In this document: positions 1 through 64,000 of the stretch, one piece after another
How positions within the stretch are numbered: position 1 is the first letter of the stretch
Layout: each line of letters starts with the position of its first letter
NCBI RefSeq assembly: GCF_017916365.1
Contig: NZ_JAFMSU010000001.1
Span: 124,001-188,000, forward strand
Source of the DNA: Rufibacter roseolus
GTDB taxonomy: Bacteria; Bacteroidota; Bacteroidia; Cytophagales; Hymenobacteraceae
Direction of reading: 5' to 3'
Length of the DNA: 64,000 nucleotides
The notes under the pieces: model-generated
The model's database searches: none
Told to the model about the DNA's origin: nothing
The model's input: only the letters and a program-made list of their open reading frames with translations
Translations under genes and position numbers: made by a program

Positions 1-474
1 CCGGCGTATTTCACGCCAGACTGGGTTTCGGCCCGCGCCTCGGTAAGGAAACTCCATGACCTGCGGCCGGAGATTGCGGCCACCGGCCACGGCCTGCCTA
101 TGCAAGGCCAGGAACTGAAGCAAGGCCTGGATGAGCTGTCGCGGTTGTTTGACCAATTGGCCATTCCGTCTAAAGGACGCTATGTACCCGAGCCTGCCAT
201 CACAGACCGCAACGGCGTGGTTCAGCTCCCGCCAAACGTGAGCAATACCGTGCCTAAGGTCCTGGCTACCGCCGGATTAGTAGCCCTGGCAGGTCTGGCC
301 ACTTACGCCCTCACCAAACGGCGTAAAAGCAACCGAACCTATGCCCGTGTGAAAAGAACCTGGCCAGGCTATGCCAGCAACCCTTATAACCGGTCATCGT
401 CTGAACCGCACGTGCAGGAACATGCTTCCTTCACCCATGACCAGGATGACAACATCACCAACAATTACCCGTAA
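1..474 (+). CDS. MBL-fold metallohydrolase, C-terminal part (5' end outside window)
   Basis: The reading frame is open from base 1, so the start lies upstream. The first 60 visible residues (PAYFTPDW, then ATGHG near visible residue 30, then LDELSRLFDQLA) match the C-terminal end of metallo-beta-lactamase-fold hydrolases, where the TGHG histidine is usually a late metal ligand. After this the protein has a Pro-rich stretch, one hydrophobic segment at about visible residues 87-105 (VLATAGLVALAGLATYALT) and a basic tail starting KRRK. The added membrane anchor is unusual for soluble MBL enzymes. The substrate cannot be inferred from this part. A strong terminator follows 27 bp after the stop. 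Confidence 0.7.
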   Translation, partial: PAYFTPDWVSARASVRKLHDLRPEIAATGHGLPMQGQELKQGLDELSRLFDQLAIPSKGRYVPEPAITDRNGVVQLPPNVSNTVPKVLATAGLVALAGLATYALTKRRKSNRTYARVKRTWPGYASNPYNRSSSEPHVQEHASFTHDQDDNITNNYP

Positions 475-500
475 AGAGAGCCAAAGGGTTTAAATGCATA

Positions 501-537
501 AGAGGGCACGCCGTTTAAAGCGTGCCCTCTTTTTTTG
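501..537 (+). terminator. Rho-independent terminator after the MBL gene
   Basis: An 11-bp perfect stem (AGAGGGCACGC / GCGTGCCCTCT) with an 8-nt loop is followed by a run of seven T. It is oriented to end the plus-strand transcript of the upstream hydrolase gene. Confidence 0.9.
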
Positions 538-569
538 TGCCCCATTGGCTAATGCCTATAAGGTGAAAA

Positions 570-611
570 CCCGTTTTGGAGCCGATTTAGAAAAACCAGC
601 TCCAAAACGGG
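570..611. repeat. Dispersed palindromic repeat, copy 1
   Basis: Perfect 13-bp arms (CCCGTTTTGGAGC at 570-582 and its complement at 599-611) surround a 16-nt centre that itself holds the weaker inner pairing of the family. It sits just downstream of a canonical terminator and 13 bp from the end of the convergent PRC-barrel gene, so it is not needed as the terminator of the upstream gene. See the finding on the palindrome family. Confidence 0.85.
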
Positions 612-623
612 ATTACAATCCTA

Positions 624-1448
624 CTACAAGCCGATGGCTTTCCGTTTCAAGGCAGTGAATTCCTCTTGGGTGATGGTCCCCTGCTCTAGCATTGCGCGCA
701 GCCTTTCAATGGTGGCAATGTCTTCCTGAACAGGTCTGCTTTCCATTCCAGCGCTTGAGCCCATGGAGCCTATACTGGAGGTAGAATGCAAGCCGGTTCC
801 TGACCCCATCCCAGAAGTGGAATGCATACCAGACCCTGAACCTAAGCCAGAGTCTGCGTGCATGCCTGGGTTAGTGTTGAAGTTGGGGTTTGTGTTGAAG
901 TTAGACGTAGAAGTATGGAGGTGGCTTTGGTCCTGCGGCATGGTTTGGGACCGCTGGTGCCGATTTCCATAGAACCTATCCTCATTGAACTGGTCTCGGC
1001 CGTAGAAGTCTGCATTAGGAGATGCCTGGGCCGTAGTCTGCTGCGCGTAGGTGTCATTAGGGCTGGTTACCGCGTGCATAACCCGGTACTCGTACTCAGA
1101 GTCCACGGCTCCGCCCCGGTAAAAAGGGAAACGGGCCAGGGAGTTCCTATCCAGGCTAATGAACACCTGATCGCCGTCATCGTCTAACTGCGCCGCCCCA
1201 ATAGGGATAAGGATATGCCGCGGGTCTGTGTCCACGAGCACGTGCTCCTTGTCTACGTCTATGTCAAGGTACCGCACTTTCATGAGCTCGCGGTCTACAA
1301 TGAGGTCATCTACCTTGCCTATGCGTTTGCCGTCTGAGCCAATCACTTCCCAGCCGCGCACGTCCAGGTTATGGTTGGCCACTTTGAAATCTCTCAAATC
1401 GTGTAAGGGGGCCAGCCGTGCCAGTCCCTCGTTTGCATGGTTTGCCAT
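624..1448 (-). CDS. PRC-barrel domain protein with C-terminal SHOCT motif
   Basis: The 274-residue protein has an N-terminal PRC-barrel domain (about residues 20-115; GWEVIGSDGKRIGKVDDLIV and YLDIDV are typical), the fold shared by RimM and the photosynthetic reaction-centre H subunit. The middle (about 130-235) is a low-complexity Gln/Asn/Ser/Gly/Met region with repeats such as GMHSTSGMGSG. The last 35 residues (IERLRAMLEQGTITQEEFTALK) match a SHOCT motif, a short helical pair often appended to bacterial proteins and thought to aid oligomerisation. There is no signal peptide, so it is probably cytoplasmic. In Bacteroidota such genes often lie near stress genes. Its exact role is unknown. A small membrane protein gene starts 27 bp upstream and may be cotranscribed. 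Confidence 0.8.
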   Translation of the reverse strand: MANHANEGLARLAPLHDLRDFKVANHNLDVRGWEVIGSDGKRIGKVDDLIVDRELMKVRYLDIDVDKEHVLVDTDPRHILIPIGAAQLDDDGDQVFISLDRNSLARFPFYRGGAVDSEYEYRVMHAVTSPNDTYAQQTTAQASPNADFYGRDQFNEDRFYGNRHQRSQTMPQDQSHLHTSTSNFNTNPNFNTNPGMHADSGLGSGSGMHSTSGMGSGTGLHSTSSIGSMGSSAGMESRPVQEDIATIERLRAMLEQGTITQEEFTALKRKAIGL

Positions 1449-1475
1449 TGGTTTCTTGTTTTTAGGGTTATTTGA

Positions 1476-1667
1476 TCAATAAGACAGAAAACCAGGGACC
1501 AAGGACATGATCATCCCAGAGGTAGGGGCGCCTGTGGTTTCAGGGTTTCCGCCCTGCGCCTCAAAGAAGTATTTGTATAAAAGATAGCCTACCACCAGCA
1601 GTATAAGCAGGACTATAATCCAGGCCCAGCTGGAGCGTTTTTTGGGTTCAATGTTTATTTCAGCCAT
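1476..1667 (-). CDS. Small single-pass membrane protein
   Basis: The 63-residue protein has a charged N-terminus (EPKKRSS), one clear transmembrane helix at about residues 14-34 (WAWIIVLLILLVVGYLLYKYF) and a short Gly/Pro/Thr-rich tail. I recognise no family. It lies 27 bp upstream of the PRC-barrel gene on the same strand, which suggests a two-gene unit. Its length and composition resemble small stress-related membrane proteins, but that is only a resemblance. Confidence 0.6.
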   Translation of the reverse strand: MAEINIEPKKRSSWAWIIVLLILLVVGYLLYKYFFEAQGGNPETTGAPTSGMIMSLVPGFLSY

Positions 1668-1762
1668 AGTTTTATTTTGTTTAGATCAATACGGCAATAC
1701 CGTTTAATTGCGTACGAAGCTTTTTTACAGAGGTTTATCCTCAGCCAAACACAAACAAAACA

Positions 1763-1900
1763 ATGGAGAGTAGCAACCGGGCGTCAACATCGGCGAAGCC
1801 AACCGCAGGCCGTGGCGCGGCACCTGGTTTAAACAACCAGGTTTCTGGAGAAAATCAGGGATATGAATTTTCTTTTACCCGCAGGCAAGTAGTCACTTAA
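1763..1900 (+). CDS. Possible small ORF, 45 residues
   Basis: In the gene-poor stretch 1668-2043 there is an ATG-started frame of 45 codons ending TAA. The product is polar, rich in Ser, Ala, Gly and Asn, and ends RRQVVT. No ribosome binding site or known motif is visible. Bacteroidota often lack strong Shine-Dalgarno sites, so this alone does not rule it out. The rest of the stretch holds only the hairpin at 1957-2010. Confidence 0.2.
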   Translation: MESSNRASTSAKPTAGRGAAPGLNNQVSGENQGYEFSFTRRQVVT

Positions 1901-1956
1901 TCTCTGGGCTGAAGATGCCGCCTATCAACCTTTTGCCAGGCTATTGCTCAAAAAAG

Positions 1957-2010
1957 AAGCCTGCCGCTTCGGGCCTGTTTTAGGGAAAACAGGCCCGAAG
2001 CGGCAGGCTT
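1957..2010. repeat. Long perfect hairpin, variant of the dispersed palindrome (copy 2)
   Basis: Two 25-bp arms are perfectly complementary around the 4-nt loop AGGG. The inner half (GGGCCTGTTTT / AAAACAGGCCC) is the core of the dispersed palindrome family in its most perfect form, while the outer half (AAGCCTGCCGCTTC and complement) is unlike any other copy. It lies 33 bp beyond the stop of the minus-strand zinc-ribbon gene and may also end that transcript. Confidence 0.85.
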
Positions 2011-2043
2011 TAGAGATCTGATAAAACTTAGGTTGCGGAGCTT

Positions 2044-3048
2044 TTATTTATCCTGCCCCGGTATCTGCGGAAACTGGATAAACTCGCCCTCCGGGCTGAA
2101 GAGCATGCTCATGGGCTCCTGGGGATCGCGCAGGATATCAGCTTGGGAGATGCCCCAACGGGTCCACATGGTGGCCAGTAATTTGGCGTAGGAACTGTTC
2201 TGCCAGGGGTTGAAGATCACGTTGGTGACATCGTCAATGAGTGTGTCCATGACCAGGTGATCGTCCTGGGGTTTTACGGGCCGGAGCAGGTAATCTGGGA
2301 TCACATTGAGCAGATACCCCGCATAGAAAACGCGGGCGCTGAACTCGGCGGCCTGGATGGGCTGCAACTGCCGCAGCTCAATCTCTTGCCACACGCGCCG
2401 CATGGCGTCTTTGATCATGCCGTTGTCCAGGAGACAGGCCACAATAAGGATATTGTCCAGGCGCAGGCTGAACATCATGGTAGACAGTTCATCGCGGAAC
2501 TCAAACCGGGTAGGCTCAGAGCTGGCGTCCACGTCTATCACAAACAACGAGCCCGGGATAAAATCTGGGAATTCCATGGGCACCCGCAGGGATTGCAGCA
2601 CCCTGAAGAAAGCCTGGAACTTCATGAGCATCTTGGGCTGCTCGCTTACGGCGTGCTCTGGCTGCACCAGCGGGTTCTGCTCTTTGATGAGTTCGGTGAT
2701 GAGGGTGCCGTAGAACATCTTGCCCATCCATTGGTAGAGCAGTTTATCGTCCAAGGCCTGCATGCCGGCTATGCCCTGGGAGAGCGCCTGTTGCACCTTG
2801 TCTTCCAGCGGCTGCAGGTGATTTGTCTGGCAGTTCTGGCAGCAGGGAATCTTCAGGTCCTGGTAAGTGACCACGCTTTGGTCCAGCAGCCGGAGCGGCT
2901 CATGGGCAAAACCGTACTCCTCCATGAGCCAGGCCGGAAAAACCGATGTCTGCTCGTCTGCAGTCACATTGGAGCCGCACAGAAAACAGATGTGGTTCCC
3001 GAAACGCATTCCTTCAAACGGATCAAAAATGGACAGGTGCTGCTGCAT
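2044..3048 (-). CDS. Hypothetical zinc-ribbon / degenerate HNH-like protein
   Basis: The chosen ATG at 3048 gives 334 residues. The open frame continues upstream to 3459, but that part overlaps the opposite-strand SIMPL gene. Near the N-terminus a CxxC pair (CFLCGS) is followed by FPAWLM and then PCCQNCQ. This spacing recalls HNH-type proteins (CxxC, then EHVFPxWL, then CxxC), but the usual His of the EH pair is replaced (DEQTSVFP), so nuclease activity is doubtful. The remaining 250 residues are mostly helical with no motif I recognise. A perfect -7 box (TATCTTTG, 3083-3076 on the minus strand) lies 27 bp upstream of this start and supports it. Function unknown. Confidence 0.6.
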   Translation of the reverse strand: MQQHLSIFDPFEGMRFGNHICFLCGSNVTADEQTSVFPAWLMEEYGFAHEPLRLLDQSVVTYQDLKIPCCQNCQTNHLQPLEDKVQQALSQGIAGMQALDDKLLYQWMGKMFYGTLITELIKEQNPLVQPEHAVSEQPKMLMKFQAFFRVLQSLRVPMEFPDFIPGSLFVIDVDASSEPTRFEFRDELSTMMFSLRLDNILIVACLLDNGMIKDAMRRVWQEIELRQLQPIQAAEFSARVFYAGYLLNVIPDYLLRPVKPQDDHLVMDTLIDDVTNVIFNPWQNSSYAKLLATMWTRWGISQADILRDPQEPMSMLFSPEGEFIQFPQIPGQDK

Positions 3049-3075
3049 AGGGGTAAGAGACGTGTAATGAGTCTG

Positions 3076-3083
3076 CAAAGATA
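3076..3083 (-). promoter_or_regulatory. Candidate -7 box for the zinc-ribbon gene
   Basis: On the minus strand the sequence reads TATCTTTG, a full match to the Bacteroidota -7 consensus TAnnTTTG, 27 bp before the ATG at 3048. No clear -33 TTG box at the usual distance was found. Confidence 0.4.
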
Positions 3084-3195
3084 CACACAAGACCGGCTTG
3101 GCCCGCACTCCTGCGCTGGTGGCATCCGTTAAACCATGCCGCCTAAAACCCGGCATGGTACTTGTAAACCCTTTTTTGAATATATTTATAACACT

Positions 3196-3903
3196 ATGAA
3201 AACCACCCTTGCTTTCGCTCTGGCCTTTGTGGCCTCGTTCCTCTCCTTTTCTTCCCAGGCCCAGCAGACCCAGTTGCCTCCTTTGGTAAGCACCTCGGGG
3301 TTGGGAGAAGTGAAAGTGCAGCCCGACCAGGTTGTCTTTATGACCGGCGTGGAGATACGGGAGAAAACCCTGGAAGACGCTCGCCGCGTGGCCGACCAAC
3401 GCACAGCCGCCCTGCTGAGTTACCTGAAGAAGAACGGAGTAGAAGACAAGCACGTGCAAACCGCCTACCTTTCCCTACAGCCAGTGTACACCGGCGAGTT
3501 TGGCCAGACCACGCCCCAGTTCTACCTGGCTACGCGTTCTATCTCCATCACGCTCAACAAGCCAGATAAGTTTGACGAACTCATGGCCGGCTTGTACAAA
3601 GCGGGCGCCAACCGGGTAGACGGCATCAACTACCAGAGCTCCCAGTTGAAGAAGCATCAGGAAGAAGCCCGCAAAAGAGCCGTGCAGGATGCCAAACAGA
3701 AAGCAGTGGCGCTGGCCTCGGAGTTGGGAGCCAAAGTTGGAAGACCTTACCAGATAAACGAAGCCGTCAACAACCTACCCATAGGTCCGGCCATGTATAA
3801 AACCGCCATGCGGGAGCAAGCCATGGATGCAGGCGGCACTACCTTGGCCTTGGGAGAGATCATCATCACCTCTACTGTGCAGGTGAGCTTCTTGCTGGAA
3901 TAG
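3196..3903 (+). CDS. SIMPL domain (DUF541) periplasmic protein
   Basis: Starting at ATG 3196, the 235-residue protein opens with a Sec signal peptide (MKTTLAFALAFVASFLSFSS, cleavage likely after SQA). The mature part starts with GLGEVKVQPDQVVFMTGVE and contains the long helix EARKRAVQDAKQKAVALASELG, both typical of the SIMPL/DUF541 family (E. coli YggE, animal SIMPL). These proteins form periplasmic oligomers, and YggE is linked to oxidative stress tolerance. The precise role is unresolved. An upstream in-frame ATG at 3136 would add 20 residues before the signal peptide and is less likely. Just before the start lies TATATTTA, close to a -7 box. The gene is divergent from the zinc-ribbon gene. 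Confidence 0.85.
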   Translation: MKTTLAFALAFVASFLSFSSQAQQTQLPPLVSTSGLGEVKVQPDQVVFMTGVEIREKTLEDARRVADQRTAALLSYLKKNGVEDKHVQTAYLSLQPVYTGEFGQTTPQFYLATRSISITLNKPDKFDELMAGLYKAGANRVDGINYQSSQLKKHQEEARKRAVQDAKQKAVALASELGAKVGRPYQINEAVNNLPIGPAMYKTAMREQAMDAGGTTLALGEIIITSTVQVSFLLE

Positions 3904-4044
3904 CAGCTTCTTTATTCTGCTTGCGTATGGGCGGCAGATACTAGAGACCACGTGCGGGAGCAAGGGAAAGATGGCAAGGCTGGTCATTCTTCCTTTTGCT
4001 CCCGCACTATTTTTGCCTTTGCCGAAGTTATGTAAGCAGATGTT

Positions 4045-4084
4045 CGCATTTTTGGGGTGTTTTTCACGAAACTGCCTAAAAGCG
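4045..4084. repeat. Dispersed palindromic repeat, weak copy
   Basis: CGCATTTTTGGGG is opposed by GCCTAAAAGCG across a GTTTTTCACGAAAC centre. Pairing is imperfect but keeps the family order (outer CG and T-run, inner GTTTT/AAAC). It lies upstream of the RNase D gene. Confidence 0.4.
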
Positions 4085-4148
4085 GCAACGCGAGCCTACG
4101 GTTACCCGTCAAGGAACTAACCTGTTTTTTGGGTACATTTACAAGATT

Positions 4149-5297
4149 ATGAAGGAACCTGCATTTACTCTGGAGGGGAAGCCTGTTCATGTGGTGCAAA
4201 CCGATGACGCATTACAGGAGGCTGTGACCCATTTAAGTCAGCAGCCAGAGCTAGCCTTAGACCTGGAATTTGACCAACATCACTATACCTACGGCTTCAC
4301 GCTGTGCCTGATTCAGATCTCTGACGGCCACACGTGTTTTGTAATTGATCCTTTCCCGTTATCTGACCTGCAGCCGCTCTGGAACGTGCTGGAGGACCCG
4401 GCTATCGTAAAAATATTCCACCACGCCAACAACGACCTCATGCTGCTGAGCATGCTGGGCTGCCAGGTACGCACCTTGGTAGACACGGCAGTGGCAGCCA
4501 AAATCCTGAACTACGCCAAAGCTGCCCTGGGCACCCTGCTGGAAGAAGAACTGGGCCTGCGCCTGGACAAATCCCAACAAATGAGCAACTGGAACCAGCG
4601 ACCACTCTCCAGACGGCAACTGGAATACGCCGCCCAGGATGTGCTGTACCTGCACGCGCTTAAAAACGCCATGGTAGCCAAGGTGAAGGAACTGGGCCGC
4701 ATGGCCTGGCTGGAAGAGGAAGACCAACTGCTGGAGTCCATCACCTATGTGGAACTGGAAGATCCCCACCTCAAGATCAAATTCCCGCAGCGGCTTACCT
4801 TGCTGCAGCAGTTCATCCTGAAGCCCATCTATGACTTCCGGGACCAGCTGGCCAAGAAGTGGAACCTGCCGGCGGGGCAGATCATCAACACCAATGCGCT
4901 CATGGCACTCCTCAGCAACCCTGAGCAGAGCATCAATGAGTGGCTTTACCATACCAAGGGCATTAACGGCCGCCTGCAGCAGGAACGTTATGAGGAGCAG
5001 CTGCAACGCATTGTGAACGGGGCTCTAAGGGAAGCGGAAAAACGACGCATCCCTAACCGGTTACCGCCTAATCCATTCCCGCCAAGGCTCAAAACGCCAG
5101 AGACGGAAGCCAGAAGAGAGTTGCTCTGCACCGTGCAGCGCGGCCTGATTGAACGGTACGGCGCCCACGCCACGCCCATGCTCCTGGACCAAAGCATTAT
5201 CACCAACTACAGCCAGACCGGCGAACTGGTGATTCCAAAGAAATACGCGAGAGAGATAGTACATGCTACAGCCCAGGAGATGCAGGTGAACCTGTAA
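4149..5297 (+). CDS. rnd: Ribonuclease D-like 3'-5' exonuclease with HRDC domain
   Basis: The 382-residue protein carries the DEDD-type exonuclease fold: ELALDLEFD near residue 36 (first Asp/Glu pair), HHANNDLMLLSMLG near 98 (third Asp), and YAAQDVLYLHAL near 161 with the Tyr and Asp of the DEDDy subtype. A helical HRDC-like region follows (about 215-300) and assists RNA binding in RNase D. The family trims 3' ends of tRNA and other structured RNA. The length agrees with E. coli RNase D (375). TACATTTA just upstream resembles a -7 box. The next gene starts 36 bp later and may be cotranscribed. Confidence 0.85.
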   Translation: MKEPAFTLEGKPVHVVQTDDALQEAVTHLSQQPELALDLEFDQHHYTYGFTLCLIQISDGHTCFVIDPFPLSDLQPLWNVLEDPAIVKIFHHANNDLMLLSMLGCQVRTLVDTAVAAKILNYAKAALGTLLEEELGLRLDKSQQMSNWNQRPLSRRQLEYAAQDVLYLHALKNAMVAKVKELGRMAWLEEEDQLLESITYVELEDPHLKIKFPQRLTLLQQFILKPIYDFRDQLAKKWNLPAGQIINTNALMALLSNPEQSINEWLYHTKGINGRLQQERYEEQLQRIVNGALREAEKRRIPNRLPPNPFPPRLKTPETEARRELLCTVQRGLIERYGAHATPMLLDQSIITNYSQTGELVIPKKYAREIVHATAQEMQVNL

Positions 5298-5333
5298 CCG
5301 GGCCATTGGTTTGTACAGAAACAAAGAAGGATT

Positions 5334-5720
5334 ATGCCTAAGAAAAGCCTTGAATTTGGTTTATACAACTGGTTCCCGGGGTATGGCTACACCCACATTC
5401 ACCCGGCAAACCGGCGGGAGTTTGAGTTGCTGGAGCCCCACAACAAAGTATTTGAGAAGATTGGTGAGATAAACGGCTGGCTGCTGCTCCGTTACTCAGA
5501 TGAGGAGTTCAAGGTGCGCCCAGACCTGTTTACCAGCATATCCTGGCTGCCGTTCACCTTTGGCGAATGGGTGAGGCCCGCAGACCAACCCTCTGGCCCC
5601 GTAGCCGAGATCACGGATATTTACTGGAGCGTCTCTGACGATGCCCCCTTCTTTGCTCTCAAATATGGCAAGCAGAAACTAGAAGGTGTGTACCGGCAGG
5701 AGCAATTGCGACCGGCATAA
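5334..5720 (+). CDS. Hypothetical 128-residue protein
   Basis: This compact, aromatic-rich soluble protein (LYNWFPGYGYTHIHPANR near the start, later DIYWSVSDDAPFFALKYG) has no signal peptide, membrane helix or metal motif. The order of short motifs suggests a conserved small globular family seen in Bacteroidota, but I cannot name its function. It follows the RNase D gene by 36 bp on the same strand and ends directly at a terminator, so the two may form an operon. Confidence 0.6.
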   Translation: MPKKSLEFGLYNWFPGYGYTHIHPANRREFELLEPHNKVFEKIGEINGWLLLRYSDEEFKVRPDLFTSISWLPFTFGEWVRPADQPSGPVAEITDIYWSVSDDAPFFALKYGKQKLEGVYRQEQLRPA

Positions 5721-5754
5721 AAAAGGCCTTCCTCTTTACAGGAAAGCCTTTTTT
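5719..5754. terminator. Bidirectional terminator
   Basis: AAAAAAGGC-CTTCC pairs with GGAAAG-CCTTTTTT around TCTTTACA. The A-run on one side and T-run on the other serve both the plus-strand hypothetical gene (whose stop it overlaps) and the convergent manganese catalase gene. Confidence 0.8.
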
Positions 5755-5784
5755 ATGAACGGTTTCTTTTATGGTTAGCTACGC

Positions 5785-6660
5785 TTACAGCGCATCCTTG
5801 ATTTTATTGATGATTCCGCCGTCTGGGGAGCCGGTCATTTGTTCTACCTGCGCATGCGCGATAGGCACCGGCGGCGCGAGGACTGGCTCATCGGCTAACG
5901 GCTCACCGGGAACCATCGTAAACTGCCCTTTGCCATCCAGTGACGGACCGTTAGACCACCTGCCAGAAGCAGAATCATCTTTGTAGATGTTGGTGGTCAC
6001 AAAGGCATAATTGAAGCCTTTCACTTCTTCGCTTTGCGGGAAACTGTTAGGAATTGGGTGCGCATTGGTTAACCCACCCAGTTCTTCAATCACCGCCAGC
6101 CATTGGTTCTGGTGCATGGTGTCGCGGGCAATGAGGAAGGAGAGCATGTCTTTCATTCCCGGATCATCGGTGGCTTCCCACAGACGCGTTGCCAGTACCC
6201 GGCCGGTAGACTCTGCCATTACGTTGGCGTACATATCGGCGGCCAGGTTATTGCTGCTCACGATCCAGGAACCGTTGAATGGCACGCCGTTCGCATCAGT
6301 GGCCATGGCGCCTAAACCCGCAGAAAGGAAATGACGCGGGTCCATGCCGCCCATTACCTGCTCCACCACAGGATTATTGCCAACAATCTCATCTTTGAGG
6401 GAGGCAGAGGCCCCTTCCAGGTTCAAGGCTACGGCGGTAGCCAACATCTCAATATGGCCTATTTCCTCGGTTCCGGTTTCCAGTAGCATGTGCTTGTACT
6501 TCACTGGTCCGCGGGAATTCCAGGCCTGGAACAGATATTGTAAACACACGCGCATTTCTCCCTCAATTCCGCCAATGGCCTGCTGCAGCATTCTGGCAAA
6601 CTGGGGGTTTGGTTTGTCAACTCTTACTTTGTACTGGAGTTTTCGATCATGGTAGAACAT
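5785..6660 (-). CDS. Manganese catalase family protein
   Basis: The 291-residue protein begins MFYHDRKLQYKVRVDKPNP and continues with IGGIEGEMRVCLQYLFQAW and ETGTEEIGHIEMLAT, the signature of non-haem dimanganese catalases. The Glu in GGIEGEM, the GTEEIGHIEM motif and the later HQNQW stretch are where the four-helix ferritin-like bundle places its metal ligands. It probably breaks down hydrogen peroxide in the cytoplasm. Length is normal for the family (about 270-300). The C-terminal tail after residue 230 is Pro-rich and variable. The gene stands alone and is followed by a long AT-rich stretch on its 5' side that should hold its promoter. Confidence 0.88.
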   Translation of the reverse strand: MFYHDRKLQYKVRVDKPNPQFARMLQQAIGGIEGEMRVCLQYLFQAWNSRGPVKYKHMLLETGTEEIGHIEMLATAVALNLEGASASLKDEIVGNNPVVEQVMGGMDPRHFLSAGLGAMATDANGVPFNGSWIVSSNNLAADMYANVMAESTGRVLATRLWEATDDPGMKDMLSFLIARDTMHQNQWLAVIEELGGLTNAHPIPNSFPQSEEVKGFNYAFVTTNIYKDDSASGRWSNGPSLDGKGQFTMVPGEPLADEPVLAPPVPIAHAQVEQMTGSPDGGIINKIKDAL

Positions 6661-7215
6661 GGGCTTGTTTTATTTTTTAGTGAATTAAACAAAAGCATAC
6701 CCACTTCCTAAACGATCATATTCATATTTAGGACAATCAAAAAATCCTTAAATAAATTAATTAAACCCAATATAAAGATATAGATGTATTAAGTTTAAAA
6801 GTTTAATAATCAGTCTATTACGAAATTTTACAAACATTTTTAGCGAGAATAAAGGAGAAAATTTTTCGGCAAAATTCAGTATAAATACTGTTACAAACCG
6901 GCTGTACTTACTCTCAGGAATTTCAGTAAAATAAATATATAACTAAGATTAACTTATCATAATATTCCTTGAGAACTGCAGTCTATTTCAGGATTCAATT
7001 TAAAAAAACGAGCCTTAAACGCTTTTATGAAAAATTTAGAATAAACAAAGGAATATAGATAAGTCATAAATAGAATAGTTATAAAAATTGAAGCAGAGAA
7101 ACCTCTCTGCTTCCTTTGGGCAAACAAACCGTTTCATGTAATTAACCAGGAGTACTTCAATCTTAACTGAGTATTTACCGTATATACAACCCAACGAAAC
7201 CAATAAACCAAAACT
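6661..7215. other. AT-rich intergenic stretch, no gene seen
   Basis: This 555-bp stretch is much richer in A and T than the genes around it and separates two divergent genes. No RNA gene or long hairpin was recognised. It must contain the promoters of the catalase gene and of the small lipoprotein gene. The composition contrast could mark xenogeneic silencer binding or simply an upstream regulatory region. Confidence 0.6.
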
Positions 7216-7437
7216 ATGAAAAAAGCATCTAAGGTACTGGCAATGGCCATGATGGCGCTTGCCTTTGGGTTTACCTCATGTGAATCTAAAACTGCCCAGA
7301 ACGTGGAAAACACCGCAGAATCGGCTGCTGAAGAAGTATCTGCCGAAACAGATTCTGCGCTTACCCCTACAGACACTATTTCGGTAAGAGATGAACCGGT
7401 AAAAGACGGCGTTGCCGATAAGGTGGAAAACCAATAG
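7216..7437 (+). CDS. Small lipoprotein, entericidin-like
   Basis: The 73-residue product has a lipoprotein signal peptide (MKKASKVLAMAMMALAFG, then FTSC with the lipidated Cys near residue 22), followed by an Asn/Glu/Ala/Ser/Thr-rich, acidic, unstructured tail (VENTAESAAEEV). It resembles small stress-induced lipoproteins such as entericidins in size and composition only. A terminator hairpin follows 22 bp after the stop, so it is a single-gene transcript. Confidence 0.7.
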   Translation: MKKASKVLAMAMMALAFGFTSCESKTAQNVENTAESAAEEVSAETDSALTPTDTISVRDEPVKDGVADKVENQ

Positions 7438-7459
7438 AAATACTTCTATATATATTTGC

Positions 7460-7506
7460 AATAAATCCGTTGATCAGATGCATAAGCTCTGGTCAACGGA
7501 TTTATT
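7460..7506 (+). terminator. Terminator after the small lipoprotein gene
   Basis: AATAAATCCGTTGATCAG pairs with CTGGTCAACGGATTTATT (one wobble) around an 11-nt loop, followed by a T-rich stretch. Confidence 0.85.
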
Positions 7507-7576
7507 TTATAATCAGCATCATGCAAAATTATTCAATTTTTTTTTGGCATAATGATATAACTAATCAGGAGAAAGC

Positions 7577-7584
7577 TATATTTG
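7577..7584 (+). promoter_or_regulatory. Candidate -7 box (TATATTTG)
   Basis: This is an exact match to TAnnTTTG 40 bp before the GTG start at 7624. A TTTG at 7543-7546 is too far away (30 bp) to be a convincing -33 box. Confidence 0.35.
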
Positions 7585-7623
7585 TATCCCCGTTTCTCAG
7601 ATCACATAAAACGCCCCTGAATT

Positions 7624-8082
7624 GTGGATTTAGACTGCCAAAAATCGCCTTATACTAATATATTCGTAGACACCAGTTTACGGGCTGTACATATTGAGTG
7701 TGAAGAACTTGTCCCCAGCGATACCTTTCGGCGCAGTCTGCTTTATGTGATTGAATTGATCAAGAAAAACAATCTGCTAGCCTGCATCTATGACATCCGG
7801 CAGCTTAAAAGTATCCCGCCCCAGGACCAAGATTGGTTTATTGATGAGGTGTTGCCTCTGCTCCTGAATACCCCCATCCGTAAAGTGGCTGTTCTGGAAG
7901 CCACCAACGGAACCGGCCTCCTGGACCTGAACCAGTTGGTTTACTCAAAATACCTTTCTATTCCGTTTGAGCTGCAGTATTTTGAAGACGTGGCTTCCGC
8001 CCTGGAATGGATTTCCAAAACAACTCCCTTGGATAACAATCCGTTGGTTTCTTCCCGCCAGCGCCTGGCCTCTGCCCTGTAG
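7624..8082 (+). CDS. STAS/SpoIIAA-like domain protein
   Basis: From the GTG at 7624 the product has 152 residues, no signal peptide and alternating strands and helices (VHIECEELVPSDTFRRSLLYVIELIKKNN, written here in parts: a strand, then a long helix, then LLACIYDIRQL). This pattern is common in Bacteroidota proteins related to the SpoIIAA-like fold, where an Asp or Ser on the third strand may be modified. No conserved phosphorylatable Ser is obvious. The gene lies alone between a terminator and a convergent dehydrogenase gene 29 bp away. The function is unknown and the fold call is tentative. Confidence 0.55.
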   Translation: MDLDCQKSPYTNIFVDTSLRAVHIECEELVPSDTFRRSLLYVIELIKKNNLLACIYDIRQLKSIPPQDQDWFIDEVLPLLLNTPIRKVAVLEATNGTGLLDLNQLVYSKYLSIPFELQYFEDVASALEWISKTTPLDNNPLVSSRQRLASAL

Positions 8083-8111
8083 GCAACAATTATCTTACCT
8101 TAAAAACAACC

Positions 8112-9344
8112 TCAGATGCTGCTGGCCTGGGCCGGATAGGCGTAGTCATGCAGGTAGCTGTACTTCTCACACAAATGGCCATCTTTCGCGATGGTGGCAT
8201 TCTTCAAAACGCCGTCTTTATCCCCGTTAAACAGATGAGGCAACACCTTGTCAATGATCTGGCGCCCGAAATCCCGAGAGGCATTGCGAGGCAACTCACA
8301 GGGCAAATTATCCACGGCCATAATGGTGATGTTCTTCTCTGAGGAATAAGCTTCTTCCAGTTCACCCGTCATTGGGTTATAGTCAAAGGCCGGATCGGCG
8401 ATGGTAGACACGCGCTTGGTGCACGGGATGGACCCGCAGACATCGCAGGTGATATCAGCGATGGTGTTGATCCTGAAATCTGGGCGCTGCATATCTTCCT
8501 GGGTGAACAGCACAGGCGCCGCGGGGTTCCAGTAGGCGCAAGGCATGAGCAGATCCGTCACTCGGGAGAACTTATGGAAAGTGGACTGGTACAGGTGCGG
8601 GTTCTGGTAAAAATCTTTGGAGTCCCAGACTTCCACATCGGGGCGCACGTGGTAGTCTGAGGAACGCAGCTGTACAAACACCGGCTCAGAGAACTCTTTG
8701 TACAGGTAGTCAAACACGCTTACTTGTTTCAGGCCCATGCGGGTCAGCACTTCCATGGCACCGTGGGTCACGCGGCCGTTCCCGGTAATGGCAATCTTAA
8801 TGCTGGGCAGGGTTTTCACCTTGAAGAACTCCTCCAGCATGTCTTCCATGTCTGTGCACTGGTGGGCAGGCTTGAGGTGGTAGAGGTTCCATTTGCGCCC
8901 GTAGGTGAGCAGCCCGTTGTAAGCGCCCACAATTCCGGCCCATCGACCGAAGGCCACTTCCCGTTCGCCCTGGGCGTTGGTGATAGTCTCGTAGTCAATC
9001 ATGGTGATCTTCTTCTCCAGAATGGCCTGCAGCAGTTTCTGGTTATGTACCTGTTTCTTGATGGTGTGCGAAAAGAAGAAGTACGTCTTATTAGGGATGA
9101 GCTGGTCAACGGGCACCTCCTTCACCCCAAACAAGACATCGCAGGAGCTCAGGTCTTCTTTGAGGGGAATGCCCAGGTCAGTGTACTCCTCGTCTGAGAA
9201 ACAGCGGATGGGGCTGGGCTGCACCACCAACTGCACCTGCGGGAAGCTATGCAGCACTTCCTGGCATTTTTTGGGCGTAAGGGGCACCCGCTTGTCTACC
9301 GGTACTTTTCCTTCGCGCAGGATTCCAATCTTTAGCTTTTTCAT
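8112..9344 (-). CDS. Saccharopine dehydrogenase / alanine dehydrogenase-like NAD(P) enzyme
   Basis: The ATG at 9344 gives 410 residues; a longer frame to 9404 only adds an unlikely leader. The N-terminal half (KIGILREGKVPVDKRVPLTP, YEVxx, then FGRWAGIVGAYNGL) matches the AlaDh/PNT N-terminal domain as found in lysine-forming saccharopine dehydrogenase (LYS1) and the N-part of lysine-ketoglutarate reductase. The nucleotide-binding site is near residue 205 (IAITGNGRVTHGAMEVL, GxGxxxxG). Late motifs DITCDVCGSIPCT and AVDNLPCELPRNAS are also typical of this subfamily. It probably acts in lysine/saccharopine metabolism, but the substrate is not proven by motifs. It is divergent from gcvP, 206 bp away. 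Confidence 0.75.
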   Translation of the reverse strand: MKKLKIGILREGKVPVDKRVPLTPKKCQEVLHSFPQVQLVVQPSPIRCFSDEEYTDLGIPLKEDLSSCDVLFGVKEVPVDQLIPNKTYFFFSHTIKKQVHNQKLLQAILEKKITMIDYETITNAQGEREVAFGRWAGIVGAYNGLLTYGRKWNLYHLKPAHQCTDMEDMLEEFFKVKTLPSIKIAITGNGRVTHGAMEVLTRMGLKQVSVFDYLYKEFSEPVFVQLRSSDYHVRPDVEVWDSKDFYQNPHLYQSTFHKFSRVTDLLMPCAYWNPAAPVLFTQEDMQRPDFRINTIADITCDVCGSIPCTKRVSTIADPAFDYNPMTGELEEAYSSEKNITIMAVDNLPCELPRNASRDFGRQIIDKVLPHLFNGDKDGVLKNATIAKDGHLCEKYSYLHDYAYPAQASSI

Positions 9345-9372
9345 AGAGGATGGCCCAAAGGACCTGATGAAC

Positions 9373-9408
9373 GTTCTGGGGCTGTTTTCCAAAAAACAAG
9401 GCAAAAAC
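9373..9408. repeat. Dispersed palindromic repeat, weak copy
   Basis: GTTCTGGGGCTGTTTTCC is followed by AAAAAACAAGGCAAAAAC. The inner GTTTT/AAAAC pairing is kept and the outer arms are degraded. It lies just upstream of the dehydrogenase start. Confidence 0.4.
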
Positions 9409-9473
9409 CATAACTCCCTCTCAGCCTGTAGCGCAATTTAAGGGCTCTGGCTGTAATTGTGAATTATAACCTG

Positions 9474-9481
9474 TACTTTTG
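9474..9481 (+). promoter_or_regulatory. Candidate -7 box for gcvP (TACTTTTG)
   Basis: A full match to TAnnTTTG lies 69 bp before the gcvP ATG. The nearest upstream TTG (9457-9459) is only about 14 bp away, shorter than usual for a -33 box. No glycine riboswitch fold was recognised in the 68-bp leader. Confidence 0.4.
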
Positions 9482-9549
9482 TTAAATCATTTGCACCAAA
9501 CGTTTGTTACAGGACAAAAGAAACTTATCTACCTAAATTCCAGCGATAA

Positions 9550-12465
<2,916 letters not shown>

Positions 12466-12486
12466 GTTTTAGATATTTCTCTTTTT

Positions 12487-12520
12487 GAAAACGCCTGTGG
12501 AGCCTTCCGCAGGCGTTTTC
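12487..12520 (+). terminator. Terminator after gcvP
   Basis: GAAAACGCCTG/CAGGCGTTTTC with three further pairs and a 6-nt loop, then T-rich sequence. It lies 21 bp after the gcvP stop and directly touches palindrome copy 4. Confidence 0.9.
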
Positions 12521-12521
12521 T

Positions 12522-12558
12522 GTTTTAGAGCCGTTTTTCTTAAAACAGGCCCTAAATG
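12522..12558. repeat. Dispersed palindromic repeat, copy 4
   Basis: GTTTTAGAGCCGTTTTTC and TTAAAACAGGCCCTAAAT form the nested arms. It begins one base after the gcvP terminator. Confidence 0.75.
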
Positions 12559-12758
12559 GCACCTCAGACAAGGAGAAATATTTTCTTCCAGAATAAACCG
12601 ATTGGTATAATGCAGGCATAGTTTTTGCGTTATGATTGCACAAAAGGAACATCCCTAGAAACCATCCTTTCCGCCCTGATGTTATCCATTTGAAGCGGAA
12701 AGACCATTTAGACGATGTTTTTTCTGATTCTTTCACTACACTAAAACTGTACAATTCA

Positions 12759-13382
12759 ATGAAACCATTCAATAAGATAGCGAAGTTGATCACAGGGGTA
12801 ATGATGGGACTGTTGGTACTGGGTTTCACCGGTTGCGCCACCACGTACAACGTTGCCACTGACTTTGACAAAGGCACCAATTTCCAGGCCTACAAAACCT
12901 GGCGCTGGTACCAGGACCGTCCGGTAGCCAAGGATTCTACCAACCGCCGTTACACCACGTTTTTAGATAAACGCGTGAAAAACGCTGTGGAGGCCGAGAT
13001 GCAGCGCCGCGGTTTTACCAAAGCCGCTGGCAAAGAGACCCCGGATATGTTGCTGGCCTATGATTTCACCATCGAGAACCAGCAGCGCCTGAACCCTAAC
13101 TTTGTAAGTGTGCCATCCATCGGGTACGGGTACTGGTACGGTTACCGCTATGCCTACACCTACAACCGCCTGTACAACACCACCACCTTGCAGGATTATC
13201 AGTCAGGCACCTTGATCCTGGACGTGGTAGATGCTAAATCCAATGAGCTGATCTGGCGCGGAAGCAGCGAAACCGCCGCCTCTGAAAGATCCCTCACCGA
13301 TGAGAAAGTGCAGCAGATCGTTTCCAGCATTCTGGCCAAGTTCCCTCCGCAAGCCGATGAGAGAGCCACTGCCCGCCGGTAA
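12759..13382 (+). CDS. DUF4136 lipoprotein
   Basis: The ATG at 12759 begins a 207-residue protein with a lipoprotein signal (ITGVMMGLLVLGFTGCATTY, lipobox FTGC). The mature part DFDKGTNFQAYKTWRW, then LDKRVKNAVEAEMQRRGF and a Tyr-rich turn (YGYWYGYRYAY), followed by GTLILDVVDAKSNELIWRGSS, is the standard pattern of DUF4136 outer-membrane-associated lipoproteins. Their function is unknown. The longer open frame (from 12636) is unlikely because the signal peptide would be internal. It stands alone and is followed by a perfect terminator. Confidence 0.85.
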   Translation: MKPFNKIAKLITGVMMGLLVLGFTGCATTYNVATDFDKGTNFQAYKTWRWYQDRPVAKDSTNRRYTTFLDKRVKNAVEAEMQRRGFTKAAGKETPDMLLAYDFTIENQQRLNPNFVSVPSIGYGYWYGYRYAYTYNRLYNTTTLQDYQSGTLILDVVDAKSNELIWRGSSETAASERSLTDEKVQQIVSSILAKFPPQADERATARR

Positions 13383-13403
13383 TCGGTTGCTTCATTCAAA
13401 TAC

Positions 13404-13443
13404 AAAACAGAAGAGCCACCCAATGGGGTGGCTCTTCTGTTTT
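13404..13443. terminator. Perfect bidirectional terminator hairpin
   Basis: Two 18-bp perfectly complementary arms (AAAACAGAAGAGCCACCC and complement) surround AATG. The A-tract and T-tract at the ends allow it to work for the DUF4136 gene and for the convergent OmpA-family gene. Its last GTTTT overlaps palindrome copy 5. Confidence 0.92.
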
Positions 13444-13475
13444 AAGGCTGTTTTTAGAAAAACGAGGCCAAAACG
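13439..13475. repeat. Dispersed palindromic repeat, copy 5
   Basis: GTTTTAAGGCTGTTTTT is followed by AGA and AAAACGAGGCCAAAAC. It shares five bases with the preceding terminator and reaches the stop codon of the OmpA-family gene. The order of AAGGCT and GGCC halves is reversed compared with most copies, as if inserted in the other orientation. Confidence 0.75.
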
Positions 13476-15461
13476 TTACTTGATCTTGAACTCCGTACGG
13501 CGGTTGAGTTGGTGCTGGTCCTCGGTACATTCCACGCCATCGGCGCAGCCGTTGATCAGGACGGTTTCGCCGTAACCTTTCCAGGTGAGTCGGTTCCTCG
13601 CGATGCCCTGGCTCACCAGGTATTCCACCGCCGACTGGGCGCGGCGCTCAGATAAGACCTGGTTGTAGCCGTGGCCTTCGCGGCTATCGGTGTGGGAGCC
13701 TAGCTCAATCTTAATGCTGGGGTTGTCTTTGAGCATGCGCACCAGTTTGTCCAGTTCCTTGGCGGCATCGGGGCGGATGTTCCACTTGTCCAGGTCATAG
13801 TAGATGTTCTCCATGGCAATCACCTGGTTCTTCTGGCTCTTGTCGAAGATAAGCGTCACGCGGGTGGTATCGGCTAGCTTCACCGTGTCAATGGCCACCA
13901 ATGCTGACTGCGTCAGGTACCCGAATTTATCGCCTACCAGGTCATAAGTAGTTCCTTTCTGCACCCCAAACTTGTATTCGCCGTTGCGGTCTGAGAAAGC
14001 CACCACAGAATCGTTGGTTTCCTTCGGAGTCAGTTTCAGGCGGACATCGGCCAGGGGCTGGGTGATGGCGCGCTTGCCTTTTACTGGTACTCTCTCTAAA
14101 GTAGTCACAAACAGAACGGCGTTGCTCAACAGTTTGAACGAGTAGATGTCATCGGTGCCGTTTCCGCTGTCGCGGTTAGAGGACAGATAGCCTACTTGGG
14201 CGTTGTTCGCCCCGCGCATGAACACCATCCCGAAATCATCTTTAGGGGAGTTCACAGGTGCGTGCAGGTTTTCCGGTTTGCTCCAGGTGGCGCGGCTGCC
14301 TTTCACCTTGAAAACATCCAGACCACCGAAGCCGGGGTGCGTGTCTGAGGAGAAGTACAGGTTGCCGTTCTGGTCGAAGCCCGGGAACATCTCTTTGCCC
14401 ACGGTATTCACCATGTTGCCGGCGTTCATCGGCTGACCCCAGGTGCCGTCGGCCTGCAGTTCTGAGTAGTAGATATCGGTCTCGCCGTAGCCGCCGGGTT
14501 TGTCAGAGACAAAGTACAGCACCTGCCCATCGGGCGAGATGGCCGGGTGGCCCACGCTGTATTCCTCCACCTTATTATGGGCGAAAGGAGTCACCTGCGT
14601 CCAATTGCCTCCGTCGCGGCGGGCCGAGAAGATCTCCAGGCGGTTCACGTAATCGCTGGAAAGCGGTTTCTTCACCCAGCTGGTAGGGTCTACGTTCACG
14701 TCTTTCTGCTTCTTTTCCACCATGTGGGTGCGGGTGAAATACATGGTCGTGTTGCCGCTATCCAGCACCGCCGGGCCGTCATGGTACACCGAGTTCAGCG
14801 TGTTACTCGCGATGGCGGGCATTTGCCAGGTGCTGTCTGCGTTGCGCTGGGCATAGAACATCTGCAGGTACGGGCGGCCGGTCCAGCCGTAGGTGCCGGC
14901 GTCTACGTCTTTGTCGCTGCTCACGTTGCCGCCGCGGTCTGAGGTAAACAGGATACCCTGATCATACACCGTCGGGCTGAAGTCGGCGTTGCCGGAGTTG
15001 AGCTGGGTCTCGTTCACCACAATGGCGGAGGCAGGCTCTTCCAACAGCTTCAACGCAGCGTCTGAGGCCTGGGCCTTCGCGTTGGCTCTTGCGGCCTCGG
15101 CGGGCACCTTGCGGGCGTAATCCTGGTACTGGGTCTTCGCCTCGAAATACTTCCCGTTGCTCCGCAGAGCCTCGGCATAGTAATAGGTGTTGATCGGGTC
15201 TGCCTCGGGCATGGCCACTACTTTGGCGTACCATTCCTCCGCCTCCTTCGTGCGTCCTGTTAGGCGGTAGGCATCTGCCAGGCGCTGGGCACCTTTTAGA
15301 TCAGGTTCCTTTTTGGAAAACACCTCCTGGTACTCTTCAATGGCCAGGGAATAATCGAAGTTCTCGTACAGCCGATCGGCTTTGCGCGTAGTTTGGCAGC
15401 CGCTTAGGGCCAGGCTACCGGCAAGGAAAGAAAGTAAAAGTGATTTGTATAGATTGTGCAT
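13476..15461 (-). CDS. PorE-like OmpA family lipoprotein (TPR, beta-propeller, regulatory-like domain, OmpA)
   Basis: This 661-residue protein has a lipobox (LALSGCQTTRK, Cys near 22), TPR-like helices (about 30-120; YENFDYSLAIEEYQEVF), a PD40/WD40-like propeller (about 150-400; repeats such as SPDGQVLYFVSDKPGGYGE and GNLYFSSDTHPGFGGLD), a carboxypeptidase-regulatory-like beta domain (about 440-530) and a C-terminal OmpA peptidoglycan-binding domain (about 545-661; ELGSHTDSREGHGYNQVLS). This order matches PorE, a type IX secretion component, and the OmpA partner of SprF-type operons. It lies 18 bp after the PorP/SprF gene, which follows the adhesin gene, so it probably anchors or assists secretion of that adhesin. 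It could be a paralogue rather than the core PorE. Confidence 0.85.
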   Translation of the reverse strand: MHNLYKSLLLSFLAGSLALSGCQTTRKADRLYENFDYSLAIEEYQEVFSKKEPDLKGAQRLADAYRLTGRTKEAEEWYAKVVAMPEADPINTYYYAEALRSNGKYFEAKTQYQDYARKVPAEAARANAKAQASDAALKLLEEPASAIVVNETQLNSGNADFSPTVYDQGILFTSDRGGNVSSDKDVDAGTYGWTGRPYLQMFYAQRNADSTWQMPAIASNTLNSVYHDGPAVLDSGNTTMYFTRTHMVEKKQKDVNVDPTSWVKKPLSSDYVNRLEIFSARRDGGNWTQVTPFAHNKVEEYSVGHPAISPDGQVLYFVSDKPGGYGETDIYYSELQADGTWGQPMNAGNMVNTVGKEMFPGFDQNGNLYFSSDTHPGFGGLDVFKVKGSRATWSKPENLHAPVNSPKDDFGMVFMRGANNAQVGYLSSNRDSGNGTDDIYSFKLLSNAVLFVTTLERVPVKGKRAITQPLADVRLKLTPKETNDSVVAFSDRNGEYKFGVQKGTTYDLVGDKFGYLTQSALVAIDTVKLADTTRVTLIFDKSQKNQVIAMENIYYDLDKWNIRPDAAKELDKLVRMLKDNPSIKIELGSHTDSREGHGYNQVLSERRAQSAVEYLVSQGIARNRLTWKGYGETVLINGCADGVECTEDQHQLNRRTEFKIK

Positions 15462-15479
15462 AGAAGCGTCTGATTAAAA

Positions 15480-16433
15480 TTAGAAATACCGGGGGGTTAC
15501 CATCTTGGTCGCTTCCTTTCTCAGGAAACTGTAGCCAACAGATATTTCGTGGGTGCTCAAATCATTCAGGCTGCCGTGCAGCGTGAAGTCATGCGCGTAA
15601 CCCAGGCGCAGGCGCTTGGTTACGTACAGATCGGCCATGGCCACCACCGCATCCTTGGAGGAAAGCCCCTTCGCCTCGAAGTCATTCTTGAAGATGTTCA
15701 TGGCCGTGCGGTAACTGGCGCCCAGCCAGATGCGTTCCCCGAACAGGAAGAAGGCGTTGAAGTCCACGTTCGTAGGCCCATCAAAGTTCTCCTTCAGCAT
15801 GATGCTGGGCTTCACCTTGATGTTGTGGCTGATGTCGGCCACGTAGCCTACGTTGAAGAAGTAATGGCGCTCCGGGTCATAGTTGATGTCTTTGTCAATG
15901 CCCAGCAAATCGGTCACGGAAACGCCGGCGTAGAACCGCTCCGTGTGGAAGAAAATCCCCGCTTTGAGGCTGGGGCTCCAGGTGGTTTCCTTTTGGGCGT
16001 TGATCACCGCCGGGTCTTCCTGGTCGTTCCCGGTGATCAGCTTAGAGCCATCTACCGCGAAGTGGGACACCCCGGCCGCCAACCCGAAGGAGAGGATACC
16101 GGTTTCACTCACCGGCAACTTCACGGCGGCGTCTACCTCAATGTTCTTGCGGTTCTGGGCGAAGATCTCATCACGGGTCGCGTGGAAACCCAGGCCCAGG
16201 TGCTTGTTCTTGGTAAGCCCGTCAATGCTGAAGGTCTGCGTGTTGGGTGCTCCCTGCAAGCCTACCCACTGCTGGCGGTGGAAGGCATTGAGGGTAAGCG
16301 TTTCCTTGCTGCCGGCATAGGCCGGATTGATCACCAGTTGGTTGAAGATGTACTGGGAGAACTGTGACCGGTGCTGTGCCCAGCTGCTACTTGCAGCCAG
16401 CACAGTGATCAGTATGATAAAGATTCTTTTCAT
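15480..16433 (-). CDS. PorP/SprF family type IX secretion outer-membrane protein
   Basis: The 317-residue protein has a Sec signal peptide (MKRIFIILITVLAASSSWAQ) and then HRSQFSQYIFNQLVINPAYAG, the hallmark opening of PorP/SprF proteins. The rest alternates short amphipathic strands ending in ...RYF, as expected for an outer-membrane barrel. In Flavobacterium, SprF is needed to secrete the adjacent adhesin SprB, which has a type B C-terminal domain. Here too the gene lies between an adhesin with such a domain (34 bp upstream) and an OmpA lipoprotein (18 bp downstream). Function is inferred from this arrangement. Confidence 0.9.
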   Translation of the reverse strand: MKRIFIILITVLAASSSWAQHRSQFSQYIFNQLVINPAYAGSKETLTLNAFHRQQWVGLQGAPNTQTFSIDGLTKNKHLGLGFHATRDEIFAQNRKNIEVDAAVKLPVSETGILSFGLAAGVSHFAVDGSKLITGNDQEDPAVINAQKETTWSPSLKAGIFFHTERFYAGVSVTDLLGIDKDINYDPERHYFFNVGYVADISHNIKVKPSIMLKENFDGPTNVDFNAFFLFGERIWLGASYRTAMNIFKNDFEAKGLSSKDAVVAMADLYVTKRLRLGYAHDFTLHGSLNDLSTHEISVGYSFLRKEATKMVTPRYF

Positions 16434-16467
16434 TTCTAAGGGAAATTAATGTTTGAACTACCTGGGC

Positions 16468-18687
16468 TTAGCGCACTACCTGTACCGGTCCTCTGAATAC
16501 CTGGTCTTTGCCGTCACAACCGCGCACGCGCAGCACGTAGAAGTAAGTGGCTTCTTCCAGGCCGGTGGCTCGCCAATCGTTCTTGTAGCTCTTGGTTTTG
16601 TAGATTTCGTTGCCCCAACGGTTGTAGACGGTGAGGTCATTGTCAGGGAAGTTCAGCAGATTCCGGATCACGAAGGTGTCGTTGATGCCGTCGCCGTTCG
16701 GGCTGAACACCGTTGGGATCACGATCTCGGTGCCCGCATCGGCGGCTCTCACCTCTACTGAGGCTTCGTTGCTGGCGCAGGTTGAACCGGTGGTGCTGGC
16801 GCTTACCTTGAGGGTACCTACCGCATTGGCAGCAGCGGCTTTCAACGTCACGGTAGTGCCAGAAGTAGTCGTGCTGTTATCGGCGAACGTGAAGCCGGCC
16901 GGGGCGGTCCAGGTGTAAGTGACACCCGCTACTGGGTTAGAGATGGCGTAGGTCAGGCCCGTACACGGTCCGCTGTTGTCCAGGATGATCGGAGTTGCCG
17001 GTGGCGTGCTTGGGGTCACGTCTGGGGTAGAAGCCGTAGCCGTACCGCAGGTGTTAGAAGCCACTACCGTTACTTTCCCTGGGCCAGTACCTGCCTTCAC
17101 CTGGATTTGCGTTCCGGTGGCAGACCCTATTCTTTCCCAACCTGTTCCAGACACGCTCCAGGTATAAGTCACGCCCGCCACTGGCTGGCTGATGCTGTAT
17201 TGGTAGGTCGCCCCAGCGCACAAAGCAGTTCCCGGACCAGTGATGACCGGCGTAGTCGGCGCGGTTCTTACCACAAGTTCAATTGGGAAGGCTTGGCTGT
17301 TCTGGCAATTGCCCGTGGTCACAGCTACCACCGTAATCGGATAAGTACCCGGTGCCGTGGTGGCGCTTGCTCTCACCGTGAAGGAAGTCAGCGACTGCGC
17401 TTCAATGGTGATACCGCTGTTAGCCGGCGCCACAATGGCAAGGCTTGTCACACCCGCCGAGACGTTACTAACGGTAAAAGTAGTGGTACCGCCCACGCAC
17501 ACTTCCTGCGGACCTACTACGTTAGGCCTTGCCGGACGCACGCAGGTAGTGGCCTCATCGGTGCCTCCGTTGTTTTCTATAACCGCTACGTTGGTAATTT
17601 CTCCCAACATCAACGTCTTTGCAGTGATCGTCAAGGTGGCAACTGAGTTCGCTGGCAAGGTGCCGATGGTCCAGATGCCGGTGGTTCCGTTGTAGGTTCC
17701 CTTGTCCGCTACCGCTGGTGGCACCAGGGCCAGGCCCTCAGGTAATTTGTCTTCCACGATTACATTAGTAGCATCCGCGGCTCCTGAGTTTGTGACTCTG
17801 ATAGTATAGATGACATTATCGCCTAAGGTCACGGTGGTGGCGTTTACTGCCTTGGTGATGCTGAGGTTCGCGCTTCCAGGGGTTGTGCCGCCGCCGCCAG
17901 TTCCTCCATCGCCATCATCTCCGTCGTCTCCATCATCGCCGCCGTTGTTAGTGGTGAGCGGCTCCGGCAAGGAAATGTTATTGTTGTTGAGGGTTACGGC
18001 TCCGTTCGTAGACAGTACCCGTCCCACCAAGGTGGAGCTAAGGCTTAGGGTGGCGTTATTCTGCACCACAAAGTTTCCACTCAAGGCAGAAGGTGTGGTT
18101 AGCATCCCTCCGGTGCCGATGGTCACATTCCCGGTCACCCGGAAGAAGATATTGTTAGGGTTGGCATTGAAGACATTGATGGCTGAGCCTGGATCAATGA
18201 CCAGGTCACCGTTCACCTGGATGATGAACACCGAATTGGGGTTTCCCTGTCCGTCAAACTTCAGGCGGCCGCTGATGCGGGCATTGCCATCAAATTTATA
18301 CACGCCCCGGGTAAGCAAAGTACCGCGTACGCCGGCCTCTCCGGGCGTAAAGCCCTCTCCCAGGGTTTGGCCCGTCAGGTTACGGGTGGGAGTGAATTGC
18401 CCCAGTTCATTGTAGACCCGCACCACATCGGTTTTGGCAGTGGCTGCGGCAGCGTTGCCCCGTTGCGTATCGCCGAGCACTTTGCCTGTGGGGAAGCCCA
18501 CCACGACAGCCCCGGGCGAAGTGCCTAGATCGCCGTAGATAATACTGCTCCCGGTGCTGGTAACCGCACTACTCCCTAACACTGCATACTCGCGGGCCGC
18601 TCCCAGAGAAGGAGCCGTTAGGGTTTGAGCACTAGAAGAGGAAAGAACAACGTAAAACGCTGCCAAAAAGAGTAAAAGTTTCTTCAT
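16468..18687 (-). CDS. Ice-binding-like (DUF3494) adhesin with DUF11 domain and type B type IX sorting domain
   Basis: The 739-residue exported protein has a signal peptide (residues 1-20, ending SSSAQ), a DUF3494 ice-binding-like beta-solenoid (about 25-235; LGAAREYAVLGSSAVTSTG), an Asp/Gly-rich linker (about 250-270; GGDDGDDGDDGDGG), a DUF11 repeat (about 272-370; NLSITKAVNA), three Ig/PKD-like modules (about 385-650) and the gliding-motility C-terminal domain (last 85 residues; VIPTVFSPNGDGINDTFVI, VYNRWGNEIYK). The last domain is a type B sorting signal for type IX secretion. Many DUF3494 proteins are adhesins rather than antifreeze proteins. PorP/SprF and PorE-like genes follow at 34 and then 18 bp. 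The acidic linker may bind calcium. Confidence 0.88.
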   Translation of the reverse strand: MKKLLLFLAAFYVVLSSSSAQTLTAPSLGAAREYAVLGSSAVTSTGSSIIYGDLGTSPGAVVVGFPTGKVLGDTQRGNAAAATAKTDVVRVYNELGQFTPTRNLTGQTLGEGFTPGEAGVRGTLLTRGVYKFDGNARISGRLKFDGQGNPNSVFIIQVNGDLVIDPGSAINVFNANPNNIFFRVTGNVTIGTGGMLTTPSALSGNFVVQNNATLSLSSTLVGRVLSTNGAVTLNNNNISLPEPLTTNNGGDDGDDGDDGDGGTGGGGTTPGSANLSITKAVNATTVTLGDNVIYTIRVTNSGAADATNVIVEDKLPEGLALVPPAVADKGTYNGTTGIWTIGTLPANSVATLTITAKTLMLGEITNVAVIENNGGTDEATTCVRPARPNVVGPQEVCVGGTTTFTVSNVSAGVTSLAIVAPANSGITIEAQSLTSFTVRASATTAPGTYPITVVAVTTGNCQNSQAFPIELVVRTAPTTPVITGPGTALCAGATYQYSISQPVAGVTYTWSVSGTGWERIGSATGTQIQVKAGTGPGKVTVVASNTCGTATASTPDVTPSTPPATPIILDNSGPCTGLTYAISNPVAGVTYTWTAPAGFTFADNSTTTSGTTVTLKAAAANAVGTLKVSASTTGSTCASNEASVEVRAADAGTEIVIPTVFSPNGDGINDTFVIRNLLNFPDNDLTVYNRWGNEIYKTKSYKNDWRATGLEEATYFYVLRVRGCDGKDQVFRGPVQVVR

Positions 18688-19099
18688 ATGAAGTGGTAAA
18701 CGATAGAGTGATAATGGTTAATCTCAGATATTCCTATATAGGAATGGAGCACCTGCATGTACTTAGCTTGCCGGTAAAAGTTTGCCCTTATTGGAAAGAT
18801 GCAATATGCGCGAGGAGGACAGAAATTAGCTTTCTGGCAGCAGGCTTGGCTACTTGGTGCTTTTTAAGAATCCCGAAGCGGGAAAATGCTTTTCTAAAGC
18901 GCAGATGAGTAGATATGATTGCAAGGTAGTTCTAAATAAATAGGGAAAAGCATTTATTTTCAGGACCACTGCGGAAAACCGCGCCCAGTGGTTTAAATAC
19001 GATTTTTATTATTTTTATTCAATTTATGGGTTACCCTCCTCTCTCCCTGATTTCTTATAACCAGAAGAAAATCGCTATGAATAGTCCTAGTAAGGCCAT
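18688..19099. other. Intergenic stretch upstream of the adhesin operon, no gene supported
   Basis: About 410 bp separate the adhesin start from the lipA terminator. It must hold the adhesin promoter on the minus strand. A short symmetric run (TTCCTATATAGGAA near 18731) could be an operator. A 71-codon frame on the plus strand has no supporting features. Confidence 0.5.
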
Positions 19100-19130
19100 A
19101 AAAAAAGCCCCGCTGTTGGGCGGGGCTTTT
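19100..19130 (-). terminator. Terminator after lipA
   Basis: On the minus strand AAAAGCCCCGC, a TGTTGG-type loop and GCGGGGCTTTTTT form an 11-bp stem with a T-run, 30 bp after the lipA stop. Confidence 0.88.
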
Positions 19131-19160
19131 GATGCTGTTTTACGAAAATGGGCTCAGAAA

Positions 19161-20054
19161 CTATACGTGCACGTGGCGCTCTGCATGGTAAGATGAACGC
19201 ACCAAAGGACCGGACTCAACGTACTTCAATCCGCGGCTCAGGCCTTCTTCGCGGTAATGGGCGAACAGGTCCGGGTGGATGAACTCGGCTACCTCAATAT
19301 GCATCTTCGTAGGCTGCAGGTACTGGCCCAAGGTAAGGATATCCAGACCGTTGGCAGCCAGGTCATCCATGGCTTCGTACACCTGATCTTTGGTTTCGCC
19401 CAGGCCCAGCATGATGCCGCTCTTGGTACGCTTGCCGTACGCTTTGGTACGCTTGATCTGCTCTAAGCTGCGGTCATATTTGGCCTGCGGACGTACCTGG
19501 CGGTACAGGTTTCTCACAGTCTCCATGTTGTGCGAAACCACTTCCTGCCCGGCAGAAATCATCACCTCCAGCGCTTCCCAGTTCGCTTTCACGTCTGGGA
19601 TAAGCGTTTCAATGGTGGTTTCCGGCGAGAGGTTCTTGATCTGCACAACGGTTTCATGCCATACACTGGCGCCACGGTCTTTCAATTCGTCGCGGTTCAC
19701 CGAGGTGATCACGGCATGCTTCACGCCCATGAGTTGAATGGCTTCGGCCACGCGGCGAGGCTCATCCAGGTCATATTCGTTGGGGCGGCCTGTGGCCACG
19801 GCGCAGAAAGAACAGGAGCGGGTACATACGTTGCCCAGAATCATGAAGGTAGCCGTTCCGGCTCCCCAGCACTCTCCCATGTTAGGGCAGTTTCCGCTTT
19901 CGCAGATGGTATGTAGTTTATAGGTATCTACCAGTTGTCTGACTTTGGCGTATTCTTTACCCACGGGCAGTTTTACGCGCAGCCAGTCTGGCTTGCGGGT
20001 TTTAGTTTGAGCTTCTGCTGGTTGGATAACCGGCAACGCAATCAATTGATCCAT
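19161..20054 (-). CDS. lipA: Lipoyl synthase
   Basis: This 297-residue radical SAM enzyme inserts two sulfurs into octanoyl groups on lipoyl domains. Both iron-sulfur clusters are visible: the LipA-specific CxxxxCxxxxxC ([13 protein letters not shown] near residue 50) and the SAM-cluster CxxxCxxC (CTRSCSFC near residue 77). Later motifs VTSVNRDEL and GLGETKDQV are also diagnostic. Length is normal. Clients in this window would be the lipoylated partners of GcvP and of the 2-oxoacid dehydrogenase E1. No lipB is adjacent. A -7 box lies so close upstream (5 bp) that the mRNA may be leaderless. Confidence 0.97.
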
Positions 20055-20058
20055 GCTG

Positions 20059-20066
20059 CAAAGGTA
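20059..20066 (-). promoter_or_regulatory. -7 box directly before lipA (TACCTTTG)
   Basis: On the minus strand TACCTTTG, a full match to TAnnTTTG, ends only 4-5 bp before the lipA ATG. If used, transcription would begin at or next to the start codon. Confidence 0.5.
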
Positions 20067-20114
20067 CTAAGTGAGGAGCGGATAGGCAAAAAACAGCCAA
20101 AGGGAAAGGATCGT

Positions 20115-20942
20115 TCAACGGCGGCGCCCGTAATACAGGGTCAGGTACACAGACATGAAGGTGTTGCGCTTAGGGGCACCGGGAATCATGGTCATATCGC
20201 CGGCAAAAGCCTCTACCAGCATACCCACCTCAATCCCGGTCACGCTTTCCATGTAACGGCCATACTCAAAAGAAACGCCGGCCTTGGCATTGGCACCTAC
20301 CCTGAAACTGGGTTCGCTCAGACCTTTGAACACCCCTGGGGCTCCCACAATCAGACCTTCGTTTGTGTGGATATTGGGGTCATACTGCTCCGTGCTGATC
20401 ATGACCGGACCTACCAGGTAATATTGCTGGGTTCTGGGATCCAGGACGTAATTGCTGCGGTCGTATTCAATAAAGTAGGGCGCCATAATGCCGATGGAGG
20501 GCCCGCCGGCTATTACCCCGTTCACCTGCACGCCAGATTCTGCGGCCTTTTTAAAGAAGGTGTACTCGCGGCCGTACTGCGGCCTGAGCACAAACAGGTA
20601 ATTGCTTTTACCCCGCACAAAGGAGGCGCCGTTCTGCAGGTTCTGGACCGGTCTCTCTTTGGGATGCTTTACCTCTACCCCCTCCAGGGCCCAGAAATGA
20701 TACCAATTCCCTTCCAGATGGTAGACCTGCTTGATCATGGCTCCGCCCAGGAGGCCACCATTGGAGTTGAAGTTCAGCCCGTAGGTAAACTCCCTGGAAT
20801 AGCCTTCTTCTTCCTCAACGGTCTGGGCCATGGCCAAACCAACCGGAAGAAAGGATATGATGGCAAGCACAAGTAGAATTCTGCGCACAGGAAAGAAGGC
20901 TAAGGTTTGTTTAAATGTAAATAACTTTACAGGCACCTGCAA
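20115..20942 (-). CDS. Hypothetical outer-membrane beta-barrel protein
   Basis: The frame from a TTG at 20942 has 275 residues. A signal peptide is clear (ILLVLAIISFLPVGLAMAQ), and a GTG just before RRILL is an alternative start. The mature part opens with acidic residues (TVEEEEGYSREF), then short amphipathic strands with Gly/Tyr/Asn turns (YGLNFNSNGGLLGGAMI) and ends YLTLYYGRRR with a terminal aromatic strand, as in small outer-membrane barrels of Bacteroidota. No specific family was recognised. It lies 60 bp upstream of lipA on the same strand. Confidence 0.65.
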   Translation of the reverse strand: MQVPVKLFTFKQTLAFFPVRRILLVLAIISFLPVGLAMAQTVEEEEGYSREFTYGLNFNSNGGLLGGAMIKQVYHLEGNWYHFWALEGVEVKHPKERPVQNLQNGASFVRGKSNYLFVLRPQYGREYTFFKKAAESGVQVNGVIAGGPSIGIMAPYFIEYDRSNYVLDPRTQQYYLVGPVMISTEQYDPNIHTNEGLIVGAPGVFKGLSEPSFRVGANAKAGVSFEYGRYMESVTGIEVGMLVEAFAGDMTMIPGAPKRNTFMSVYLTLYYGRRR

Positions 20943-21296
20943 ATCTTAAATAGTAAGACAATCAGTTCAAAGGACACCAATGCCCCGGGCTCACTCAGCC
21001 CCTAAACACGCTACTTTCACGTCCTGCCCTCCTTCCGGAAAGATACCCAGACAAGAAAGGCAACCGCCAGGTGACAGATCAGCAGTACTCCAGTCCATCA
21101 GGATTAAATCCTCAGCGAACAGAAGCTTCAGCAAGTCTCCGGCGCAAGTTTAACAAGTAGCGGGAAAGCAATGTTTGAAAATCCGGTTCCTGGCAGGTTG
21201 TTTCCCTTTCTCCCTGTTCCTACGCCAGCTAATCTGTTGCGTTCCAAGGGACTTAGCCTTGGTATAGAACGAATTATCTCACATATTTGATATAAT
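20943..21296. other. Intergenic stretch, no gene supported
   Basis: About 350 bp with no convincing coding sequence. A 73-codon minus-strand frame begins inside the terminator at 21297-21347 and is rejected. The promoter of the barrel protein gene should be here. Confidence 0.5.
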
Positions 21297-21347
21297 AAAA
21301 ACCCCAAAGAAAGTATTTTATAAAGACCTGCTTTCTTCGGGGTTTTC
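21297..21347 (-). terminator. Terminator after the ytxJ gene
   Basis: AAAACCCC-AAAGAAAG pairs with CTTTCTTC-GGGGTTTT with a mismatch, and the minus-strand end is T-rich. It lies 7 bp after the ytxJ stop. Confidence 0.75.
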
Positions 21348-21353
21348 ACTTAC

Positions 21354-21692
21354 TCAGGAAGCCAGTTTCTTTACTTCCTGCAGGCTTATTCCCAGGTGGG
21401 AACCATGGTACTGGCACTGCCCGTCTTTGATGAGCAATAACTGCGGCGACTCATGCCTCACGTCAAAGGATTGGGCAATCTCATTTGACACCGGCCGGTA
21501 GTTCAATAAATCAAGGTAGTAAGGCTTCACGTTAGCCAGGCCCGCATCGGCCCACTGGCGCTCCAGCCGACTTTTGGCCGTGGCACTGATAGAACACGTG
21601 GTGCTGTGCTTGAAAATAACTACCGGTTGCTCTTTTGACTCTTCTTTAATCTGCTCTATCTGCTCAATGCTGTTTATCTGGTTCCACTGCAT
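21354..21692 (-). CDS. ytxJ: Monothiol bacilliredoxin BrxC/YtxJ family
   Basis: The 112-residue thioredoxin-fold protein has the motif KHSTTCSISATAK, with a single active Cys (TCS), and a cis-Pro region ESPQLLLIKDG. This fits the YtxJ/DUF2847 family. In Firmicutes it is a bacilliredoxin that removes bacillithiol from proteins, and Bacteroidota such as this one also make bacillithiol. It therefore suggests a bacillithiol redox system, whose biosynthetic genes are not in the window. It is followed by a terminator, and the upstream small secreted protein genes on the same strand end 37 bp away. Confidence 0.85.
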   Translation of the reverse strand: MQWNQINSIEQIEQIKEESKEQPVVIFKHSTTCSISATAKSRLERQWADAGLANVKPYYLDLLNYRPVSNEIAQSFDVRHESPQLLLIKDGQCQYHGSHLGISLQEVKKLAS

Positions 21693-21729
21693 AATTTCTG
21701 ATCTGTAATTAACTTAAAAAATGAACGCC

Positions 21730-22065
21730 TCAGCTTTTTCTGGCCCGCGTTGCCGCGTTCTTTCTGGTAAATACCTTGGGTTTGATGACCGCTGTCCCAT
21801 CTTCGTTGATGGGCATAAGGTCTCTTTTCCTGCTCTTTTTCAGTTTACGGCCACTTTCGCCTTTCCGGTGGTTGTACGCACTCACATCCAGATGTGATTC
21901 ACTGTAGTCGGTCTCCACCCGTTTGGCTTCCCTGAGGCTGTTCTTCAGTTGCCGCTTCTGCTGCTTGGGACTAAGGTAAGCGGTCTGGGCCTGCGCCGAG
22001 GACGCTATGCCGAATACCAGCGCCACAACAGCGCACAAGAAAATAAGGGGTAGCTTGTGTTTCAT
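21730..22065 (-). CDS. Small exported basic protein
   Basis: The 111-residue product has a Sec signal peptide (LIFLCAVVALVFGIASSAQA) and a mature chain very rich in Lys and Arg (KQQKRQLKNSLREAKRVE, later GRKLKKSRKRD). No family is recognised. The start overlaps the end of the upstream lipoprotein gene by 4 bp (ATGA type), so the two are translationally coupled. It could bind acidic surface polymers or nucleic acid, but this is a guess from charge only. Confidence 0.65.
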   Translation of the reverse strand: MKHKLPLIFLCAVVALVFGIASSAQAQTAYLSPKQQKRQLKNSLREAKRVETDYSESHLDVSAYNHRKGESGRKLKKSRKRDLMPINEDGTAVIKPKVFTRKNAATRARKS

Positions 22066-22355
22066 CCTAGTCCTACTTTTTCCAAGAGGCTTTGCTTGCG
22101 TTTAGGGGTGGGAATGCGGGTTTTCTTTTTCTTGAGCAATCCCTGTTTGTCATACTCCATGTCCCGACCACCGTAATCACGGCCTTCGTTCGCCTGGTCT
22201 TCCTGGGTGACCTCTTTCTTCTTGAACATGCCAAACATAGAACCCTTCTTCTTCCCGGAGACATCCGGGCAGGCGATTCTGCTGGAGTTACATGCTCCCA
22301 AAGTCAGCCCTATGGACAACACCACAAGCCCTACGGCAAAGCGCATCTTTATCAT
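22062..22355 (-). CDS. Small Lys-rich lipoprotein
   Basis: This 97-residue lipoprotein has a signal ending LTLGACNSSR (Cys near 22) and a mature part with Lys clusters (SGKKKGSMFGMFKKKEV, LLKKKKTRIPTPKRKQS). A second ATG three codons in is possible. The KKKGSM motif is shared with the small protein at 31198-31434. It overlaps the following gene by 4 bp, so the two form an operon that may continue into ytxJ. Function unknown. Confidence 0.65.
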   Translation of the reverse strand: MIKMRFAVGLVVLSIGLTLGACNSSRIACPDVSGKKKGSMFGMFKKKEVTQEDQANEGRDYGGRDMEYDKQGLLKKKKTRIPTPKRKQSLLEKVGLG

Positions 22356-22411
22356 ACCTAATATTCAACTTATGGTATACGTGTACCAACCTTTGTTGGC
22401 TATACCTGTTT

Positions 22412-22451
22412 CTGTTTTAAGGCCGCTTTAGAGAAAACAACCCTAAAATAG
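22412..22451. repeat. Dispersed palindromic repeat, copy 6
   Basis: CTGTTTTAAGGCCGCTTT pairs with GAAAACAACCCTAAAATAG with mismatches. It lies between the E1 gene stop (11 bp away) and the small lipoprotein gene. Confidence 0.7.
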
Positions 22452-22461
22452 ACCAGATGAC

Positions 22462-24441
22462 TTAGAAACTCAGTAAGGCCTCTACCTTTTCGCGCAAGCG
22501 CTTCACCGGCAGGAACTCCTGCTCCAGCGGCGGCGCAAACGGGATAGCGGTGTCCAGGCCACCCACGCGCACCACCGGCCCATCTAACTGGGTGAAGCAG
22601 TTCTCCGAGATCCAGGCGGCGATCTCCGCGCCTATGCCTCCGGTAAGCGTGTCTTCGTGCAGCACAATCACGCGGCCGGTTTTGGTTACGGTCTGGCGCA
22701 CGGCCTCTTTGTCCCAAGGCAGCAGCGAACGCAAATCCAGGATATCAGCGGATACCTCTGGCATGGTGTTCAGGAGCTGCTTGGCCCAGTGCACGCCCAT
22801 GCCGTAGGTGATGATGGAGAAGTCATTTCCTTCCTGCGCCAACCTCGCCCGCCCGATCTCTACGGTGTAGTAATCGTCTGGAATGGCTTCTGACAAGGCG
22901 CGGTACAGCAGTTTGTGCTCAAAGAACATCACCGGGTTCGGGTCCTCGATGGCGGCGTTCAGCAGGCCTTTGGCGTCATAGGGCGTGGACGGGTACACGA
23001 TCTTGAGGCCCGGCGTATGGAAAAACCAAGCCTCGTTGCTCTGAGAGTGGAACGGACCGGCCGCGGCGCCCGCGCCCGTAGGCATGCGTACCACCACATC
23101 GGCGTTCTGGCCCCAGCGGTAGTGGCTTTTGGCCAGGTTGTTCACAATCTGGCTGAAACCAGCGCTCACGAAATCGGCGAACTGCATCTCAATCACTGAC
23201 TTTTTCTTCCGGATAGACATGCCCAATCCGATGCCCAAGATAGCCGATTCGCATAAAGGCGTGTTGCGGATGCGCTCTTTCCCGAACTTGTCCACAAAGC
23301 CCTCGGTCACTTTGAAAACCCCTCCGTACTCCGCAATATCCTGACCCATAATCACCAGATCGGGGTAACGCTCCAGGCTTTGGCGCAGGGAATCTGAGAT
23401 GGCATCCACGAAACGGCGCTCTGAGCGGGCGCTGTCTTTGGGCTTGATCACCTCCTGGATGAACGGCTGGTACATATCGGCGAGCTCTTCCCTTACATCC
23501 GGGGTAGGCATGGGTGTGCTGTGCGCCACTTCCAGCCCGCGCTCAATCTCCTCACGGAACTCCTCTCTGATTGCCGCCAGCGATTTAGGCGTGAGCACTT
23601 TCTCGTCCAGCAGGTACTTCTCAAAGTTCTCTACCGGGTCTTTCTTGCTCCAGCGCTCAAACAGCTCCTGTGGCACGTACTTGGTGCCGGAGGCCTCTTC
23701 GTGCCCACGCATTCTGAAGGTCATGGCCTCAATCAACATAGGGCGCGGATTCTTTCTGATGCTGTAGGCGGCCTGGCGTACGGTGTCATAGACCTCCAGC
23801 ACGTTGTTGCCGTCTATCTGCAGCGCATCAATGCCGTAGGCCGGGCCTTTGTCAATGAAGTACTGGCATTTGAACTGCTCGTTGCTGGGCGTAGACAAAC
23901 CGTAGCCGTTGTTCTCGATCATGAAGATCACGGGCAGTCCCCACACGGCGGCCACGTTGAGCGCCTCGTGGAAGTCGCCTTCGCTGGCGCCGCCGTCTCC
24001 GCTGTACACCAGGGTTACTTTCTCGCGTTTGTCCAGCATCTCAGCTAAGGCAATGCCGTCAGCTACAGCCAGTTGCGGTCCCAGGTGCGAGATCATGCCC
24101 ACAATGTGGTGATCGTTCGTCCCGAAGTGGAAAGAACGGTCGCGACCTTTGGTGAAACCGGTTTTCTTGCCCTGGAACTGGGCAAACAGGCGGTCCAACG
24201 GAATGTCGCGGCAGGTGAAAACGCCCAGGTTGCGGTGCAGGGGCAGAATGTATTCATCGGGCTCCAAAGCCAGGGTAGAACCCACGGAGATAGCCTCCTG
24301 CCCGATGCCCGAGAACCACTTGCTCACCTTGCCCTGGCGCAGCAGAATCAGCATTTTCTCCTCAATCATGCGGGGTTTGAGAATGCCCCGGTACAGGTGC
24401 AGCAGATCGTCGTCTGTATAGTCTTTTCGGTTGAATTTCAT
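22462..24441 (-). CDS. 2-oxoacid (branched-chain type) dehydrogenase E1, fused alpha and beta subunits
   Basis: The 659-residue chain joins an E1 alpha part (about 1-320) and an E1 beta part (about 335-659). The alpha part has the thiamine diphosphate motif GDGGASEGDFHEALNVA...NN near residues 168-196 and GHEEASGTKY. The beta part has GQDIAEYGGVFKVTEG, EMQFADF and LRSLLPWDKEAV. Such fused chains are typical of Bacteroidota and are annotated as 2-oxoisovalerate or pyruvate-type E1. They decarboxylate a 2-oxoacid and pass the acyl group to a lipoylated E2, which is not in this window. The link to branched chains is by family resemblance, and substrate specificity is not shown by sequence. Confidence 0.9.
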   Translation of the reverse strand: MKFNRKDYTDDDLLHLYRGILKPRMIEEKMLILLRQGKVSKWFSGIGQEAISVGSTLALEPDEYILPLHRNLGVFTCRDIPLDRLFAQFQGKKTGFTKGRDRSFHFGTNDHHIVGMISHLGPQLAVADGIALAEMLDKREKVTLVYSGDGGASEGDFHEALNVAAVWGLPVIFMIENNGYGLSTPSNEQFKCQYFIDKGPAYGIDALQIDGNNVLEVYDTVRQAAYSIRKNPRPMLIEAMTFRMRGHEEASGTKYVPQELFERWSKKDPVENFEKYLLDEKVLTPKSLAAIREEFREEIERGLEVAHSTPMPTPDVREELADMYQPFIQEVIKPKDSARSERRFVDAISDSLRQSLERYPDLVIMGQDIAEYGGVFKVTEGFVDKFGKERIRNTPLCESAILGIGLGMSIRKKKSVIEMQFADFVSAGFSQIVNNLAKSHYRWGQNADVVVRMPTGAGAAAGPFHSQSNEAWFFHTPGLKIVYPSTPYDAKGLLNAAIEDPNPVMFFEHKLLYRALSEAIPDDYYTVEIGRARLAQEGNDFSIITYGMGVHWAKQLLNTMPEVSADILDLRSLLPWDKEAVRQTVTKTGRVIVLHEDTLTGGIGAEIAAWISENCFTQLDGPVVRVGGLDTAIPFAPPLEQEFLPVKRLREKVEALLSF

Positions 24442-24522
24442 GGTTTTCGCGTTTTCTGCGAGGCGTAAATTTACGGCAATCCCTGATGGGGCGAAATAGT
24501 AGCCTAGTTATTTTTACTTTTG

Positions 24523-24561
24523 CCGTTTAGAGGCCAGTTTAGGGAAATTATGCTAAAAACG
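24523..24561. repeat. Dispersed palindromic repeat, copy 7
   Basis: CCGTTTAGAGGCCAGTTT is opposed by AAATTATGCTAAAAACG. A perfect -7 type box (TACTTTTG, 24515-24522) touches its left side, although no plus-strand gene follows within 1 kb. From 24562 to 24767 nothing else was seen. Confidence 0.7.
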
Positions 24562-24767
24562 ACCTTCAACCTGGGTTTGGTCTGCGCGGCTAAACCATAT
24601 ACCTGATTTATTTAACGAAATGAACGCGAAAGCTATCCATCCTATTACCAGCTAAACTAGCGCGACTGCAAGAAGCAGGAAGAACGTTCACCAAAACGAG
24701 CAAATAAGCATCCATAAAGCCTTATCCTGGAGATAACTACTTCACAGACAAACCAAGGCACATAAAA

Positions 24768-24804
24768 AACCCTCGCACCTCTCAAATGAAAGAAGCGAGG
24801 GTAA
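24768..24804 (-). terminator. Terminator after the NTF2-like gene
   Basis: An 8-bp stem (ACCCTCGC / GCGAGGGT) with an 18-nt loop ends on the minus strand in a T-run, 27 bp after the gene's stop. Confidence 0.75.
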
Positions 24805-24829
24805 ATAATTTACGTTAGGCTTGATACCC

Positions 24830-25294
24830 TTAATTCACCGCATTCACAATAGCTTCTAACTGAGCGTTAGTTGGTGTCACGTTAAAGCTGAGAACATTGA
24901 TTTTCCAGGAGTCTCCGTCTTTGATCAAATGGCTTACCAAGCGCCAGGGAATATTGGGCGTAAACGTATCCATCTTAAACTGCTCAATCACCGTGGCAGA
25001 GGTAGCGCTCTCATCAATCTTTATTTCCCGGAGGTCTACCTTATGGTTGGAAACTTTCACCGTGGAATCCCCAAGCACCTGCGCCATGTAATCTGAATAT
25101 TGTTGCTTATCAAACAACTCCGTTGGGTCTGTAGCACTAAAGTGTCCGTCTTCAGCAAGCAAAGTAGCCATTTCTGTGGCTTGTTTATTCGCCAGGGAAG
25201 AATGGAATCTGTCCATTACTTCAGAGACATTGGCATGGGATGCAGTAAGGTTATCAGGGGCTTCCTGGTCTGTTGTTGACAAGATGTTTTCCAT
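24830..25294 (-). CDS. NTF2-like / SnoaL-type protein
   Basis: The 154-residue soluble protein has the pattern of the NTF2-like cone fold: a helix MDRFHSSLANKQATEMATLLAEDG, given in parts as helix, then turn LAEDGHF, then strands ending KIDESATSATVIEQF and LIKDGDSWKINVLSF. The family includes isomerases, hydrolases and binding proteins and has no universal active site, so no reaction can be given. No signal peptide. A 250-bp AT-rich promoter region lies upstream and a terminator lies downstream, so it is a single-gene unit. Confidence 0.75.
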   Translation of the reverse strand: MENILSTTDQEAPDNLTASHANVSEVMDRFHSSLANKQATEMATLLAEDGHFSATDPTELFDKQQYSDYMAQVLGDSTVKVSNHKVDLREIKIDESATSATVIEQFKMDTFTPNIPWRLVSHLIKDGDSWKINVLSFNVTPTNAQLEAIVNAVN

Positions 25295-25541
25295 AAAATG
25301 TAATTATAGATTTTAGATATTTATTTACTAAACATAACCTTATTTAATTACATAAAAAAATGGATATGTTCAAATGCAACAATAAACAACCCACCTCTTG
25401 AAACACTGAGGTATTTACGTGTGTTTCACTGCTATTACCGCTAACTACCCTCTTTCTTGGAGGCAACTTTAATTTTCAGACTGGGTTTACGTACTTTCGT
25501 ACATTGTCTCCCCCTATCATTAAGAGAGGACACCTTTGATT

Positions 25542-26825
25542 ATGATTCAGTATAAAGAATTCACTTTAGATAATGGCCTGCGCTGCATTGTGCACGAAGA
25601 TACCACCACGCCGCTGGCGGTTTTGAACGTGCTCTACAATGTGGGTTCCCGCGATGAGGACGAGACCCACACTGGTTTCGCCCACCTGTTTGAGCACCTG
25701 ATGTTCAGCGGATCGGTGAACGTGCCCAACTACGACGAACCCTTGCAACTGGCCGGCGGAGAAAACAACGCCTTCACCTCGCCGGATATTACCAACTACT
25801 ACCTCACCGTACCGGCTCAGAACATTGAGACTGGCTTCTGGCTGGAGTCTGACCGCATGCTGGATCTGGCGTTCAGCGAGAACGGCCTGGAAGTGCAGCG
25901 CAAAGTGGTGGTAGAGGAGTTCAAGCAGAATTACCTGAACCAACCCTACGGCGATGTCTGGCTCAAACTTCGGCCGCTGGCTTACCAGCACCACCCCTAC
26001 AAATGGGCGACCATCGGGAAAGAGATCAGCCACATTGAGAACGCGGTAATGGATGATGTGCGGACCTTTTTCAAGAAACATTACTCACCCGCCAACGCCA
26101 TTCTGGTACTTGCCGGCAACATCACCTTTGAGCGCGCCAGGGAACTCACCGAGAAATGGTTTGGGCCTATCCCCGGCGGCGTGAAATACGAGCGCAACCT
26201 GGCCCAGGAGCCCCGCCAAACTGAGGCCCGCTATCTGGAAGTAGAGGCCGAGGTGCCTCTCACCGCGCTCTACAAAGCCTACCACATGCCGGCCCGCACT
26301 AGCCCAGACTACTACGCCGCCGATCTGTTGAGCGATGTGCTGGGCCACGGCGACTCTTCCCGCCTTTACCAGGAGCTGGTGAAAGAGCAGAAACTGTTCA
26401 ATTCCATCTCCTCGTTTGTGACCGGCTCCATGGACCCGGGCTTGCTCGTGATCCAGGGCAAACTGAACGTGGGCGTAGAACCGCAGGTCGCCAACGCCGC
26501 CATAGAAACCATCGTGGCCAGGATCAGGGCCGAGCACGTGAGCGAGGAGGAACTGCAGAAAGTGAAAAACAAAGCCGAGACCTCCATTGTCTTCTCCGAG
26601 ATTGAGCTCCTGAACCGTGCCTTGAACCTGGCCGTGGGCAAACTGATGGGTAACCCCAACTTCATCAACGAGGAAGGCGCCCTGGTACAGGCCGTCACCT
26701 CACAGGCCATCTACCAGCAGGCCCAGGAAATCCTGAGACCCGAGAACTGCTCTACCCTCATCTACAAAGCCGCTCCCGGCAGCGAGGCGCAAGAGGAGTT
26801 GGAAGAAGCTTTGGAACAGGATTAG
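25542..26825 (+). CDS. M16 family zinc metallopeptidase (single-domain pitrilysin type)
   Basis: From the ATG at 25542 (a TTG at 25536 is possible) the protein has 427 residues. The inverted zinc motif HxxEH is present (HTGFAHLFEHLMFSG near residue 50), with the distal Glu in EVQRKVVVEEFKQNY. The C-terminal half is the inactive M16 partner fold (LYKAYHMPARTSPDYYAADLL, in parts). Bacteroidota often have two neighbouring M16 genes, one with the zinc site and one with the R/Y pair. Here only one gene is present and the following DNA is repeats, so it may pair with a distant gene or with itself. No signal peptide is visible, so it is probably cytoplasmic. Confidence 0.9.
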   Translation: MIQYKEFTLDNGLRCIVHEDTTTPLAVLNVLYNVGSRDEDETHTGFAHLFEHLMFSGSVNVPNYDEPLQLAGGENNAFTSPDITNYYLTVPAQNIETGFWLESDRMLDLAFSENGLEVQRKVVVEEFKQNYLNQPYGDVWLKLRPLAYQHHPYKWATIGKEISHIENAVMDDVRTFFKKHYSPANAILVLAGNITFERARELTEKWFGPIPGGVKYERNLAQEPRQTEARYLEVEAEVPLTALYKAYHMPARTSPDYYAADLLSDVLGHGDSSRLYQELVKEQKLFNSISSFVTGSMDPGLLVIQGKLNVGVEPQVANAAIETIVARIRAEHVSEEELQKVKNKAETSIVFSEIELLNRALNLAVGKLMGNPNFINEEGALVQAVTSQAIYQQAQEILRPENCSTLIYKAAPGSEAQEELEEALEQD

Positions 26826-26828
26826 TTT

Positions 26829-26864
26829 GTTTAGGGACTGATTTTTAGAAATCAGCCCCTAAAT
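26829..26864. repeat. Dispersed palindromic repeat, copy 8
   Basis: TTTAGGGACTGATTT and AAATCAGCCCCTAAA are complementary except for one site around a TTAG loop. It starts 3 bp after the M16 gene stop, with no other terminator present, so it may serve as one. Confidence 0.85.
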
Positions 26865-26892
26865 GACCCCATCTGCTTTCTCTCTAATTTAT

Positions 26893-26982
26893 TGTCATCC
26901 TGAAAGGATCTTGTGAGCAAACGGTAGTAGGGCTTAATAAAAGCTATTCTAGTTCGCCCACAAGATCTTTCCAAGATGACAT
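26893..26982. repeat. MITE-like inverted repeat element (about 90 bp)
   Basis: The left arm (TGTCATCCTGAAAGGATCTT and on for 30 bp) is mirrored at 26953-26982 with about five mismatches, around a 30-bp centre. There is no coding capacity. The TGTCATCCTGAAAGGATC motif resembles short repeats I have seen widely in Bacteroidota genomes (recollection, not checked). It is a likely non-autonomous mobile element or the remnant of one. Confidence 0.75.
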
Positions 26983-26992
26983 AATTTATTAC

Positions 26993-27090
26993 CCTGCCTT
27001 TATTGGTGTTATCACCAACAAACCGCAGGAGCAGATATTGGCAAGGCCAGCGTAAACTGCTTGTTGGTGATAACACCAACAAGGGCAGGC
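26993..27090. repeat. Second inverted repeat element with TTGGTGTTATCACCAA arms (about 98 bp)
   Basis: CCTGCC followed by TTGGTGTTATCACCAACAA on the left is mirrored by TTGTTGGTGATAACACCAA and GGGCAGG on the right, about 40 bp apart. Each arm is itself a small hairpin (TTGGTG/CACCAA). It lies 10 bp after the previous element and 45 bp before the ispF start. Confidence 0.8.
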
Positions 27091-27135
27091 CTTACTCATC
27101 TAAAATCTCAAAATAAAGCAATCAATACCTCATTC

Positions 27136-27618
27136 ATGAGCTTTAACATAAGAACCGGCTTCGGCTATGACGTGCACCAATTGCAGGAAGGATTGGATTT
27201 CTGGCTGGGTGGCATTAAAATACCCCACACTCATGGCGCCCTGGGTCACTCAGATGCCGATGTCCTGATCCACGTGATTTGCGATGCCCTGCTGGGTGCC
27301 GCCAACCTGAGAGACATCGGTTACCATTTCTCAGACAGAGATCCTAAGTACAAAGGCATAGACAGCAAGATCCTGCTGCGCGAGGTCATGGAACTCATCC
27401 GGGAGAAAGGCTACGAGGTGGGCAACATTGATTCTACCGTCTGCCTGCAGGAACCTAAGGTGAACCCGCACATCCCTGGCATGAAAACCTGCCTGGCTGA
27501 GGTCATGGGTATTCCGGAGGATGATATCTCTATCAAGGCTACTACCACCGAGCAGCTTGGCTTTGTGGGCAAAAAGGAAGGCGTGGCCGCCTACGCCACG
27601 GTGCTGATCCATAAATAA
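27136..27618 (+). CDS. ispF: 2-C-methyl-D-erythritol 2,4-cyclodiphosphate synthase
   Basis: The ATG at 27136 gives 160 residues, the standard IspF length; the longer frame from 27061 runs through the repeat and is rejected. Zinc ligands are visible in GFGYDVHQL (Asp and His) and ALGHSDADVLIHVICDAL (His). Later signatures are NIDSTVCLQEPKV and IKATTTEQLGFVGKKEG. The enzyme makes the cyclic diphosphate of the MEP isoprenoid pathway from CDP-ME 2-phosphate. No ispD or other MEP gene is adjacent. The promoter region has been invaded or bordered by two repeat elements. Confidence 0.97.
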   Translation: MSFNIRTGFGYDVHQLQEGLDFWLGGIKIPHTHGALGHSDADVLIHVICDALLGAANLRDIGYHFSDRDPKYKGIDSKILLREVMELIREKGYEVGNIDSTVCLQEPKVNPHIPGMKTCLAEVMGIPEDDISIKATTTEQLGFVGKKEGVAAYATVLIHK

Positions 27619-27638
27619 GAACGACAACGATGCGGCAT

Positions 27639-27676
27639 CGTTTTTGCCCTGTTTTCCCAAAAACGGCCCCAAAACA
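27639..27676. repeat. Dispersed palindromic repeat, copy 9
   Basis: CGTTTTTGCCCTGTTTT is opposed by AAAAACGGCCCCAAAACAG around CCC. It lies 20 bp after the ispF stop. Confidence 0.75.
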
Positions 27677-27746
27677 GCTATCGTTTGTTCGTTACCCGAA
27701 AATTCAGTAGCATTAAGGTCTTATACCAGAACAACAAACAACCTCA

Positions 27747-29402
27747 ATGAAAAAGCATTTGTACACGTTGGGCATGGCCGCCGCTTTCCTGTCGGCTTGT
27801 TCCTCGTCCCAAACTCCTTCGGCGTCTACCGCGGACAGTACCGCCTCGGGCGCCAACGGAGCGGCAGCAGCGGGTGCCATCGCGGCTAACCCCACCGATT
27901 ACGCAAAGACCATTACCGCCGCCGACCTGGAGAAATACCTGCGCGTGCTGGCCTCCGATTCTTTGGAAGGCCGCGAGACCGGCGAGCGCGGACAGAAGAT
28001 GGCCGCCGAGTACATCTCCAACCACTTCAAGGCCAACGGCCTGGTAGGTCCGGTAAAAGGCGGTTCTAACCCGTATTACCAAACCTTTGACCTGGAGAAA
28101 AGCTCCTGGGGCGAAGGCTACGTAACCGTAGGTTCAAAGAAATTCACCATGGGCAAAGATTTCTTCGTGCTGGGCACATCGCCGTACCAGAATGAGGAAA
28201 CTGCTCAGGTGGTGTTTGCCGGCTATGGCATAGATGACCCGGCGTACTCAGACTACACCAACCTGGACGTGACCGGCAAGGCCGTAGTAGTGCTGGCTGG
28301 GGAGCCTAAAAAAGCAGACGGCAAATATATCATCAGCGGAACCGACAAAATGAGCACCTGGTCACAGGATACCCGCACAAAAGCCACTGCCGCCACCAAG
28401 AAAGGCGCTAAAAGCGTGTTAGTGGTGATGGGTACCACTGATGCCGAGTTCCAGCAGCAGACGGCCCGTTACGCCGGTATGTTGAATCGCTTCTCCATCG
28501 GGTTTGCAGCTTCCACTACCCAGCCTCGCGCTGCTAACATCTACGTGTCACCTTCTATGGCTGCCGCGTTACTGAACACCAAACCAGAGCAACTGACTTC
28601 TTACGGTGCCTCCGTGGCCAAAGCGGGCAAAACCGTAGCTTCACCTTTCAAAGCCGCTACGAACGTGAAGATCAAAACCGCCCGTAACCGCCAGCCGCTC
28701 CCAACGGAGAACGTGTTGGGTTACCTAGAAGGCTCTGACCTGAAAAACGAACTCATCGTGATCAGCTCGCACTATGACCATGAAGGCATCAAGAACGGCG
28801 TGGTGTACAACGGCGCCAACGACGATGGCTCCGGCACCATGGCAGTGATGGAACTGGCCCAGGCGTTCGCGCAGGCGAAGAAGAACGGCCATGGCCCGCG
28901 CCGCAGCATCCTGTTCCTGGCCGTAACCGCCGAGGAGAAAGGCCTTCTGGGTTCTGAGTACTACACAGACCATCCTGTTTTCCCGCTGGAGAACACTGTG
29001 GCAGATTTGAACATCGATATGATCGGGCGTACTGATAAAGAGCACGAAGGCAAAGCCGACTACATCTACGTGATAGGCTCTGACAAGCTTTCCTCTGAGC
29101 TGCACGCCATCTCTGAGAACGCGAACAAGACGTACACCAACATCGACCTGGACTATACCTTCAACGACCCCAACGACCCGAACCGGTTCTACTACCGTTC
29201 AGACCACTACAACTTCGCGAAGCACAACATTCCGATTGCCTTCTATTTCAACGGCGTGCACGAGGACTACCACCAGCCAACGGATGACGTGGACAAGATC
29301 AACTTCCCATCGGCCGAGAAAGTAGCCCGCCTGGTGTTCTACACCGCCTGGGACCTGGCTAACCGTACCGAGCGCATCAAGGTAGACAGCAATAAGAAAT
29401 AA
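27747..29402 (+). CDS. M28 family metallopeptidase, lipoprotein
   Basis: The 551-residue protein has a lipoprotein signal (MKKHLYTLGMAAAFLSACSS, Cys 18), an Ala/Ser-rich linker, a protease-associated domain (about 110-240) and an M28 aminopeptidase domain. Metal ligands are visible in SSHYDHEG (His), NGANDDGSGT (Asp), AVTAEEKGLLGSEYY (Glu pair), LNIDMIGRTD (Asp) and HEDYHQPTDD (His), so the co-catalytic zinc site is complete. It probably trims peptides at the outer membrane or in the periplasm. It stands alone, 129 bp after ispF, and ends with a strong terminator. Confidence 0.92.
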   Translation: MKKHLYTLGMAAAFLSACSSSQTPSASTADSTASGANGAAAAGAIAANPTDYAKTITAADLEKYLRVLASDSLEGRETGERGQKMAAEYISNHFKANGLVGPVKGGSNPYYQTFDLEKSSWGEGYVTVGSKKFTMGKDFFVLGTSPYQNEETAQVVFAGYGIDDPAYSDYTNLDVTGKAVVVLAGEPKKADGKYIISGTDKMSTWSQDTRTKATAATKKGAKSVLVVMGTTDAEFQQQTARYAGMLNRFSIGFAASTTQPRAANIYVSPSMAAALLNTKPEQLTSYGASVAKAGKTVASPFKAATNVKIKTARNRQPLPTENVLGYLEGSDLKNELIVISSHYDHEGIKNGVVYNGANDDGSGTMAVMELAQAFAQAKKNGHGPRRSILFLAVTAEEKGLLGSEYYTDHPVFPLENTVADLNIDMIGRTDKEHEGKADYIYVIGSDKLSSELHAISENANKTYTNIDLDYTFNDPNDPNRFYYRSDHYNFAKHNIPIAFYFNGVHEDYHQPTDDVDKINFPSAEKVARLVFYTAWDLANRTERIKVDSNKK

Positions 29403-29486
29403 GCGCCGACGCTGCGCGTTAGCCCTGATTCTAGAGCGCTGAGTTGAAATAAAGACTTTGGACTCAGAACTCTAGACTCAGGACTA

Positions 29487-29532
29487 GCCAAAAGAAAAAG
29501 GAGAGGGTTTTCCCTCTCCTTTTTCTTTTGGC
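29487..29532. terminator. Long perfect terminator hairpin after the M28 gene
   Basis: Arms of about 21 bp (GCCAAAAGAAAAAGGAGAGGG and its exact complement, in full 29487-29507 and 29512-29532) surround TTTT. It is preceded by a short direct repeat (GACTCAGAACTCTAGACTCAGGA, in parts) at 29461-29484. Confidence 0.88.
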
Positions 29533-29558
29533 CTATATCTTATTGGCCGGTTCGCCGT

Positions 29559-29566
29559 TATTTTTG
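29559..29566 (+). promoter_or_regulatory. Candidate -7 box for the LutB-like gene (TATTTTTG)
   Basis: An exact TAnnTTTG match 150 bp before the TTG start of the downstream gene. No clear -33 box at the normal distance. Confidence 0.3.
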
Positions 29567-29613
29567 TAGCTTGACCGCTTCTTTTACAAGGCATTGCGGT
29601 AATTGCCCCTCTT

Positions 29614-29648
29614 ATTTAGGCCTGTTTTCTGAAAAATGGCTTAAAAAC
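29614..29648. repeat. Dispersed palindromic repeat, copy 10
   Basis: ATTTAGGCCTGTTTTCTG is followed by AAAAATGGCTTAAAAAC. It lies between the M28 terminator and the LutB-like gene. Confidence 0.75.
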
Positions 29649-29716
29649 TGAGAAGTAGAAATGATCATGGCCCGGGCAGACGCTGGCGCCTAAAAGTAAT
29701 TACAGGAGAAAATAAC

Positions 29717-31099
29717 TTGAGCATAAAATTAAAGCAGTTCCTGCAGGACTCAGAGAACAAGGCGTTTGACCTGGAGCATCGGCAGAAAATCCGCTTCAAC
29801 ATAGGCAAGTACAATGCCGCCGTGCAGAACGGTATGATGGCCTATGAGCACCATGAACTAGCGCGAGAGCGGGCCTCGTTCCTCAAGACCCAGACCATCA
29901 ACAACCTGGACAAGTACCTGGTGGAGTTTGAGAACAATTTCACCAAACGAGGCGGGAAAGTGATCTGGGCCCAGAATGCCGAGGAAGCCCTGCGTGAGAT
30001 TGGGGCCATTATGAAGCGCAAGCGCGCCAAATCGGTGGTGAAGTCCAAGTCCATGAGCACCGAAGAGATCCACCTGAACGATTTCCTGGAGAAGAACGGC
30101 GTAGAGACAGTGGAGACCGACCTGGGCGAATACATTGTGCAACTGGCCGGGCAGCGCCCGTACCACATTGTGACGCCGGCCATGCACATGTCCAAGAAAG
30201 ACATTTCGGAGCTGTTTTCTAAGAAACTGGGCATTCCGCGCACCGATGACGCGCAACAGTTGGTGCTCACGGCCCGCAAACTCCTGCGCGAGAAATACAC
30301 CCAGGCCGAGGTAGGCATCAGCGGAGCCAATTTCCTGATCGCGGACGTAGGCGGGATTGCCGTGACGGAGAACGAAGGGAATGCCCGCTTGTCCACCACC
30401 TTCCCGAAGACGCACATCGCCATTGTGGGCATTGAGAAGCTGATCCCGTCCATGCTGGATCTGGACCTTTTCTGGCCTTTGCTCAGCACCAGTGGTACCG
30501 GGCAGAACGTGACCATCTACAACACCATCCTGACCGGCCCGCGCCAGCCCACCGAGAAAGACGGCCCCGAGGAAATGTATGTGGTGCTATTGGACAACGG
30601 CCGCACCAACCTGCTGGCCCAACCAGACCAGCGAGAAGCCCTGAACTGCATCCGGTGCGGGGCTTGCCTCAACGTGTGCCCGGTGTACAAGAACATCGGT
30701 GGCCATACCTACGAGACCACGTATAGCGGACCTATCGGATCGGTGATTACGCCGCACCTGGCGGGCATGGAAGAGCACAAGCATTTGAGTTACGCCAGCT
30801 CTCTGTGTGGCGCCTGCACCAGCGTGTGCCCCGTGAAGATCAACCTGCACAATCTGCTCCTGCTCAACCGCAAGCAAAGCGTAGACGAAGGCCTGGTGGA
30901 CAAGAATGAGAAACTGGCGTTCCGCTTCTGGGCCAAGGGCATGCAGAGCCGCCGGTTGCTGAACCTGGCCCCGGCTTCGGTGAAGAACTTTGTATTGGGC
31001 CACGTGCAGAAAGAAACCTGGAGCAAACGGCGCGAGCCGCTGGTGGCCGCCCCGCTTTCTTTCAATGAGATGTGGCGAAAACAACGCAATAACCTCTAA
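29717..31099 (+). CDS. LutB/LldF-type iron-sulfur protein (LUD domain, lactate oxidation)
   Basis: The start is a TTG at 29717 with ACAGGAG 9 bp before it. The 460-residue protein has the LUD domain (about 70-290; SKSMSTEEIHLNDFLEKNG, in parts, and GISGANFLIADVGGIAVTENEGN, in parts) and two ferredoxin-type clusters (CIRCGACLNVCPVY near 307 and CGACTSVCPVKI near 362). It resembles LutB of the LutABC L-lactate utilisation complex, which passes electrons from lactate. The usual lutA and lutC are not next to it here. The neighbours are a peptidase and a small secreted protein, so its partners lie elsewhere or it has another role. A terminator follows 6 bp after the stop. Confidence 0.88.
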   Translation: MSIKLKQFLQDSENKAFDLEHRQKIRFNIGKYNAAVQNGMMAYEHHELARERASFLKTQTINNLDKYLVEFENNFTKRGGKVIWAQNAEEALREIGAIMKRKRAKSVVKSKSMSTEEIHLNDFLEKNGVETVETDLGEYIVQLAGQRPYHIVTPAMHMSKKDISELFSKKLGIPRTDDAQQLVLTARKLLREKYTQAEVGISGANFLIADVGGIAVTENEGNARLSTTFPKTHIAIVGIEKLIPSMLDLDLFWPLLSTSGTGQNVTIYNTILTGPRQPTEKDGPEEMYVVLLDNGRTNLLAQPDQREALNCIRCGACLNVCPVYKNIGGHTYETTYSGPIGSVITPHLAGMEEHKHLSYASSLCGACTSVCPVKINLHNLLLLNRKQSVDEGLVDKNEKLAFRFWAKGMQSRRLLNLAPASVKNFVLGHVQKETWSKRREPLVAAPLSFNEMWRKQRNNL

Positions 31100-31104
31100 A
31101 CAAG

Positions 31105-31136
31105 AAAATGCCTTCTGAGAACCAGAAGGCATTTTT
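31105..31136 (+). terminator. Terminator after the LutB-like gene
   Basis: AAAATGCCTTCTG/CAGAAGGCATTTTT with a 5-nt loop, 6 bp after the stop. Confidence 0.88.
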
Positions 31137-31197
31137 CATTTCTTCAAAGACGAGCAGTTTCCCGCCTTTCCAGAAGTATTAGGCAAATGGCCGGCTA

Positions 31198-31434
31198 TTA
31201 GCGGGAGGCAATTTGCTGGAAGAAAGATTTCTTCTTGCGGTTTGCGGTAGTCCGCTTTTTCATATAACTCCCATTATTCCGCTTGATCTGCTTGTATCTG
31301 GCCATAGAACCTTTCTTCTTTTTGAAGAATGGGAGTGACTCAGCTGCAAGCGTGGCATCGGTGGCCGCGTTGGCCACAGGAGAAACAGAAACTGCGAAAG
31401 CGAAAACCAAAAGCGTAAGTAAAAATTTCTTCAT
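31198..31434 (-). CDS. Small exported Lys-rich protein
   Basis: The 78-residue product has a Sec signal peptide (MKKFLLTLLVFAFAVSVSPV, ANA cleavage) and a strongly basic mature part (FFKKKKGSMARYKQIKRNN, then KKRTTANRKKKS). KKKGSM is also found in the lipoprotein at 22062-22355, so both may belong to one family of small basic exported proteins. Function unknown. It is convergent with the LutB-like gene. Confidence 0.6.
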   Translation of the reverse strand: MKKFLLTLLVFAFAVSVSPVANAATDATLAAESLPFFKKKKGSMARYKQIKRNNGSYMKKRTTANRKKKSFFQQIASR

Positions 31435-31549
31435 CGGAATACTGTTGTTTTAGTTATATTTAATACTTCCTATACCCAAAATTAGAAGTAAAGTTTCACT
31501 ATATCAAGTATAAATATACCCAAAACAGCATATTCCTTTTTACATACAA

Positions 31550-32626
31550 TTATAGCCGTTTTAGTATTTGGATTAAATCTTCTACTTCCTGCCCTGAAAT
31601 AGCCGGAAAATTGGCTATTCTGATCTGTTTTTCTTTGAATGCTCCATATCCGCTTCCTACTATATTTCCTTCTTTTTTTAATATAGAAATAATTTCGGCG
31701 GCAGGCCTCTCCAGCACATCGGCCACTATCACTGTGGGGGAGCGATGCGCTTTCTCCTGCACGAAGGGAGAGAACAGGGCGCTTTCTTCCAAAAAACCAT
31801 AGAGTTGTTGGGCTTTGGCCTCGGTTTCTCGCCTGATCACGTCCAAGCCTTTAGCCAGCATGTCTTCCACCACATGAGCCAGCAGGTAGATATCCAACAC
31901 ATTGGGGGTGCTGGGTGTCTGGAAGCCTTGGTACTGGTCCTGCAGAGAGGCGATGCTGTGGTGCCCGCCGGTATATTGCTTCCCTTCCAGTTGGACGGCT
32001 TTGGTGCGGCAGCGCTCGTTCACAATCCAAACCCCCAGACCGGCCGGCAAGCCAAACCCCTTCTGCACCGACAGGAAAGCCATGTCTATTTTGGAGAAAT
32101 CCAGCGGCGCATACGGCGCCCCAGAGACAATGTCCACGGAGATCAATGGCTCAGGATTCCTTTCCCGCAGCAGGTGGATGTCGGCGACAGGAACGCAGAC
32201 GCCGGAGCTGGTCTCGTTCTGGGTGATGGCCAGCAACTCGGTACCGGCGGGCACCTGCACCTGGTCTATGGCAAACCCCTGCCCAAATGGTACCTGCAAA
32301 ACCTGCGCATCGCGGCCCAGCCATTTGGCGTGGTCCAGGTACTTCTTGGAGAAGGAACCGTTCACCAGGTGGTAGGTGCGCTCAGCAGTCAGACTCTGCA
32401 GGCTGCGCTCCCAGATCTCGGTGGCCGATCCGGTGAAATAAATGGCGTAATCATAGGGCAACCCAAACAGCGCCCGCAGGCCTTCATCAGCGCGTTTGTA
32501 CAAGTCTTTGAACGCCTGGCTGCGGTGCGACTGGGAGAACACCTGCTGGTCTAACGCGTTTTGCAAATGCCCTGCCACCGTTGGGTACAGTTGCGAGGGG
32601 CCGGGAGTGAAATATACAGAAGCCAT
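31550..32626 (-). CDS. serC: Phosphoserine aminotransferase-like class V aminotransferase
   Basis: The 358-residue PLP enzyme begins VYFTPGPSQLYPTV, typical of class V aminotransferases, and has the Schiff-base motif DMAFLSVQKGFGLPAGLGV (Lys near residue 191). SerC and alanine-glyoxylate aminotransferases share this fold. The gene lies 240 bp after the SerB-SerA fusion on the same strand, which favours phosphoserine aminotransferase: 3-phosphohydroxypyruvate plus glutamate to phosphoserine. Classical SerC motifs are only partly conserved, so an alternative amino acceptor is possible. The symbol is by context. Confidence 0.75.
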   Translation of the reverse strand: MASVYFTPGPSQLYPTVAGHLQNALDQQVFSQSHRSQAFKDLYKRADEGLRALFGLPYDYAIYFTGSATEIWERSLQSLTAERTYHLVNGSFSKKYLDHAKWLGRDAQVLQVPFGQGFAIDQVQVPAGTELLAITQNETSSGVCVPVADIHLLRERNPEPLISVDIVSGAPYAPLDFSKIDMAFLSVQKGFGLPAGLGVWIVNERCRTKAVQLEGKQYTGGHHSIASLQDQYQGFQTPSTPNVLDIYLLAHVVEDMLAKGLDVIRRETEAKAQQLYGFLEESALFSPFVQEKAHRSPTVIVADVLERPAAEIISILKKEGNIVGSGYGAFKEKQIRIANFPAISGQEVEDLIQILKRL

Positions 32627-32629
32627 TTT

Positions 32630-32675
32630 TGAATGAGTGAATGGGTGATTGAGAGATTGAATGAATGGATTGAAC
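32630..32675. repeat. Short imperfect tandem repeat (GAATGAGT-like)
   Basis: Units such as GAATGAGT, GAATGGGT, GATTGAGA and GAATGAAT follow each other just upstream of the serC-like start. A related run (CACTCACTTACTCACTCAC, complement) occurs at 42069-42087 beside the serine dehydratase stop. Confidence 0.55.
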
Positions 32676-32726
32676 GATAGTTCTTGCCTACCGTGGTTTA
32701 TAAATGAGAATGGAGCAGGTTAAATG

Positions 32727-32778
32727 CAAGAGCCGTTTTGCCGCCGTTTCCTGGAAAACAGCCTTAAAACGGCTCTTG
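32727..32778. repeat. Dispersed palindromic repeat, copy 11, with long copy-specific outer stem
   Basis: The outer arms CAAGAGCCGTTTT and AAAACGGCTCTTG are perfect over 13 bp, and the inner part is CCGTTTCC/GGAAAACAGCC. CAAGAG/CTCTTG is unique to this copy. A degraded partial copy follows at about 32801-32836 (GCCCGATTTCTTGAAAACAA). Both lie between the SerB-SerA and serC-like genes. Confidence 0.85.
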
Positions 32779-32869
32779 TACTATATTTTTCCATCAGACG
32801 CATTGTGCCCGATTTCTTGAAAACAATCCCAAAACACCAGAAAACCTTGCTACATCCTGCTACCTGCTA

Positions 32870-34762
32870 CTAGTACAGCGTCCGGGATTTGATGGTGTCC
32901 GGGATCTGTTTCAGTTGCTGGATCACGGAGCGGTCATACTTGGTATCCACGTCTGTGATCACGTAACCAATGGTTTCGTTCGTTTTCAGGTACTGGCCCA
33001 GGATGTTGATCTGGTTATCTGCCAAGGCATTGTTGATCTTGGCCAGGATGCCCGGTACGTTGCGGTGGATGTGGATGAGACGGTGCGCGTTGCGCAGGGC
33101 CGGCAACTGCAGGTTAGGGAAGTTCACGCTGTTGTATGAACCGCCCGTGTTGATGTAGTCAATCATCTTGGACGGCACGTACTGCGCGATGTTCTCCTGG
33201 GCCTCCTCGGTGCTGCCGCCCACGTGCGGCGAAAGCAGTGTGTTGGGCAAGCCGCGGAGCGCCGATTCAAACTTCTCCTGGTTGTTCTTAGGCTCGTACG
33301 GGAACACGTCCACGGCGCAGCCCCTGATTTTTCCGCTCTTGATGTTCTCGGCTAAGGCCTCGATGTCCACCACGTGGCCGCGGGCCAGGTTCAGGAACAG
33401 TACACCCGGTTTCATCAGCTCAAATTCCTTCGGTCCGATGATGTTCTTGTTCGCGGCGCGGCCGTCTACGTGCAGCGTCACGATATCGGCTAAGGCTAAC
33501 AACTCGGCCAGGGAATGGCAGACCTTGGCGTTGCCCAGGGCCAGCTTGTCTACAACGTCATAAAAATAGACCTCCATGCCCAGGCTCTCGGCTAAGACAG
33601 AAAGCTGCGACCCGATGTTGCCGTACCCAATGATGCCCAGTTTCTTGCCCCTGATCTCGTTGGATCCTTTCGCTGATTTGTCCCACTCGCCCTGGTGCAG
33701 GCGGTTGCTTTTCTCCACCAGTCCGCGGGAAAGCATGATGATCTCCCCGATGGCCATCTCCACCACGCTACGGGTATTGCTGTAAGGCGCGTTGAACACG
33801 ATGATGCCGCGTTCAGTGCAGGTCTGCAGGTCAATCTGGTTTGTTCCTATACAGAAGGCACCTACCGCCATCAGGCGCGGGGCGTGCGCCAGGGCTTTGG
33901 CCGTCACTTGCGTCTTGGACCGGATACAAAGAATAGACACATCATGCAGCTGCTCGCACAACTCGTCTTCTTCCAGCGCTCCCGCGACTACCTCTACCTG
34001 GTAACCTTCCTGCCGGAACATATTGATGGCCCGCTCATGGATACCCTCCAGCACCAGCACTTTGATACGGTTCTTGGGGTAAGAGAGCGCGCTGGGCAGC
34101 TTGTTCACGTACAGGAACTCATCCAGACTGGGGGTCACGTGGTCGGCTTTGCCCACTACGCTGTCGCGGCTCACGTTCTCGGTGAAAGCGTAGAATTTAT
34201 CGGCGATGCCGGCTTCTTTGATCTCATAATCGGTATAGCCGTCCCCGATGACGTAGACCTCGCCGGGCAGGTTCAGGCTCTTGATCTGCTTGGCCTTGCC
34301 CTGGTTCTGGGTGAGTACATTGGCGCGGTCAAACCCGGTAATGTTACCGTTCTCGTCATACGTGAAGCTGTTGGCGAACACGTTCTCGGGCTTCACGCCC
34401 AGTTCCTGCACAATGGGCACAATGAACTCCTTAAACCCGTTGGAGATGATGTAGATATCGTCTTTGAAGGCCTCAAAGAAAGCTTTGTTATGCTTGAATG
34501 ACTCTGAGATCTGGCCCTTCAGGTGTTGGATGAGGGTATCCAGGTGCTCCCGGTTGGCGCTGAGCAGGGCCAACCGCTGGTCCAGGGAGTCTACCAGGGG
34601 AATCTCGCCTTCCATGCCCAAGTCGGTGATGCGCTGGATTTCGGAGAGTACTTTCTGGCGACGGGCCGGGTCTGGGATGCAGATGGCGCAAAGTTCGTCC
34701 AGGGCCTCTACCTTGGTGAAGGTGCTGTCAAAGTCAATGATGAAATGCTTGTGCGTACTCAT
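32870..34762 (-). CDS. Fused phosphoserine phosphatase (SerB) and phosphoglycerate dehydrogenase (SerA)
   Basis: This 630-residue protein joins two serine pathway enzymes. The N-terminal HAD phosphatase (about 1-215) has IDFDSTFTKVEALDEL with the nucleophile DxDST, then ISNGFKEFIVPIV and YVIGDGYTDYEI, the motifs of phosphoserine phosphatase. The dehydrogenase (about 230-540) has GIIGYGNIGSQLSVLAESLG (NAD-binding GxGxxG), then HVDGRAANKNIIG, LNLARGHVVDIEAL, and GGSTEEAQENIA. A C-terminal ACT-like domain (about 550-630) may bind serine for feedback control. With the SerC-like enzyme 240 bp downstream, the full phosphorylated serine pathway from 3-phosphoglycerate is encoded here. Confidence 0.93.
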   Translation of the reverse strand: MSTHKHFIIDFDSTFTKVEALDELCAICIPDPARRQKVLSEIQRITDLGMEGEIPLVDSLDQRLALLSANREHLDTLIQHLKGQISESFKHNKAFFEAFKDDIYIISNGFKEFIVPIVQELGVKPENVFANSFTYDENGNITGFDRANVLTQNQGKAKQIKSLNLPGEVYVIGDGYTDYEIKEAGIADKFYAFTENVSRDSVVGKADHVTPSLDEFLYVNKLPSALSYPKNRIKVLVLEGIHERAINMFRQEGYQVEVVAGALEEDELCEQLHDVSILCIRSKTQVTAKALAHAPRLMAVGAFCIGTNQIDLQTCTERGIIVFNAPYSNTRSVVEMAIGEIIMLSRGLVEKSNRLHQGEWDKSAKGSNEIRGKKLGIIGYGNIGSQLSVLAESLGMEVYFYDVVDKLALGNAKVCHSLAELLALADIVTLHVDGRAANKNIIGPKEFELMKPGVLFLNLARGHVVDIEALAENIKSGKIRGCAVDVFPYEPKNNQEKFESALRGLPNTLLSPHVGGSTEEAQENIAQYVPSKMIDYINTGGSYNSVNFPNLQLPALRNAHRLIHIHRNVPGILAKINNALADNQINILGQYLKTNETIGYVITDVDTKYDRSVIQQLKQIPDTIKSRTLY

Positions 34763-34875
34763 GGAGAAGGAGTTAACGAGGCTGGGCCGCTAAGAATGCC
34801 CGAGCCTCTGGTTTCCGTACTGCCGTCCCAACAGGAATGGCGCCCCAATATCGGAGAGGTTACGGTGAAATGAAA

Positions 34876-34916
34876 AGCGTTTTTAGGGAGTTTTCTAAAA
34901 ACCGCCTAAAAACGCT
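34876..34916. repeat. Dispersed palindromic repeat, copy 12
   Basis: Perfect 12-bp outer arms AGCGTTTTTAGG/CCTAAAAACGCT with inner GTTTT/AAAAC. It lies 28 bp after the asparagine synthetase-like gene stop and 113 bp before the SerB-SerA start. Confidence 0.88.
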
Positions 34917-34944
34917 ACTTTTTACTAGTAAATACCTGACTTTG

Positions 34945-35898
34945 TTAGAAAAGTGCCGGTGTGCCGGGCCTACGCGGAAACAAAGCCACGTCATTGATGT
35001 CTTTGATGCGGCAAATAAAACGAGCCATGCGTTCTACCCCAAACCCGGCACCGGCAGAGCGCGGCAAGCCTTGTTGGGCTACTTTCAGGTAATGCTTGAA
35101 GGCCTGCTGGTCAGTGCCGGCCTCTTCCATCCGTTTCAGGATCTGGTGATACTCGTTCTCACGCTCTGCTCCGGATAATCCTTCTCCAAAACCCTCGGGC
35201 CAGATAAGGTCATAGTTCAGGTACGTGCCCGGCTTGGCGGGGTCTTCCTTGTCATAGAACTCGCGGCGGTGGTTCAGGAGCCAGAAGGGCAGCTGCGCCT
35301 CCTTGGACTTGACGTGCTCATAGTCGGGGCCGTACTGCGCCTCCAGGTCCTCGGTGCGGAAGATCTCCAGCTCGCCTATCTGGCACAACCCTTCGGGGCG
35401 GTACTTGGAGACGATCTCGGGCAGGTCTTTCTGCACGGCGGCAAAGAGGTAACGGAGCAGGTCTTCCATGAAGGAGCGCACAAAAACGCCGTCCTTGTCC
35501 CGGAATTCAAAGTCTATCTGGGTGAACTCAAACAGGTGGCGGCCCGTAAACGCACGGTCGGCAAACTCCAAACGAACATTAGGTGACACAATGTACAATG
35601 CCTCCAAGGCTGGGTTCAAGAGTGCCAACTGCTTATGGAAGATCATAGACTTGGTCAGGCTCCAGCGGCAACCGGCATAGGCAATGGATGCATCTACCAC
35701 GCCATGGTTCAAAGGATCTGTGATGGGCGAGAGCATGAGGGGCATGACCTGCACCAAACCGCGCTCAAACATGAACTGGTGCGCGGCCCTGATGATGGCT
35801 TGCTGCACCTTGAGCACGTCTACGGTTTCCGTGCCCTGCAATTGGGCAAGAGTTGCCTCCAGGCTCACCTCTAGCTCTTCAACCAAATCGCCTTCCAT
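34945..35898 (-). CDS. Class II aminoacyl-tRNA synthetase-like protein, probable asparagine synthetase (archaeal AS-AR type)
   Basis: The 317-residue protein is the catalytic core of the AspRS/AsnRS group without the N-terminal OB-fold anticodon domain. Motif 2 is visible as EFADRAFTGRHLFEFTQIDF and motif 3 as AGAGFGVERMARF. It matches the archaeal asparagine synthetase related to AsnRS (described in Pyrococcus abyssi), which makes free asparagine rather than Asn-tRNA. It has no anticodon domain, so tRNA charging is unlikely. The divergent neighbour is an AsnC/Lrp-type regulator, as in E. coli asnA-asnC, which supports an asparagine synthesis role. That role is inferred. Confidence 0.75.
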   Translation of the reverse strand: MEGDLVEELEVSLEATLAQLQGTETVDVLKVQQAIIRAAHQFMFERGLVQVMPLMLSPITDPLNHGVVDASIAYAGCRWSLTKSMIFHKQLALLNPALEALYIVSPNVRLEFADRAFTGRHLFEFTQIDFEFRDKDGVFVRSFMEDLLRYLFAAVQKDLPEIVSKYRPEGLCQIGELEIFRTEDLEAQYGPDYEHVKSKEAQLPFWLLNHRREFYDKEDPAKPGTYLNYDLIWPEGFGEGLSGAERENEYHQILKRMEEAGTDQQAFKHYLKVAQQGLPRSAGAGFGVERMARFICRIKDINDVALFPRRPGTPALF

Positions 35899-36059
35899 AT
35901 AAATTTTATAAATATGTTAACCTTTCTTTTGTTTCATTAAAACAAATATATGATTTTATTGATTAAATTGATAAATCCATAAAACAATTTTTCGTATCTT
36001 AGCACATCCCTAAAAAGGATTATTGTTCGTTGTAGAATTGTTAAAAATAGATCTATAAA
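35899..36059. promoter_or_regulatory. Divergent promoter region between the synthetase-like gene and the AsnC-type regulator
   Basis: The 161-bp AT-rich stretch holds both starts. Before the regulator, TATCTTAG (35995-36002 region) is one base from the -7 consensus. Runs of TTGATNNAATTGAT-like sequence near 35955-35975 (TTGATTAAATTGATAAAT) could be a symmetric regulator site, but a Lrp-type site cannot be fixed by eye. Confidence 0.45.
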
Positions 36060-36524
36060 ATGGCCCAAGTTTCAGAAATTGACAATCTTGACAGAAGAAT
36101 TCTTTCCATGCTGATGCTAGATGCTACCAGAGCCTACACAGACATTGCCAAAGAATTACAAGTTTCTGGGGGTACCGTACACGTGCGCATGAAGAAGTTG
36201 GAAGATTTAGGGGTGATCAAAGGATCGCACCTCTTCATCAACCCCAACGCGGTAGGTTATGACATCTGCGCCTTTATTGGTATCTACCTGGAGAAAGGCT
36301 CAGCGTACCAGACGGCGGTCACTTCAATGCGGCAAGTACCCGAGATTGTTGAGATGCACTACACCACTGGCCAGTGGAGCATGTTCGCTAAAATCATCTG
36401 CCGTGACACCCTGCACCTGCGCGAGGTGTTGAACGAGAAAATACAGGCCATTGAGGGTGTGGAGCGCACAGAAACCTTCATTTCTTTGGAAGAAAGCATT
36501 ACCCGCCAGGTAGACATCCTGTAA
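36060..36524 (+). CDS. Lrp/AsnC family transcriptional regulator
   Basis: The 154-residue protein has an N-terminal helix-turn-helix (about 8-60; EIDNLDRRILSMLMLDATRA, then DIAKELQVSGGTVHVRMKKLE) and a C-terminal RAM ligand-binding domain (about 70-150; GYDICAFIGIYLEKGS, YTTGQWSMFAKIIC). Family members bind amino acids. The gene is divergent from the asparagine synthetase-like gene, which suggests that asparagine is the effector. It has the normal length (about 150) and no odd features. Confidence 0.9.
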   Translation: MAQVSEIDNLDRRILSMLMLDATRAYTDIAKELQVSGGTVHVRMKKLEDLGVIKGSHLFINPNAVGYDICAFIGIYLEKGSAYQTAVTSMRQVPEIVEMHYTTGQWSMFAKIICRDTLHLREVLNEKIQAIEGVERTETFISLEESITRQVDIL

Positions 36525-36612
36525 TTAGGCAATTGCTTTCTGCGGCCGTTGGCTGAATTAGAAAACTGTATTATCTTTCAACGCTGAAGTCTACAGATAG
36601 GCCAGCGCGTCT

Positions 36613-37494
36613 ATGAGCGAAAGATCCCGTACCCGTAAGATACAATGGTGGAAGAGGCAGGCAATCCTGCCTCTCCTGTTGTTTTTTCTCTGGGCCTGCG
36701 GCGATTCTGGCAACGCTGAGCCAGGCATCACGCTGAAGAAAAATGCCCGTAAGGTGCAGGTCATTGCCCACCGGGGCGCTGCCGGCCTGGCGCCGGAGAA
36801 CACCCTGGCCGCCGTGAAGAAAGGCCTGGAAACCCAGGCCGATTACATTGAGGTAGACGTGCACCAGAGCAAAGACGGCGAGGTAGTGGTCATCCATGAC
36901 CCCACCGTGGACCGCACCACCAACGGCACCGGCCGCGTGGCCGACCTCACCCTGGCCGAGCTGAAGAAACTGGACGCCGGCAGCAAGCTGGACTCCGCCT
37001 TCGCGGGCGAGCGCATCCCTACCCTGGCGCAGGTCCTGCGCGCGGTGAAAGGCAAAAAGAAACTGCTCATTGAGCTGAAGAAAGGCGAAGAAGACTATTA
37101 CTCCGGCCTGGAGGAAAAGACCATCCAGCTTATCCGGGAGAATCGCGCCGAGGACTGGTGCGTGCTGCAGTCTTTCTATGACCCCATCCTGGACCGCATC
37201 TGGAAAGCCGATTTCGTGATTCCCACGCAAAAGCTGATCATCGGCAAGATCCCGTTCCTGCCTGTCTTCATTGACCATGAGCTCAAGTTCGGGAGTTTTG
37301 ACCGCTACTCAGAAGCCACCGCCATCAACGTGCACCGCTTCTTCGCCTCCAAGGCGTTTATCACCTCGCTCCACAACCAGGGCTTCAAGACCTTTATCTG
37401 GACCGAGGATGAGCCCCAGAACATCCAGAAGCTCTTTCAGATGGGCGCCGATGGCGTGATGACGAACCACCCGGAGCTGATCAAAAGACAATAA
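36613..37494 (+). CDS. Glycerophosphodiester phosphodiesterase, exported
   Basis: The 293-residue protein starts with a basic patch, a hydrophobic stretch (LPLLLFFLWACG with a possible lipobox Cys) and the GDPD barrel. Catalytic motifs are HRGAAGLAPENT near residue 53 (His), DYIEVDVHQSKDG (Glu, Asp) and VVIHDPTVDRTTNGTG (His). It hydrolyses glycerophosphodiesters to glycerol-3-phosphate and an alcohol, here probably in the periplasm. The C-terminus FKTFIWTEDEPQNIQKLFQMG, given in part, is typical. It follows the AsnC-type gene by 88 bp and its stop touches palindrome copy 13. Confidence 0.92.
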   Translation: MSERSRTRKIQWWKRQAILPLLLFFLWACGDSGNAEPGITLKKNARKVQVIAHRGAAGLAPENTLAAVKKGLETQADYIEVDVHQSKDGEVVVIHDPTVDRTTNGTGRVADLTLAELKKLDAGSKLDSAFAGERIPTLAQVLRAVKGKKKLLIELKKGEEDYYSGLEEKTIQLIRENRAEDWCVLQSFYDPILDRIWKADFVIPTQKLIIGKIPFLPVFIDHELKFGSFDRYSEATAINVHRFFASKAFITSLHNQGFKTFIWTEDEPQNIQKLFQMGADGVMTNHPELIKRQ

Positions 37495-37534
37495 CCCGTT
37501 TAGAGCCTGCTTTTGTGAAAACAGCTCCAAACCG
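37495..37534. repeat. Dispersed palindromic repeat, copy 13
   Basis: CCGTTTAGAGC is opposed by GCTCCAAACCG around a CTGCTTTTGTGAAAACA centre. It begins directly after the GDPD stop codon, so it is probably in the 3' end of that mRNA. Confidence 0.8.
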
Positions 37535-37554
37535 CTGCAATAGCCTATATCCTA

Positions 37555-37590
37555 CTTTAAAGCCGATTTTCAAAAAACGGCCTTAAAACA
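37555..37590. repeat. Dispersed palindromic repeat, copy 14 (tandem with copy 13)
   Basis: CTTTAAAGCCGATTTTC is opposed by AAAAAACGGCCTTAAAACAG. Two copies 20 bp apart fill the space between the convergent GDPD and DUF4407 genes. Confidence 0.75.
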
Positions 37591-37605
37591 GCCGGTTGCG
37601 GCAGT

Positions 37606-38748
37606 TTAAAAATTATCCATGTAGCTCTCGGTCTCGCGGCGGATTTTCTCTTTGCCGGTTCTGAGGCGGGCGTGGGCGTTGGTGCGGGCCAGTTCCAGGT
37701 CGGTGTCGGCGTCTACCTTCACGGTCTCGCGGCGGTTGTGGCTGTAGTGCTCCATGCGGGATTCTTTGCCAGCCTCATCAATGACTTTGCGGGTGTCGTA
37801 CTCGCGGCGGCGGTGCTCCAGTTTCTCCAGGCTGTCCAGCTCGGTAGTAGACTCCACGTCGCGCAGCAGATCGTCATAAGGACCGCGCTTAGAGATCAGT
37901 TTGGTGAAGATGGGCGCGGTCTCCAGGCAGATGAACAGCAGCATGATGAAGAAGCTGGGCATGAACGGCAATTTCTCCAGGGCCTCCATACGGGCCATGA
38001 TGCCGCCGTAATCCTCAAAGCGGGCTTTTCCCTGGGCAATGGCTTTGTCGCGCTGGGCAGCAAGGGTGTCAATGCGCTGCTGGCGCTGGGCAATCAACAA
38101 GGAAGCCTGCTCCTGCAGCACCTTCAATTCGGCGTCTATTTTGTCATATTGGGCCTTTTTCTCCTGGAAGATCGGGCCGCGACCGATTTTCTTCGTGCCG
38201 CCGGTACCGTCGCTCTCGGCGCTCATCTGTGTGTAGAGCGTGTCGCGCTGGGCAGACTTGGTTCCTATCTCGGCTTTGATACGGTCAATGTCCTTGCGCA
38301 CAGAATCAGCCTCGGTAAACTGCTGGTTGATGAGTTTCTGGTGCTCCAGAGCCAATTGGGCCTTTTTCTCCTCCAGCACGCTGTCAATCTCCTTCTGAAA
38401 GATGCGCAGCTCCAGCGGTTTGGAAATCACGATGGCTAATACCAATGCCAGCACCAGGCGCGGCAGAATCTGCAGAAACTCCTTGCCAAACCTGCCCTCC
38501 TTGCGGATGGTGGAGACAATGAAGCGGTCCAGGTTGAAAATAACGGCACCCCACAGCAACCCGAAAGCCGCCGCGGCCACTACAGAGTCAAAAACGGTGT
38601 AGAGCGCGTAGCCGCCCGAAAGGGCCGCCAATATGCCGGTAAACAAGACAGTGGCGCCTATGCTCCCGAATTTGATGTGCTCAGACTTAGGGCATTGGGA
38701 CAGAATGTGGTCATCGGCCCCGGCACACCACCAAAAGAAATCTCTCAT
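37606..38748 (-). CDS. DUF4407 membrane protein with coiled coil
   Basis: The ATG at 38748 gives 380 residues. It begins MRDFFWWCAGADDHIL, the usual DUF4407 start, with three transmembrane helices (about 28-75 and 90-120; IGATVLFTGILAALSGGYAL, in part), a long coiled coil (about 130-245; rich in EKKAQLALEHQKLINQQ-type heptads and DTLYTQ), a further helix near 265-285 (SFFIMLLFICLETAPIFTKLI, in part) and a charged tail. The coiled coil probably projects into the periplasm. The family is common in Bacteroidota and has no proven function. Confidence 0.85.
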   Translation of the reverse strand: MRDFFWWCAGADDHILSQCPKSEHIKFGSIGATVLFTGILAALSGGYALYTVFDSVVAAAAFGLLWGAVIFNLDRFIVSTIRKEGRFGKEFLQILPRLVLALVLAIVISKPLELRIFQKEIDSVLEEKKAQLALEHQKLINQQFTEADSVRKDIDRIKAEIGTKSAQRDTLYTQMSAESDGTGGTKKIGRGPIFQEKKAQYDKIDAELKVLQEQASLLIAQRQQRIDTLAAQRDKAIAQGKARFEDYGGIMARMEALEKLPFMPSFFIMLLFICLETAPIFTKLISKRGPYDDLLRDVESTTELDSLEKLEHRRREYDTRKVIDEAGKESRMEHYSHNRRETVKVDADTDLELARTNAHARLRTGKEKIRRETESYMDNF

Positions 38749-38860
38749 ATAAGACAGAAGCACGGAAGTGCCTCTCAGGTTAGGATTAGATAATTGTTAA
38801 ACGAAGATGCGAAAGGATTTTTGATACTGCGGGATTTAAATAAATTCAGGATAAACAAAA

Positions 38861-38897
38861 ACCGCCACAGGCGCCTTTTAAGCGCATCTGTGGCGGT
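38861..38897 (-). terminator. Terminator of the minus-strand lipoprotein gene
   Basis: ACCGCCACAG/CTGTGGCGGT plus inner GCGC/GCGC pairs, with a T-rich end on the minus strand. Confidence 0.85.
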
Positions 38898-38929
38898 AAC
38901 TTACTGGGGATGAGATTGGTTCCGGCGGG

Positions 38930-39688
38930 TTATTGATTGTTTTCGTCAAGTTTGTTGTAGAGGAGCAGCGAGCCGCAGGCACTGGCCAGCACCAGCCGCA
39001 GATCTGGGCTGAGGGTGTTCCTGAACCACACTTTGCCGTTGTTCACGGTCTGCACACTGGCCAGGACCTGCCCGTCGCGGGAGAACTCGTAACCCAGGGC
39101 CGTGCCGGAGGGCAAGGATTTCCCCTCCCACCTGTACAGCGGCAAAACCTCTATCTCATAGGTGCCGTTGGTAAGCTTTCCGGTGAAATTACGTCGCTCC
39201 ATGAAGTTCCCGGGATCTGCCAGGGCCAGTCGCCAGTCGCCGCTCTCTGGAGACCGGAAGGCCACCTGCAGGAACTCACGCTGCTTGTTCAGGTTCGCAG
39301 ACCAGCCATCGGCCTGGGCCGTGACGGCGTTGAGCATGGCTGCGGCCTGCACGTCCACCGTTTTCCCCTGCACCGTATCTCGCAGCAAGAAACTGTATTT
39401 CTGGTAAGCCTCGGTTGCCTGGATCAGGCTCCCCAGATCTGAACGCCGGGTCCAGCCCCGGCTGATGTCTTCCAGGCGGTACGAGCCAAACCCAAAGCCC
39501 TTTTCTTTGCCCAGTGACACCCTGAAAGCCGAGCGCCCTACCACGGGCATGACGGTGGCTTCCTGCTGAAAGCTCTCGCTTACTTTCATATCAGGCACAG
39601 AGCAACCGGAGAAGCCTAGCAGGGCAGAGGCTATGGCAGAGAAGAATAGTTTTTTGGAGCCAATGGTAAGAGAGGCGAGTGGTTTCAT
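38930..39688 (-). CDS. Hypothetical lipoprotein
   Basis: The ATG at 39688 (a TTG at 39712 is an alternative) gives 252 residues. A lipobox is present (ASALLGFSGC, Cys 29). The mature part contains SFQQEATVMPVVGRSAFRVS and VAFRSPESGDWRLAL, with mixed beta and helix pattern, no active-site motif and no known family. It ends at a good terminator. The role is unknown. Confidence 0.6.
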   Translation of the reverse strand: MKPLASLTIGSKKLFFSAIASALLGFSGCSVPDMKVSESFQQEATVMPVVGRSAFRVSLGKEKGFGFGSYRLEDISRGWTRRSDLGSLIQATEAYQKYSFLLRDTVQGKTVDVQAAAMLNAVTAQADGWSANLNKQREFLQVAFRSPESGDWRLALADPGNFMERRNFTGKLTNGTYEIEVLPLYRWEGKSLPSGTALGYEFSRDGQVLASVQTVNNGKVWFRNTLSPDLRLVLASACGSLLLYNKLDENNQ

Positions 39689-39937
39689 AAAGTCAGGTAA
39701 AGCTTTGTTCAAGCTGTATAAATAATCAAAAGATAATCAGTCCAAGAAGCCAGAACCTACCCAGGCAAAGACTTTTCCCGTAAAAAGAGATTTCTATCTT
39801 AGTTGCGAGAAGAAGACCAGCCAGGAAACTTTTACCCCTACTGGCCGCTTCTATATTTCAATACTTTTCAAATACAAGGTGCGTTTTCCTTTCTGTAGAA
39901 GCCGGCCTTGTATTATTTTTCCACCTAACCGCACGGC

Positions 39938-41134
39938 ATGATATTAGACGCATATACCTTTCTGATCATTCTTAGCAGCCTCATTATTCTGTCATATGTC
40001 TTTGACCTGGTGGCCAAAAGATCAAAGATACCATCCGTCATCCTGCTGCTTTTCACCGGAATTATCCTTCAGGTACTTGCCTCTTCTTTCAACGTTTCTC
40101 TGCCGGGTCTGCGCAACATACTGGAGTTGTTTGGCATCATAGGCCTTATTCTCATTGTGCTGGAAGGTGCCCTGGACTTGGAACTAAGCCGCGATAAACT
40201 CCCCCTCATCCGGAAAACCCTGCTCACGGCTACCCTTACCCTGCTCATCACGGCGGCGCTTATTGCCTGGTTTATTTATTTCTGGCTGGAAGTACCCTAC
40301 CAAGTGGCTATTGTCAACGCCATCCCGCTGGCGGTGATCAGCAGCGCGATTGCCATCCCCAGCGTGAGTAATCTCACTGCCCAGAAAAAAGAGTTTATCG
40401 TCTACGAGGCTACCTTTTCAGACATCATCGGGATTGTGGCCTTTAACTTTGCCATTCAGAACGAGCAGGTGGGAATAGGGTCTTTCGTTTCCCTAGCGGT
40501 GGACCTGGGCAGCATCCTGCTGATCTCCGTGGTGTGCTGTCTGCTCCTGTTGTTTTTCGTGGACAAGATCAGGAGCCACATCAAGTTCTTCCTGATCATT
40601 GCCATCCTCATCCTGCTGTACTCCATCGGGAAGAAATTCCACCTGTCATCGCTGCTCATGGTGCTGTGCTTCGGCCTGATGCTGAACAATGCCGCGCTAT
40701 TCATCAAAGACCGGCTGGCTAAGTACATCAGCCTGGCGTCGCTGCAAGCGGAGATCATTCAACTCAAACAGATCAACGGAGAGAGTGCCTTCGTGATCAG
40801 GACCTTCTTCTTTTTGCTCTTCGGGTTTTCCATTAACCTGCAGGAACTCTTCCAACTGGATGTCTGGGTCATGGGCTTCACCATTTTCTCTATCATTCTG
40901 CTGGTACGCTTTGCCTACCTGCAGTACATTGCCCGGGTGCCGCTTATCCCGGAGCTTTTCATTGCGCCCAGGGGCCTGATCACCATCCTGCTGTTCTTCA
41001 GCATTCCGCCGCAGTATGACATTGTGGGCATGAACGAGAGCGTGCTTTTCTTTGTCGTTTTGCTTTCCAGCCTACTCATGATGCTGGGCCTGTTGCTGAC
41101 CAGAAACAGCGTGAGCAACATTCCAAACTATTAA
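39938..41134 (+). CDS. Cation:proton antiporter (CPA family)
   Basis: The 398-residue protein has about 12 transmembrane helices. IPSVILLLFTGIILQVL near residue 30 and LFGIIGLILIVLEGALDLEL near 63 are typical of the Na+/H+ exchanger domain. AIPSVSNLTAQKKEFIVYEATFSDIIGIVAF (in parts) carries the Asp of the exchange site (SDIIG near 161). No C-terminal RCK domain is present, so it is a short form. It probably exchanges Na+ or K+ for protons. It stands alone, and the small exported protein gene follows 101 bp later. Confidence 0.88.
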   Translation: MILDAYTFLIILSSLIILSYVFDLVAKRSKIPSVILLLFTGIILQVLASSFNVSLPGLRNILELFGIIGLILIVLEGALDLELSRDKLPLIRKTLLTATLTLLITAALIAWFIYFWLEVPYQVAIVNAIPLAVISSAIAIPSVSNLTAQKKEFIVYEATFSDIIGIVAFNFAIQNEQVGIGSFVSLAVDLGSILLISVVCCLLLLFFVDKIRSHIKFFLIIAILILLYSIGKKFHLSSLLMVLCFGLMLNNAALFIKDRLAKYISLASLQAEIIQLKQINGESAFVIRTFFFLLFGFSINLQELFQLDVWVMGFTIFSIILLVRFAYLQYIARVPLIPELFIAPRGLITILLFFSIPPQYDIVGMNESVLFFVVLLSSLLMMLGLLLTRNSVSNIPNY

Positions 41135-41235
41135 GATAAGCCAAGGAAAACCTTCCACTTCCCTTGGATTTAGGTTTCCATAAACGAAAAGGCTTGTTGC
41201 TGGCGTTCTTTTATAAAAAGCTGTAGCTTAGCTTC

Positions 41236-41781
41236 ATGGGAAAAACACTGGCAGTTCTCTTGTTAGGCGTCCTTTTCTCCGCCAGCGGCTGGGGCCAGCT
41301 CCTTTACGGACAGGCATTACCCAGCTTGGAACCTATTCCGGCGAAGCCCATGCCCAGATTAACGGCATCGGTTCAGATGTATGAGCCCCTGTTGCTGCTG
41401 GGTTCACAGGAAACCGATTATGCTTCTTTGGTGGTAGACCCCAAGGAAATTATTGTGGTGAAAGCATTCCGAGACTCGGCTGTTCTGGCATCTATGGGTC
41501 CGGCAGCCAGTAGCGGCGTGTACCTGATCAAGCTTAAAAACAAGAAAACGCTCCTGAAACTGGAAGACGTGCTGGATTACTTCCAGGTACCGCAGGAACA
41601 GCGCCATCTGCGTATCCTCCTGAACAAACAGCCCTTCAACAAAAACCGGTTCCTGGCTGATGTCAAAAGAATCATCAGAATTGAGGTGATGACGCAGGAC
41701 AAAGTAAGCCCGTACCGGCTTAGCTGGGATGAGCATGAACAGTTCCTGAACATAGTGACGGTGCAGGAGGCGCAGTTATAG
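41236..41781 (+). CDS. Hypothetical exported protein with plug-like motif
   Basis: The 181-residue product has a signal peptide (LAVLLLGVLFSASGWGQ) and a mature part with VVDPKEIIVVKAFRDSAVLA and SSGVYLIKLKNKKTLLKLED. This wording recalls the plug region of TonB-dependent transporters (where ATAIYGSRGANGVIxI follows an ID motif), but the protein is far too short for a barrel. I recognise no family. It could be a small plug-like periplasmic partner. That is a guess. Confidence 0.5.
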   Translation: MGKTLAVLLLGVLFSASGWGQLLYGQALPSLEPIPAKPMPRLTASVQMYEPLLLLGSQETDYASLVVDPKEIIVVKAFRDSAVLASMGPAASSGVYLIKLKNKKTLLKLEDVLDYFQVPQEQRHLRILLNKQPFNKNRFLADVKRIIRIEVMTQDKVSPYRLSWDEHEQFLNIVTVQEAQL

Positions 41782-41786
41782 TTTAT

Positions 41787-41990
41787 AGGGGCAATCCCTT
41801 TTGGTTGCCCTTCCGTAAGGAGCATCTTTGAAGCCTCTTCTCTGTAGTAAAGCCACTGGTTCTTCAAACCGCATTGTCATCCCCCTACCCCCTTCAAAGG
41901 GGGACGGAATGCGTGTTCCTTTATTGAGTTATTCCCAACAATCTGGATTTTGTTGACAAACAAAGGGCAACCACAAGGGATTGCCCTTAC
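41787..41990. repeat. MITE-like element with 26-bp terminal inverted repeats (about 204 bp)
   Basis: The left arm begins GGGGCAATCCCTTTTGGTTG and ends TGCCCTT (41788-41813). Its complement lies at 41963-41988 with two mismatches. The inside has an imperfect CCCCCTTCAAAGGGGG hairpin (41891-41906) and no reading frame. No transposase is nearby, so it would be non-autonomous. It sits directly after the stop of the small exported protein gene. Confidence 0.75.
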
Positions 41991-42017
41991 ATTGCTTTCC
42001 CGAAAGGCTAAAACACC

Positions 42018-42066
42018 AATCCCCGTTTAGGGCCCCGTTTTTTAAAAACAGCCTTAAACGGGGATT
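42018..42066. repeat. Dispersed palindromic repeat, copy 15
   Basis: Outer arms AATCCCCGTTTA and TAAACGGGGATT are perfect over 12 bp, and the inner arms CCCCGTTTTTT/AAAAACAGCC are imperfect. AATCCCC is specific to this copy. Confidence 0.88.
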
Positions 42067-42080
42067 CGTCACTCACTTAC

Positions 42081-42986
42081 TCACTCACTGTCTTCATCGG
42101 GGAGGATTTCCACGTCCTGCACCAGCACCAGGTTCTCAATCTCCCGGCCTCTGGGAGTATTGGCCAAACCGCCGAGGGCGGTTTCCTTGTACTTGGTTTC
42201 CATGCTTTGGCCAACCTCGCCCAGCGCCATGACACATTGGTCTACGGGGATGACCGGGTTCACGCCGGCAATGGCAATCTGGGCACTGGAAAACGCGATG
42301 GCCGCCGCACTGGCGTTGCGTACAATGCAGGGAACCTCCACCAGGCCCGCCACGGGGTCGCAGATCAAACCCAGCATGCACTGAATGGTAATGGCCACCG
42401 CCGCAAATGCCTGCTCTACGGTACCACCCAGGCAATACACAATCGCGCCGGCGCCCATGGCCGCTGCACTACCGGTCTCGGCTTGGCAACCGCCTACGGC
42501 ACCGGCCAACGAGGCATTCGTTTCTATAATAAGCGCAATACCGGCGGCCACCAGCAAACCCTCGTGGATTTTACGGTCTTCCAGTCCGTGCAGGTCCTGG
42601 ATGGTGGTCAAAATGCCTGGCAAAATGCCTGAAGCCCCGGCAGTGGGCGCCGCCACTACCCGACCCATGCACGAGTTCACTTCCTTAGCACCCAGCGCCC
42701 GGCTGATGAGCTGCTGGAACTCCGGCGACAGAACCGTTACCGGTGCGGCCGCCACTTTCTTGGCCCCATTATTCACCATGCCCGAGCGCGAGGTCATGTC
42801 CTGGGTGAGCCCGGTCTTCACGGCATCCTTCATGACATCGTACGCCCGCTGCAGCCCGTCCCAGATCTGTTCCTCGGTGCGGCCCTTCTGCTCTATCTCA
42901 TAGGCCAGCACTGCCTTGTACAACGGCTCTCCCGTGGCCTGGCAATGCTGTCCCCAACTCGCGAAATCATTAAAAAGTAAAGCCAT
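42081..42986 (-). CDS. sdaAA: L-serine dehydratase, iron-sulfur dependent, alpha chain
   Basis: From the ATG at 42986 the protein has 301 residues. SCMGRVVAAPTAGASGILPG, GGCQAETGSAAAMGAG and ICDPVAGLVEVPC show the substrate loops and the cysteines of the [4Fe-4S] cluster of bacterial L-serine ammonia-lyases. It converts serine to pyruvate and ammonia. The beta chain (SdaAB, or the N-terminal half of a fused enzyme) is not adjacent, which is unusual for the two-chain form. Here it lies opposite to the serine biosynthesis genes 7 kb away. Confidence 0.9.
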   Translation of the reverse strand: MALLFNDFASWGQHCQATGEPLYKAVLAYEIEQKGRTEEQIWDGLQRAYDVMKDAVKTGLTQDMTSRSGMVNNGAKKVAAAPVTVLSPEFQQLISRALGAKEVNSCMGRVVAAPTAGASGILPGILTTIQDLHGLEDRKIHEGLLVAAGIALIIETNASLAGAVGGCQAETGSAAAMGAGAIVYCLGGTVEQAFAAVAITIQCMLGLICDPVAGLVEVPCIVRNASAAAIAFSSAQIAIAGVNPVIPVDQCVMALGEVGQSMETKYKETALGGLANTPRGREIENLVLVQDVEILPDEDSE

Positions 42987-43151
42987 ATCTTGTCTGTATC
43001 TTCTGGTCTGTAAACCTTCTGCCTTTCGTAGCAAAGAACTCATTCTTCATTAAAGCAGAGCTTTCCCAGCGGGTTTAGCCTTTAAAATTACGTGAAAGAA
43101 AAGAGATAACCAGTATCTTTAGGTATACGCAAGAGAAAAAAACCTAACATT

Positions 43152-43200
43152 AGTTCTAGGTCTGTTTTTCTCTTATTTTCCTAAAAATAGCCCCTAAACT
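43152..43200. repeat. Dispersed palindromic repeat, copy 16
   Basis: AGTTCTAGGTCTGTTTTT is opposed by AAAAATAGCCCCTAAACT around TCTTATTTTCCT. It lies 8 bp before the FNR-like regulator start, so it may be in the leader of that mRNA. Confidence 0.7.
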
Positions 43201-43208
43201 CGCTGCCC

Positions 43209-43760
43209 ATGCTGGCCTCTCTGCTCAACCAGGTTCCGCTTTTCACCCCCGATGACGTGGACGCTTTTCTGCCCCTTTGGAAGAAGCGCTATACCGTGAA
43301 CCGCGGCGATTTCCTCATCAGGGAAGGTCAGGTGGAGCAGCATCTGTATTTTGTGGAGAGCGGGGCGCTGCGACTGTATCTGCCCACCCCGGAAGAAGAC
43401 ATATGTGTAGGCTTCGCGTACCCCAACACCCTCATTACATCCTTTCCCTCGCTGGTGACGCAGACGCCTTCTTTGTACTGCATCCAGGCCCTGCGCCGGA
43501 GCGAGCTGCTGGCGATATCTAAGACCGATTTTGATCTAATTCAGGAAAAACGGCCAGTATTCATGAAATTCTGGCGAATGGAGCTGGAGAAGGCGTTGGT
43601 AGGCAAGATTGAGCGCGAAGTGGACCTGCAACTCCCTGACCCCGTGCAGCGCCTGGAACGGCTGCTGCGCCGAAGCCCGCATATCTTTCAGCTGGTGCCC
43701 AAGAAGTACATTGCCTCCTATTTGCGCATGACCCCGGAGACTCTGAGCCGCATCATGTAA
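43209..43760 (+). CDS. Crp/Fnr family transcriptional regulator
   Basis: The 183-residue protein has a cyclic-nucleotide-type beta-roll (about 20-115; NRGDFLIREGQVEQHLYFVE, LYFVESGALRLYL) and a C-terminal helix-turn-helix ending YIASYLRMTPETLSRIM. The recognition helix ETLSR matches ETISR of E. coli FNR, where Glu, Ser and Arg read TTGAT. FNR's cysteine cluster is missing (only two Cys), so it does not sense oxygen in that way. A perfect FNR-type palindrome lies 3 bp after the stop. The protein ends just after the recognition helix, a little shorter than relatives that end LSRIRKKL. Confidence 0.88.
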   Translation: MLASLLNQVPLFTPDDVDAFLPLWKKRYTVNRGDFLIREGQVEQHLYFVESGALRLYLPTPEEDICVGFAYPNTLITSFPSLVTQTPSLYCIQALRRSELLAISKTDFDLIQEKRPVFMKFWRMELEKALVGKIEREVDLQLPDPVQRLERLLRRSPHIFQLVPKKYIASYLRMTPETLSRIM

Positions 43761-43762
43761 TT

Positions 43763-43778
43763 CTTGATTTGAATCAAG
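43763..43778 (+). promoter_or_regulatory. FNR-type operator (CTTGAT-TTGA-ATCAAG)
   Basis: Both half sites TTGAT and ATCAA match the FNR consensus TTGATnnnnATCAA exactly, with one extra C/G pair outside. It lies between the regulator and the dinB-like gene, just upstream of a -33/-7 promoter. Its centre would be near -41 if transcription starts about 43812, as in class II activation. Confidence 0.7.
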
Positions 43779-43779
43779 G

Positions 43780-43807
43780 TTTGGCGGGGAAGCGGCTTCT
43801 ACCTTTG
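43780..43807 (+). promoter_or_regulatory. Promoter of the dinB-like gene (TTTG ... TACCTTTG)
   Basis: TTTG at 43780-43783 and TACCTTTG at 43800-43807 agree with the -33 and -7 boxes of Bacteroidota promoters, with a 16-bp spacer (slightly short). The gene starts at 43830, 22 bp further on. Confidence 0.6.
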
Positions 43808-43829
43808 AGTAAACCAAAAGACAAAGACC

Positions 43830-44399
43830 ATGGACACAGCCACTTTCCTCTCCCAATTGCAACAGCAGGCTCAGGCTCAGAAGGGCATTATCCAGTCTGA
43901 GTTCCTGCCCCTGGACAGCGCCACCCTCAATTTCAAGCCCCACGCCACCGGCTGGAGCGTTCTGGAGTGCCTGGAGCATCTGAATCGCTACAGCCGTTTC
44001 TATCTGCCGCACCTGGAGCGCGCCATTAACGCTACTGCCACTCCTCTCTCTCCGCAGCCGGTGCGCTACTCTTGGATCGGGAAGAAATCACTGGACCTGG
44101 TGAACCCCGCCAACGCGAAGAAACACAAGACCCTGAAGCACATGAATCCGCACAACAGCAAACTCACCACCCAAGTGTTGACGGAGTTTCTACAGCACCA
44201 GGAAAAGCTGCTGCGCGTGTTGGCCTCCGCCGCCAAAGCCGACCTTAACCAGAAAGCTATTCCGGTGGAGTTCTTCAAATTGCTTAAGATGCGGTTGGGA
44301 GAAGCCCTGGAATTCTTGATTCTGCATCAGCAGCGGCACATCCAGCAAGCCCAGCGCGTGCAAGCACAATCCCTCCAACCCATCAGCCTGGTGGTGTAA
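43830..44399 (+). CDS. DinB superfamily protein
   Basis: The 189-residue protein has the four-helix DinB fold: LSQLQQQAQAQKGIIQSEF at the N-terminus, NFKPHATGWSVLECLEHLNRY (in part) with the His of the metal triad, and HQQRHIQQAQRVQ at the C-terminus with two His. The three-His site is therefore complete. Relatives include thiol S-transferases such as BstA, which use bacillithiol or other thiols, and this organism appears to have bacillithiol. The gene lies 69 bp after the FNR-like regulator and behind a matching operator, so it is a likely target of it. Confidence 0.8.
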   Translation: MDTATFLSQLQQQAQAQKGIIQSEFLPLDSATLNFKPHATGWSVLECLEHLNRYSRFYLPHLERAINATATPLSPQPVRYSWIGKKSLDLVNPANAKKHKTLKHMNPHNSKLTTQVLTEFLQHQEKLLRVLASAAKADLNQKAIPVEFFKLLKMRLGEALEFLILHQQRHIQQAQRVQAQSLQPISLVV

Positions 44400-44749
44400 G
44401 GATTGTTGGTTGTTCACCACCCCACTTTACGGGTGCTCTTCCTAAATCAGAAGGTGGAGTCTCTGCCTGCGCTATACCGCTTGCTCTAGACCTCGCAGCG
44501 TCCGGAGGTCTTGCGAGCGTCTGCGCCTATAGACTTGCGCCAGATATACGGTGGTTTGAGGCGAATTTTGGAAAATGAATAAGAAAACGCCTACCCATTC
44601 CTAACCCTCCGAGGAGGGGAATCACAGCAGGGAGAGGAAGAATCTCAGAAACAAGCGCTCTGACCATATCTGGCGAAAAACGGTGTAAGACAGGAAACTT
44701 ATTGGGATGCCTAAGGCAATCTCCGGTTCTAACCCTTAGCTAAGGCGGC
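44400..44749. other. Intergenic stretch, no gene seen
   Basis: About 350 bp. It holds an 18-bp imperfect direct repeat (ACCTCGCAGCGTCCG then GTCTTGCGAGCGTCTG, 44492-44522) and a small hairpin CCCTCC-GA-GGAGGG at 44605-44618. No RNA gene or ORF is convincing. It separates convergent genes. Confidence 0.5.
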
Positions 44750-46183
44750 CTAGTTCTCTACTGGCAGGAGATCGTTTACCAGCACAATCTCCCGTTCGCC
44801 GGTATTCAGGTTCACTTTCCAGAGCTCGTGGGCGTTGGTGTTGGTGATCCAGAGGGAGCCTTGGTGGAAGAGAACATCGTTGGGTTCTTCCAGGCCCGCT
44901 ACAATTGTTCTGATGCGCTCTTTATCTAGGTCTATTTCTTTGACTTTTCCGTTGTAGCTATCGGCCAGGTAAAGGGTTCTGTTGTGGTTGGTGATACCCA
45001 TGCAGTGCTGCAGATATGCTTCATCGAAGTCTCCGTCCTCATCCCCGAACTCAAAGAGCCCGCGGCCGATGAGTGTCTTCACGGTGCCTTTGTCCAGGTT
45101 CACGGCACGTACGGCGCTAGCCTCGGGATCGGCTATGTAGAGGATGCGCCCTTGCAGCGAAAGGCCGCTGGGTTGGTTGAAGGCCGCCTCGTGGATAGTA
45201 CCATCAGCGAGGGCCTCGCGGCCAGTGCCGGCAAAACGGTAGACTTGCTCTGAGCCTAAATCCATGCGCAGAATCTGGTGGTTTCCGGCGCTGGCAATGT
45301 AGAGGTGGTTTCCTTCTATGGCCAGATCCCAGGGGCTGTTAGGATTAACGGGCACGCCCATCTCCTCATGGAAAAAGTAGTAGCTCAGCTCCCCCGTGCC
45401 GGCAACGGTTTTCACCTGCTTGTGGAGAAGGTCCACCTTCCGGATGGCGTTGTTCCGGGTATCGGCTACGTAAAGGAACTGGCCGAGCAAGGCCAAGCCG
45501 TGCGGTTCATGGAAAGCGGCCTCCTCAGAGGAACCATCGGTGAAGCCTTCTCGGCCGCTGCCGATGATCTCCAGCACCTTGCCGGTGGTATCCAGTTTCA
45601 GAATCCGGTTATTGCCGCTGTCAGACAGGTACAGGTGGCCTTCTTCATCCGAGATTAGCTTGGAAGGGAACCTCAGGGAAGAGGGCTCCAGGGTCTCGGG
45701 CCTGAACACGTAGGGCTCGCGGTTGAGGCGGTCAGAGAAAGTTTCTATCAGGTCATCCAGGTGCGGCTTGATGATGTCATAGATGCCTTCACCGGACCGC
45801 TGGCCTACTACTTTGCCGTCTGGGTCAATGAGGGCCACGGTAGGCCAGGCGTTTACGGCATATTGCTTCCAGACCTCAAAATCGGCGTCGTTGACCACGG
45901 GGTGCTCAATCCCGAACTTGAGAATCGCCTGCCGAATGGCATTCTGCCGCTTCTCGGCATCGAACTTAGCAGAGTGCACGCCAATGACCACCAGTTCATT
46001 GGCGTATTCTTTTTCCAGCCGCTTCAGATCCGGCAGAATGTGCTGGCAGTTAATACACCCAAAGGTCCAGAAATCCAGCAGCACAATCTTTCCTCGGAAA
46101 TCGCGGAGGGTGTAGGAGCGGCTAGTGTTCAGCCAACCGTGGCGGGTGTTTATCTCTGGTGCATTGACACGTCCGGTAAGCAT
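44750..46183 (-). CDS. Thioredoxin-like domain fused to NHL repeat beta-propeller
   Basis: The 477-residue protein starts with a thioredoxin/TlpA-type domain (about 1-150; FWTFGCINCQHILPDL with a CxxC pair) followed by NHL repeats (about 170-470; SDSGNNRILKLDTTGKVLEI, VADTRNNAIRKVDL, IADPEASAVRAVNL, LADSYNGKVKEIDL). The order resembles human NHLRC2. There is no signal peptide, so it is cytoplasmic unless exported by another route. The redox active CINC is intact. It probably acts in thiol chemistry with the propeller as a binding platform. No partner is evident in the neighbourhood. Confidence 0.88.
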   Translation of the reverse strand: MLTGRVNAPEINTRHGWLNTSRSYTLRDFRGKIVLLDFWTFGCINCQHILPDLKRLEKEYANELVVIGVHSAKFDAEKRQNAIRQAILKFGIEHPVVNDADFEVWKQYAVNAWPTVALIDPDGKVVGQRSGEGIYDIIKPHLDDLIETFSDRLNREPYVFRPETLEPSSLRFPSKLISDEEGHLYLSDSGNNRILKLDTTGKVLEIIGSGREGFTDGSSEEAAFHEPHGLALLGQFLYVADTRNNAIRKVDLLHKQVKTVAGTGELSYYFFHEEMGVPVNPNSPWDLAIEGNHLYIASAGNHQILRMDLGSEQVYRFAGTGREALADGTIHEAAFNQPSGLSLQGRILYIADPEASAVRAVNLDKGTVKTLIGRGLFEFGDEDGDFDEAYLQHCMGITNHNRTLYLADSYNGKVKEIDLDKERIRTIVAGLEEPNDVLFHQGSLWITNTNAHELWKVNLNTGEREIVLVNDLLPVEN

Positions 46184-46473
46184 AAGCTTCTGTTTAAGTT
46201 TAACACTGAGTTAATATATGATTTAACTTAGTATAAAAATTACTTTTCCTGCATTTATTTAAATTCATTAACCTGAAAAATCAAGTAAATTCACATTTTA
46301 TATATACGCATATTTATATAACACATTGATAACCAAGTATTAAGATCAGTACTGTTTAAAGATTTTTTTGATTCTGCAGTTCATAGAGTACATTAGGCTC
46401 TTGATTGAAACGAAAGACCAAAACGGACCCTTTTCAGGCAGATGAGCTTATAAGAAAAGCGTCTACGGGATAT
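46184..46473. other. AT-rich intergenic stretch, no gene seen
   Basis: About 290 bp before the palindrome at 46474. It is AT-rich and should contain the promoter of the thioredoxin-NHL gene. No ORF or RNA gene was recognised. Confidence 0.5.
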
Positions 46474-46510
46474 GTTTAGCGGCTGTTTTGAAAATTATGG
46501 GCCTGAAACG
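46474..46510. repeat. Dispersed palindromic repeat, copy 17
   Basis: GTTTAGCGGCTGTTTTGA is opposed by AATTATGGGCCTGAAACG. It lies 76 bp beyond the end of the Hint-domain gene. Confidence 0.65.
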
Positions 46511-46586
46511 AAAAAATCCTGGAGCACAGGCCCCAGGACTTAGTCAGGTACGAACGAAAGATTCCAAAAAAGTAATAAAGGGTAAG

Positions 46587-47585
46587 TTATTTCTGCAGCA
46601 CCATGACTCCGTTCATGAGGAAAGTAGTGCCTTCGGTGGCCACCATATTGTAGACTTTCTGCACGCCGCCGGCGTATTCCTTTTTGCGTAACACCGTGAA
46701 CGGCTCATAGGCCCGGGTTTTCTGATTGAAGCACAGCACCTCCTCGCCCTCCAGGATCTCGCCTATCTTCTTCTGCCCGGCCCGGGTCAACATGGGATGG
46801 TTGGGGGTAGCCTCCAGCACCTTGCCAGACAGCAGCACCTCGGTGGCCGTGTTCCCGGTTTTCTCCTGGGCAGCTACCACCACCAGCTGCGTAATGGCGT
46901 AGTTTTTGGCCTCGTGTGCCACCAGTTCCTGCACCTGGGTCACGGTGGCCTGCTTGGTCTCGGGGTCCACGGTTACTACCCGGTCACCGGGGAGAATGTC
47001 TTTCAAAAGTTTCTTGCTGCCGTTCTCCAGCGCCACTTCCTGGGTGCCGGGGAAACAGATGTCGTTGCCGTAGGTCGCCGATTCCACCTTGAGGTCCTTG
47101 CCCTGGTTCAGGACTTTGTACTGCTGGAAAGCCAGTTCCTTGGACAAAATGTAAGACAGCTTGAGCACGAAGTTCTTTTCCTCTCTGTCTACGGCGTGGA
47201 TGTCCTCAAAATACTGTTCCCAGACCTTGCCGTCGGCGGTGAAGTTGGGCAGCAGGGCCTGGTAGCGTTTGCCTTTTTCATTGGTGTAAAACACCATAAG
47301 GCCCAGTTCCTGCAGGCCTTCCTTGGCCAGGAGGCGGTACAGGTCCATGCGCTTGCGCAGGCCATCGTCACCGGTGATGAAGTAGGGCTTGCGTAGCTCG
47401 TAGCGGTCCAGGATGTAGGCGTTCTCAATCTTCACATAGGTATCGGCGTCCAGGTCTTTTATTTGGAAAGCTTTGGCTTTTTGGTACTCCTCCAGACGGA
47501 GCGGCCGAGGGTTGGTCTGGGCCTGAACGTGAAGGGCAGAAACAAGCCATAGAAGCGTGAGAACGGGGAGAAGCAGTTTAGACAT
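46587..47585 (-). CDS. Secreted protein with C-terminal Hint (hedgehog/intein) domain
   Basis: The ATG at 47585 gives 332 residues with a signal peptide (LLPVLTLLWLVSALHVQA). Residues about 20-190 are a unique mixed alpha/beta region. From about 190 a Hint domain begins with GNDICFPGTQEVALENGS (block A with Cys), then TPNHPMLTRAG (block B with the catalytic His) and ends VYNMVATEGTTFLMNGVMV-LQK (block F). The usual intein end HN is absent, and no C-terminal partner follows. This suggests hedgehog-like release or ester formation of the N-terminal part rather than splicing. Processing is inferred and not shown. Confidence 0.8.
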   Translation of the reverse strand: MSKLLLPVLTLLWLVSALHVQAQTNPRPLRLEEYQKAKAFQIKDLDADTYVKIENAYILDRYELRKPYFITGDDGLRKRMDLYRLLAKEGLQELGLMVFYTNEKGKRYQALLPNFTADGKVWEQYFEDIHAVDREEKNFVLKLSYILSKELAFQQYKVLNQGKDLKVESATYGNDICFPGTQEVALENGSKKLLKDILPGDRVVTVDPETKQATVTQVQELVAHEAKNYAITQLVVVAAQEKTGNTATEVLLSGKVLEATPNHPMLTRAGQKKIGEILEGEEVLCFNQKTRAYEPFTVLRKKEYAGGVQKVYNMVATEGTTFLMNGVMVLQK

Positions 47586-47732
47586 GGGGTTGTGCTTAGT
47601 GATTGTTTGTGGAAAATGACCGGGGTGGAAAACCACCCGCTGCGGTCCCGCCAGACCCGGGGCGGGAAACTGTTTTTGCCGCTGAAGAGAAGTGACTGTA
47701 ACATCTTGGTATGAATTCTTAGCTTAGCCGAT

Positions 47733-47774
47733 GCCGTTTTAGGGCTTGTTTTCAGAAATCAGGGGTGAAACGCC
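47733..47774. repeat. Dispersed palindromic repeat, copy 18
   Basis: GCCGTTTTAGGGCTTGTTTT is opposed by AAATCAGGGGTGAAACGCC. It lies 35 bp after the aminotransferase stop. Confidence 0.7.
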
Positions 47775-47808
47775 GCTTCTCCGGGTTTTAATCCGGGGGA
47801 GAGACGTG

Positions 47809-48966
47809 CTAGGAGAGCTGTTGAAAAGCCTCGGCGAAGGCCTGCATTTCATCCATCCGGCCCAGGCTCACGCGGCACCAGTCTTTGCCAGCGAATTTCC
47901 AGTACCTGATGCCCACGCCGCGCTTTATCATTTCGTCAGAGAACCGTTTACCGTCCATCCTTAAGGGGAACATCACAAAGTTGGCCGAGGACGGGATGTA
48001 TTCGTAGCCTTCTTTCTTGAGGGTGTCATACAAGAACTGTTTGGAGGCCATGGTCTTCTGCAGGGCCTCAGCCAAGTAGGTTTTGTCCTGGAAGCTGGCC
48101 AGGGCCGCCATGATGGCCGGGCCCGAGATGGACATGGCGCCGTTGGTGTACTTAGACAGGGTCTTCACCATCTCGGGTTGGGCCACCACGTAGCCCACGC
48201 GCAATCCGGCAAAGCCGTAGAGCTTGGAGAAAGTGCGGGCCACCAGAATGTTCTGGTTTTTCTTCACAGCGTCCATCAAGGTGACCGCCTCGGGATTGGG
48301 CAGGTAGTCAATGTAAGCCTCGTCCACGAATACGGGTACTTTCTTAGAGACGCGCTCGCAGAAGGCTTTCAGTTTGGCCGTGTCCAGCACGGTGCCGGTG
48401 GGGTTGTTGGGGTTGCAGATGTAAACCAGCGCGGTTTTGGCATCCACTTTTTTCTCCATAGCGTCCAGGTCCAGCTTGTAGTCTGCGGTGAGCGGCACGG
48501 CGGCAATGATGGCGTTGAACTCTTTGGCACTTTCCACCAGGTCATCATAGGAAGGATCGCCGGTGATGATGGTGCCGCCTTTCTGGCTGAAGTGCATGGC
48601 CGCCGCCAGCAACAACGGACTGGAACCCGCGCTCAAGAGAATAGATTCCGGCGAGACGCCCTCGTGCGCAGCGATCTTCTGCACCAACTCACGGTAATGC
48701 ATGAACGGGTACTGGTAACTGGTGTTGAGGGAGTCTACCATGGCCTGCTTGGCTTTCTGTGAGGGCCCGAAAGGGTTCTCGTTGGCCAGGAGCCGGGCCC
48801 GCATGGGCGGCGGACCATCGGTCAAGAGCGACTCCTCCGTGATTCGTTCCCGCAGGGCCGGCGCAGCCGGTCTGGGCATGGCAACCAAAGAAGATATCCC
48901 CGAGGGAAAGAAAGCGGTGCCTCCGGCGAGTAAAGCGCTTGCCTTAAGCCAGGTTCTGCGGTCCAT
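47809..48966 (-). CDS. Tat-exported histidinol-phosphate-type aminotransferase (PLP, class I/II)
   Basis: The ATG at 48966 starts MDRRTWLKASALLAGGTAFF, a twin-arginine signal (RRTWLK). The 385-residue protein then follows the class I/II fold with LLANENPFGPSQKAKQAM, VYICNPNNPTG, FVDEAYIDYLP and the Schiff-base motif ARTFSKLYGFAGLRVGY. HisC and related aminotransferases share these. Export of a PLP enzyme as a folded holo-protein is unusual. The gene lies 42 bp after a Tat-exported FAD amine oxidase on the same strand, so the two are probably one operon acting on amino acids outside the cytoplasm. Substrate unknown. Confidence 0.88.
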   Translation of the reverse strand: MDRRTWLKASALLAGGTAFFPSGISSLVAMPRPAAPALRERITEESLLTDGPPPMRARLLANENPFGPSQKAKQAMVDSLNTSYQYPFMHYRELVQKIAAHEGVSPESILLSAGSSPLLLAAAMHFSQKGGTIITGDPSYDDLVESAKEFNAIIAAVPLTADYKLDLDAMEKKVDAKTALVYICNPNNPTGTVLDTAKLKAFCERVSKKVPVFVDEAYIDYLPNPEAVTLMDAVKKNQNILVARTFSKLYGFAGLRVGYVVAQPEMVKTLSKYTNGAMSISGPAIMAALASFQDKTYLAEALQKTMASKQFLYDTLKKEGYEYIPSSANFVMFPLRMDGKRFSDEMIKRGVGIRYWKFAGKDWCRVSLGRMDEMQAFAEAFQQLS

Positions 48967-49007
48967 TGAAGTTGCCATGCGGGTATAGGTTTACAATAGG
49001 TGGATGT

Positions 49008-50603
49008 TTAGTTTGAAGAAGTAGAAACGGTGGGGTACTGCATCCGCCCTTCGCTGAGGCGACTGTGCACCTGCGCCACCACGCTCCGCGCCGACTCAAA
49101 AGCCCCGGCCATCCAGGCGGTCAGGTACGTCATGTGCTCCCCGGCGAAGTAGACGTTTTTCTCCGGTTTCAGGAGCGCCTGGTAATGCGTTTTGCGGTCT
49201 TCGGCGCTGTACACGGCCCAGCCGCCCAGGCTGTGCGGCAGTTTGTGCCAACTCACCGAAAAAGAGCCCTCAAACTCCTTAGGGTACTGCGGATGGATGA
49301 GCGCCCCCTTCTCCAGCGCCAGCTTCTCGCGCTCCGCGTAAGAGAGCTCGCCCACCTTCCGGGCCTTGTCGTTGAAGTTGTAGTAACCAATGAGAATGCC
49401 TTTCTTGCCCAGATAATTATTGGACGGGTAGAAGATCTGCGTAAGCTCATTGTTGGTGTGCGTGATACCCCCGAAGATCTGCTCGTCCTCTTCCCAGAAG
49501 CGCCGCTTGAACTGCAGCCCTATCTTGCCGGTCTGGATGTAAGGCACGAAGTCTATGGCGCGGCTCACGTCTGAAGAGAAGTTGTGTTCCAGGTTGCTGA
49601 GCACCGGCAGCGGCAGGGTGCAGATGCAGAGATCGGCGGTGAGTTGGTGGGTGCCCTGCTTGTCTTTATAGGTGACAGTGACGCCCTCGGTCTGGTTCTG
49701 GATGCTGGTGATGGTAGCGCCCAGTTTCAGACTTCCGGCTACCTTTTTCTCCAACGCTTTGGCAATGGAATCCATGCCGCCCACCGCCTGGAACATGGTC
49801 ATCTGCAGTTCATAGGTATACTCGGCTACGTTGTAGAAATCAGGATCCAGGAGGCCGGAGGAGATGATGTCCGCGAGTTTGTGGGGATTGGAGATCTTGC
49901 CGGTTTTCTCCCCGGCACCGGGTGGTTCCAGGTAACCCCGGCGGGCCGATGCCTTGTAGAGTTTGTCTATGTCCAGACCGCCCTCGGCGCGGAGGTACTC
50001 TATTACTTTGGCGGCGTCTTCTTTGGAAAGGGCCGTGTCTATCTTGCCGCCGTCTACGGCTTTGGCCAGCAGTTCGCTGGTGTAGCCCCGCATGTCATTG
50101 TGCACCTCGCGGGCCCGTACTTTCTGGTGGGAGAGCGGCCCCTGGCCTTCGGCGAAGAAGTAGGTGCTTTCGTTGACGTTGTTGTAGACTTCCAGCGGTA
50201 CGCCCAGCTCGCGGCAGTAGTGCATGGTGAGCTGGTGGTGGTGCGGAATCCGCGAAGGTCCGGCATTGAAGTAGAGGCCGCTGTCAAAGCGCGCGGTCTG
50301 CACCGGATTAGTGGTCTCTGAGGTGATGGCTCCGTCCCGTACGCTCCAACATCGACCGCCGGTGCGGGTCTGGGCCTCCAGAATGGTACATCGGTAACCC
50401 AGTTTGGAGAGTTCGTAGGCCGAGGTCATGCCCGCGAGCCCCGCCCCCAGGATAAGGATGTGTTTGCCTTTGCCGCTTCCTTCCAGATCAAAGGCATGGG
50501 CGGGCGCGGCGGGCAACAGATTCAACGCTAGCATAGCCGGGTAGGCGCCGGCGCCCAGAATGGCACTCCTGGTCAAAAACTCTCTTCTGGATAAAGATTT
50601 CAC
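49008..50603 (-). CDS. Tat-exported flavin amine oxidase
   Basis: The most likely start is a GTG at 50603, giving VKSLSRREFLTRSAILGAGA, a twin-arginine signal (SRREFL). The 531-residue protein has the FAD dinucleotide fold (LGAGLAGMTSAYELSKLG), the ILEAQTRTGGR turn and the C-terminal FAD segment YFAGEHMTYLTAWMAGA. These define the monoamine oxidase / L-amino acid oxidase group. It should oxidise an amine or amino acid with H2O2 release in the periplasm. The downstream gene is a Tat-exported aminotransferase. The ribosome-binding spacing before the GTG is short, so the exact start is uncertain. Confidence 0.88.
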   Translation of the reverse strand: MKSLSRREFLTRSAILGAGAYPAMLALNLLPAAPAHAFDLEGSGKGKHILILGAGLAGMTSAYELSKLGYRCTILEAQTRTGGRCWSVRDGAITSETTNPVQTARFDSGLYFNAGPSRIPHHHQLTMHYCRELGVPLEVYNNVNESTYFFAEGQGPLSHQKVRAREVHNDMRGYTSELLAKAVDGGKIDTALSKEDAAKVIEYLRAEGGLDIDKLYKASARRGYLEPPGAGEKTGKISNPHKLADIISSGLLDPDFYNVAEYTYELQMTMFQAVGGMDSIAKALEKKVAGSLKLGATITSIQNQTEGVTVTYKDKQGTHQLTADLCICTLPLPVLSNLEHNFSSDVSRAIDFVPYIQTGKIGLQFKRRFWEEDEQIFGGITHTNNELTQIFYPSNNYLGKKGILIGYYNFNDKARKVGELSYAEREKLALEKGALIHPQYPKEFEGSFSVSWHKLPHSLGGWAVYSAEDRKTHYQALLKPEKNVYFAGEHMTYLTAWMAGAFESARSVVAQVHSRLSEGRMQYPTVSTSSN

Positions 50604-51117
50604 ATTCCTACTGCGTTGTTTGCTAACTAAGTTTAGGCAAACAAAATGAGGAAAACAACACGTAAAAACCACATATACTTCTCATTATCAAACCGCTACC
50701 TCTATTTCTTTGTCAAATATTCAATAAATCTATATTCTTTCTGCCTAGTTCTTAACTTAGCTTAGACTCTACTGGCATCAGATAGCATTTTGGCAAATTC
50801 ACGATTAACATTTTTCCTGTAATTTTCTTTAAAAAATATTAACCATCCAACTTAGATCCTCTTAAATTATGCATTCAGCATCGCTTCTTGTTTTTAGGTT
50901 CATTTTTGAAAATCAGGCTTGAATCAAAGCAACGCTACTTACCTCTTATTCACCTGAAAGGTCTCCCTTGTATCTAGTGCCTGCTGCACTCCTTATAAAT
51001 AGTGTTTCTAATTATAGTACCTTTATCTGCCAGTAAGCAAGTAAATTGGCCAGAACCTGCACTATTCCAGGCAGAGCAGAAAGCACCACGATCAAAACAC
51101 ACTCCGGCAAAACCAAC
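50604..51117. other. Intergenic stretch with palindrome copy 19, no gene seen
   Basis: About 510 bp, AT-rich at the left, with a degraded palindrome (GTTTTTAGGTTCATTTTTGA and AATCAGGCTTGAAT, 50890-50926). It contains the promoter region of the amine oxidase operon on one side and of the GspG-like gene on the other. Confidence 0.5.
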
Positions 51118-51582
51118 ATGAACAAAGTAGTAGATTTTCTAGCGCTCCTCTTCAACATCCGGACGGCCAACAATACCGAGGGGTACCAGCGGCGGCGTTT
51201 CGGCTGGCTGAAGGTTTTGCTGGTGCCTTTCAAGTGGGCGCTTCTGGTTTTGGTTTGCGGCACGGCGCTATTCATCTTATTCAGCCTGCTCACAGATTCT
51301 TACTTCAAGCAGAAGAACACCAGAAATAAACTGGAGAGGCTGGCAGCTGTTATTATGAAGTATGAACAAGCCCAAAACCGGTTACCAGGCAGCCTGAACG
51401 AGGTAGTTATGAACAGCCCTTTGCTCCGGGACTTGACCGTTGACAGTTGGAGCCAGCCCATTCTTTACAAGCACAATCCGGCCAAGAAGGCATTCATGGT
51501 CTGCTCCGGTGGTAAAGACCAGCAGCTTCACACCGATGACGATCTGGTGCATCTAATCCAGGTAGACAGCTCTGGGGAATAA
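51118..51582 (+). CDS. GspG-like (type II secretion pseudopilin-like) domain membrane protein
   Basis: From the ATG at 51118 the protein has 154 residues with a cytoplasmic start, one transmembrane helix (about 38-60; WALLVLVCGTALFILFSLL) and a periplasmic part with LERLAAVIMKYEQAQNRLPG and DSWSQPILYKHNPAKKAFMV, then GKDQQLHTDDDL. The last motif is the calcium-loop region of GspG-type pseudopilins (DPWGxPY, then GxDGxxGxxDD). The prepilin peptidase site is missing, so it is a GspG-like domain on a normal membrane anchor, not a pilin. Function unknown. Confidence 0.65.
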   Translation: MNKVVDFLALLFNIRTANNTEGYQRRRFGWLKVLLVPFKWALLVLVCGTALFILFSLLTDSYFKQKNTRNKLERLAAVIMKYEQAQNRLPGSLNEVVMNSPLLRDLTVDSWSQPILYKHNPAKKAFMVCSGGKDQQLHTDDDLVHLIQVDSSGE

Positions 51583-51651
51583 ACAGTTTACCTCTTTGTA
51601 CTTAGAGAAGGCGACCTGGCAGGCTACTGGGGATAACCTCTGGGCCAGACT

Positions 51652-51693
51652 TCCGTTTTTATCCTAGTTTCTCCAAAACAGCCTGTAAACGGA
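51652..51693. repeat. Dispersed palindromic repeat, copy 20
   Basis: TCCGTTTTTATCCTAGTTT is opposed by AAAACAGCCTGTAAACGGA. TCCG/CGGA is specific to this copy. Confidence 0.75.
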
Positions 51694-51780
51694 TTATTAT
51701 TCCCAACAGGGCTATTCTGCAGGAAGCTCTTACCGCATGTATCACCTTAAACTGTTTTCTATAACCTAACGCTACTCCCC

Positions 51781-52560
51781 TTGAACCTCAAACATCTCCT
51801 GACGACCTCACTCCTGTGGATTTCATTGTCCGTTAGAGTTGTAGCCCAGACGCCAGTTTCTGATACTACCGCGGCAACCGAGCCGCTGCAGAGCGTGCCC
51901 GCTGAAGAAAAGCCCAAAACCAAGCAATACCTGATGCGGGCGGTGCTTCCCTCGGCGGTATTGATTGCGGCCGGCATTTCCACCATCAAAGACAATGGCT
52001 TTTACAGCAGCTATGACGCCAGCCGCGATGCGCGCCGGGCTTTTCCCAACTTCAGTACCAAGATTGATGATTACCTCTTCTTCGTGCCCATTGTAGGCCT
52101 GTACGGTTTCACGGCTTTCTCCGAGGAGAACAAACATGACATCAGAAGACAGACGGGCCTGTTGCTGGCCTCAGGGGCGCTGACTACCCTGGTGGTTTAC
52201 CCTACCAAGATCTGGACCGGCCAGGAGCGCCCCAACGGCTTGCCGAGGGCTTTTCCCTCAGGGCACACTGCCTACGCCTTCACCATCGCCACCATCGTGG
52301 ACAAAGAGTTCAGAGGCAAAAGCAAGTGGATCAGCATCGGGAGCTATACCATTGCCACAGCTACGGGCGTGATGCGGGTCCTGAACAATGAGCACTGGAT
52401 GGCCGATGTCCTGGCCGGGGCCGGCATTGGCATTCTGTCTGTGAACACCGTATACTTTGTGCATGACCGCATCATGCGCAACAAAGGGCTGAACGCATCG
52501 GTAATGCCCACGGTGCTCCCCAACGGGCAATTAGGCTTGGGAATGGGTCTGCAGTTTTGA
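51781..52560 (+). CDS. PAP2 family membrane phosphatase
   Basis: The start is a TTG at 51781. The 259-residue protein has a signal peptide (LLTTSLLWISLSVRVVAQ) and then four membrane segments. The PAP2 triad is present: KIWTGQERPNG (KxxxxxxRP), AFPSGHTAYAF (PSGH) and RVLNNEHWMADV (RxxxxxHxxxD). It dephosphorylates lipid phosphates such as phosphatidic acid or undecaprenyl pyrophosphate. Which lipid is not shown. The signal peptide suggests the active site faces the periplasm. Confidence 0.88.
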   Translation: MNLKHLLTTSLLWISLSVRVVAQTPVSDTTAATEPLQSVPAEEKPKTKQYLMRAVLPSAVLIAAGISTIKDNGFYSSYDASRDARRAFPNFSTKIDDYLFFVPIVGLYGFTAFSEENKHDIRRQTGLLLASGALTTLVVYPTKIWTGQERPNGLPRAFPSGHTAYAFTIATIVDKEFRGKSKWISIGSYTIATATGVMRVLNNEHWMADVLAGAGIGILSVNTVYFVHDRIMRNKGLNASVMPTVLPNGQLGLGMGLQF

Positions 52561-52670
52561 GAGTTGTTGATTGTTATTAATAAAATAGTCCGAAAACAGC
52601 GTACCAAAAGAAGGCGTAAACTTTCATCTGATTTGAGGACAATCATCCATGAACAATCAGCCATAAAACC

Positions 52671-54182
52671 ATGAAAATACTCACCGCCGCCCAGACCCGT
52701 GCCGCCGATGCCTATACTATTGCGCAGGAACCTATCTCTCCCCTGGATTTAATGGAACGGGCCGCCGGGGCTTTGGTGCAGTGGTTGGAAGGCAAGTATT
52801 CTCCGGAGACTCCGTTTTACATCTTCTGCGGCCCCGGCAACAACGGCGGCGATGGACTGGCTGCGGCCCGTCTGCTCCACCACGATGGTTATGATGTTCA
52901 GGTCTTCCTACCAGAGGCCGCTCAGAACCACTCCGCAGATTTCACCCAGAACCTGGAGCGTTTGCCGCAGGAGGTACCCGTGACCAAAATCCAGAGCTCT
53001 GCCGATTTACCGTTTACCCTTCCGGCACAGGCAGTGATACTGGACGGACTGTTCGGGTCAGGGCTTTCCCGGGCGCTGGAAGGTCTTTATGCCGAGGTTG
53101 TCACTTACCTGAACGAACAAGAAGCCACCCTCATCGCCATCGACATCCCCTCGGGGCTATACGCCGATGCGCCCACCCCTAAGGAGAACACCGTTGTCCA
53201 CGCTGATGTCACGCTCACCTTTGAACGGCCAAAACTGGCATTTTTGCTGCCCGCCTCGGGCGCGTACGTGGGCACTTGGCATGTGCTGCCCATTGGCTTG
53301 CATCCTGATTTCCTGGCGCAGGTCTCCTCGCCGTACCATGTTGTTTTGCCAGAGACCGTGAAAGCCATTCTGCGGCCGCGCACCAAGTTCTCCCACAAGG
53401 GCACGTTCGGCCACGTTCTGCTGGTAGGCGGCAGTTACGGGAAGATGGGGGCCATCACCATGAGCGCGCATGCGGCTTTGCGGGCGGGGGTAGGGCTATT
53501 GACGGTGCAGGTGCCGCTAACGGGGTACGCCATTCTCCAGACCGCGGTGCCCGAGGCTATGGTGCTCACCGATGACCATGACCTGCACCTGTCCCAGTTC
53601 CCCGGTGAGCTCAGCAAATACCAATGCATCGGGATAGGTCCGGGACTTGGTCAGGCCGAAGATTCTCGTTTAGCCCTGGAAAGTCTTTTCCGGCAGAAGC
53701 TGCCGCCTCTAGTGCTGGATGCCGATGCCCTGAATCTATTGGCCTCTGACCGATTGCTGCGCCAGCAGTTGCCACCAGACAGCATCCTTACTCCGCACCC
53801 CAAAGAATTTGAACGACTCACCGGCCCTGCCACCGATGATTTCCACCGATTGCAATTGCTGCAAAGCTTCTGCGCAGAGCACACCTGCTACGTTATCCTC
53901 AAGGGAGCCCACACCTGCATCGGCACGCCAGGCGGCGAATTTTACTTCAACACCACTGGAAACCCCGGCATGGCCACCGGCGGCACCGGCGACGTGCTCA
54001 CCGGCATCCTGACAGGTCTCCGGGCCCAAGGCTATTCTCCCTTGGAAACCTGCCTCCTGGGCGTTTACCTGCACGGCCTGGCCGGTGACATCGCCGCTGA
54101 AGCTGAGGGCCAGACTTCACTTATTGCCTCTGATCTCTATAAATATCTGGGGGCTGCTTTCCGGCGCGTGTCCTCACGTTAA
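52671..54182 (+). CDS. nnr: Bifunctional NAD(P)HX epimerase / ADP-dependent NAD(P)HX dehydratase
   Basis: The 503-residue fusion has an N-terminal epimerase (about 1-210; YIFCGPGNNGGDGLAAARLL and DGLFGSGLSR) and a C-terminal dehydratase (about 220-503; GTFGHVLLVGGSYGKMGA, TPHPKEFERL and GNPGMATGGTGDVLTGI). It repairs hydrated NADH and NADPH: the first part interconverts R and S forms and the second restores NAD(P)H with ADP. Length and order are those of E. coli Nnr (about 515). It is probably a single-gene transcript: the PAP2 gene ends 110 bp upstream. Confidence 0.95.
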   Translation: MKILTAAQTRAADAYTIAQEPISPLDLMERAAGALVQWLEGKYSPETPFYIFCGPGNNGGDGLAAARLLHHDGYDVQVFLPEAAQNHSADFTQNLERLPQEVPVTKIQSSADLPFTLPAQAVILDGLFGSGLSRALEGLYAEVVTYLNEQEATLIAIDIPSGLYADAPTPKENTVVHADVTLTFERPKLAFLLPASGAYVGTWHVLPIGLHPDFLAQVSSPYHVVLPETVKAILRPRTKFSHKGTFGHVLLVGGSYGKMGAITMSAHAALRAGVGLLTVQVPLTGYAILQTAVPEAMVLTDDHDLHLSQFPGELSKYQCIGIGPGLGQAEDSRLALESLFRQKLPPLVLDADALNLLASDRLLRQQLPPDSILTPHPKEFERLTGPATDDFHRLQLLQSFCAEHTCYVILKGAHTCIGTPGGEFYFNTTGNPGMATGGTGDVLTGILTGLRAQGYSPLETCLLGVYLHGLAGDIAAEAEGQTSLIASDLYKYLGAAFRRVSSR

Positions 54183-54202
54183 CGGAGAAACAAAGCCGTG
54201 TT

Positions 54203-54239
54203 CGTTTAGGGGCTATTTTGCTGAAATCAGGCTTAAAGC
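54203..54239. repeat. Dispersed palindromic repeat, copy 21
   Basis: CGTTTAGGGGCTATTTTG is opposed by GAAATCAGGCTTAAAGC. It begins 20 bp after the nnr stop. Confidence 0.7.
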
Positions 54240-54304
54240 AGGTGCTCTTCTACTGCCCTTTAGGAATAAATGGGATGCCTATTGGCAACTTGCGTACCAC
54301 CATG

Positions 54305-55153
54305 TCATGCAAGGAACCACACCAGCATGAACTGCACCAGCATCATGCCATCTGCCAGGACCATGAAGTAGTACTGGGAACGGTACTCGTGCGCATACCA
54401 CACCACCAGCCCGGCACCAACACCCGCAAGCCCCAGGGCTACCCGCATGAAGGGGGCTGTTCCCGCCGGCACCAACACCGCGAACAGCAGCAGCATGAAG
54501 AGCGCCAACCTTTTGGTGTTCTGCACGCCAAACCTGGTAGGGAAAGTGACCGTCTGGGTGAGTTTGTCTTTGTGCACATCCCTGATGTCAAAGACCAGGG
54601 TAAGGGAGAAAAGAAACAGGAAACGCCGTAGGAATAGAATGAAGCTGTTACCGGAGAAAAGATCGCGGCCCATCTCCATCAAAGGCAACTGCACCGTAAT
54701 GGCAGACCAGACATAGGCAATAAGGAAAACCTTGAGGAAAGGAATATCTCGAAGCGGAATATAACCTTCACCCTCGGGCACCACCGGTACGGAGTACAGG
54801 CCTGCTACCACAAACAAATGCAGTAAAAACCAGAAATTCAGCTCAAATATGGCCGTCCAATATAGGTACACCACGCACAAGGCACTGGCCACTGAGATAA
54901 AGATCAATTCCAGCCGGTTTTTCCTGACCCATTTGGTGCGGGTGCTCAAAGGTACGTTCTGGTTGAATTTGTAAGGCACCAGCCCGTCTGCGTTATACAC
55001 AAAAAGGGTAGCGAAGAACACCATCCCACTCAGGCGCAGGGAAATAGGAATCCCGCTTAGCAGGTATGTCTCCCAGACCAGTGCCGCGGCACACAGTGAG
55101 ACGAATATATTGCTGTACAGAATAAAATCCAGGATTTTGCGGGGGATGCTCAT
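54305..55153 (-). CDS. UbiA-like prenyltransferase family membrane protein (degenerate first Asp motif)
   Basis: The 282-residue protein has about eight transmembrane helices. In UbiA enzymes the first motif is NxxxDxxxD. Here the equivalent place reads FVYNADGLVPYKF, with the first Asp but not the second. The second motif is better kept (FDIRDVHKDK, DxxxD). Such relatives are common in Bacteroidota and their substrate is unknown; loss of one Asp may mean altered or no prenyl transfer. It lies beside nnr, convergent with it, and downstream of ppa. The call rests on topology and the second motif. Confidence 0.65.
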   Translation of the reverse strand: MSIPRKILDFILYSNIFVSLCAAALVWETYLLSGIPISLRLSGMVFFATLFVYNADGLVPYKFNQNVPLSTRTKWVRKNRLELIFISVASALCVVYLYWTAIFELNFWFLLHLFVVAGLYSVPVVPEGEGYIPLRDIPFLKVFLIAYVWSAITVQLPLMEMGRDLFSGNSFILFLRRFLFLFSLTLVFDIRDVHKDKLTQTVTFPTRFGVQNTKRLALFMLLLFAVLVPAGTAPFMRVALGLAGVGAGLVVWYAHEYRSQYYFMVLADGMMLVQFMLVWFLA

Positions 55154-55270
55154 GCTACTTTTTGGTCAATGGCTTGTCTCACCATTTCTCCGGCAAAGTA
55201 CGCCTGAGGAGAACATAGGTGCAACACTATTCTTCGGTTTCTGGGCGGGTAGTACCCCCGGGCGGAAAAC

Positions 55271-55311
55271 ACAAAAGCGCCGCTCTCCTATACGGAAAGC
55301 GGCGCTTTTGT
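55271..55311 (-). terminator. Terminator after ppa
   Basis: ACAAAAGCGCCGCT pairs with AGCGGCGCTTTTGT around a small loop. It lies 22 bp after the ppa stop. Confidence 0.85.
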
Positions 55312-55332
55312 ACTGAACGATTTTTGAGTTGC

Positions 55333-55893
55333 TTAGCTGTTGGTTCTGAACGTGGTGTTGTACAGCTCAATGCTCTGCTCAATGATTCTGTAAGCATCTT
55401 CGCGGCCCAGGAAGTTCTCCACCACTACTTCTTTGTTCTCCAGTTTCTTATAGTCTTCAAAGAAACGCTGAATTTCCAGCAGGGTATGCGGCGGCAACTC
55501 AGAGATGTCATTGATGTGCTTCACAGACATGTCATTGGCAGCCACGGCGATGATCTTGTCATCTTCCTCGTTGTTGTCAATCATCTGCATCACGCCAATT
55601 ACCTTGGCATCAATAAGGCACATAGGGGCTACGTCAATAGAGCAAAGCACCAGGATGTCCAGAGGGTCTTTGTCATCGCAGTAGGTCTGCGGAATGAAAC
55701 CGTAGTTAGCTGGGTAGTGCACCGCCGAGAACAGAACGCGATCCAGTTTAAGCAAGCCGCTGTCCTTGTCTAATTCGTATTTCGCTTTAGATCCTTTGGG
55801 GATCTCAATGATTCCGGTTACTACTTTAGGGGCGTCTTCGCCGTAGTTTACATCGTGCCAAGGATTGCTGGCGTTTTTCGTGGTTTCTAACAT
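55333..55893 (-). CDS. ppa: Inorganic pyrophosphatase, family I
   Basis: From the ATG at 55893 the protein has 186 residues. The metal site is clear: [17 protein letters not shown], then [24 protein letters not shown] (in parts; DxDPxD type DDKDPLD). A start at 55929, right after the alkaline phosphatase stop TAG, would add 12 residues. It hydrolyses pyrophosphate to phosphate and drives biosynthetic reactions. It lies directly after a phosphatase gene on the same strand and may be cotranscribed with it. Confidence 0.93.
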
Positions 55894-55929
55894 CTTAATT
55901 TCTGTATCTATTTTATCTCTCAGCGGCAT

Positions 55930-57597
55930 CTACCGCACGTATTCCAATAAAGCGCGCCCTGTCGTGCCGTTTGGCTCCTGAATGCGCAGCCACGCCGCTA
56001 TACTAGGCGCAATGTCAATGATCTCTGTGTGCACGGTAGACTCTCCGGCCGGAATCTGCCAGCCGTACCACAACAGCGGAATGTGGGTGTCATAAGCCCA
56101 GGGACTGCCGTGCGTGGTGCCTTTGGGCAAACCACGGCCGTAGTTCTCATACCAACCCGGCTGGAATGTAACCAACACGTCACCTGACCGGTAGGGCATA
56201 TACCCATTCTCCACCAGCATACCCACTCCCTTGCTCCAATGTGATTTCATCAGGGCATCGGCGGAGAAGGAGCGCAACACGCCGGGGAAACGCTGCATGA
56301 AACGGGCTGTTTCTTCCTGCAAAGCAGTCAGGTTGGCTTTTTTGCTTTCCACTACCGCATGGTTGAAATATACCTGCTGGTTCACGAAGGCACTCACCCA
56401 ATCGGCGGTCCCGAAGGTACGGTTCAGGTGCTTTTTCAGGGAATCGGCCATAACGCCGTTGTTGGTGTTACCCGCCGGAATACGCAGTTGCTGCAGATAA
56501 GTTGGGTTATGGGCAGCTCCGTGGTCAGCGGTGAGGAAAATAAGCACGTTTTCCTTGCCCAGTTGCTTGTCCAGAAACTTGAGGAAATCCGCCAGATCCT
56601 GGTCCAGGCGCAGGTAAGTGTCCTCTACCTCAATAGAATTAGGCCCGAACTGGTGACCTACGTAATCAGGCGTGGAGAAACTCATGGCCAGAAAATCTGG
56701 AACGGTGTTCTTGCCCAGGTTCTCGGCTTTAATGGCCTCTATCGCAAACTCCTTGGTATAGGTGTTGCCGGCCGGGATGGAGCGAAGGATGTCAAAGGTC
56801 TTGCCTCTCAGGGCCGGGATGTTGTGCGGGAATACGGGTTTGGTTTCTCCGGTGAAAGTACCCTCAAAAGACTGGTCATCAGAAGTGCTCTCGGTGTACT
56901 GGTCTATGGGCAACAGCGTGGTCCAGGGTTGGCTTGTGTATTGCTCGGGCAGTTTCCGGTTGTTGAAGGCCTGCACCCAGGCCGGCAGTTCCTGCATGTA
57001 GTACGTGCTGGAGATCATGTTGCCGTTGGAACCATCAAACCAGTAGGCGGCGTTGGCGGCGTGCCCGGCTGGCAGGATAGAACCGCGGTCTTTCAGGCTC
57101 AGGCCAATGACTTTGCTTTTCTGGTTTGTGGCCAATTTCAGCTCATCGGTGATGGTAGAGGAAATCATGTTCACCGGCGACATCTGTCCCGCAGCGGAAG
57201 TGCTGCCCACCGTCTGCACAGATTTGTCCTCGGCGCAGTAGATGTTGCGGCCCGTGGCCCGGTTAAACCAATCATTGCCTACAATCCCGTGCATGGCCGG
57301 CGTGGTGCCGGTGTAGATAGAAGCGTGGCCCGGGCCGGTATAGGTTGGCACGTAGTTGTAGTGGTTATTCCGGAAGTTGAAGCCTTCACCCATCAACCGT
57401 TTAAAGCCATCTTTTGAATATTTGTCCCAATAACGGTAGAGGTAATCGTAGCGCATCTGGTCTACCACTATCCCAATCACCAGCTTTGGTTTCTCTGGTC
57501 CTTTGGCGCTGGACTTTTTTCGTTGTGCCATTCCCGGGGTAAGTCCCATCAAGAGCACCAACGTCATTGCCCAACCCCAAACCAATCCTTTTCTCAT
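55930..57597 (-). CDS. Alkaline phosphatase family protein, PafA type
   Basis: The 555-residue exported protein has a signal peptide (MTLVLLMGLTPGMAQ). GIVVDQMRYDYLYRYWDKY (metal Asp), PTYTGPGHASIYTGT (catalytic Thr in a TGPGH context), then MSFSTPDYVGHQFGP and LTADHGAAHNPTYL (metal Asp/His) match the PafA alkaline phosphatase of Bacteroidota and Elizabethkingia. It should hydrolyse phosphomonoesters in the periplasm, less dependent on free phosphate repression than PhoA. The neighbours ppa (just downstream) and a divergent or upstream ATP synthase suggest phosphate handling. Confidence 0.9.
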   Translation of the reverse strand: MRKGLVWGWAMTLVLLMGLTPGMAQRKKSSAKGPEKPKLVIGIVVDQMRYDYLYRYWDKYSKDGFKRLMGEGFNFRNNHYNYVPTYTGPGHASIYTGTTPAMHGIVGNDWFNRATGRNIYCAEDKSVQTVGSTSAAGQMSPVNMISSTITDELKLATNQKSKVIGLSLKDRGSILPAGHAANAAYWFDGSNGNMISSTYYMQELPAWVQAFNNRKLPEQYTSQPWTTLLPIDQYTESTSDDQSFEGTFTGETKPVFPHNIPALRGKTFDILRSIPAGNTYTKEFAIEAIKAENLGKNTVPDFLAMSFSTPDYVGHQFGPNSIEVEDTYLRLDQDLADFLKFLDKQLGKENVLIFLTADHGAAHNPTYLQQLRIPAGNTNNGVMADSLKKHLNRTFGTADWVSAFVNQQVYFNHAVVESKKANLTALQEETARFMQRFPGVLRSFSADALMKSHWSKGVGMLVENGYMPYRSGDVLVTFQPGWYENYGRGLPKGTTHGSPWAYDTHIPLLWYGWQIPAGESTVHTEIIDIAPSIAAWLRIQEPNGTTGRALLEYVR

Positions 57598-57617
57598 TCG
57601 CTTTGAATTCTGTTATC

Positions 57618-57654
57618 TTTTAGAGGCTCTTTTTATCAAAATGCCTCCAAAACG
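57618..57654. repeat. Dispersed palindromic repeat, copy 22
   Basis: TTTTAGAGGCTCTTTTTAT is opposed by AAAATGCCTCCAAAACG. It lies 20 bp before the PafA-like start. Confidence 0.75.
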
Positions 57655-57674
57655 TAAATATAGTTGATAAATAC

Positions 57675-57708
57675 TTTGGAATGCCTTTTCTAAAAACAGC
57701 CCAGAAAT
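57675..57708. repeat. Dispersed palindromic repeat, degraded second copy
   Basis: TTTGGAATGCCTTTTCT is followed by AAAAACAGCCCAGAAA. It forms a tandem pair with copy 22, much as copies 13 and 14 do. Confidence 0.5.
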
Positions 57709-57737
57709 ATAATCTTGAGATAACAAGCCCTTAAAAA

Positions 57738-57771
57738 AGCAAAGCGCCCATTGAAAAATGGGCGCTTTGCT
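57738..57771 (-). terminator. Terminator of the ATP synthase operon
   Basis: GCAAAGCGCCCATT and AATGGGCGCTTTGC are perfectly complementary over 14 bp around GAAA. It lies 23 bp after the atpG stop. Confidence 0.9.
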
Positions 57772-57794
57772 CAGAAGTAAAGGTTGTCTTAAAT

Positions 57795-58685
57795 CTATCT
57801 TCCGGCTGCAAGCGCTTCGGCACCACCTACAATCTCCAGGATTTCGGTAGTGATGGCCGCCTGGCGGGTCCGGTTATAAGTCAGTTTCAATTGTTTCAGG
57901 AGTTCACCGGCGTTCTCGGTGGCTTTGTCCATGGCCGTCATCCGGGCACCGTGCTCAGAGGCGTTAGACTCCAACACCGCCTTGTATACCTGGATCTTCA
58001 GAGATTTAGGAATCAACTGCTCAATGATTTCCTCTTTAGAAGGCTCAAAGATGTAGTCCAGGTTGGTGTTGACGTTGGCCTGCTCAGTGGTGTTTTCCTG
58101 AATAGGCAGGAACTGCTCCGTGCGGATGATCTGCGTAGCCACGTTTTTGAACTCGTTGTACACAATATCCACTTGGTCGTAACGACCAGCCCGGAAACCT
58201 TCCATGGCTTGCTCGGCGGCTACGCGTACGGTTTCAAAAGACAGGTTACCAAATACGCCCGTGAAATCACCGGCCATTGGCATGTTGCGCTTGTTGAAGT
58301 ACTCGTGGCCTTTCTTCCCGATAGCCATGATCTCAATATTACCGGCCGCTGCCTGGGCACTGTACCGCTCATTCACGAGGTTGTTCACCGCTTTCATCAC
58401 GTTAGAGTTGAAAGCACCGCACAAACCACGGTCTGAGGTAACGGCAATAATCAACACCCGTTGCACATCACGCTTCTGTGAATACACGTTCTCGCCGGCC
58501 TCTCCGTTTACTTGGGAAAGGTTAGACAGAATGCTGTTGAGGCGCTGGGCATACGGACGCATGCGCAGGATATTGTCCTGAGCCCGGCGCAGTTTAGCCG
58601 CCGCCACCATTTTCATGGCTTTGGTGATTTGCTGCGTAGATCCTACAGAAACAATGCGGTTACGTACTTCTTTTAAACTTGCCAT
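57795..58685 (-). CDS. atpG: ATP synthase gamma subunit
   Basis: The 296-residue protein has the usual termini: MASLKEVRNRIVSVGSTQQITKAMKMVAAAKL, given in parts as the N-terminal coiled coil, and RTRQAAITTEILEIVGGAEAL at the C-terminal coiled coil. It forms the rotating central stalk within the alpha3-beta3 head. It is the last gene of the operon, 72 bp after atpA. The beta subunit is encoded elsewhere. Confidence 0.97.
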   Translation of the reverse strand: MASLKEVRNRIVSVGSTQQITKAMKMVAAAKLRRAQDNILRMRPYAQRLNSILSNLSQVNGEAGENVYSQKRDVQRVLIIAVTSDRGLCGAFNSNVMKAVNNLVNERYSAQAAAGNIEIMAIGKKGHEYFNKRNMPMAGDFTGVFGNLSFETVRVAAEQAMEGFRAGRYDQVDIVYNEFKNVATQIIRTEQFLPIQENTTEQANVNTNLDYIFEPSKEEIIEQLIPKSLKIQVYKAVLESNASEHGARMTAMDKATENAGELLKQLKLTYNRTRQAAITTEILEIVGGAEALAAGR

Positions 58686-58757
58686 TAAGTTGCGTCAAGT
58701 ATAAACAGAGAAAAAAGAGCACGCGTGTAACCGCTATGCTCTTCTTCTGTTGATTAA

Positions 58758-60338
58758 TTATTTACGATATCTGGCTGTGAGGTCGCGCGCTACTTGTTTC
58801 AGCGTATCGGTCACATTATCATCAATCTTACCGGCTCTCAAAGCATCCAGTACCGGACGGTGCTGGGCGTTCAAGGTTCTGGTAAAGTCTTTCTCAAAGG
58901 TACGCACCTCGTTTACTGGCACGTCATCAATGAGACCATTGGTACAGCAGTAAATCATAGCTACCTGGTCTTCTACCGCTACCGGAGAGAACTGAGGCTG
59001 CTTCAATACTTCAAGGTTTCTACGGCCACGCTCAATGGTCAATTTAGTAGCGGCATCCAGGTCAGAACCGAACTTAGCGAAGGCTTCCAATTCACGGAAC
59101 TGCGCTTGGTCCAGTTTCAAAGTACCAGCCACTTTCTTCATTGACTTGATCTGAGCAGAACCACCCACGCGAGATACCGAGATACCTACGTTGATTGCCG
59201 GGCGGATACCAGAGTTGAACAAGTTAGTTTCCAAGAAGATCTGACCATCGGTGATAGAGATCACGTTGGTTGGGATATAGGCAGAAACGTCACCAGCCTG
59301 GGTCTCAATGATTGGAAGAGCGGTCAAAGAACCACCACCTTTCACTAAGTGACGGATAGACTCTGGCAAGTCGTTCATGTCTTGCGCGATAGAGTCAGAA
59401 GCGTTGATCTTAGCCGCACGCTCCAACAAACGGGAGTGCAGATAGAATACGTCACCTGGGTAAGCCTCACGTCCTGGAGGACGACGCAGCAGCAGGGACA
59501 CTTCACGGTAAGCCACCGCTTGCTTAGACAAGTCATCATAAACTACCAGTGCAGGACGTCCGGTATCACGGAAGAACTCGCCAATGGCAGCACCTGTAAA
59601 CGGCGCATAGAACTGCATTGGAGCAGGGTCAGCAGCCGGAGCAGCCACAACCACGGTGTAACGCATAGCGCCACCAGCTTGCAAGGCATTCACGATCTGC
59701 GCAACGGTAGAGGCTTTCTGGCCAATAGCTACGTAGATACAGAATACAGGCTCACCACGGTCAAAGAACTCACCCTGGTTGATGATGGTATCAATGGCCA
59801 CAGCAGTTTTACCTGTCTGACGGTCACCGATGATCAACTCACGCTGGCCACGGCCAATCGGAATCATGGAGTCAATCGCCTTGATACCAGTCTGCATCGG
59901 CTCATTTACCGGCTGACGGTAGATAACGCCTGGTGCTTTTCTTTCAATCGGCATTTCGTACAGTTCACCCACCAATGGGCCCATACCGTCGATTGGCTGA
60001 CCAAGGGTGTTCACCACGCGGCCTACCATGCCATCGCCTACGCGAACGGAGGCAATTTTATTTGTTTTCTTAACTGTGTCGCCTTCTTTGATGTCGCTCC
60101 AGTCACCCAACAATACCGCACCCACGTTGTCCTCTTCAAGGTTAAGAACAAGGGCTTGCAGACCGTTTTCGAACTCTAACAACTCACCAGACTGTGCCTT
60201 GGATAAGCCGTAGATACGAGCAACACCGTCACCAACTTGCAGAACCGTACCAACTTCTTCTAGTTCAGCTTCTGTTCTGAAGTTTGACAGCTGTTCTCTT
60301 AAAATCGCTGATACTTCATCAGGTCTAACTTCTGCCAT
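58758..60338 (-). CDS. atpA: ATP synthase alpha subunit
   Basis: The 526-residue protein has the P-loop [15 protein letters not shown] near residue 171, the region [19 protein letters not shown], and the signature [17 protein letters not shown]. It is the non-catalytic nucleotide-binding subunit that carries regulatory nucleotides. The N-terminus [16 protein letters not shown] binds delta. It follows atpH by 2 bp and precedes atpG. Confidence 0.98.
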
Positions 60339-60340
60339 GA

Positions 60341-60901
60341 TTATAGTTTAGTAATGTATGGATTTTCTTTAAACTTGTTTTTCAATTTCTGCACGTTGGT
60401 TCTCACCGAGTTATCAATCTGCTGATCACCAATGCGCAGTACGTACCCACCCACAACAGCTGGGTTCACTACTTCTTGCAACTCTACCTGCATGCCACCG
60501 GTACGTTCCACCACCATTTGCTGGAAAGTAGCTCTAAGCTCTGGGGTAAGCGGCACGGCAGTAGTCACCGTTGCTTTCTGAATGCCTTTGAGGGTGTTGT
60601 ACTGTTTTACAAACTCAGTAGCCACTGATTCCAAAATGGCCTCACGGTTCTTTTGGGTGATGATCCGGAAAAAGGCCATAGTCAACTCACTCATGCTGCC
60701 TCCGAAAACGGAGTTAAGGATGGCGAGTTTCTTATCATGCTTTATAATCGGGTTGCGCAGTACTATGCTAAGGTCACGGCTTGCGTTCAAGGTCTTGGTG
60801 AAGGAAAGCATATCGGCGTATACTTTCTCCAGTGATCCTTGCTCTTGAGACAGCTCTAGCAGAGACTTGGCGTACCGGGAGGCAACTCTTTCGTCTGACA
60901 T
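60341..60901 (-). CDS. atpH: ATP synthase delta subunit
   Basis: The 186-residue protein has [20 protein letters not shown] at the N-terminus, and the C-terminal [21 protein letters not shown]. It joins the peripheral stalk to the F1 head. The gene lies 68 bp after atpF. Confidence 0.95.
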
Positions 60902-60969
60902 TATTTCTCTTGCGTGTTTAAAACGATTCGCTTCCTTTTCTAGGGCGGGAAGCCGCTCGCCGTCCGTTC

Positions 60970-61464
60970 TTAGCTAAGGTGCGTGTCTTGCAGGTAGCTC
61001 TGTACCAGGGCACGCTGGGCCTGCTCATCCTGCAACTCACGTCTGATGAGTTTCTCCGCGATGTCAATAGACAGGGTAGCCGCCAGGTTCTTCACCTCGG
61101 TGAGGGCTGCCTTTTTCTCGTTCTGGATAGACACACGGGCTTGCTCAATCATGCGCTGGCCTTCTTCGTTGGCTTTGGCACGGGCACCTTCCACCAGGCT
61201 GGTGGCGGCGTCGGTAGCATCTTTGAGAATGCGGTCACGCTCAGCGCGGGCTTCGGTCAAAAGACGCTCGTTGTCGGCTTTGAGGGCCTGCATTTCCAGT
61301 TTGGCTTTCTCAGCCATGGAGAGGGCAGCGTCAATGTTGTCTTCGCGCTCACGCAGCGCCTTCATGATAGGCTTCCAGGCAAACTTAGACAACAGGAAAA
61401 GTACCACCAAGAAGGTGATGGTCTGCCAGAAAAGCAATCCGATACCAGGAGTTACTAATTGCAT
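60970..61464 (-). CDS. atpF: ATP synthase b subunit
   Basis: The 164-residue protein begins with a membrane segment (IGLLFWQTITFLVVLFLLSKF) and continues as one long charged helix (residues 30-164; EREDNIDAALSMAEKAKLEM and so on), the normal form of the peripheral stalk subunit. It dimerises. It follows atpE by 122 bp. Confidence 0.95.
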   Translation of the reverse strand: MQLVTPGIGLLFWQTITFLVVLFLLSKFAWKPIMKALREREDNIDAALSMAEKAKLEMQALKADNERLLTEARAERDRILKDATDAATSLVEGARAKANEEGQRMIEQARVSIQNEKKAALTEVKNLAATLSIDIAEKLIRRELQDEQAQRALVQSYLQDTHLS

Positions 61465-61586
61465 TTTGTTTCTTTTATAAGGGGCTGAAGGATTCTCCTT
61501 CTCTCAAAACTATGAACTCTACTTACTGTTATTGCGCCTCCCTGTCCTGACCAATCGTCAGGAAGGGAAACGCAACAAATGCATTC

Positions 61587-61859
<273 letters not shown>

Positions 61860-61876
61860 TTAAAAAAGAATTCAGA

Positions 61877-62953
61877 TTAATGGTGTGCTTGCGCAGCATG
61901 CGGGCCGTCACCAAAGCCCATATCATCATGGTGGTCATGTTCTTCTACCGCACCGCCAAAGTACATAGCAGACAGCAGCGTAAAGATATAGGCCTGCAAC
62001 AGCGCCACGAACAACTCCAGGAAGTTCATGAAGGTGGCAAACGCTACGCTCAATGGACCAATGGCAATGCTCTGGAAGATAAAGATCAAACTGAACAAGC
62101 TCAGGATGATGATGTGACCTGCGGTGATGTTGGCGAAAAGCCGGACCATCAAAGAGAAAGGCTTGGTAAAAATACCAATCACCTCTACCGGGATCATAAT
62201 GGGAGCCAACCACTTGGGAACACCCGGTGTGGCAAAAATGTGCCCCCAGTAAGATTTATTCCCGTTGAATACCGTCAGGATTAAAGTAAGGAGAGCCAAT
62301 ACAAGGGTAACGGCAATATTACCGGTTAAGTTAGCGCCACCAGGCAATAAACCCAGCAGGTTGTTGAACCAGATAAAGAAGAACACGGTGAGCAGGTATG
62401 GCATGAAGCGCTCATACTTAGGACCGATGTTGGTCTTGGCAATATCGTCTCGGATGAAAACAATGATGGGCTCAAAGAATGACTGCAGGCCACGCGGGGC
62501 TTTGCCGCGGTTCTTGCTGTAAGCACCGGCAATAGAGAAGAACACCAGGAACAGCAGAAGCACACTCAGAAAAAGCGAAGCCACGTTCTTGGTGATAGAG
62601 AAGTCCATTGGACCTACGTGCTCCGTTTCACCTTTCTCGTTCACCTTGGTGCGCGGCTCACCCTCTTCGTTGGCATAATAGATATGCCCGTGCTCCATCA
62701 CGTAGCCGTTATACGGCTGCAGTTCATGATGCTCGTTGTAGAACTTAGAGGCCAAGAACACATCCAGGCCATTTTCCCCATATAATATAACCGGCAAAGG
62801 CAGCACCACACCGTCGGCAAAATGCCAGGTATAATCATCGCCAATATGGTGGGAGATCATCTCCCCGGGGTTAAATTCTCCACCCTCGGCAGATTCTGCC
62901 GCCTGGGCTGAAAAAGTAAGAACAGTAAGCAGGAAAACGAGTATCTTCTTCAT
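61877..62953 (-). CDS. atpB: ATP synthase a subunit
   Basis: The 358-residue protein has an N-terminal extension with a signal-like segment (MKKILVFLLTVLTFSAQAAE) and about 60-120 extra residues before the conserved core, as usual in Bacteroidota. The core has FIWFNNLLGLLPGGANLTGN and PFSLMVRLFANITAGHIIIL with the essential Arg (VRLFAN). The His-rich tail (EEHDHHDD, AQAHH) could bind metal. It forms the proton half-channels with the c ring. Confidence 0.96.
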   Translation of the reverse strand: MKKILVFLLTVLTFSAQAAESAEGGEFNPGEMISHHIGDDYTWHFADGVVLPLPVILYGENGLDVFLASKFYNEHHELQPYNGYVMEHGHIYYANEEGEPRTKVNEKGETEHVGPMDFSITKNVASLFLSVLLLFLVFFSIAGAYSKNRGKAPRGLQSFFEPIIVFIRDDIAKTNIGPKYERFMPYLLTVFFFIWFNNLLGLLPGGANLTGNIAVTLVLALLTLILTVFNGNKSYWGHIFATPGVPKWLAPIMIPVEVIGIFTKPFSLMVRLFANITAGHIIILSLFSLIFIFQSIAIGPLSVAFATFMNFLELFVALLQAYIFTLLSAMYFGGAVEEHDHHDDMGFGDGPHAAQAHH

Positions 62954-62997
62954 TAAGAGCTAATTAAAAGCAATGGATTTTATGTAACCGCATTGCC

Positions 62998-63387
62998 CTA
63001 TGCATGCTTTTTTGAATTTTGGCGCAAGTTACTCAACAATGCGTAGATTTCAAATCCGGTATAAATAAAATAAAGGGCGAAAAAGTTTGAGACAAATTGC
63101 ACTAACCCTTCTGCATGGAAATATCTATATACAAAAACTGCTATTATAGAGAACACCATACGCACCCCCATAGCGGCAAAGTAGTAGGCGTGCAGGTTAC
63201 CTGAATCATTCTTGAGCCCCAGGAAGGCCACATAATGGGCAAACCCGGTCACAAACACAAAGAAGCACAGCATGTACCAGATATAGGAATGAACCACGGT
63301 GTCTCCGGTGAACATCAGCAGTACGGTAATCAGGAGCACCAGCAGCCCGGTGAGCAGAATCATCCCTCTAATAAAACTCACAGGCAC
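62998..63387 (-). CDS. AtpI-like hypothetical membrane protein of the ATP synthase operon
   Basis: The 129-residue protein has about four transmembrane helices (MILLTGLLVLLITVLLMF, YMLCFFVFVTGFAHYVAF, then two more). The GTG at 63387 follows the stop of the AtpZ-like gene directly. Position, size and topology suit the ATP synthase assembly protein AtpI (subunit I), which helps build the c ring, but sequence identity is not evident. The gap to atpB is 44 bp. Confidence 0.7.
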   Translation of the reverse strand: MPVSFIRGMILLTGLLVLLITVLLMFTGDTVVHSYIWYMLCFFVFVTGFAHYVAFLGLKNDSGNLHAYYFAAMGVRMVFSIIAVFVYRYFHAEGLVQFVSNFFALYFIYTGFEIYALLSNLRQNSKKHA

Positions 63388-63624
63388 TTATTTCTTACGG
63401 GTAAGTGATACAATAACAGAATACACGGTGGCAAACACCGCCACCACTAATAGGCCCAGCGTCCACCACGGGGTGTTGTTGTGGAAATAGGCATCCAGTT
63501 TACGCCCCCCAATAGCGGCCACGGACATTACCACAATCATCTGGAAAGCCAGGCCCGAGTATTTCAGGTAAGGCTTTACCCCTTGCTTTTCTTCGGGGCT
63601 AGACGGATGTTGGGTTGGTTCCAT
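63388..63624 (-). CDS. AtpZ/AtpI family protein
   Basis: The 78-residue protein has a charged start (KPYLKYSGLAFQMIVVMSVA, in part), two transmembrane helices joined by a short basic turn (GGRKLDAYF), and is typical of AtpZ, a small protein at the head of ATP synthase operons linked to magnesium or calcium transport and complex assembly. It begins the operon here. Confidence 0.82.
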   Translation of the reverse strand: MEPTQHPSSPEEKQGVKPYLKYSGLAFQMIVVMSVAAIGGRKLDAYFHNNTPWWTLGLLVVAVFATVYSVIVSLTRKK

Positions 63625-63645
63625 ACGGGTTGGGTCCTATTTGCA

Positions 63646-63653
63646 CAAAGGTA
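63646..63653 (-). promoter_or_regulatory. -7 box of the ATP synthase operon (TACCTTTG)
   Basis: The minus strand has TACCTTTG, an exact TAnnTTTG match, 22 bp before the AtpZ-like ATG. A TTTC about 23 bp further upstream may act as a poor -33 box. Confidence 0.5.
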
Positions 63654-63689
63654 CTAATCTCTGGTTCATGGGGACAGAAAAGATTTTCG

Positions 63690-63729
63690 CTGTTTTGGCC
63701 CTGCTATAGATAAAACAAGCCCAAAACAG
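63690..63729. repeat. Dispersed palindromic repeat, copy 23
   Basis: CTGTTTTGGCC(CTGCTATAG) is opposed by AAAACAAGCCCAAAACAG. It lies 36 bp upstream of the ATP synthase promoter box. Confidence 0.75.
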
Positions 63730-63945
63730 TTCTGGTTCGCCTATAATTAGCTTTCATTCCTTCGCCGCCGACGCCTGCTTTTGCGTAGTAGCGTAACAAG
63801 AGCCTAAAAAGTGTAAATTTGCTTTTACCTTTTATTTAGATAACCTTATAGACTAAGTACAAGTACGTTTCTGGCTCGTTTTAGCTTAAATAAATATAAA
63901 ATAAAAAAGGCCCTGCGCAGTTCTACTAGTATTCCAACACCTGAC

Positions 63946-64000
63946 TTGACGTTGAAACTGACACGTTTTCTTCTAATCTTCCTTCTACTGGCAGCTGTCG
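63946..64000 (+). CDS. Start of an exported protein (3' end outside window)
   Basis: From a possible TTG at 63946 the frame reads LTLKLTRFLLIFLLLAAV to the window end: basic residues then a hydrophobic run, the beginning of a Sec or lipoprotein signal peptide. A TAAATTTG at 63814-63821 matches the -7 consensus upstream. In some Bacteroidota the gene beside the ATP synthase operon is a TPR lipoprotein (PorW/SprE type), which would fit, but this is recollection and cannot be tested here. Confidence 0.35.
   Translation, partial: MTLKLTRFLLIFLLLAAV

Follow-up and report, generated by a model that had tools for sequence, protein, structure and literature searches.

A 40-bp twofold-symmetric intergenic element of one genus and its possible role as a DNA site at transcription-unit borders

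The window, the whole 64,000-nucleotide stretch analysed here, carries dispersed palindromes that fit a symmetric 40-bp model, comprising an arm of approximately CCGTTTTNGGGCTGTTTT, 4 bp, and the mirrored arm. We scored these using a symmetric weight model that had been refined over 264 kb of the window's own genome. A first-pass annotation had listed about 26 palindromes, and all proved real (26/26 at 18 bits or more, 25/26 at 22 bits or more, against a maximum of 17.4 in the reversed window). Matches far exceed chance: allowing up to three mismatches, the annotated half core matches the window 28 times, where 100 shuffles average 2.45, and the full dyad pattern matches 15 times against 0.00; these counts cover both strands, so that one palindrome may count twice. 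The list was nevertheless short by six candidates of at least 18 bits. All 26 listed copies lie outside called genes, in agreement with the annotation; gene calling relied on a home-made tool based on codon usage, which leaves gene starts uncertain.

The copies are given here without strand, with scores from the symmetric weight model. Convergent gaps hold 571–610 (41.5 bits), whose arms extend into a longer imperfect stem, 54202–54241 (40.9 bits), and the pair 37496–37535 (38.7 bits) and 37552–37591 (39.1 bits). Divergent gaps hold 9371–9410 (32.8 bits; in 13 of the 15 relatives having that gap), 24523–24562 (32.4 bits), 43162–43201 (32.1 bits; a start codon follows directly) and 50888–50927 (33.2 bits). 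Further copies sit within longer stems: 1957–2010 (41.8 bits), a member of a terminator-like subclass, whose element (1964–2003) lies within a perfect stem of 25 bp with a T-run after it on the minus strand; 32727–32778 (40.9 bits), with the element at 32733–32772 and the outer stem AAGAGCC/GGCTCTT; and 42018–42066 (32.9 bits, and by folding), with the element at 42023–42062 and an outer stem. The copy at 12520–12559 (43.2 bits) is immediately past a conventional terminator-like hairpin, while 13437–13476 (41.7 bits) adjoins another, the order in G027 and G063 being element, hairpin, element. The copies at 4046–4085 (31.9 bits) and 27638–27677 (44.5 bits) are present in 13 of 14 and 7 of 7 relatives having the respective gap, a stop codon lies 10 bp before 22412–22451 (41.4 bits), and 34877–34915 (34.6 bits) is a variant with a 3-bp centre. 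Second in their gaps are 32798–32837 (27.4 bits) and the weak copy 57671–57710 (19.0 bits). The remaining listed copies are 26827–26866 (35.0 bits), 29611–29650 (33.5 bits), 46472–46511 (28.3 bits), 47734–47773 (35.4 bits), 51653–51692 (37.7 bits), 57616–57655 (30.6 bits) and 63690–63729 (35.8 bits). Those overlooked are the elements at 6983–7022 (26.4 bits) and 19124–19163 (25.4 bits) and weak candidates at 1456–1495 (19.3 bits), 10860–10899 (20.0 bits; within a gene), 44551–44590 (20.2 bits) and 63865–63904 (20.7 bits).

The core originally described was approximate, in that its T-runs are near invariant whereas its GC-rich spacer varies, and 40 bp is the better description of the unit (the 4-bp centre is kept in 128 of 135 copies in the 264 kb). 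Each element presents four T/A runs, about 4 and 15 bp either side of the symmetry axis, and each arm carries 15–25 bits of information. No Rfam family matched at gathering thresholds, and the titles and abstract openings searched in the open-licence literature describe no named family with this core, in line with the first reading. A covariance model (R1) cannot count copies, because its whole-genome search gave scores for only 150 of 8,896 candidates.

Across 424 kb of its own genome the element has 209 copies, which extrapolates to ∼2,700 per genome. Of 135 copies placed, 119 are in gaps, 12 in genes and 4 at stretch ends. Among 252 own-genome gaps no shorter than 50 bp, those with zero, one, two, and three or more elements number 99, 126, 26 and 1, where random placement by length would give 145.5, 63.7, 25.0 and 17.7. 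Density is highest in convergent gaps (30 in 9,286 bases), followed by codirectional (71 in 34,425) and divergent gaps (18 in 10,200), and 24 of 48 divergent gaps are occupied. Gaps beside lineage-specific genes contain an element in 32 of 53 cases against 127 of 196 for conserved genes, with no lag visible, many of the ‘novel’ G012 genes merely reflecting lost synteny. The spacing from the element to TANNTTTG shows a rise at 60–120 bp reading away from the element, among non-independent copies, and is not taken as proof. The family extends well beyond the window, being present in 16/16 genomes of the window's genus with hundreds of exact-pattern matches per genome. Matches are at control level in 134 other genomes of the family and in 394 other genomes from a sample of the phylum, and two named Hymenobacter genomes gave no match (their two loci were the only ones used from a contig scan with a universal protein, which returned mostly distant genomes).

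Within the genus, the element keeps its position. Orthologous gaps of G000 and G042 agree in 35 of 36 cases (both occupied 19, G000 only 0, G042 only 1, neither 16), and the same categories for G000 and G022, at 75.8% median protein identity, are 14, 1, 4 and 9. Between G000 and G042, T-runs differ at 10 of 215 positions (4.7%), or 6 of 214 in the reverse direction, figures that condition on one species only; a separate count was limited to pairs that a T-rewarding model had detected in the two species alike. Differences are far more frequent in the spacer (51/208), the flanks (138/626, 22%) and at four-fold sites (28.2% of 6,972). The dyad or phased recognition points are under selection, as for a site of a nucleoid or boundary protein. 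Outside the T/A runs, the bases differ by species, forming dialects that appear to have arisen mostly by change in place. Among gaps shared with another species, near-consensus copies (no more than four mismatches) are the sole copy in a gap also occupied elsewhere in 9 of 10 cases in G048, 6 of 8 in G022, 4 of 4 in G017 and 2 of 3 in G012. The centre differs at 31 of 72 positions between G000 and G042, and between G017 and G022 at 17 of 52 against 131 of 503 in the flanks, which is not much faster. Loop inversion was rejected as an explanation for the fast centre (92 non-independent pairs gave 1 inverted, with 0.72 expected); of the 92 as whole elements, 19 lie nearer to the reverse complement.

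Being short, palindromic, intergenic and high in copy number, as REP elements are, the element could be a domesticated REP-like palindrome that spread by copying in the ancestor of the genus, was kept for function and, in some species, continues to be copied or homogenised; we consider this unlikely, though the G051 copies and the Y1 neighbourhoods lend it some weight. Of 32 shared gaps, G051 exceeds every other species in copy number in 6; these gaps also contain 6 of the 11 near-consensus copies traced in it, and twice a perfect copy has a degenerate neighbour as the only other copy in its gap. These extra, consensus-like copies point to gain and suggest some copying in G051. Mismatch counts are overdispersed in G051 (11.2 vs 3.9) and G048 (12.4 vs 4.3), arm scores correlate in G051 (r = 0.47), G048 has a pair identical at 40/40 positions with unlike flanks, and a virus record contains three exact copies. 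In favour of the DNA-site reading set out below, G000 shows no age classes, since its arm-score correlation is −0.17 (n = 195; the detection threshold also lowers r) and its mismatch variance is near binomial (6.9 vs 6.2). Against a REP-like origin, no pair above 0.85 identity occurs among 128 G000 copies, and at gap 43 species without the element show, by eye, remnants and not a clean empty site. The kept orthologous positions and selected T-runs also oppose it.

The first-pass annotation had likened the palindromes to REP elements, usually mobilised by a RAYT transposase; the real, intergenic, high-copy family stands, but mobilisation by a RAYT found no support. RAYTs do occur, both in the window's genome and among relatives. 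There is no GTAG/CGTC tag: of 406 ends, 4 carry GTAG and 5 CGTC, where ∼11.1 would be expected. Y1 genes do not track the element: G017 has no Y1_Tnp match at E 0.001 though it has 456 pattern copies, and of 74 family genomes from beyond the genus, 59 carry Y1 with only 0–2 pattern matches, so the distribution does not follow the transposase. The two own RAYT loci inspected (L020 and L021) are flanked by hairpins unlike the element, each with 2–3 near copies in 424 kb. For 31 of the genus's Y1 genes, taken from 45 matches, there is no clear excess of the element within 400 nt (1.13 vs 0.89 around other genes; on both sides at 8 of 31 loci vs 19% of 131 control genes). Over 3.2 kb, the Y1 loci do contain somewhat more copies than random gene-centred windows (2.13 vs 1.47 per locus; 66 in total where ∼46 are expected), and one RAYT locus (L119, in G060) has seven, all of which favours a REP-like origin.

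Less probable again, and in our judgement doubtful, is a lineage-specific terminator or 3′-end hairpin acting at the RNA level in both directions. The higher density at 3′ ends fits it, as does folding, since swapping the arms makes the hairpins less stable in 6/6 sets (G000 −14.4 vs −11.8; G022 marginal). Coupling is found at pair 11, at pairs 8, 12, 14 and 15 in one group and at 17–22, and the arms are not wholly independent. An extended outer stem marks 71 of the 406 copies, many of which are orthologous; 69 of the 71 lie in codirectional or convergent gaps, and more T follows the stem (3.75 vs 2.49 of 9). At the inner pairs 4–7, 9 and 10, however, pairing is no commoner than for independent arms, and 238 of 406 copies have two or fewer of the six outer pairs, 50 of these lying between divergent genes and 26 within genes. 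Codirectional gaps favour the terminator reading, in that elements are more frequent next to a terminator-like hairpin (56/97 vs 91/240), whereas convergent gaps show no such association (61/106 vs 65/96). Separate terminator-like hairpins adjoin the element (73 before, 42 after, 14 with the same centre), and T after the element rises slightly, reaching only 0.36. The element as a whole therefore lacks the maintained stem of an intrinsic terminator and a U-run after the stem confined to sites downstream of genes, the latter being seen in single copies such as 1957–2010. Since the inner arms do not covary and divergent gaps are occupied, a hairpin terminator fails to account for most copies.

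A DNA uptake signal with dialects is improbable: the uptake sequences (DUS) of Neisseriaceae are described as numbering in the thousands, with dialects and with inverted pairs close to terminators, but also as common within genes (PMC3630211), where only 12 of 135 elements lie. Dialects and high density are shared, but not the form of a short, one-sided word that abounds in genes as well, the dyad being the main unit (70 isolated half arms vs 37 in the control, and 207 arms inside elements) and a long invariant core being absent. The preferred site of a common enzyme with altered specificity in the genus, such as a type II topoisomerase, is most improbable of all, for while gyrase binds some E. 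coli REPs, type II topoisomerases act with a 4-base stagger, and the twofold axis, 4-bp centre and the G000–G042 centre, more divergent than its flanks, would suit it, such enzymes are to our knowledge universal, the element is restricted to a single genus, and the G017–G022 centre is not much faster.

The reading that we favour, tentatively and at close to an even chance, is that the element is the DNA site of a putative genus-specific protein at transcription-unit borders. This rests on the genus-wide restriction, gap occupancy, orthologous positions, T-run constraint, uncoupled inner pairs and occupied divergent gaps. The 40-bp site would be read as twofold-symmetric double-stranded DNA by a dimer or tetramer contacting the four T/A runs, which, from the geometry of their offsets (∼0.4 and ∼1.4 helical turns), lie roughly on one helix face. 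The reader would be a sequence-specific protein of the genus, a specificity that sister lineages would lack. The site would mark transcription-unit borders, probably in an architectural or insulating role, with a minority also built into terminator-like hairpins. A drifting protein preference may have rewritten sites mostly in place, yielding the species dialects, and some species, G051 above all, have additionally gained new copies. Counting against this DNA-site reading are the G051 gain, the overdispersion in G051 and G048, the correlated arms of G051, the identical G048 pair, the Y1-locus excess, the arm coupling and the virus copies. As a candidate binding protein, HU (PF00216) is not expanded in 9 genus genomes compared with 36 others, with no extra paralogue. 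More tentative still is the wider proposal of a chromosome-boundary system of the genus's own, in which a putative lineage-specific protein at most transcription-unit borders would co-evolve with the ∼2,700 sites, dialects changing largely in place and viruses adopting the mark.

Short palindromes dispersed between genes usually count as selfish repeats. In this family positions persist while sequences are rewritten per species. The element offers a natural experiment, possibly in the co-evolution of a DNA-binding protein with thousands of sites, or in a repeat homogenised where it stands. It also points to a Bacteroidota protein not yet described. Among known systems, intrinsic terminators are likewise inverted repeats near gene ends, and a minority of elements double as terminator-like hairpins, but most lack a maintained stem or U-run and they also occupy divergent gaps. 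REP/BIME elements with RAYTs, as far as the cited excerpts describe them, share the 20–40 bp palindromes, high copy number, intergenic placement and enrichment at 3′ ends (PMC3733652; see also PMC2817692 and PMC8266576), and some copying is suggested for the element too; the element differs in being symmetric, without a GTAG/CGTC tag or clear RAYT link, and in its orthologous positions across the genus, selected T-runs and dialects. DUS, in the portion cited, resemble it in their thousands of copies, species dialects and partial location in terminators, but are words of ∼10 bases found also in genes, whereas the element is a 40-bp dyad mostly in gaps (PMC3630211). Sites of nucleoid-associated proteins with phased A-tracts, as outlined in the cited extract, similarly have A/T runs about one helical turn apart and many degenerate sites, from which the element is set apart by its 15–25 bits per arm, strict symmetry, mostly single occurrence per gap and restriction to one genus (PMC3940949).

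We searched for the palindromes using a symmetric weight model comprising an 18-bp arm, a 4-bp centre and the mirrored arm, which was iterated within the window and then refined using 264 kb of the Rufibacter roseolus genome. The first-pass annotation had claimed 26 palindromes in the window, and these are real: 26/26 exceed 18 bits and 25/26 exceed 22, with the model adding six further candidates. At a threshold of at least 18 bits, the 264 kb contain 135 copies, compared with one in the reversed sequence, and the best score among 20 order-2 Markov sequences was 21.5 (first version of the model). We found 209 copies in 424 kb of the genome, which extrapolates to approximately 2,700 across the whole 5.52 Mb.

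The arm of the element displays thymine at 82–98% in positions 3–5 and 15–17 (numbering from 0), while the spacer and centre are variable, unlike these T-runs. By geometric estimate, the T-runs are offset from the axis by ∼4 and ∼15 bp, or roughly 0.4 and 1.4 helical turns. Lone half arms occur at about twice the control level (70 versus 37 at 12 bits, and 30 versus 12 at 14 bits), far fewer than the 207 arms found inside elements. The main unit is therefore the dyad.

To count substitutions, we used gapped alignments of orthologous gaps and compared them with four-fold sites. Between R. roseolus (G000) and its congener G042, only 4.7% of T-run bases differ (10/215), as against 24.5% of spacer bases (51/208), 22% of flank bases (138/626), 11.8% of the remaining gap bases (529/4,486) and 28.2% of four-fold sites; the central 4 bp differ at 43% (31/72), above both flanks and four-fold sites. 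Other pairs gave 12/146 in T-runs, 114/447 in flanks and 46.9% at four-fold sites (G000–G006), and 11/155, 131/503 and 38.5%, respectively, with 17/52 in the centre (G017–G022). The T-runs are conserved; the remainder of the element drifts.

Cross-genome counts used an exact pattern that captures only part of the copies. Matches were present in all 16 genomes of the genus (169 to 1,430 each, control 0–5), while 134 other genomes of the family had 0–2 each, and a phylum draw of 394 other genomes (three from the same family) had 0–4, as did its controls. Two named Hymenobacter genomes gave no matches to this pattern.

Within the 264 kb, 119 copies reside in gaps, 12 within called genes and four at stretch ends. 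Among 252 gaps in R. roseolus that span 50 bp or more, at least one element occupies 93/155 codirectional, 36/49 convergent and 24/48 divergent gaps. Exactly one element is present in 126 gaps, compared with a mean of 63.7 and a maximum of 87 for random placement by length (2,000 simulations). We assessed conservation of place as agreement on element presence or absence between R. roseolus and each relative, across pairs of neighbouring genes that are orthologous in both and stand 60 bp or more apart. Agreement was 35/36 for G042, 27/31 for G006, 20/22 for G048, 20/21 for G051, 9/10 for G012, 23/28 for G022 and 19/23 for G017; among the small sets, G027, G063 and G054 fell just under the 0.05 level, and G032, G045, G037, G057 and G060 missed it. 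Certain long gaps remain element-free; for instance, window positions 61464–61877 are empty in 5/5 relatives and 3048–3196 in 14/14.

Per-species models gave densities of 0.30–0.55 copies per kb and distinct arms: ccGTTTTngGgCTGTTTT in R. roseolus, cCGTTTTTGGCCTGTTTT in G017, cCGTTTAGGGGCTgTTTT in G048 and CCGTTTTcGGgCTCATTT in G051. We examined near-consensus copies (at most four mismatches to their own species consensus) in gaps shared with another of eight species. Such a copy was the sole one in a gap also occupied elsewhere in 9/10 cases for G048, 6/8 for G022, 4/4 for G017 and 2/3 for G012, and these copies have changed in place or been replaced. G051 differs, with only 3/11 being sole copies and 6/11 lying in gaps whose copy number tops every other species; such excess occurs in 6/32 shared gaps of G051, compared with one to three in each of the seven others. 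Together, the two patterns indicate that sites change in place and that new copies are also gained. In the G051 excess gaps (segments L142 and L160–L162), a consensus-like copy often adjoins a degenerate one.

A dyad of this kind could act as an RNA hairpin. We compared arm pairing in two groups of species, comprising 217 and 175 copies with orthologues counted, where pairing at positions 4–7, 9 and 10 matched the independence expectation in both. Excess pairing was found at position 11 in both groups and at 8, 12, 14 and 15 in one, and farther out at 17–21 in both and 22 in one. The element folds better than arm-swapped versions in six of six sets, marginally so in G022. At least five of six outer pairs form in 71/406 copies, 69 of these at codirectional or convergent gaps; 238 copies have at most two, including 50 at divergent gaps and 26 within genes. 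A terminator-like hairpin frequently adjoins the element; in both G027 and G063, two elements bracket one such hairpin. At window positions 13409–13476 and in segment L009 (3418–3526), the T/A runs of the element double as hairpin stem and tail. A minority of elements is thus built into terminator-like hairpins, and the general function is suggested to operate at the DNA level. An unrelated inverted repeat lies at window positions 26993–27089 (29-nt arms, 93% complementary, 39 nt between).

Elements may have been copied between existing sites or beside them, and in G051 this is likely. Around 31 Y1_Tnp transposase (Y1) genes of the genus, 100 kb contain 66 copies, or 2.13 per locus versus 1.47 in random gene-centred windows, and mismatch counts are overdispersed in G048 and G051, with one identical pair in unlike flanks in G048. 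Three exact copies also lie between genes in the first 20 kb of a virus record that encodes a primase and a head maturation protease (L191, 5571–14333), one of them immediately ahead of the protease gene; because of these copies, the virus probably infects this genus. The proposal of mobilisation by a REP-associated tyrosine transposase (RAYT) was not supported, as REP tags are missing from the element ends and Y1 genes occur in 59/74 sister-genus genomes that do not have the element. One RAYT locus, L119 of G060 (349–2374), has seven copies in 3.2 kb, a count matched by none of the random windows and unlike other Y1 loci. In R. roseolus, two of the three Y1 genes were typed, both RAYTs (NF047646; L020, 1399–1996, and L021, 1331–2001), each flanked by its own short palindromes, which differ from the element and are rare, with 2–3 near copies in 424 kb. 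Within 400 nt of Y1 genes there are 1.13 copies, versus 0.89 around 131 control genes matched for size, and elements flank 8/31 Y1 genes on both sides, versus 19% of these controls.

The 102-kb contig C4 of R. roseolus is mostly of foreign composition and has two copies in the 100 kb examined. Its GC content falls to 0.42, its codon usage is partly unlike the chromosome (L165 and L177–L180), and it has weak matches to partition proteins; it is perhaps a plasmid or integrative element. In the window, positions 16468–18504 encode a large protein that combines an ice-binding-like domain with a type IX secretion signal, and a PorP/SprF gene adjoins it.

The reader of this site, whose symmetry, constraint, place and dialects we observed, may be a genus-specific protein, a proposal that we hold tentatively and at slightly under even confidence. 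Such a protein would bind the dyad as a multimer and might serve an architectural or insulating role; HU shows no expansion in the genus. Literature searches of titles and abstract openings found no published description of this palindrome family. For Bacteroidota, a passage of a recent REP survey gives two Flavobacterium and one Thermoflavifilum, and its main text does not mention Rufibacter, Hymenobacter or Cytophag- (PMC12306157). The nearest known kinds to the element are REPs, the dialects of uptake sequences, and the sites of nucleoid proteins.
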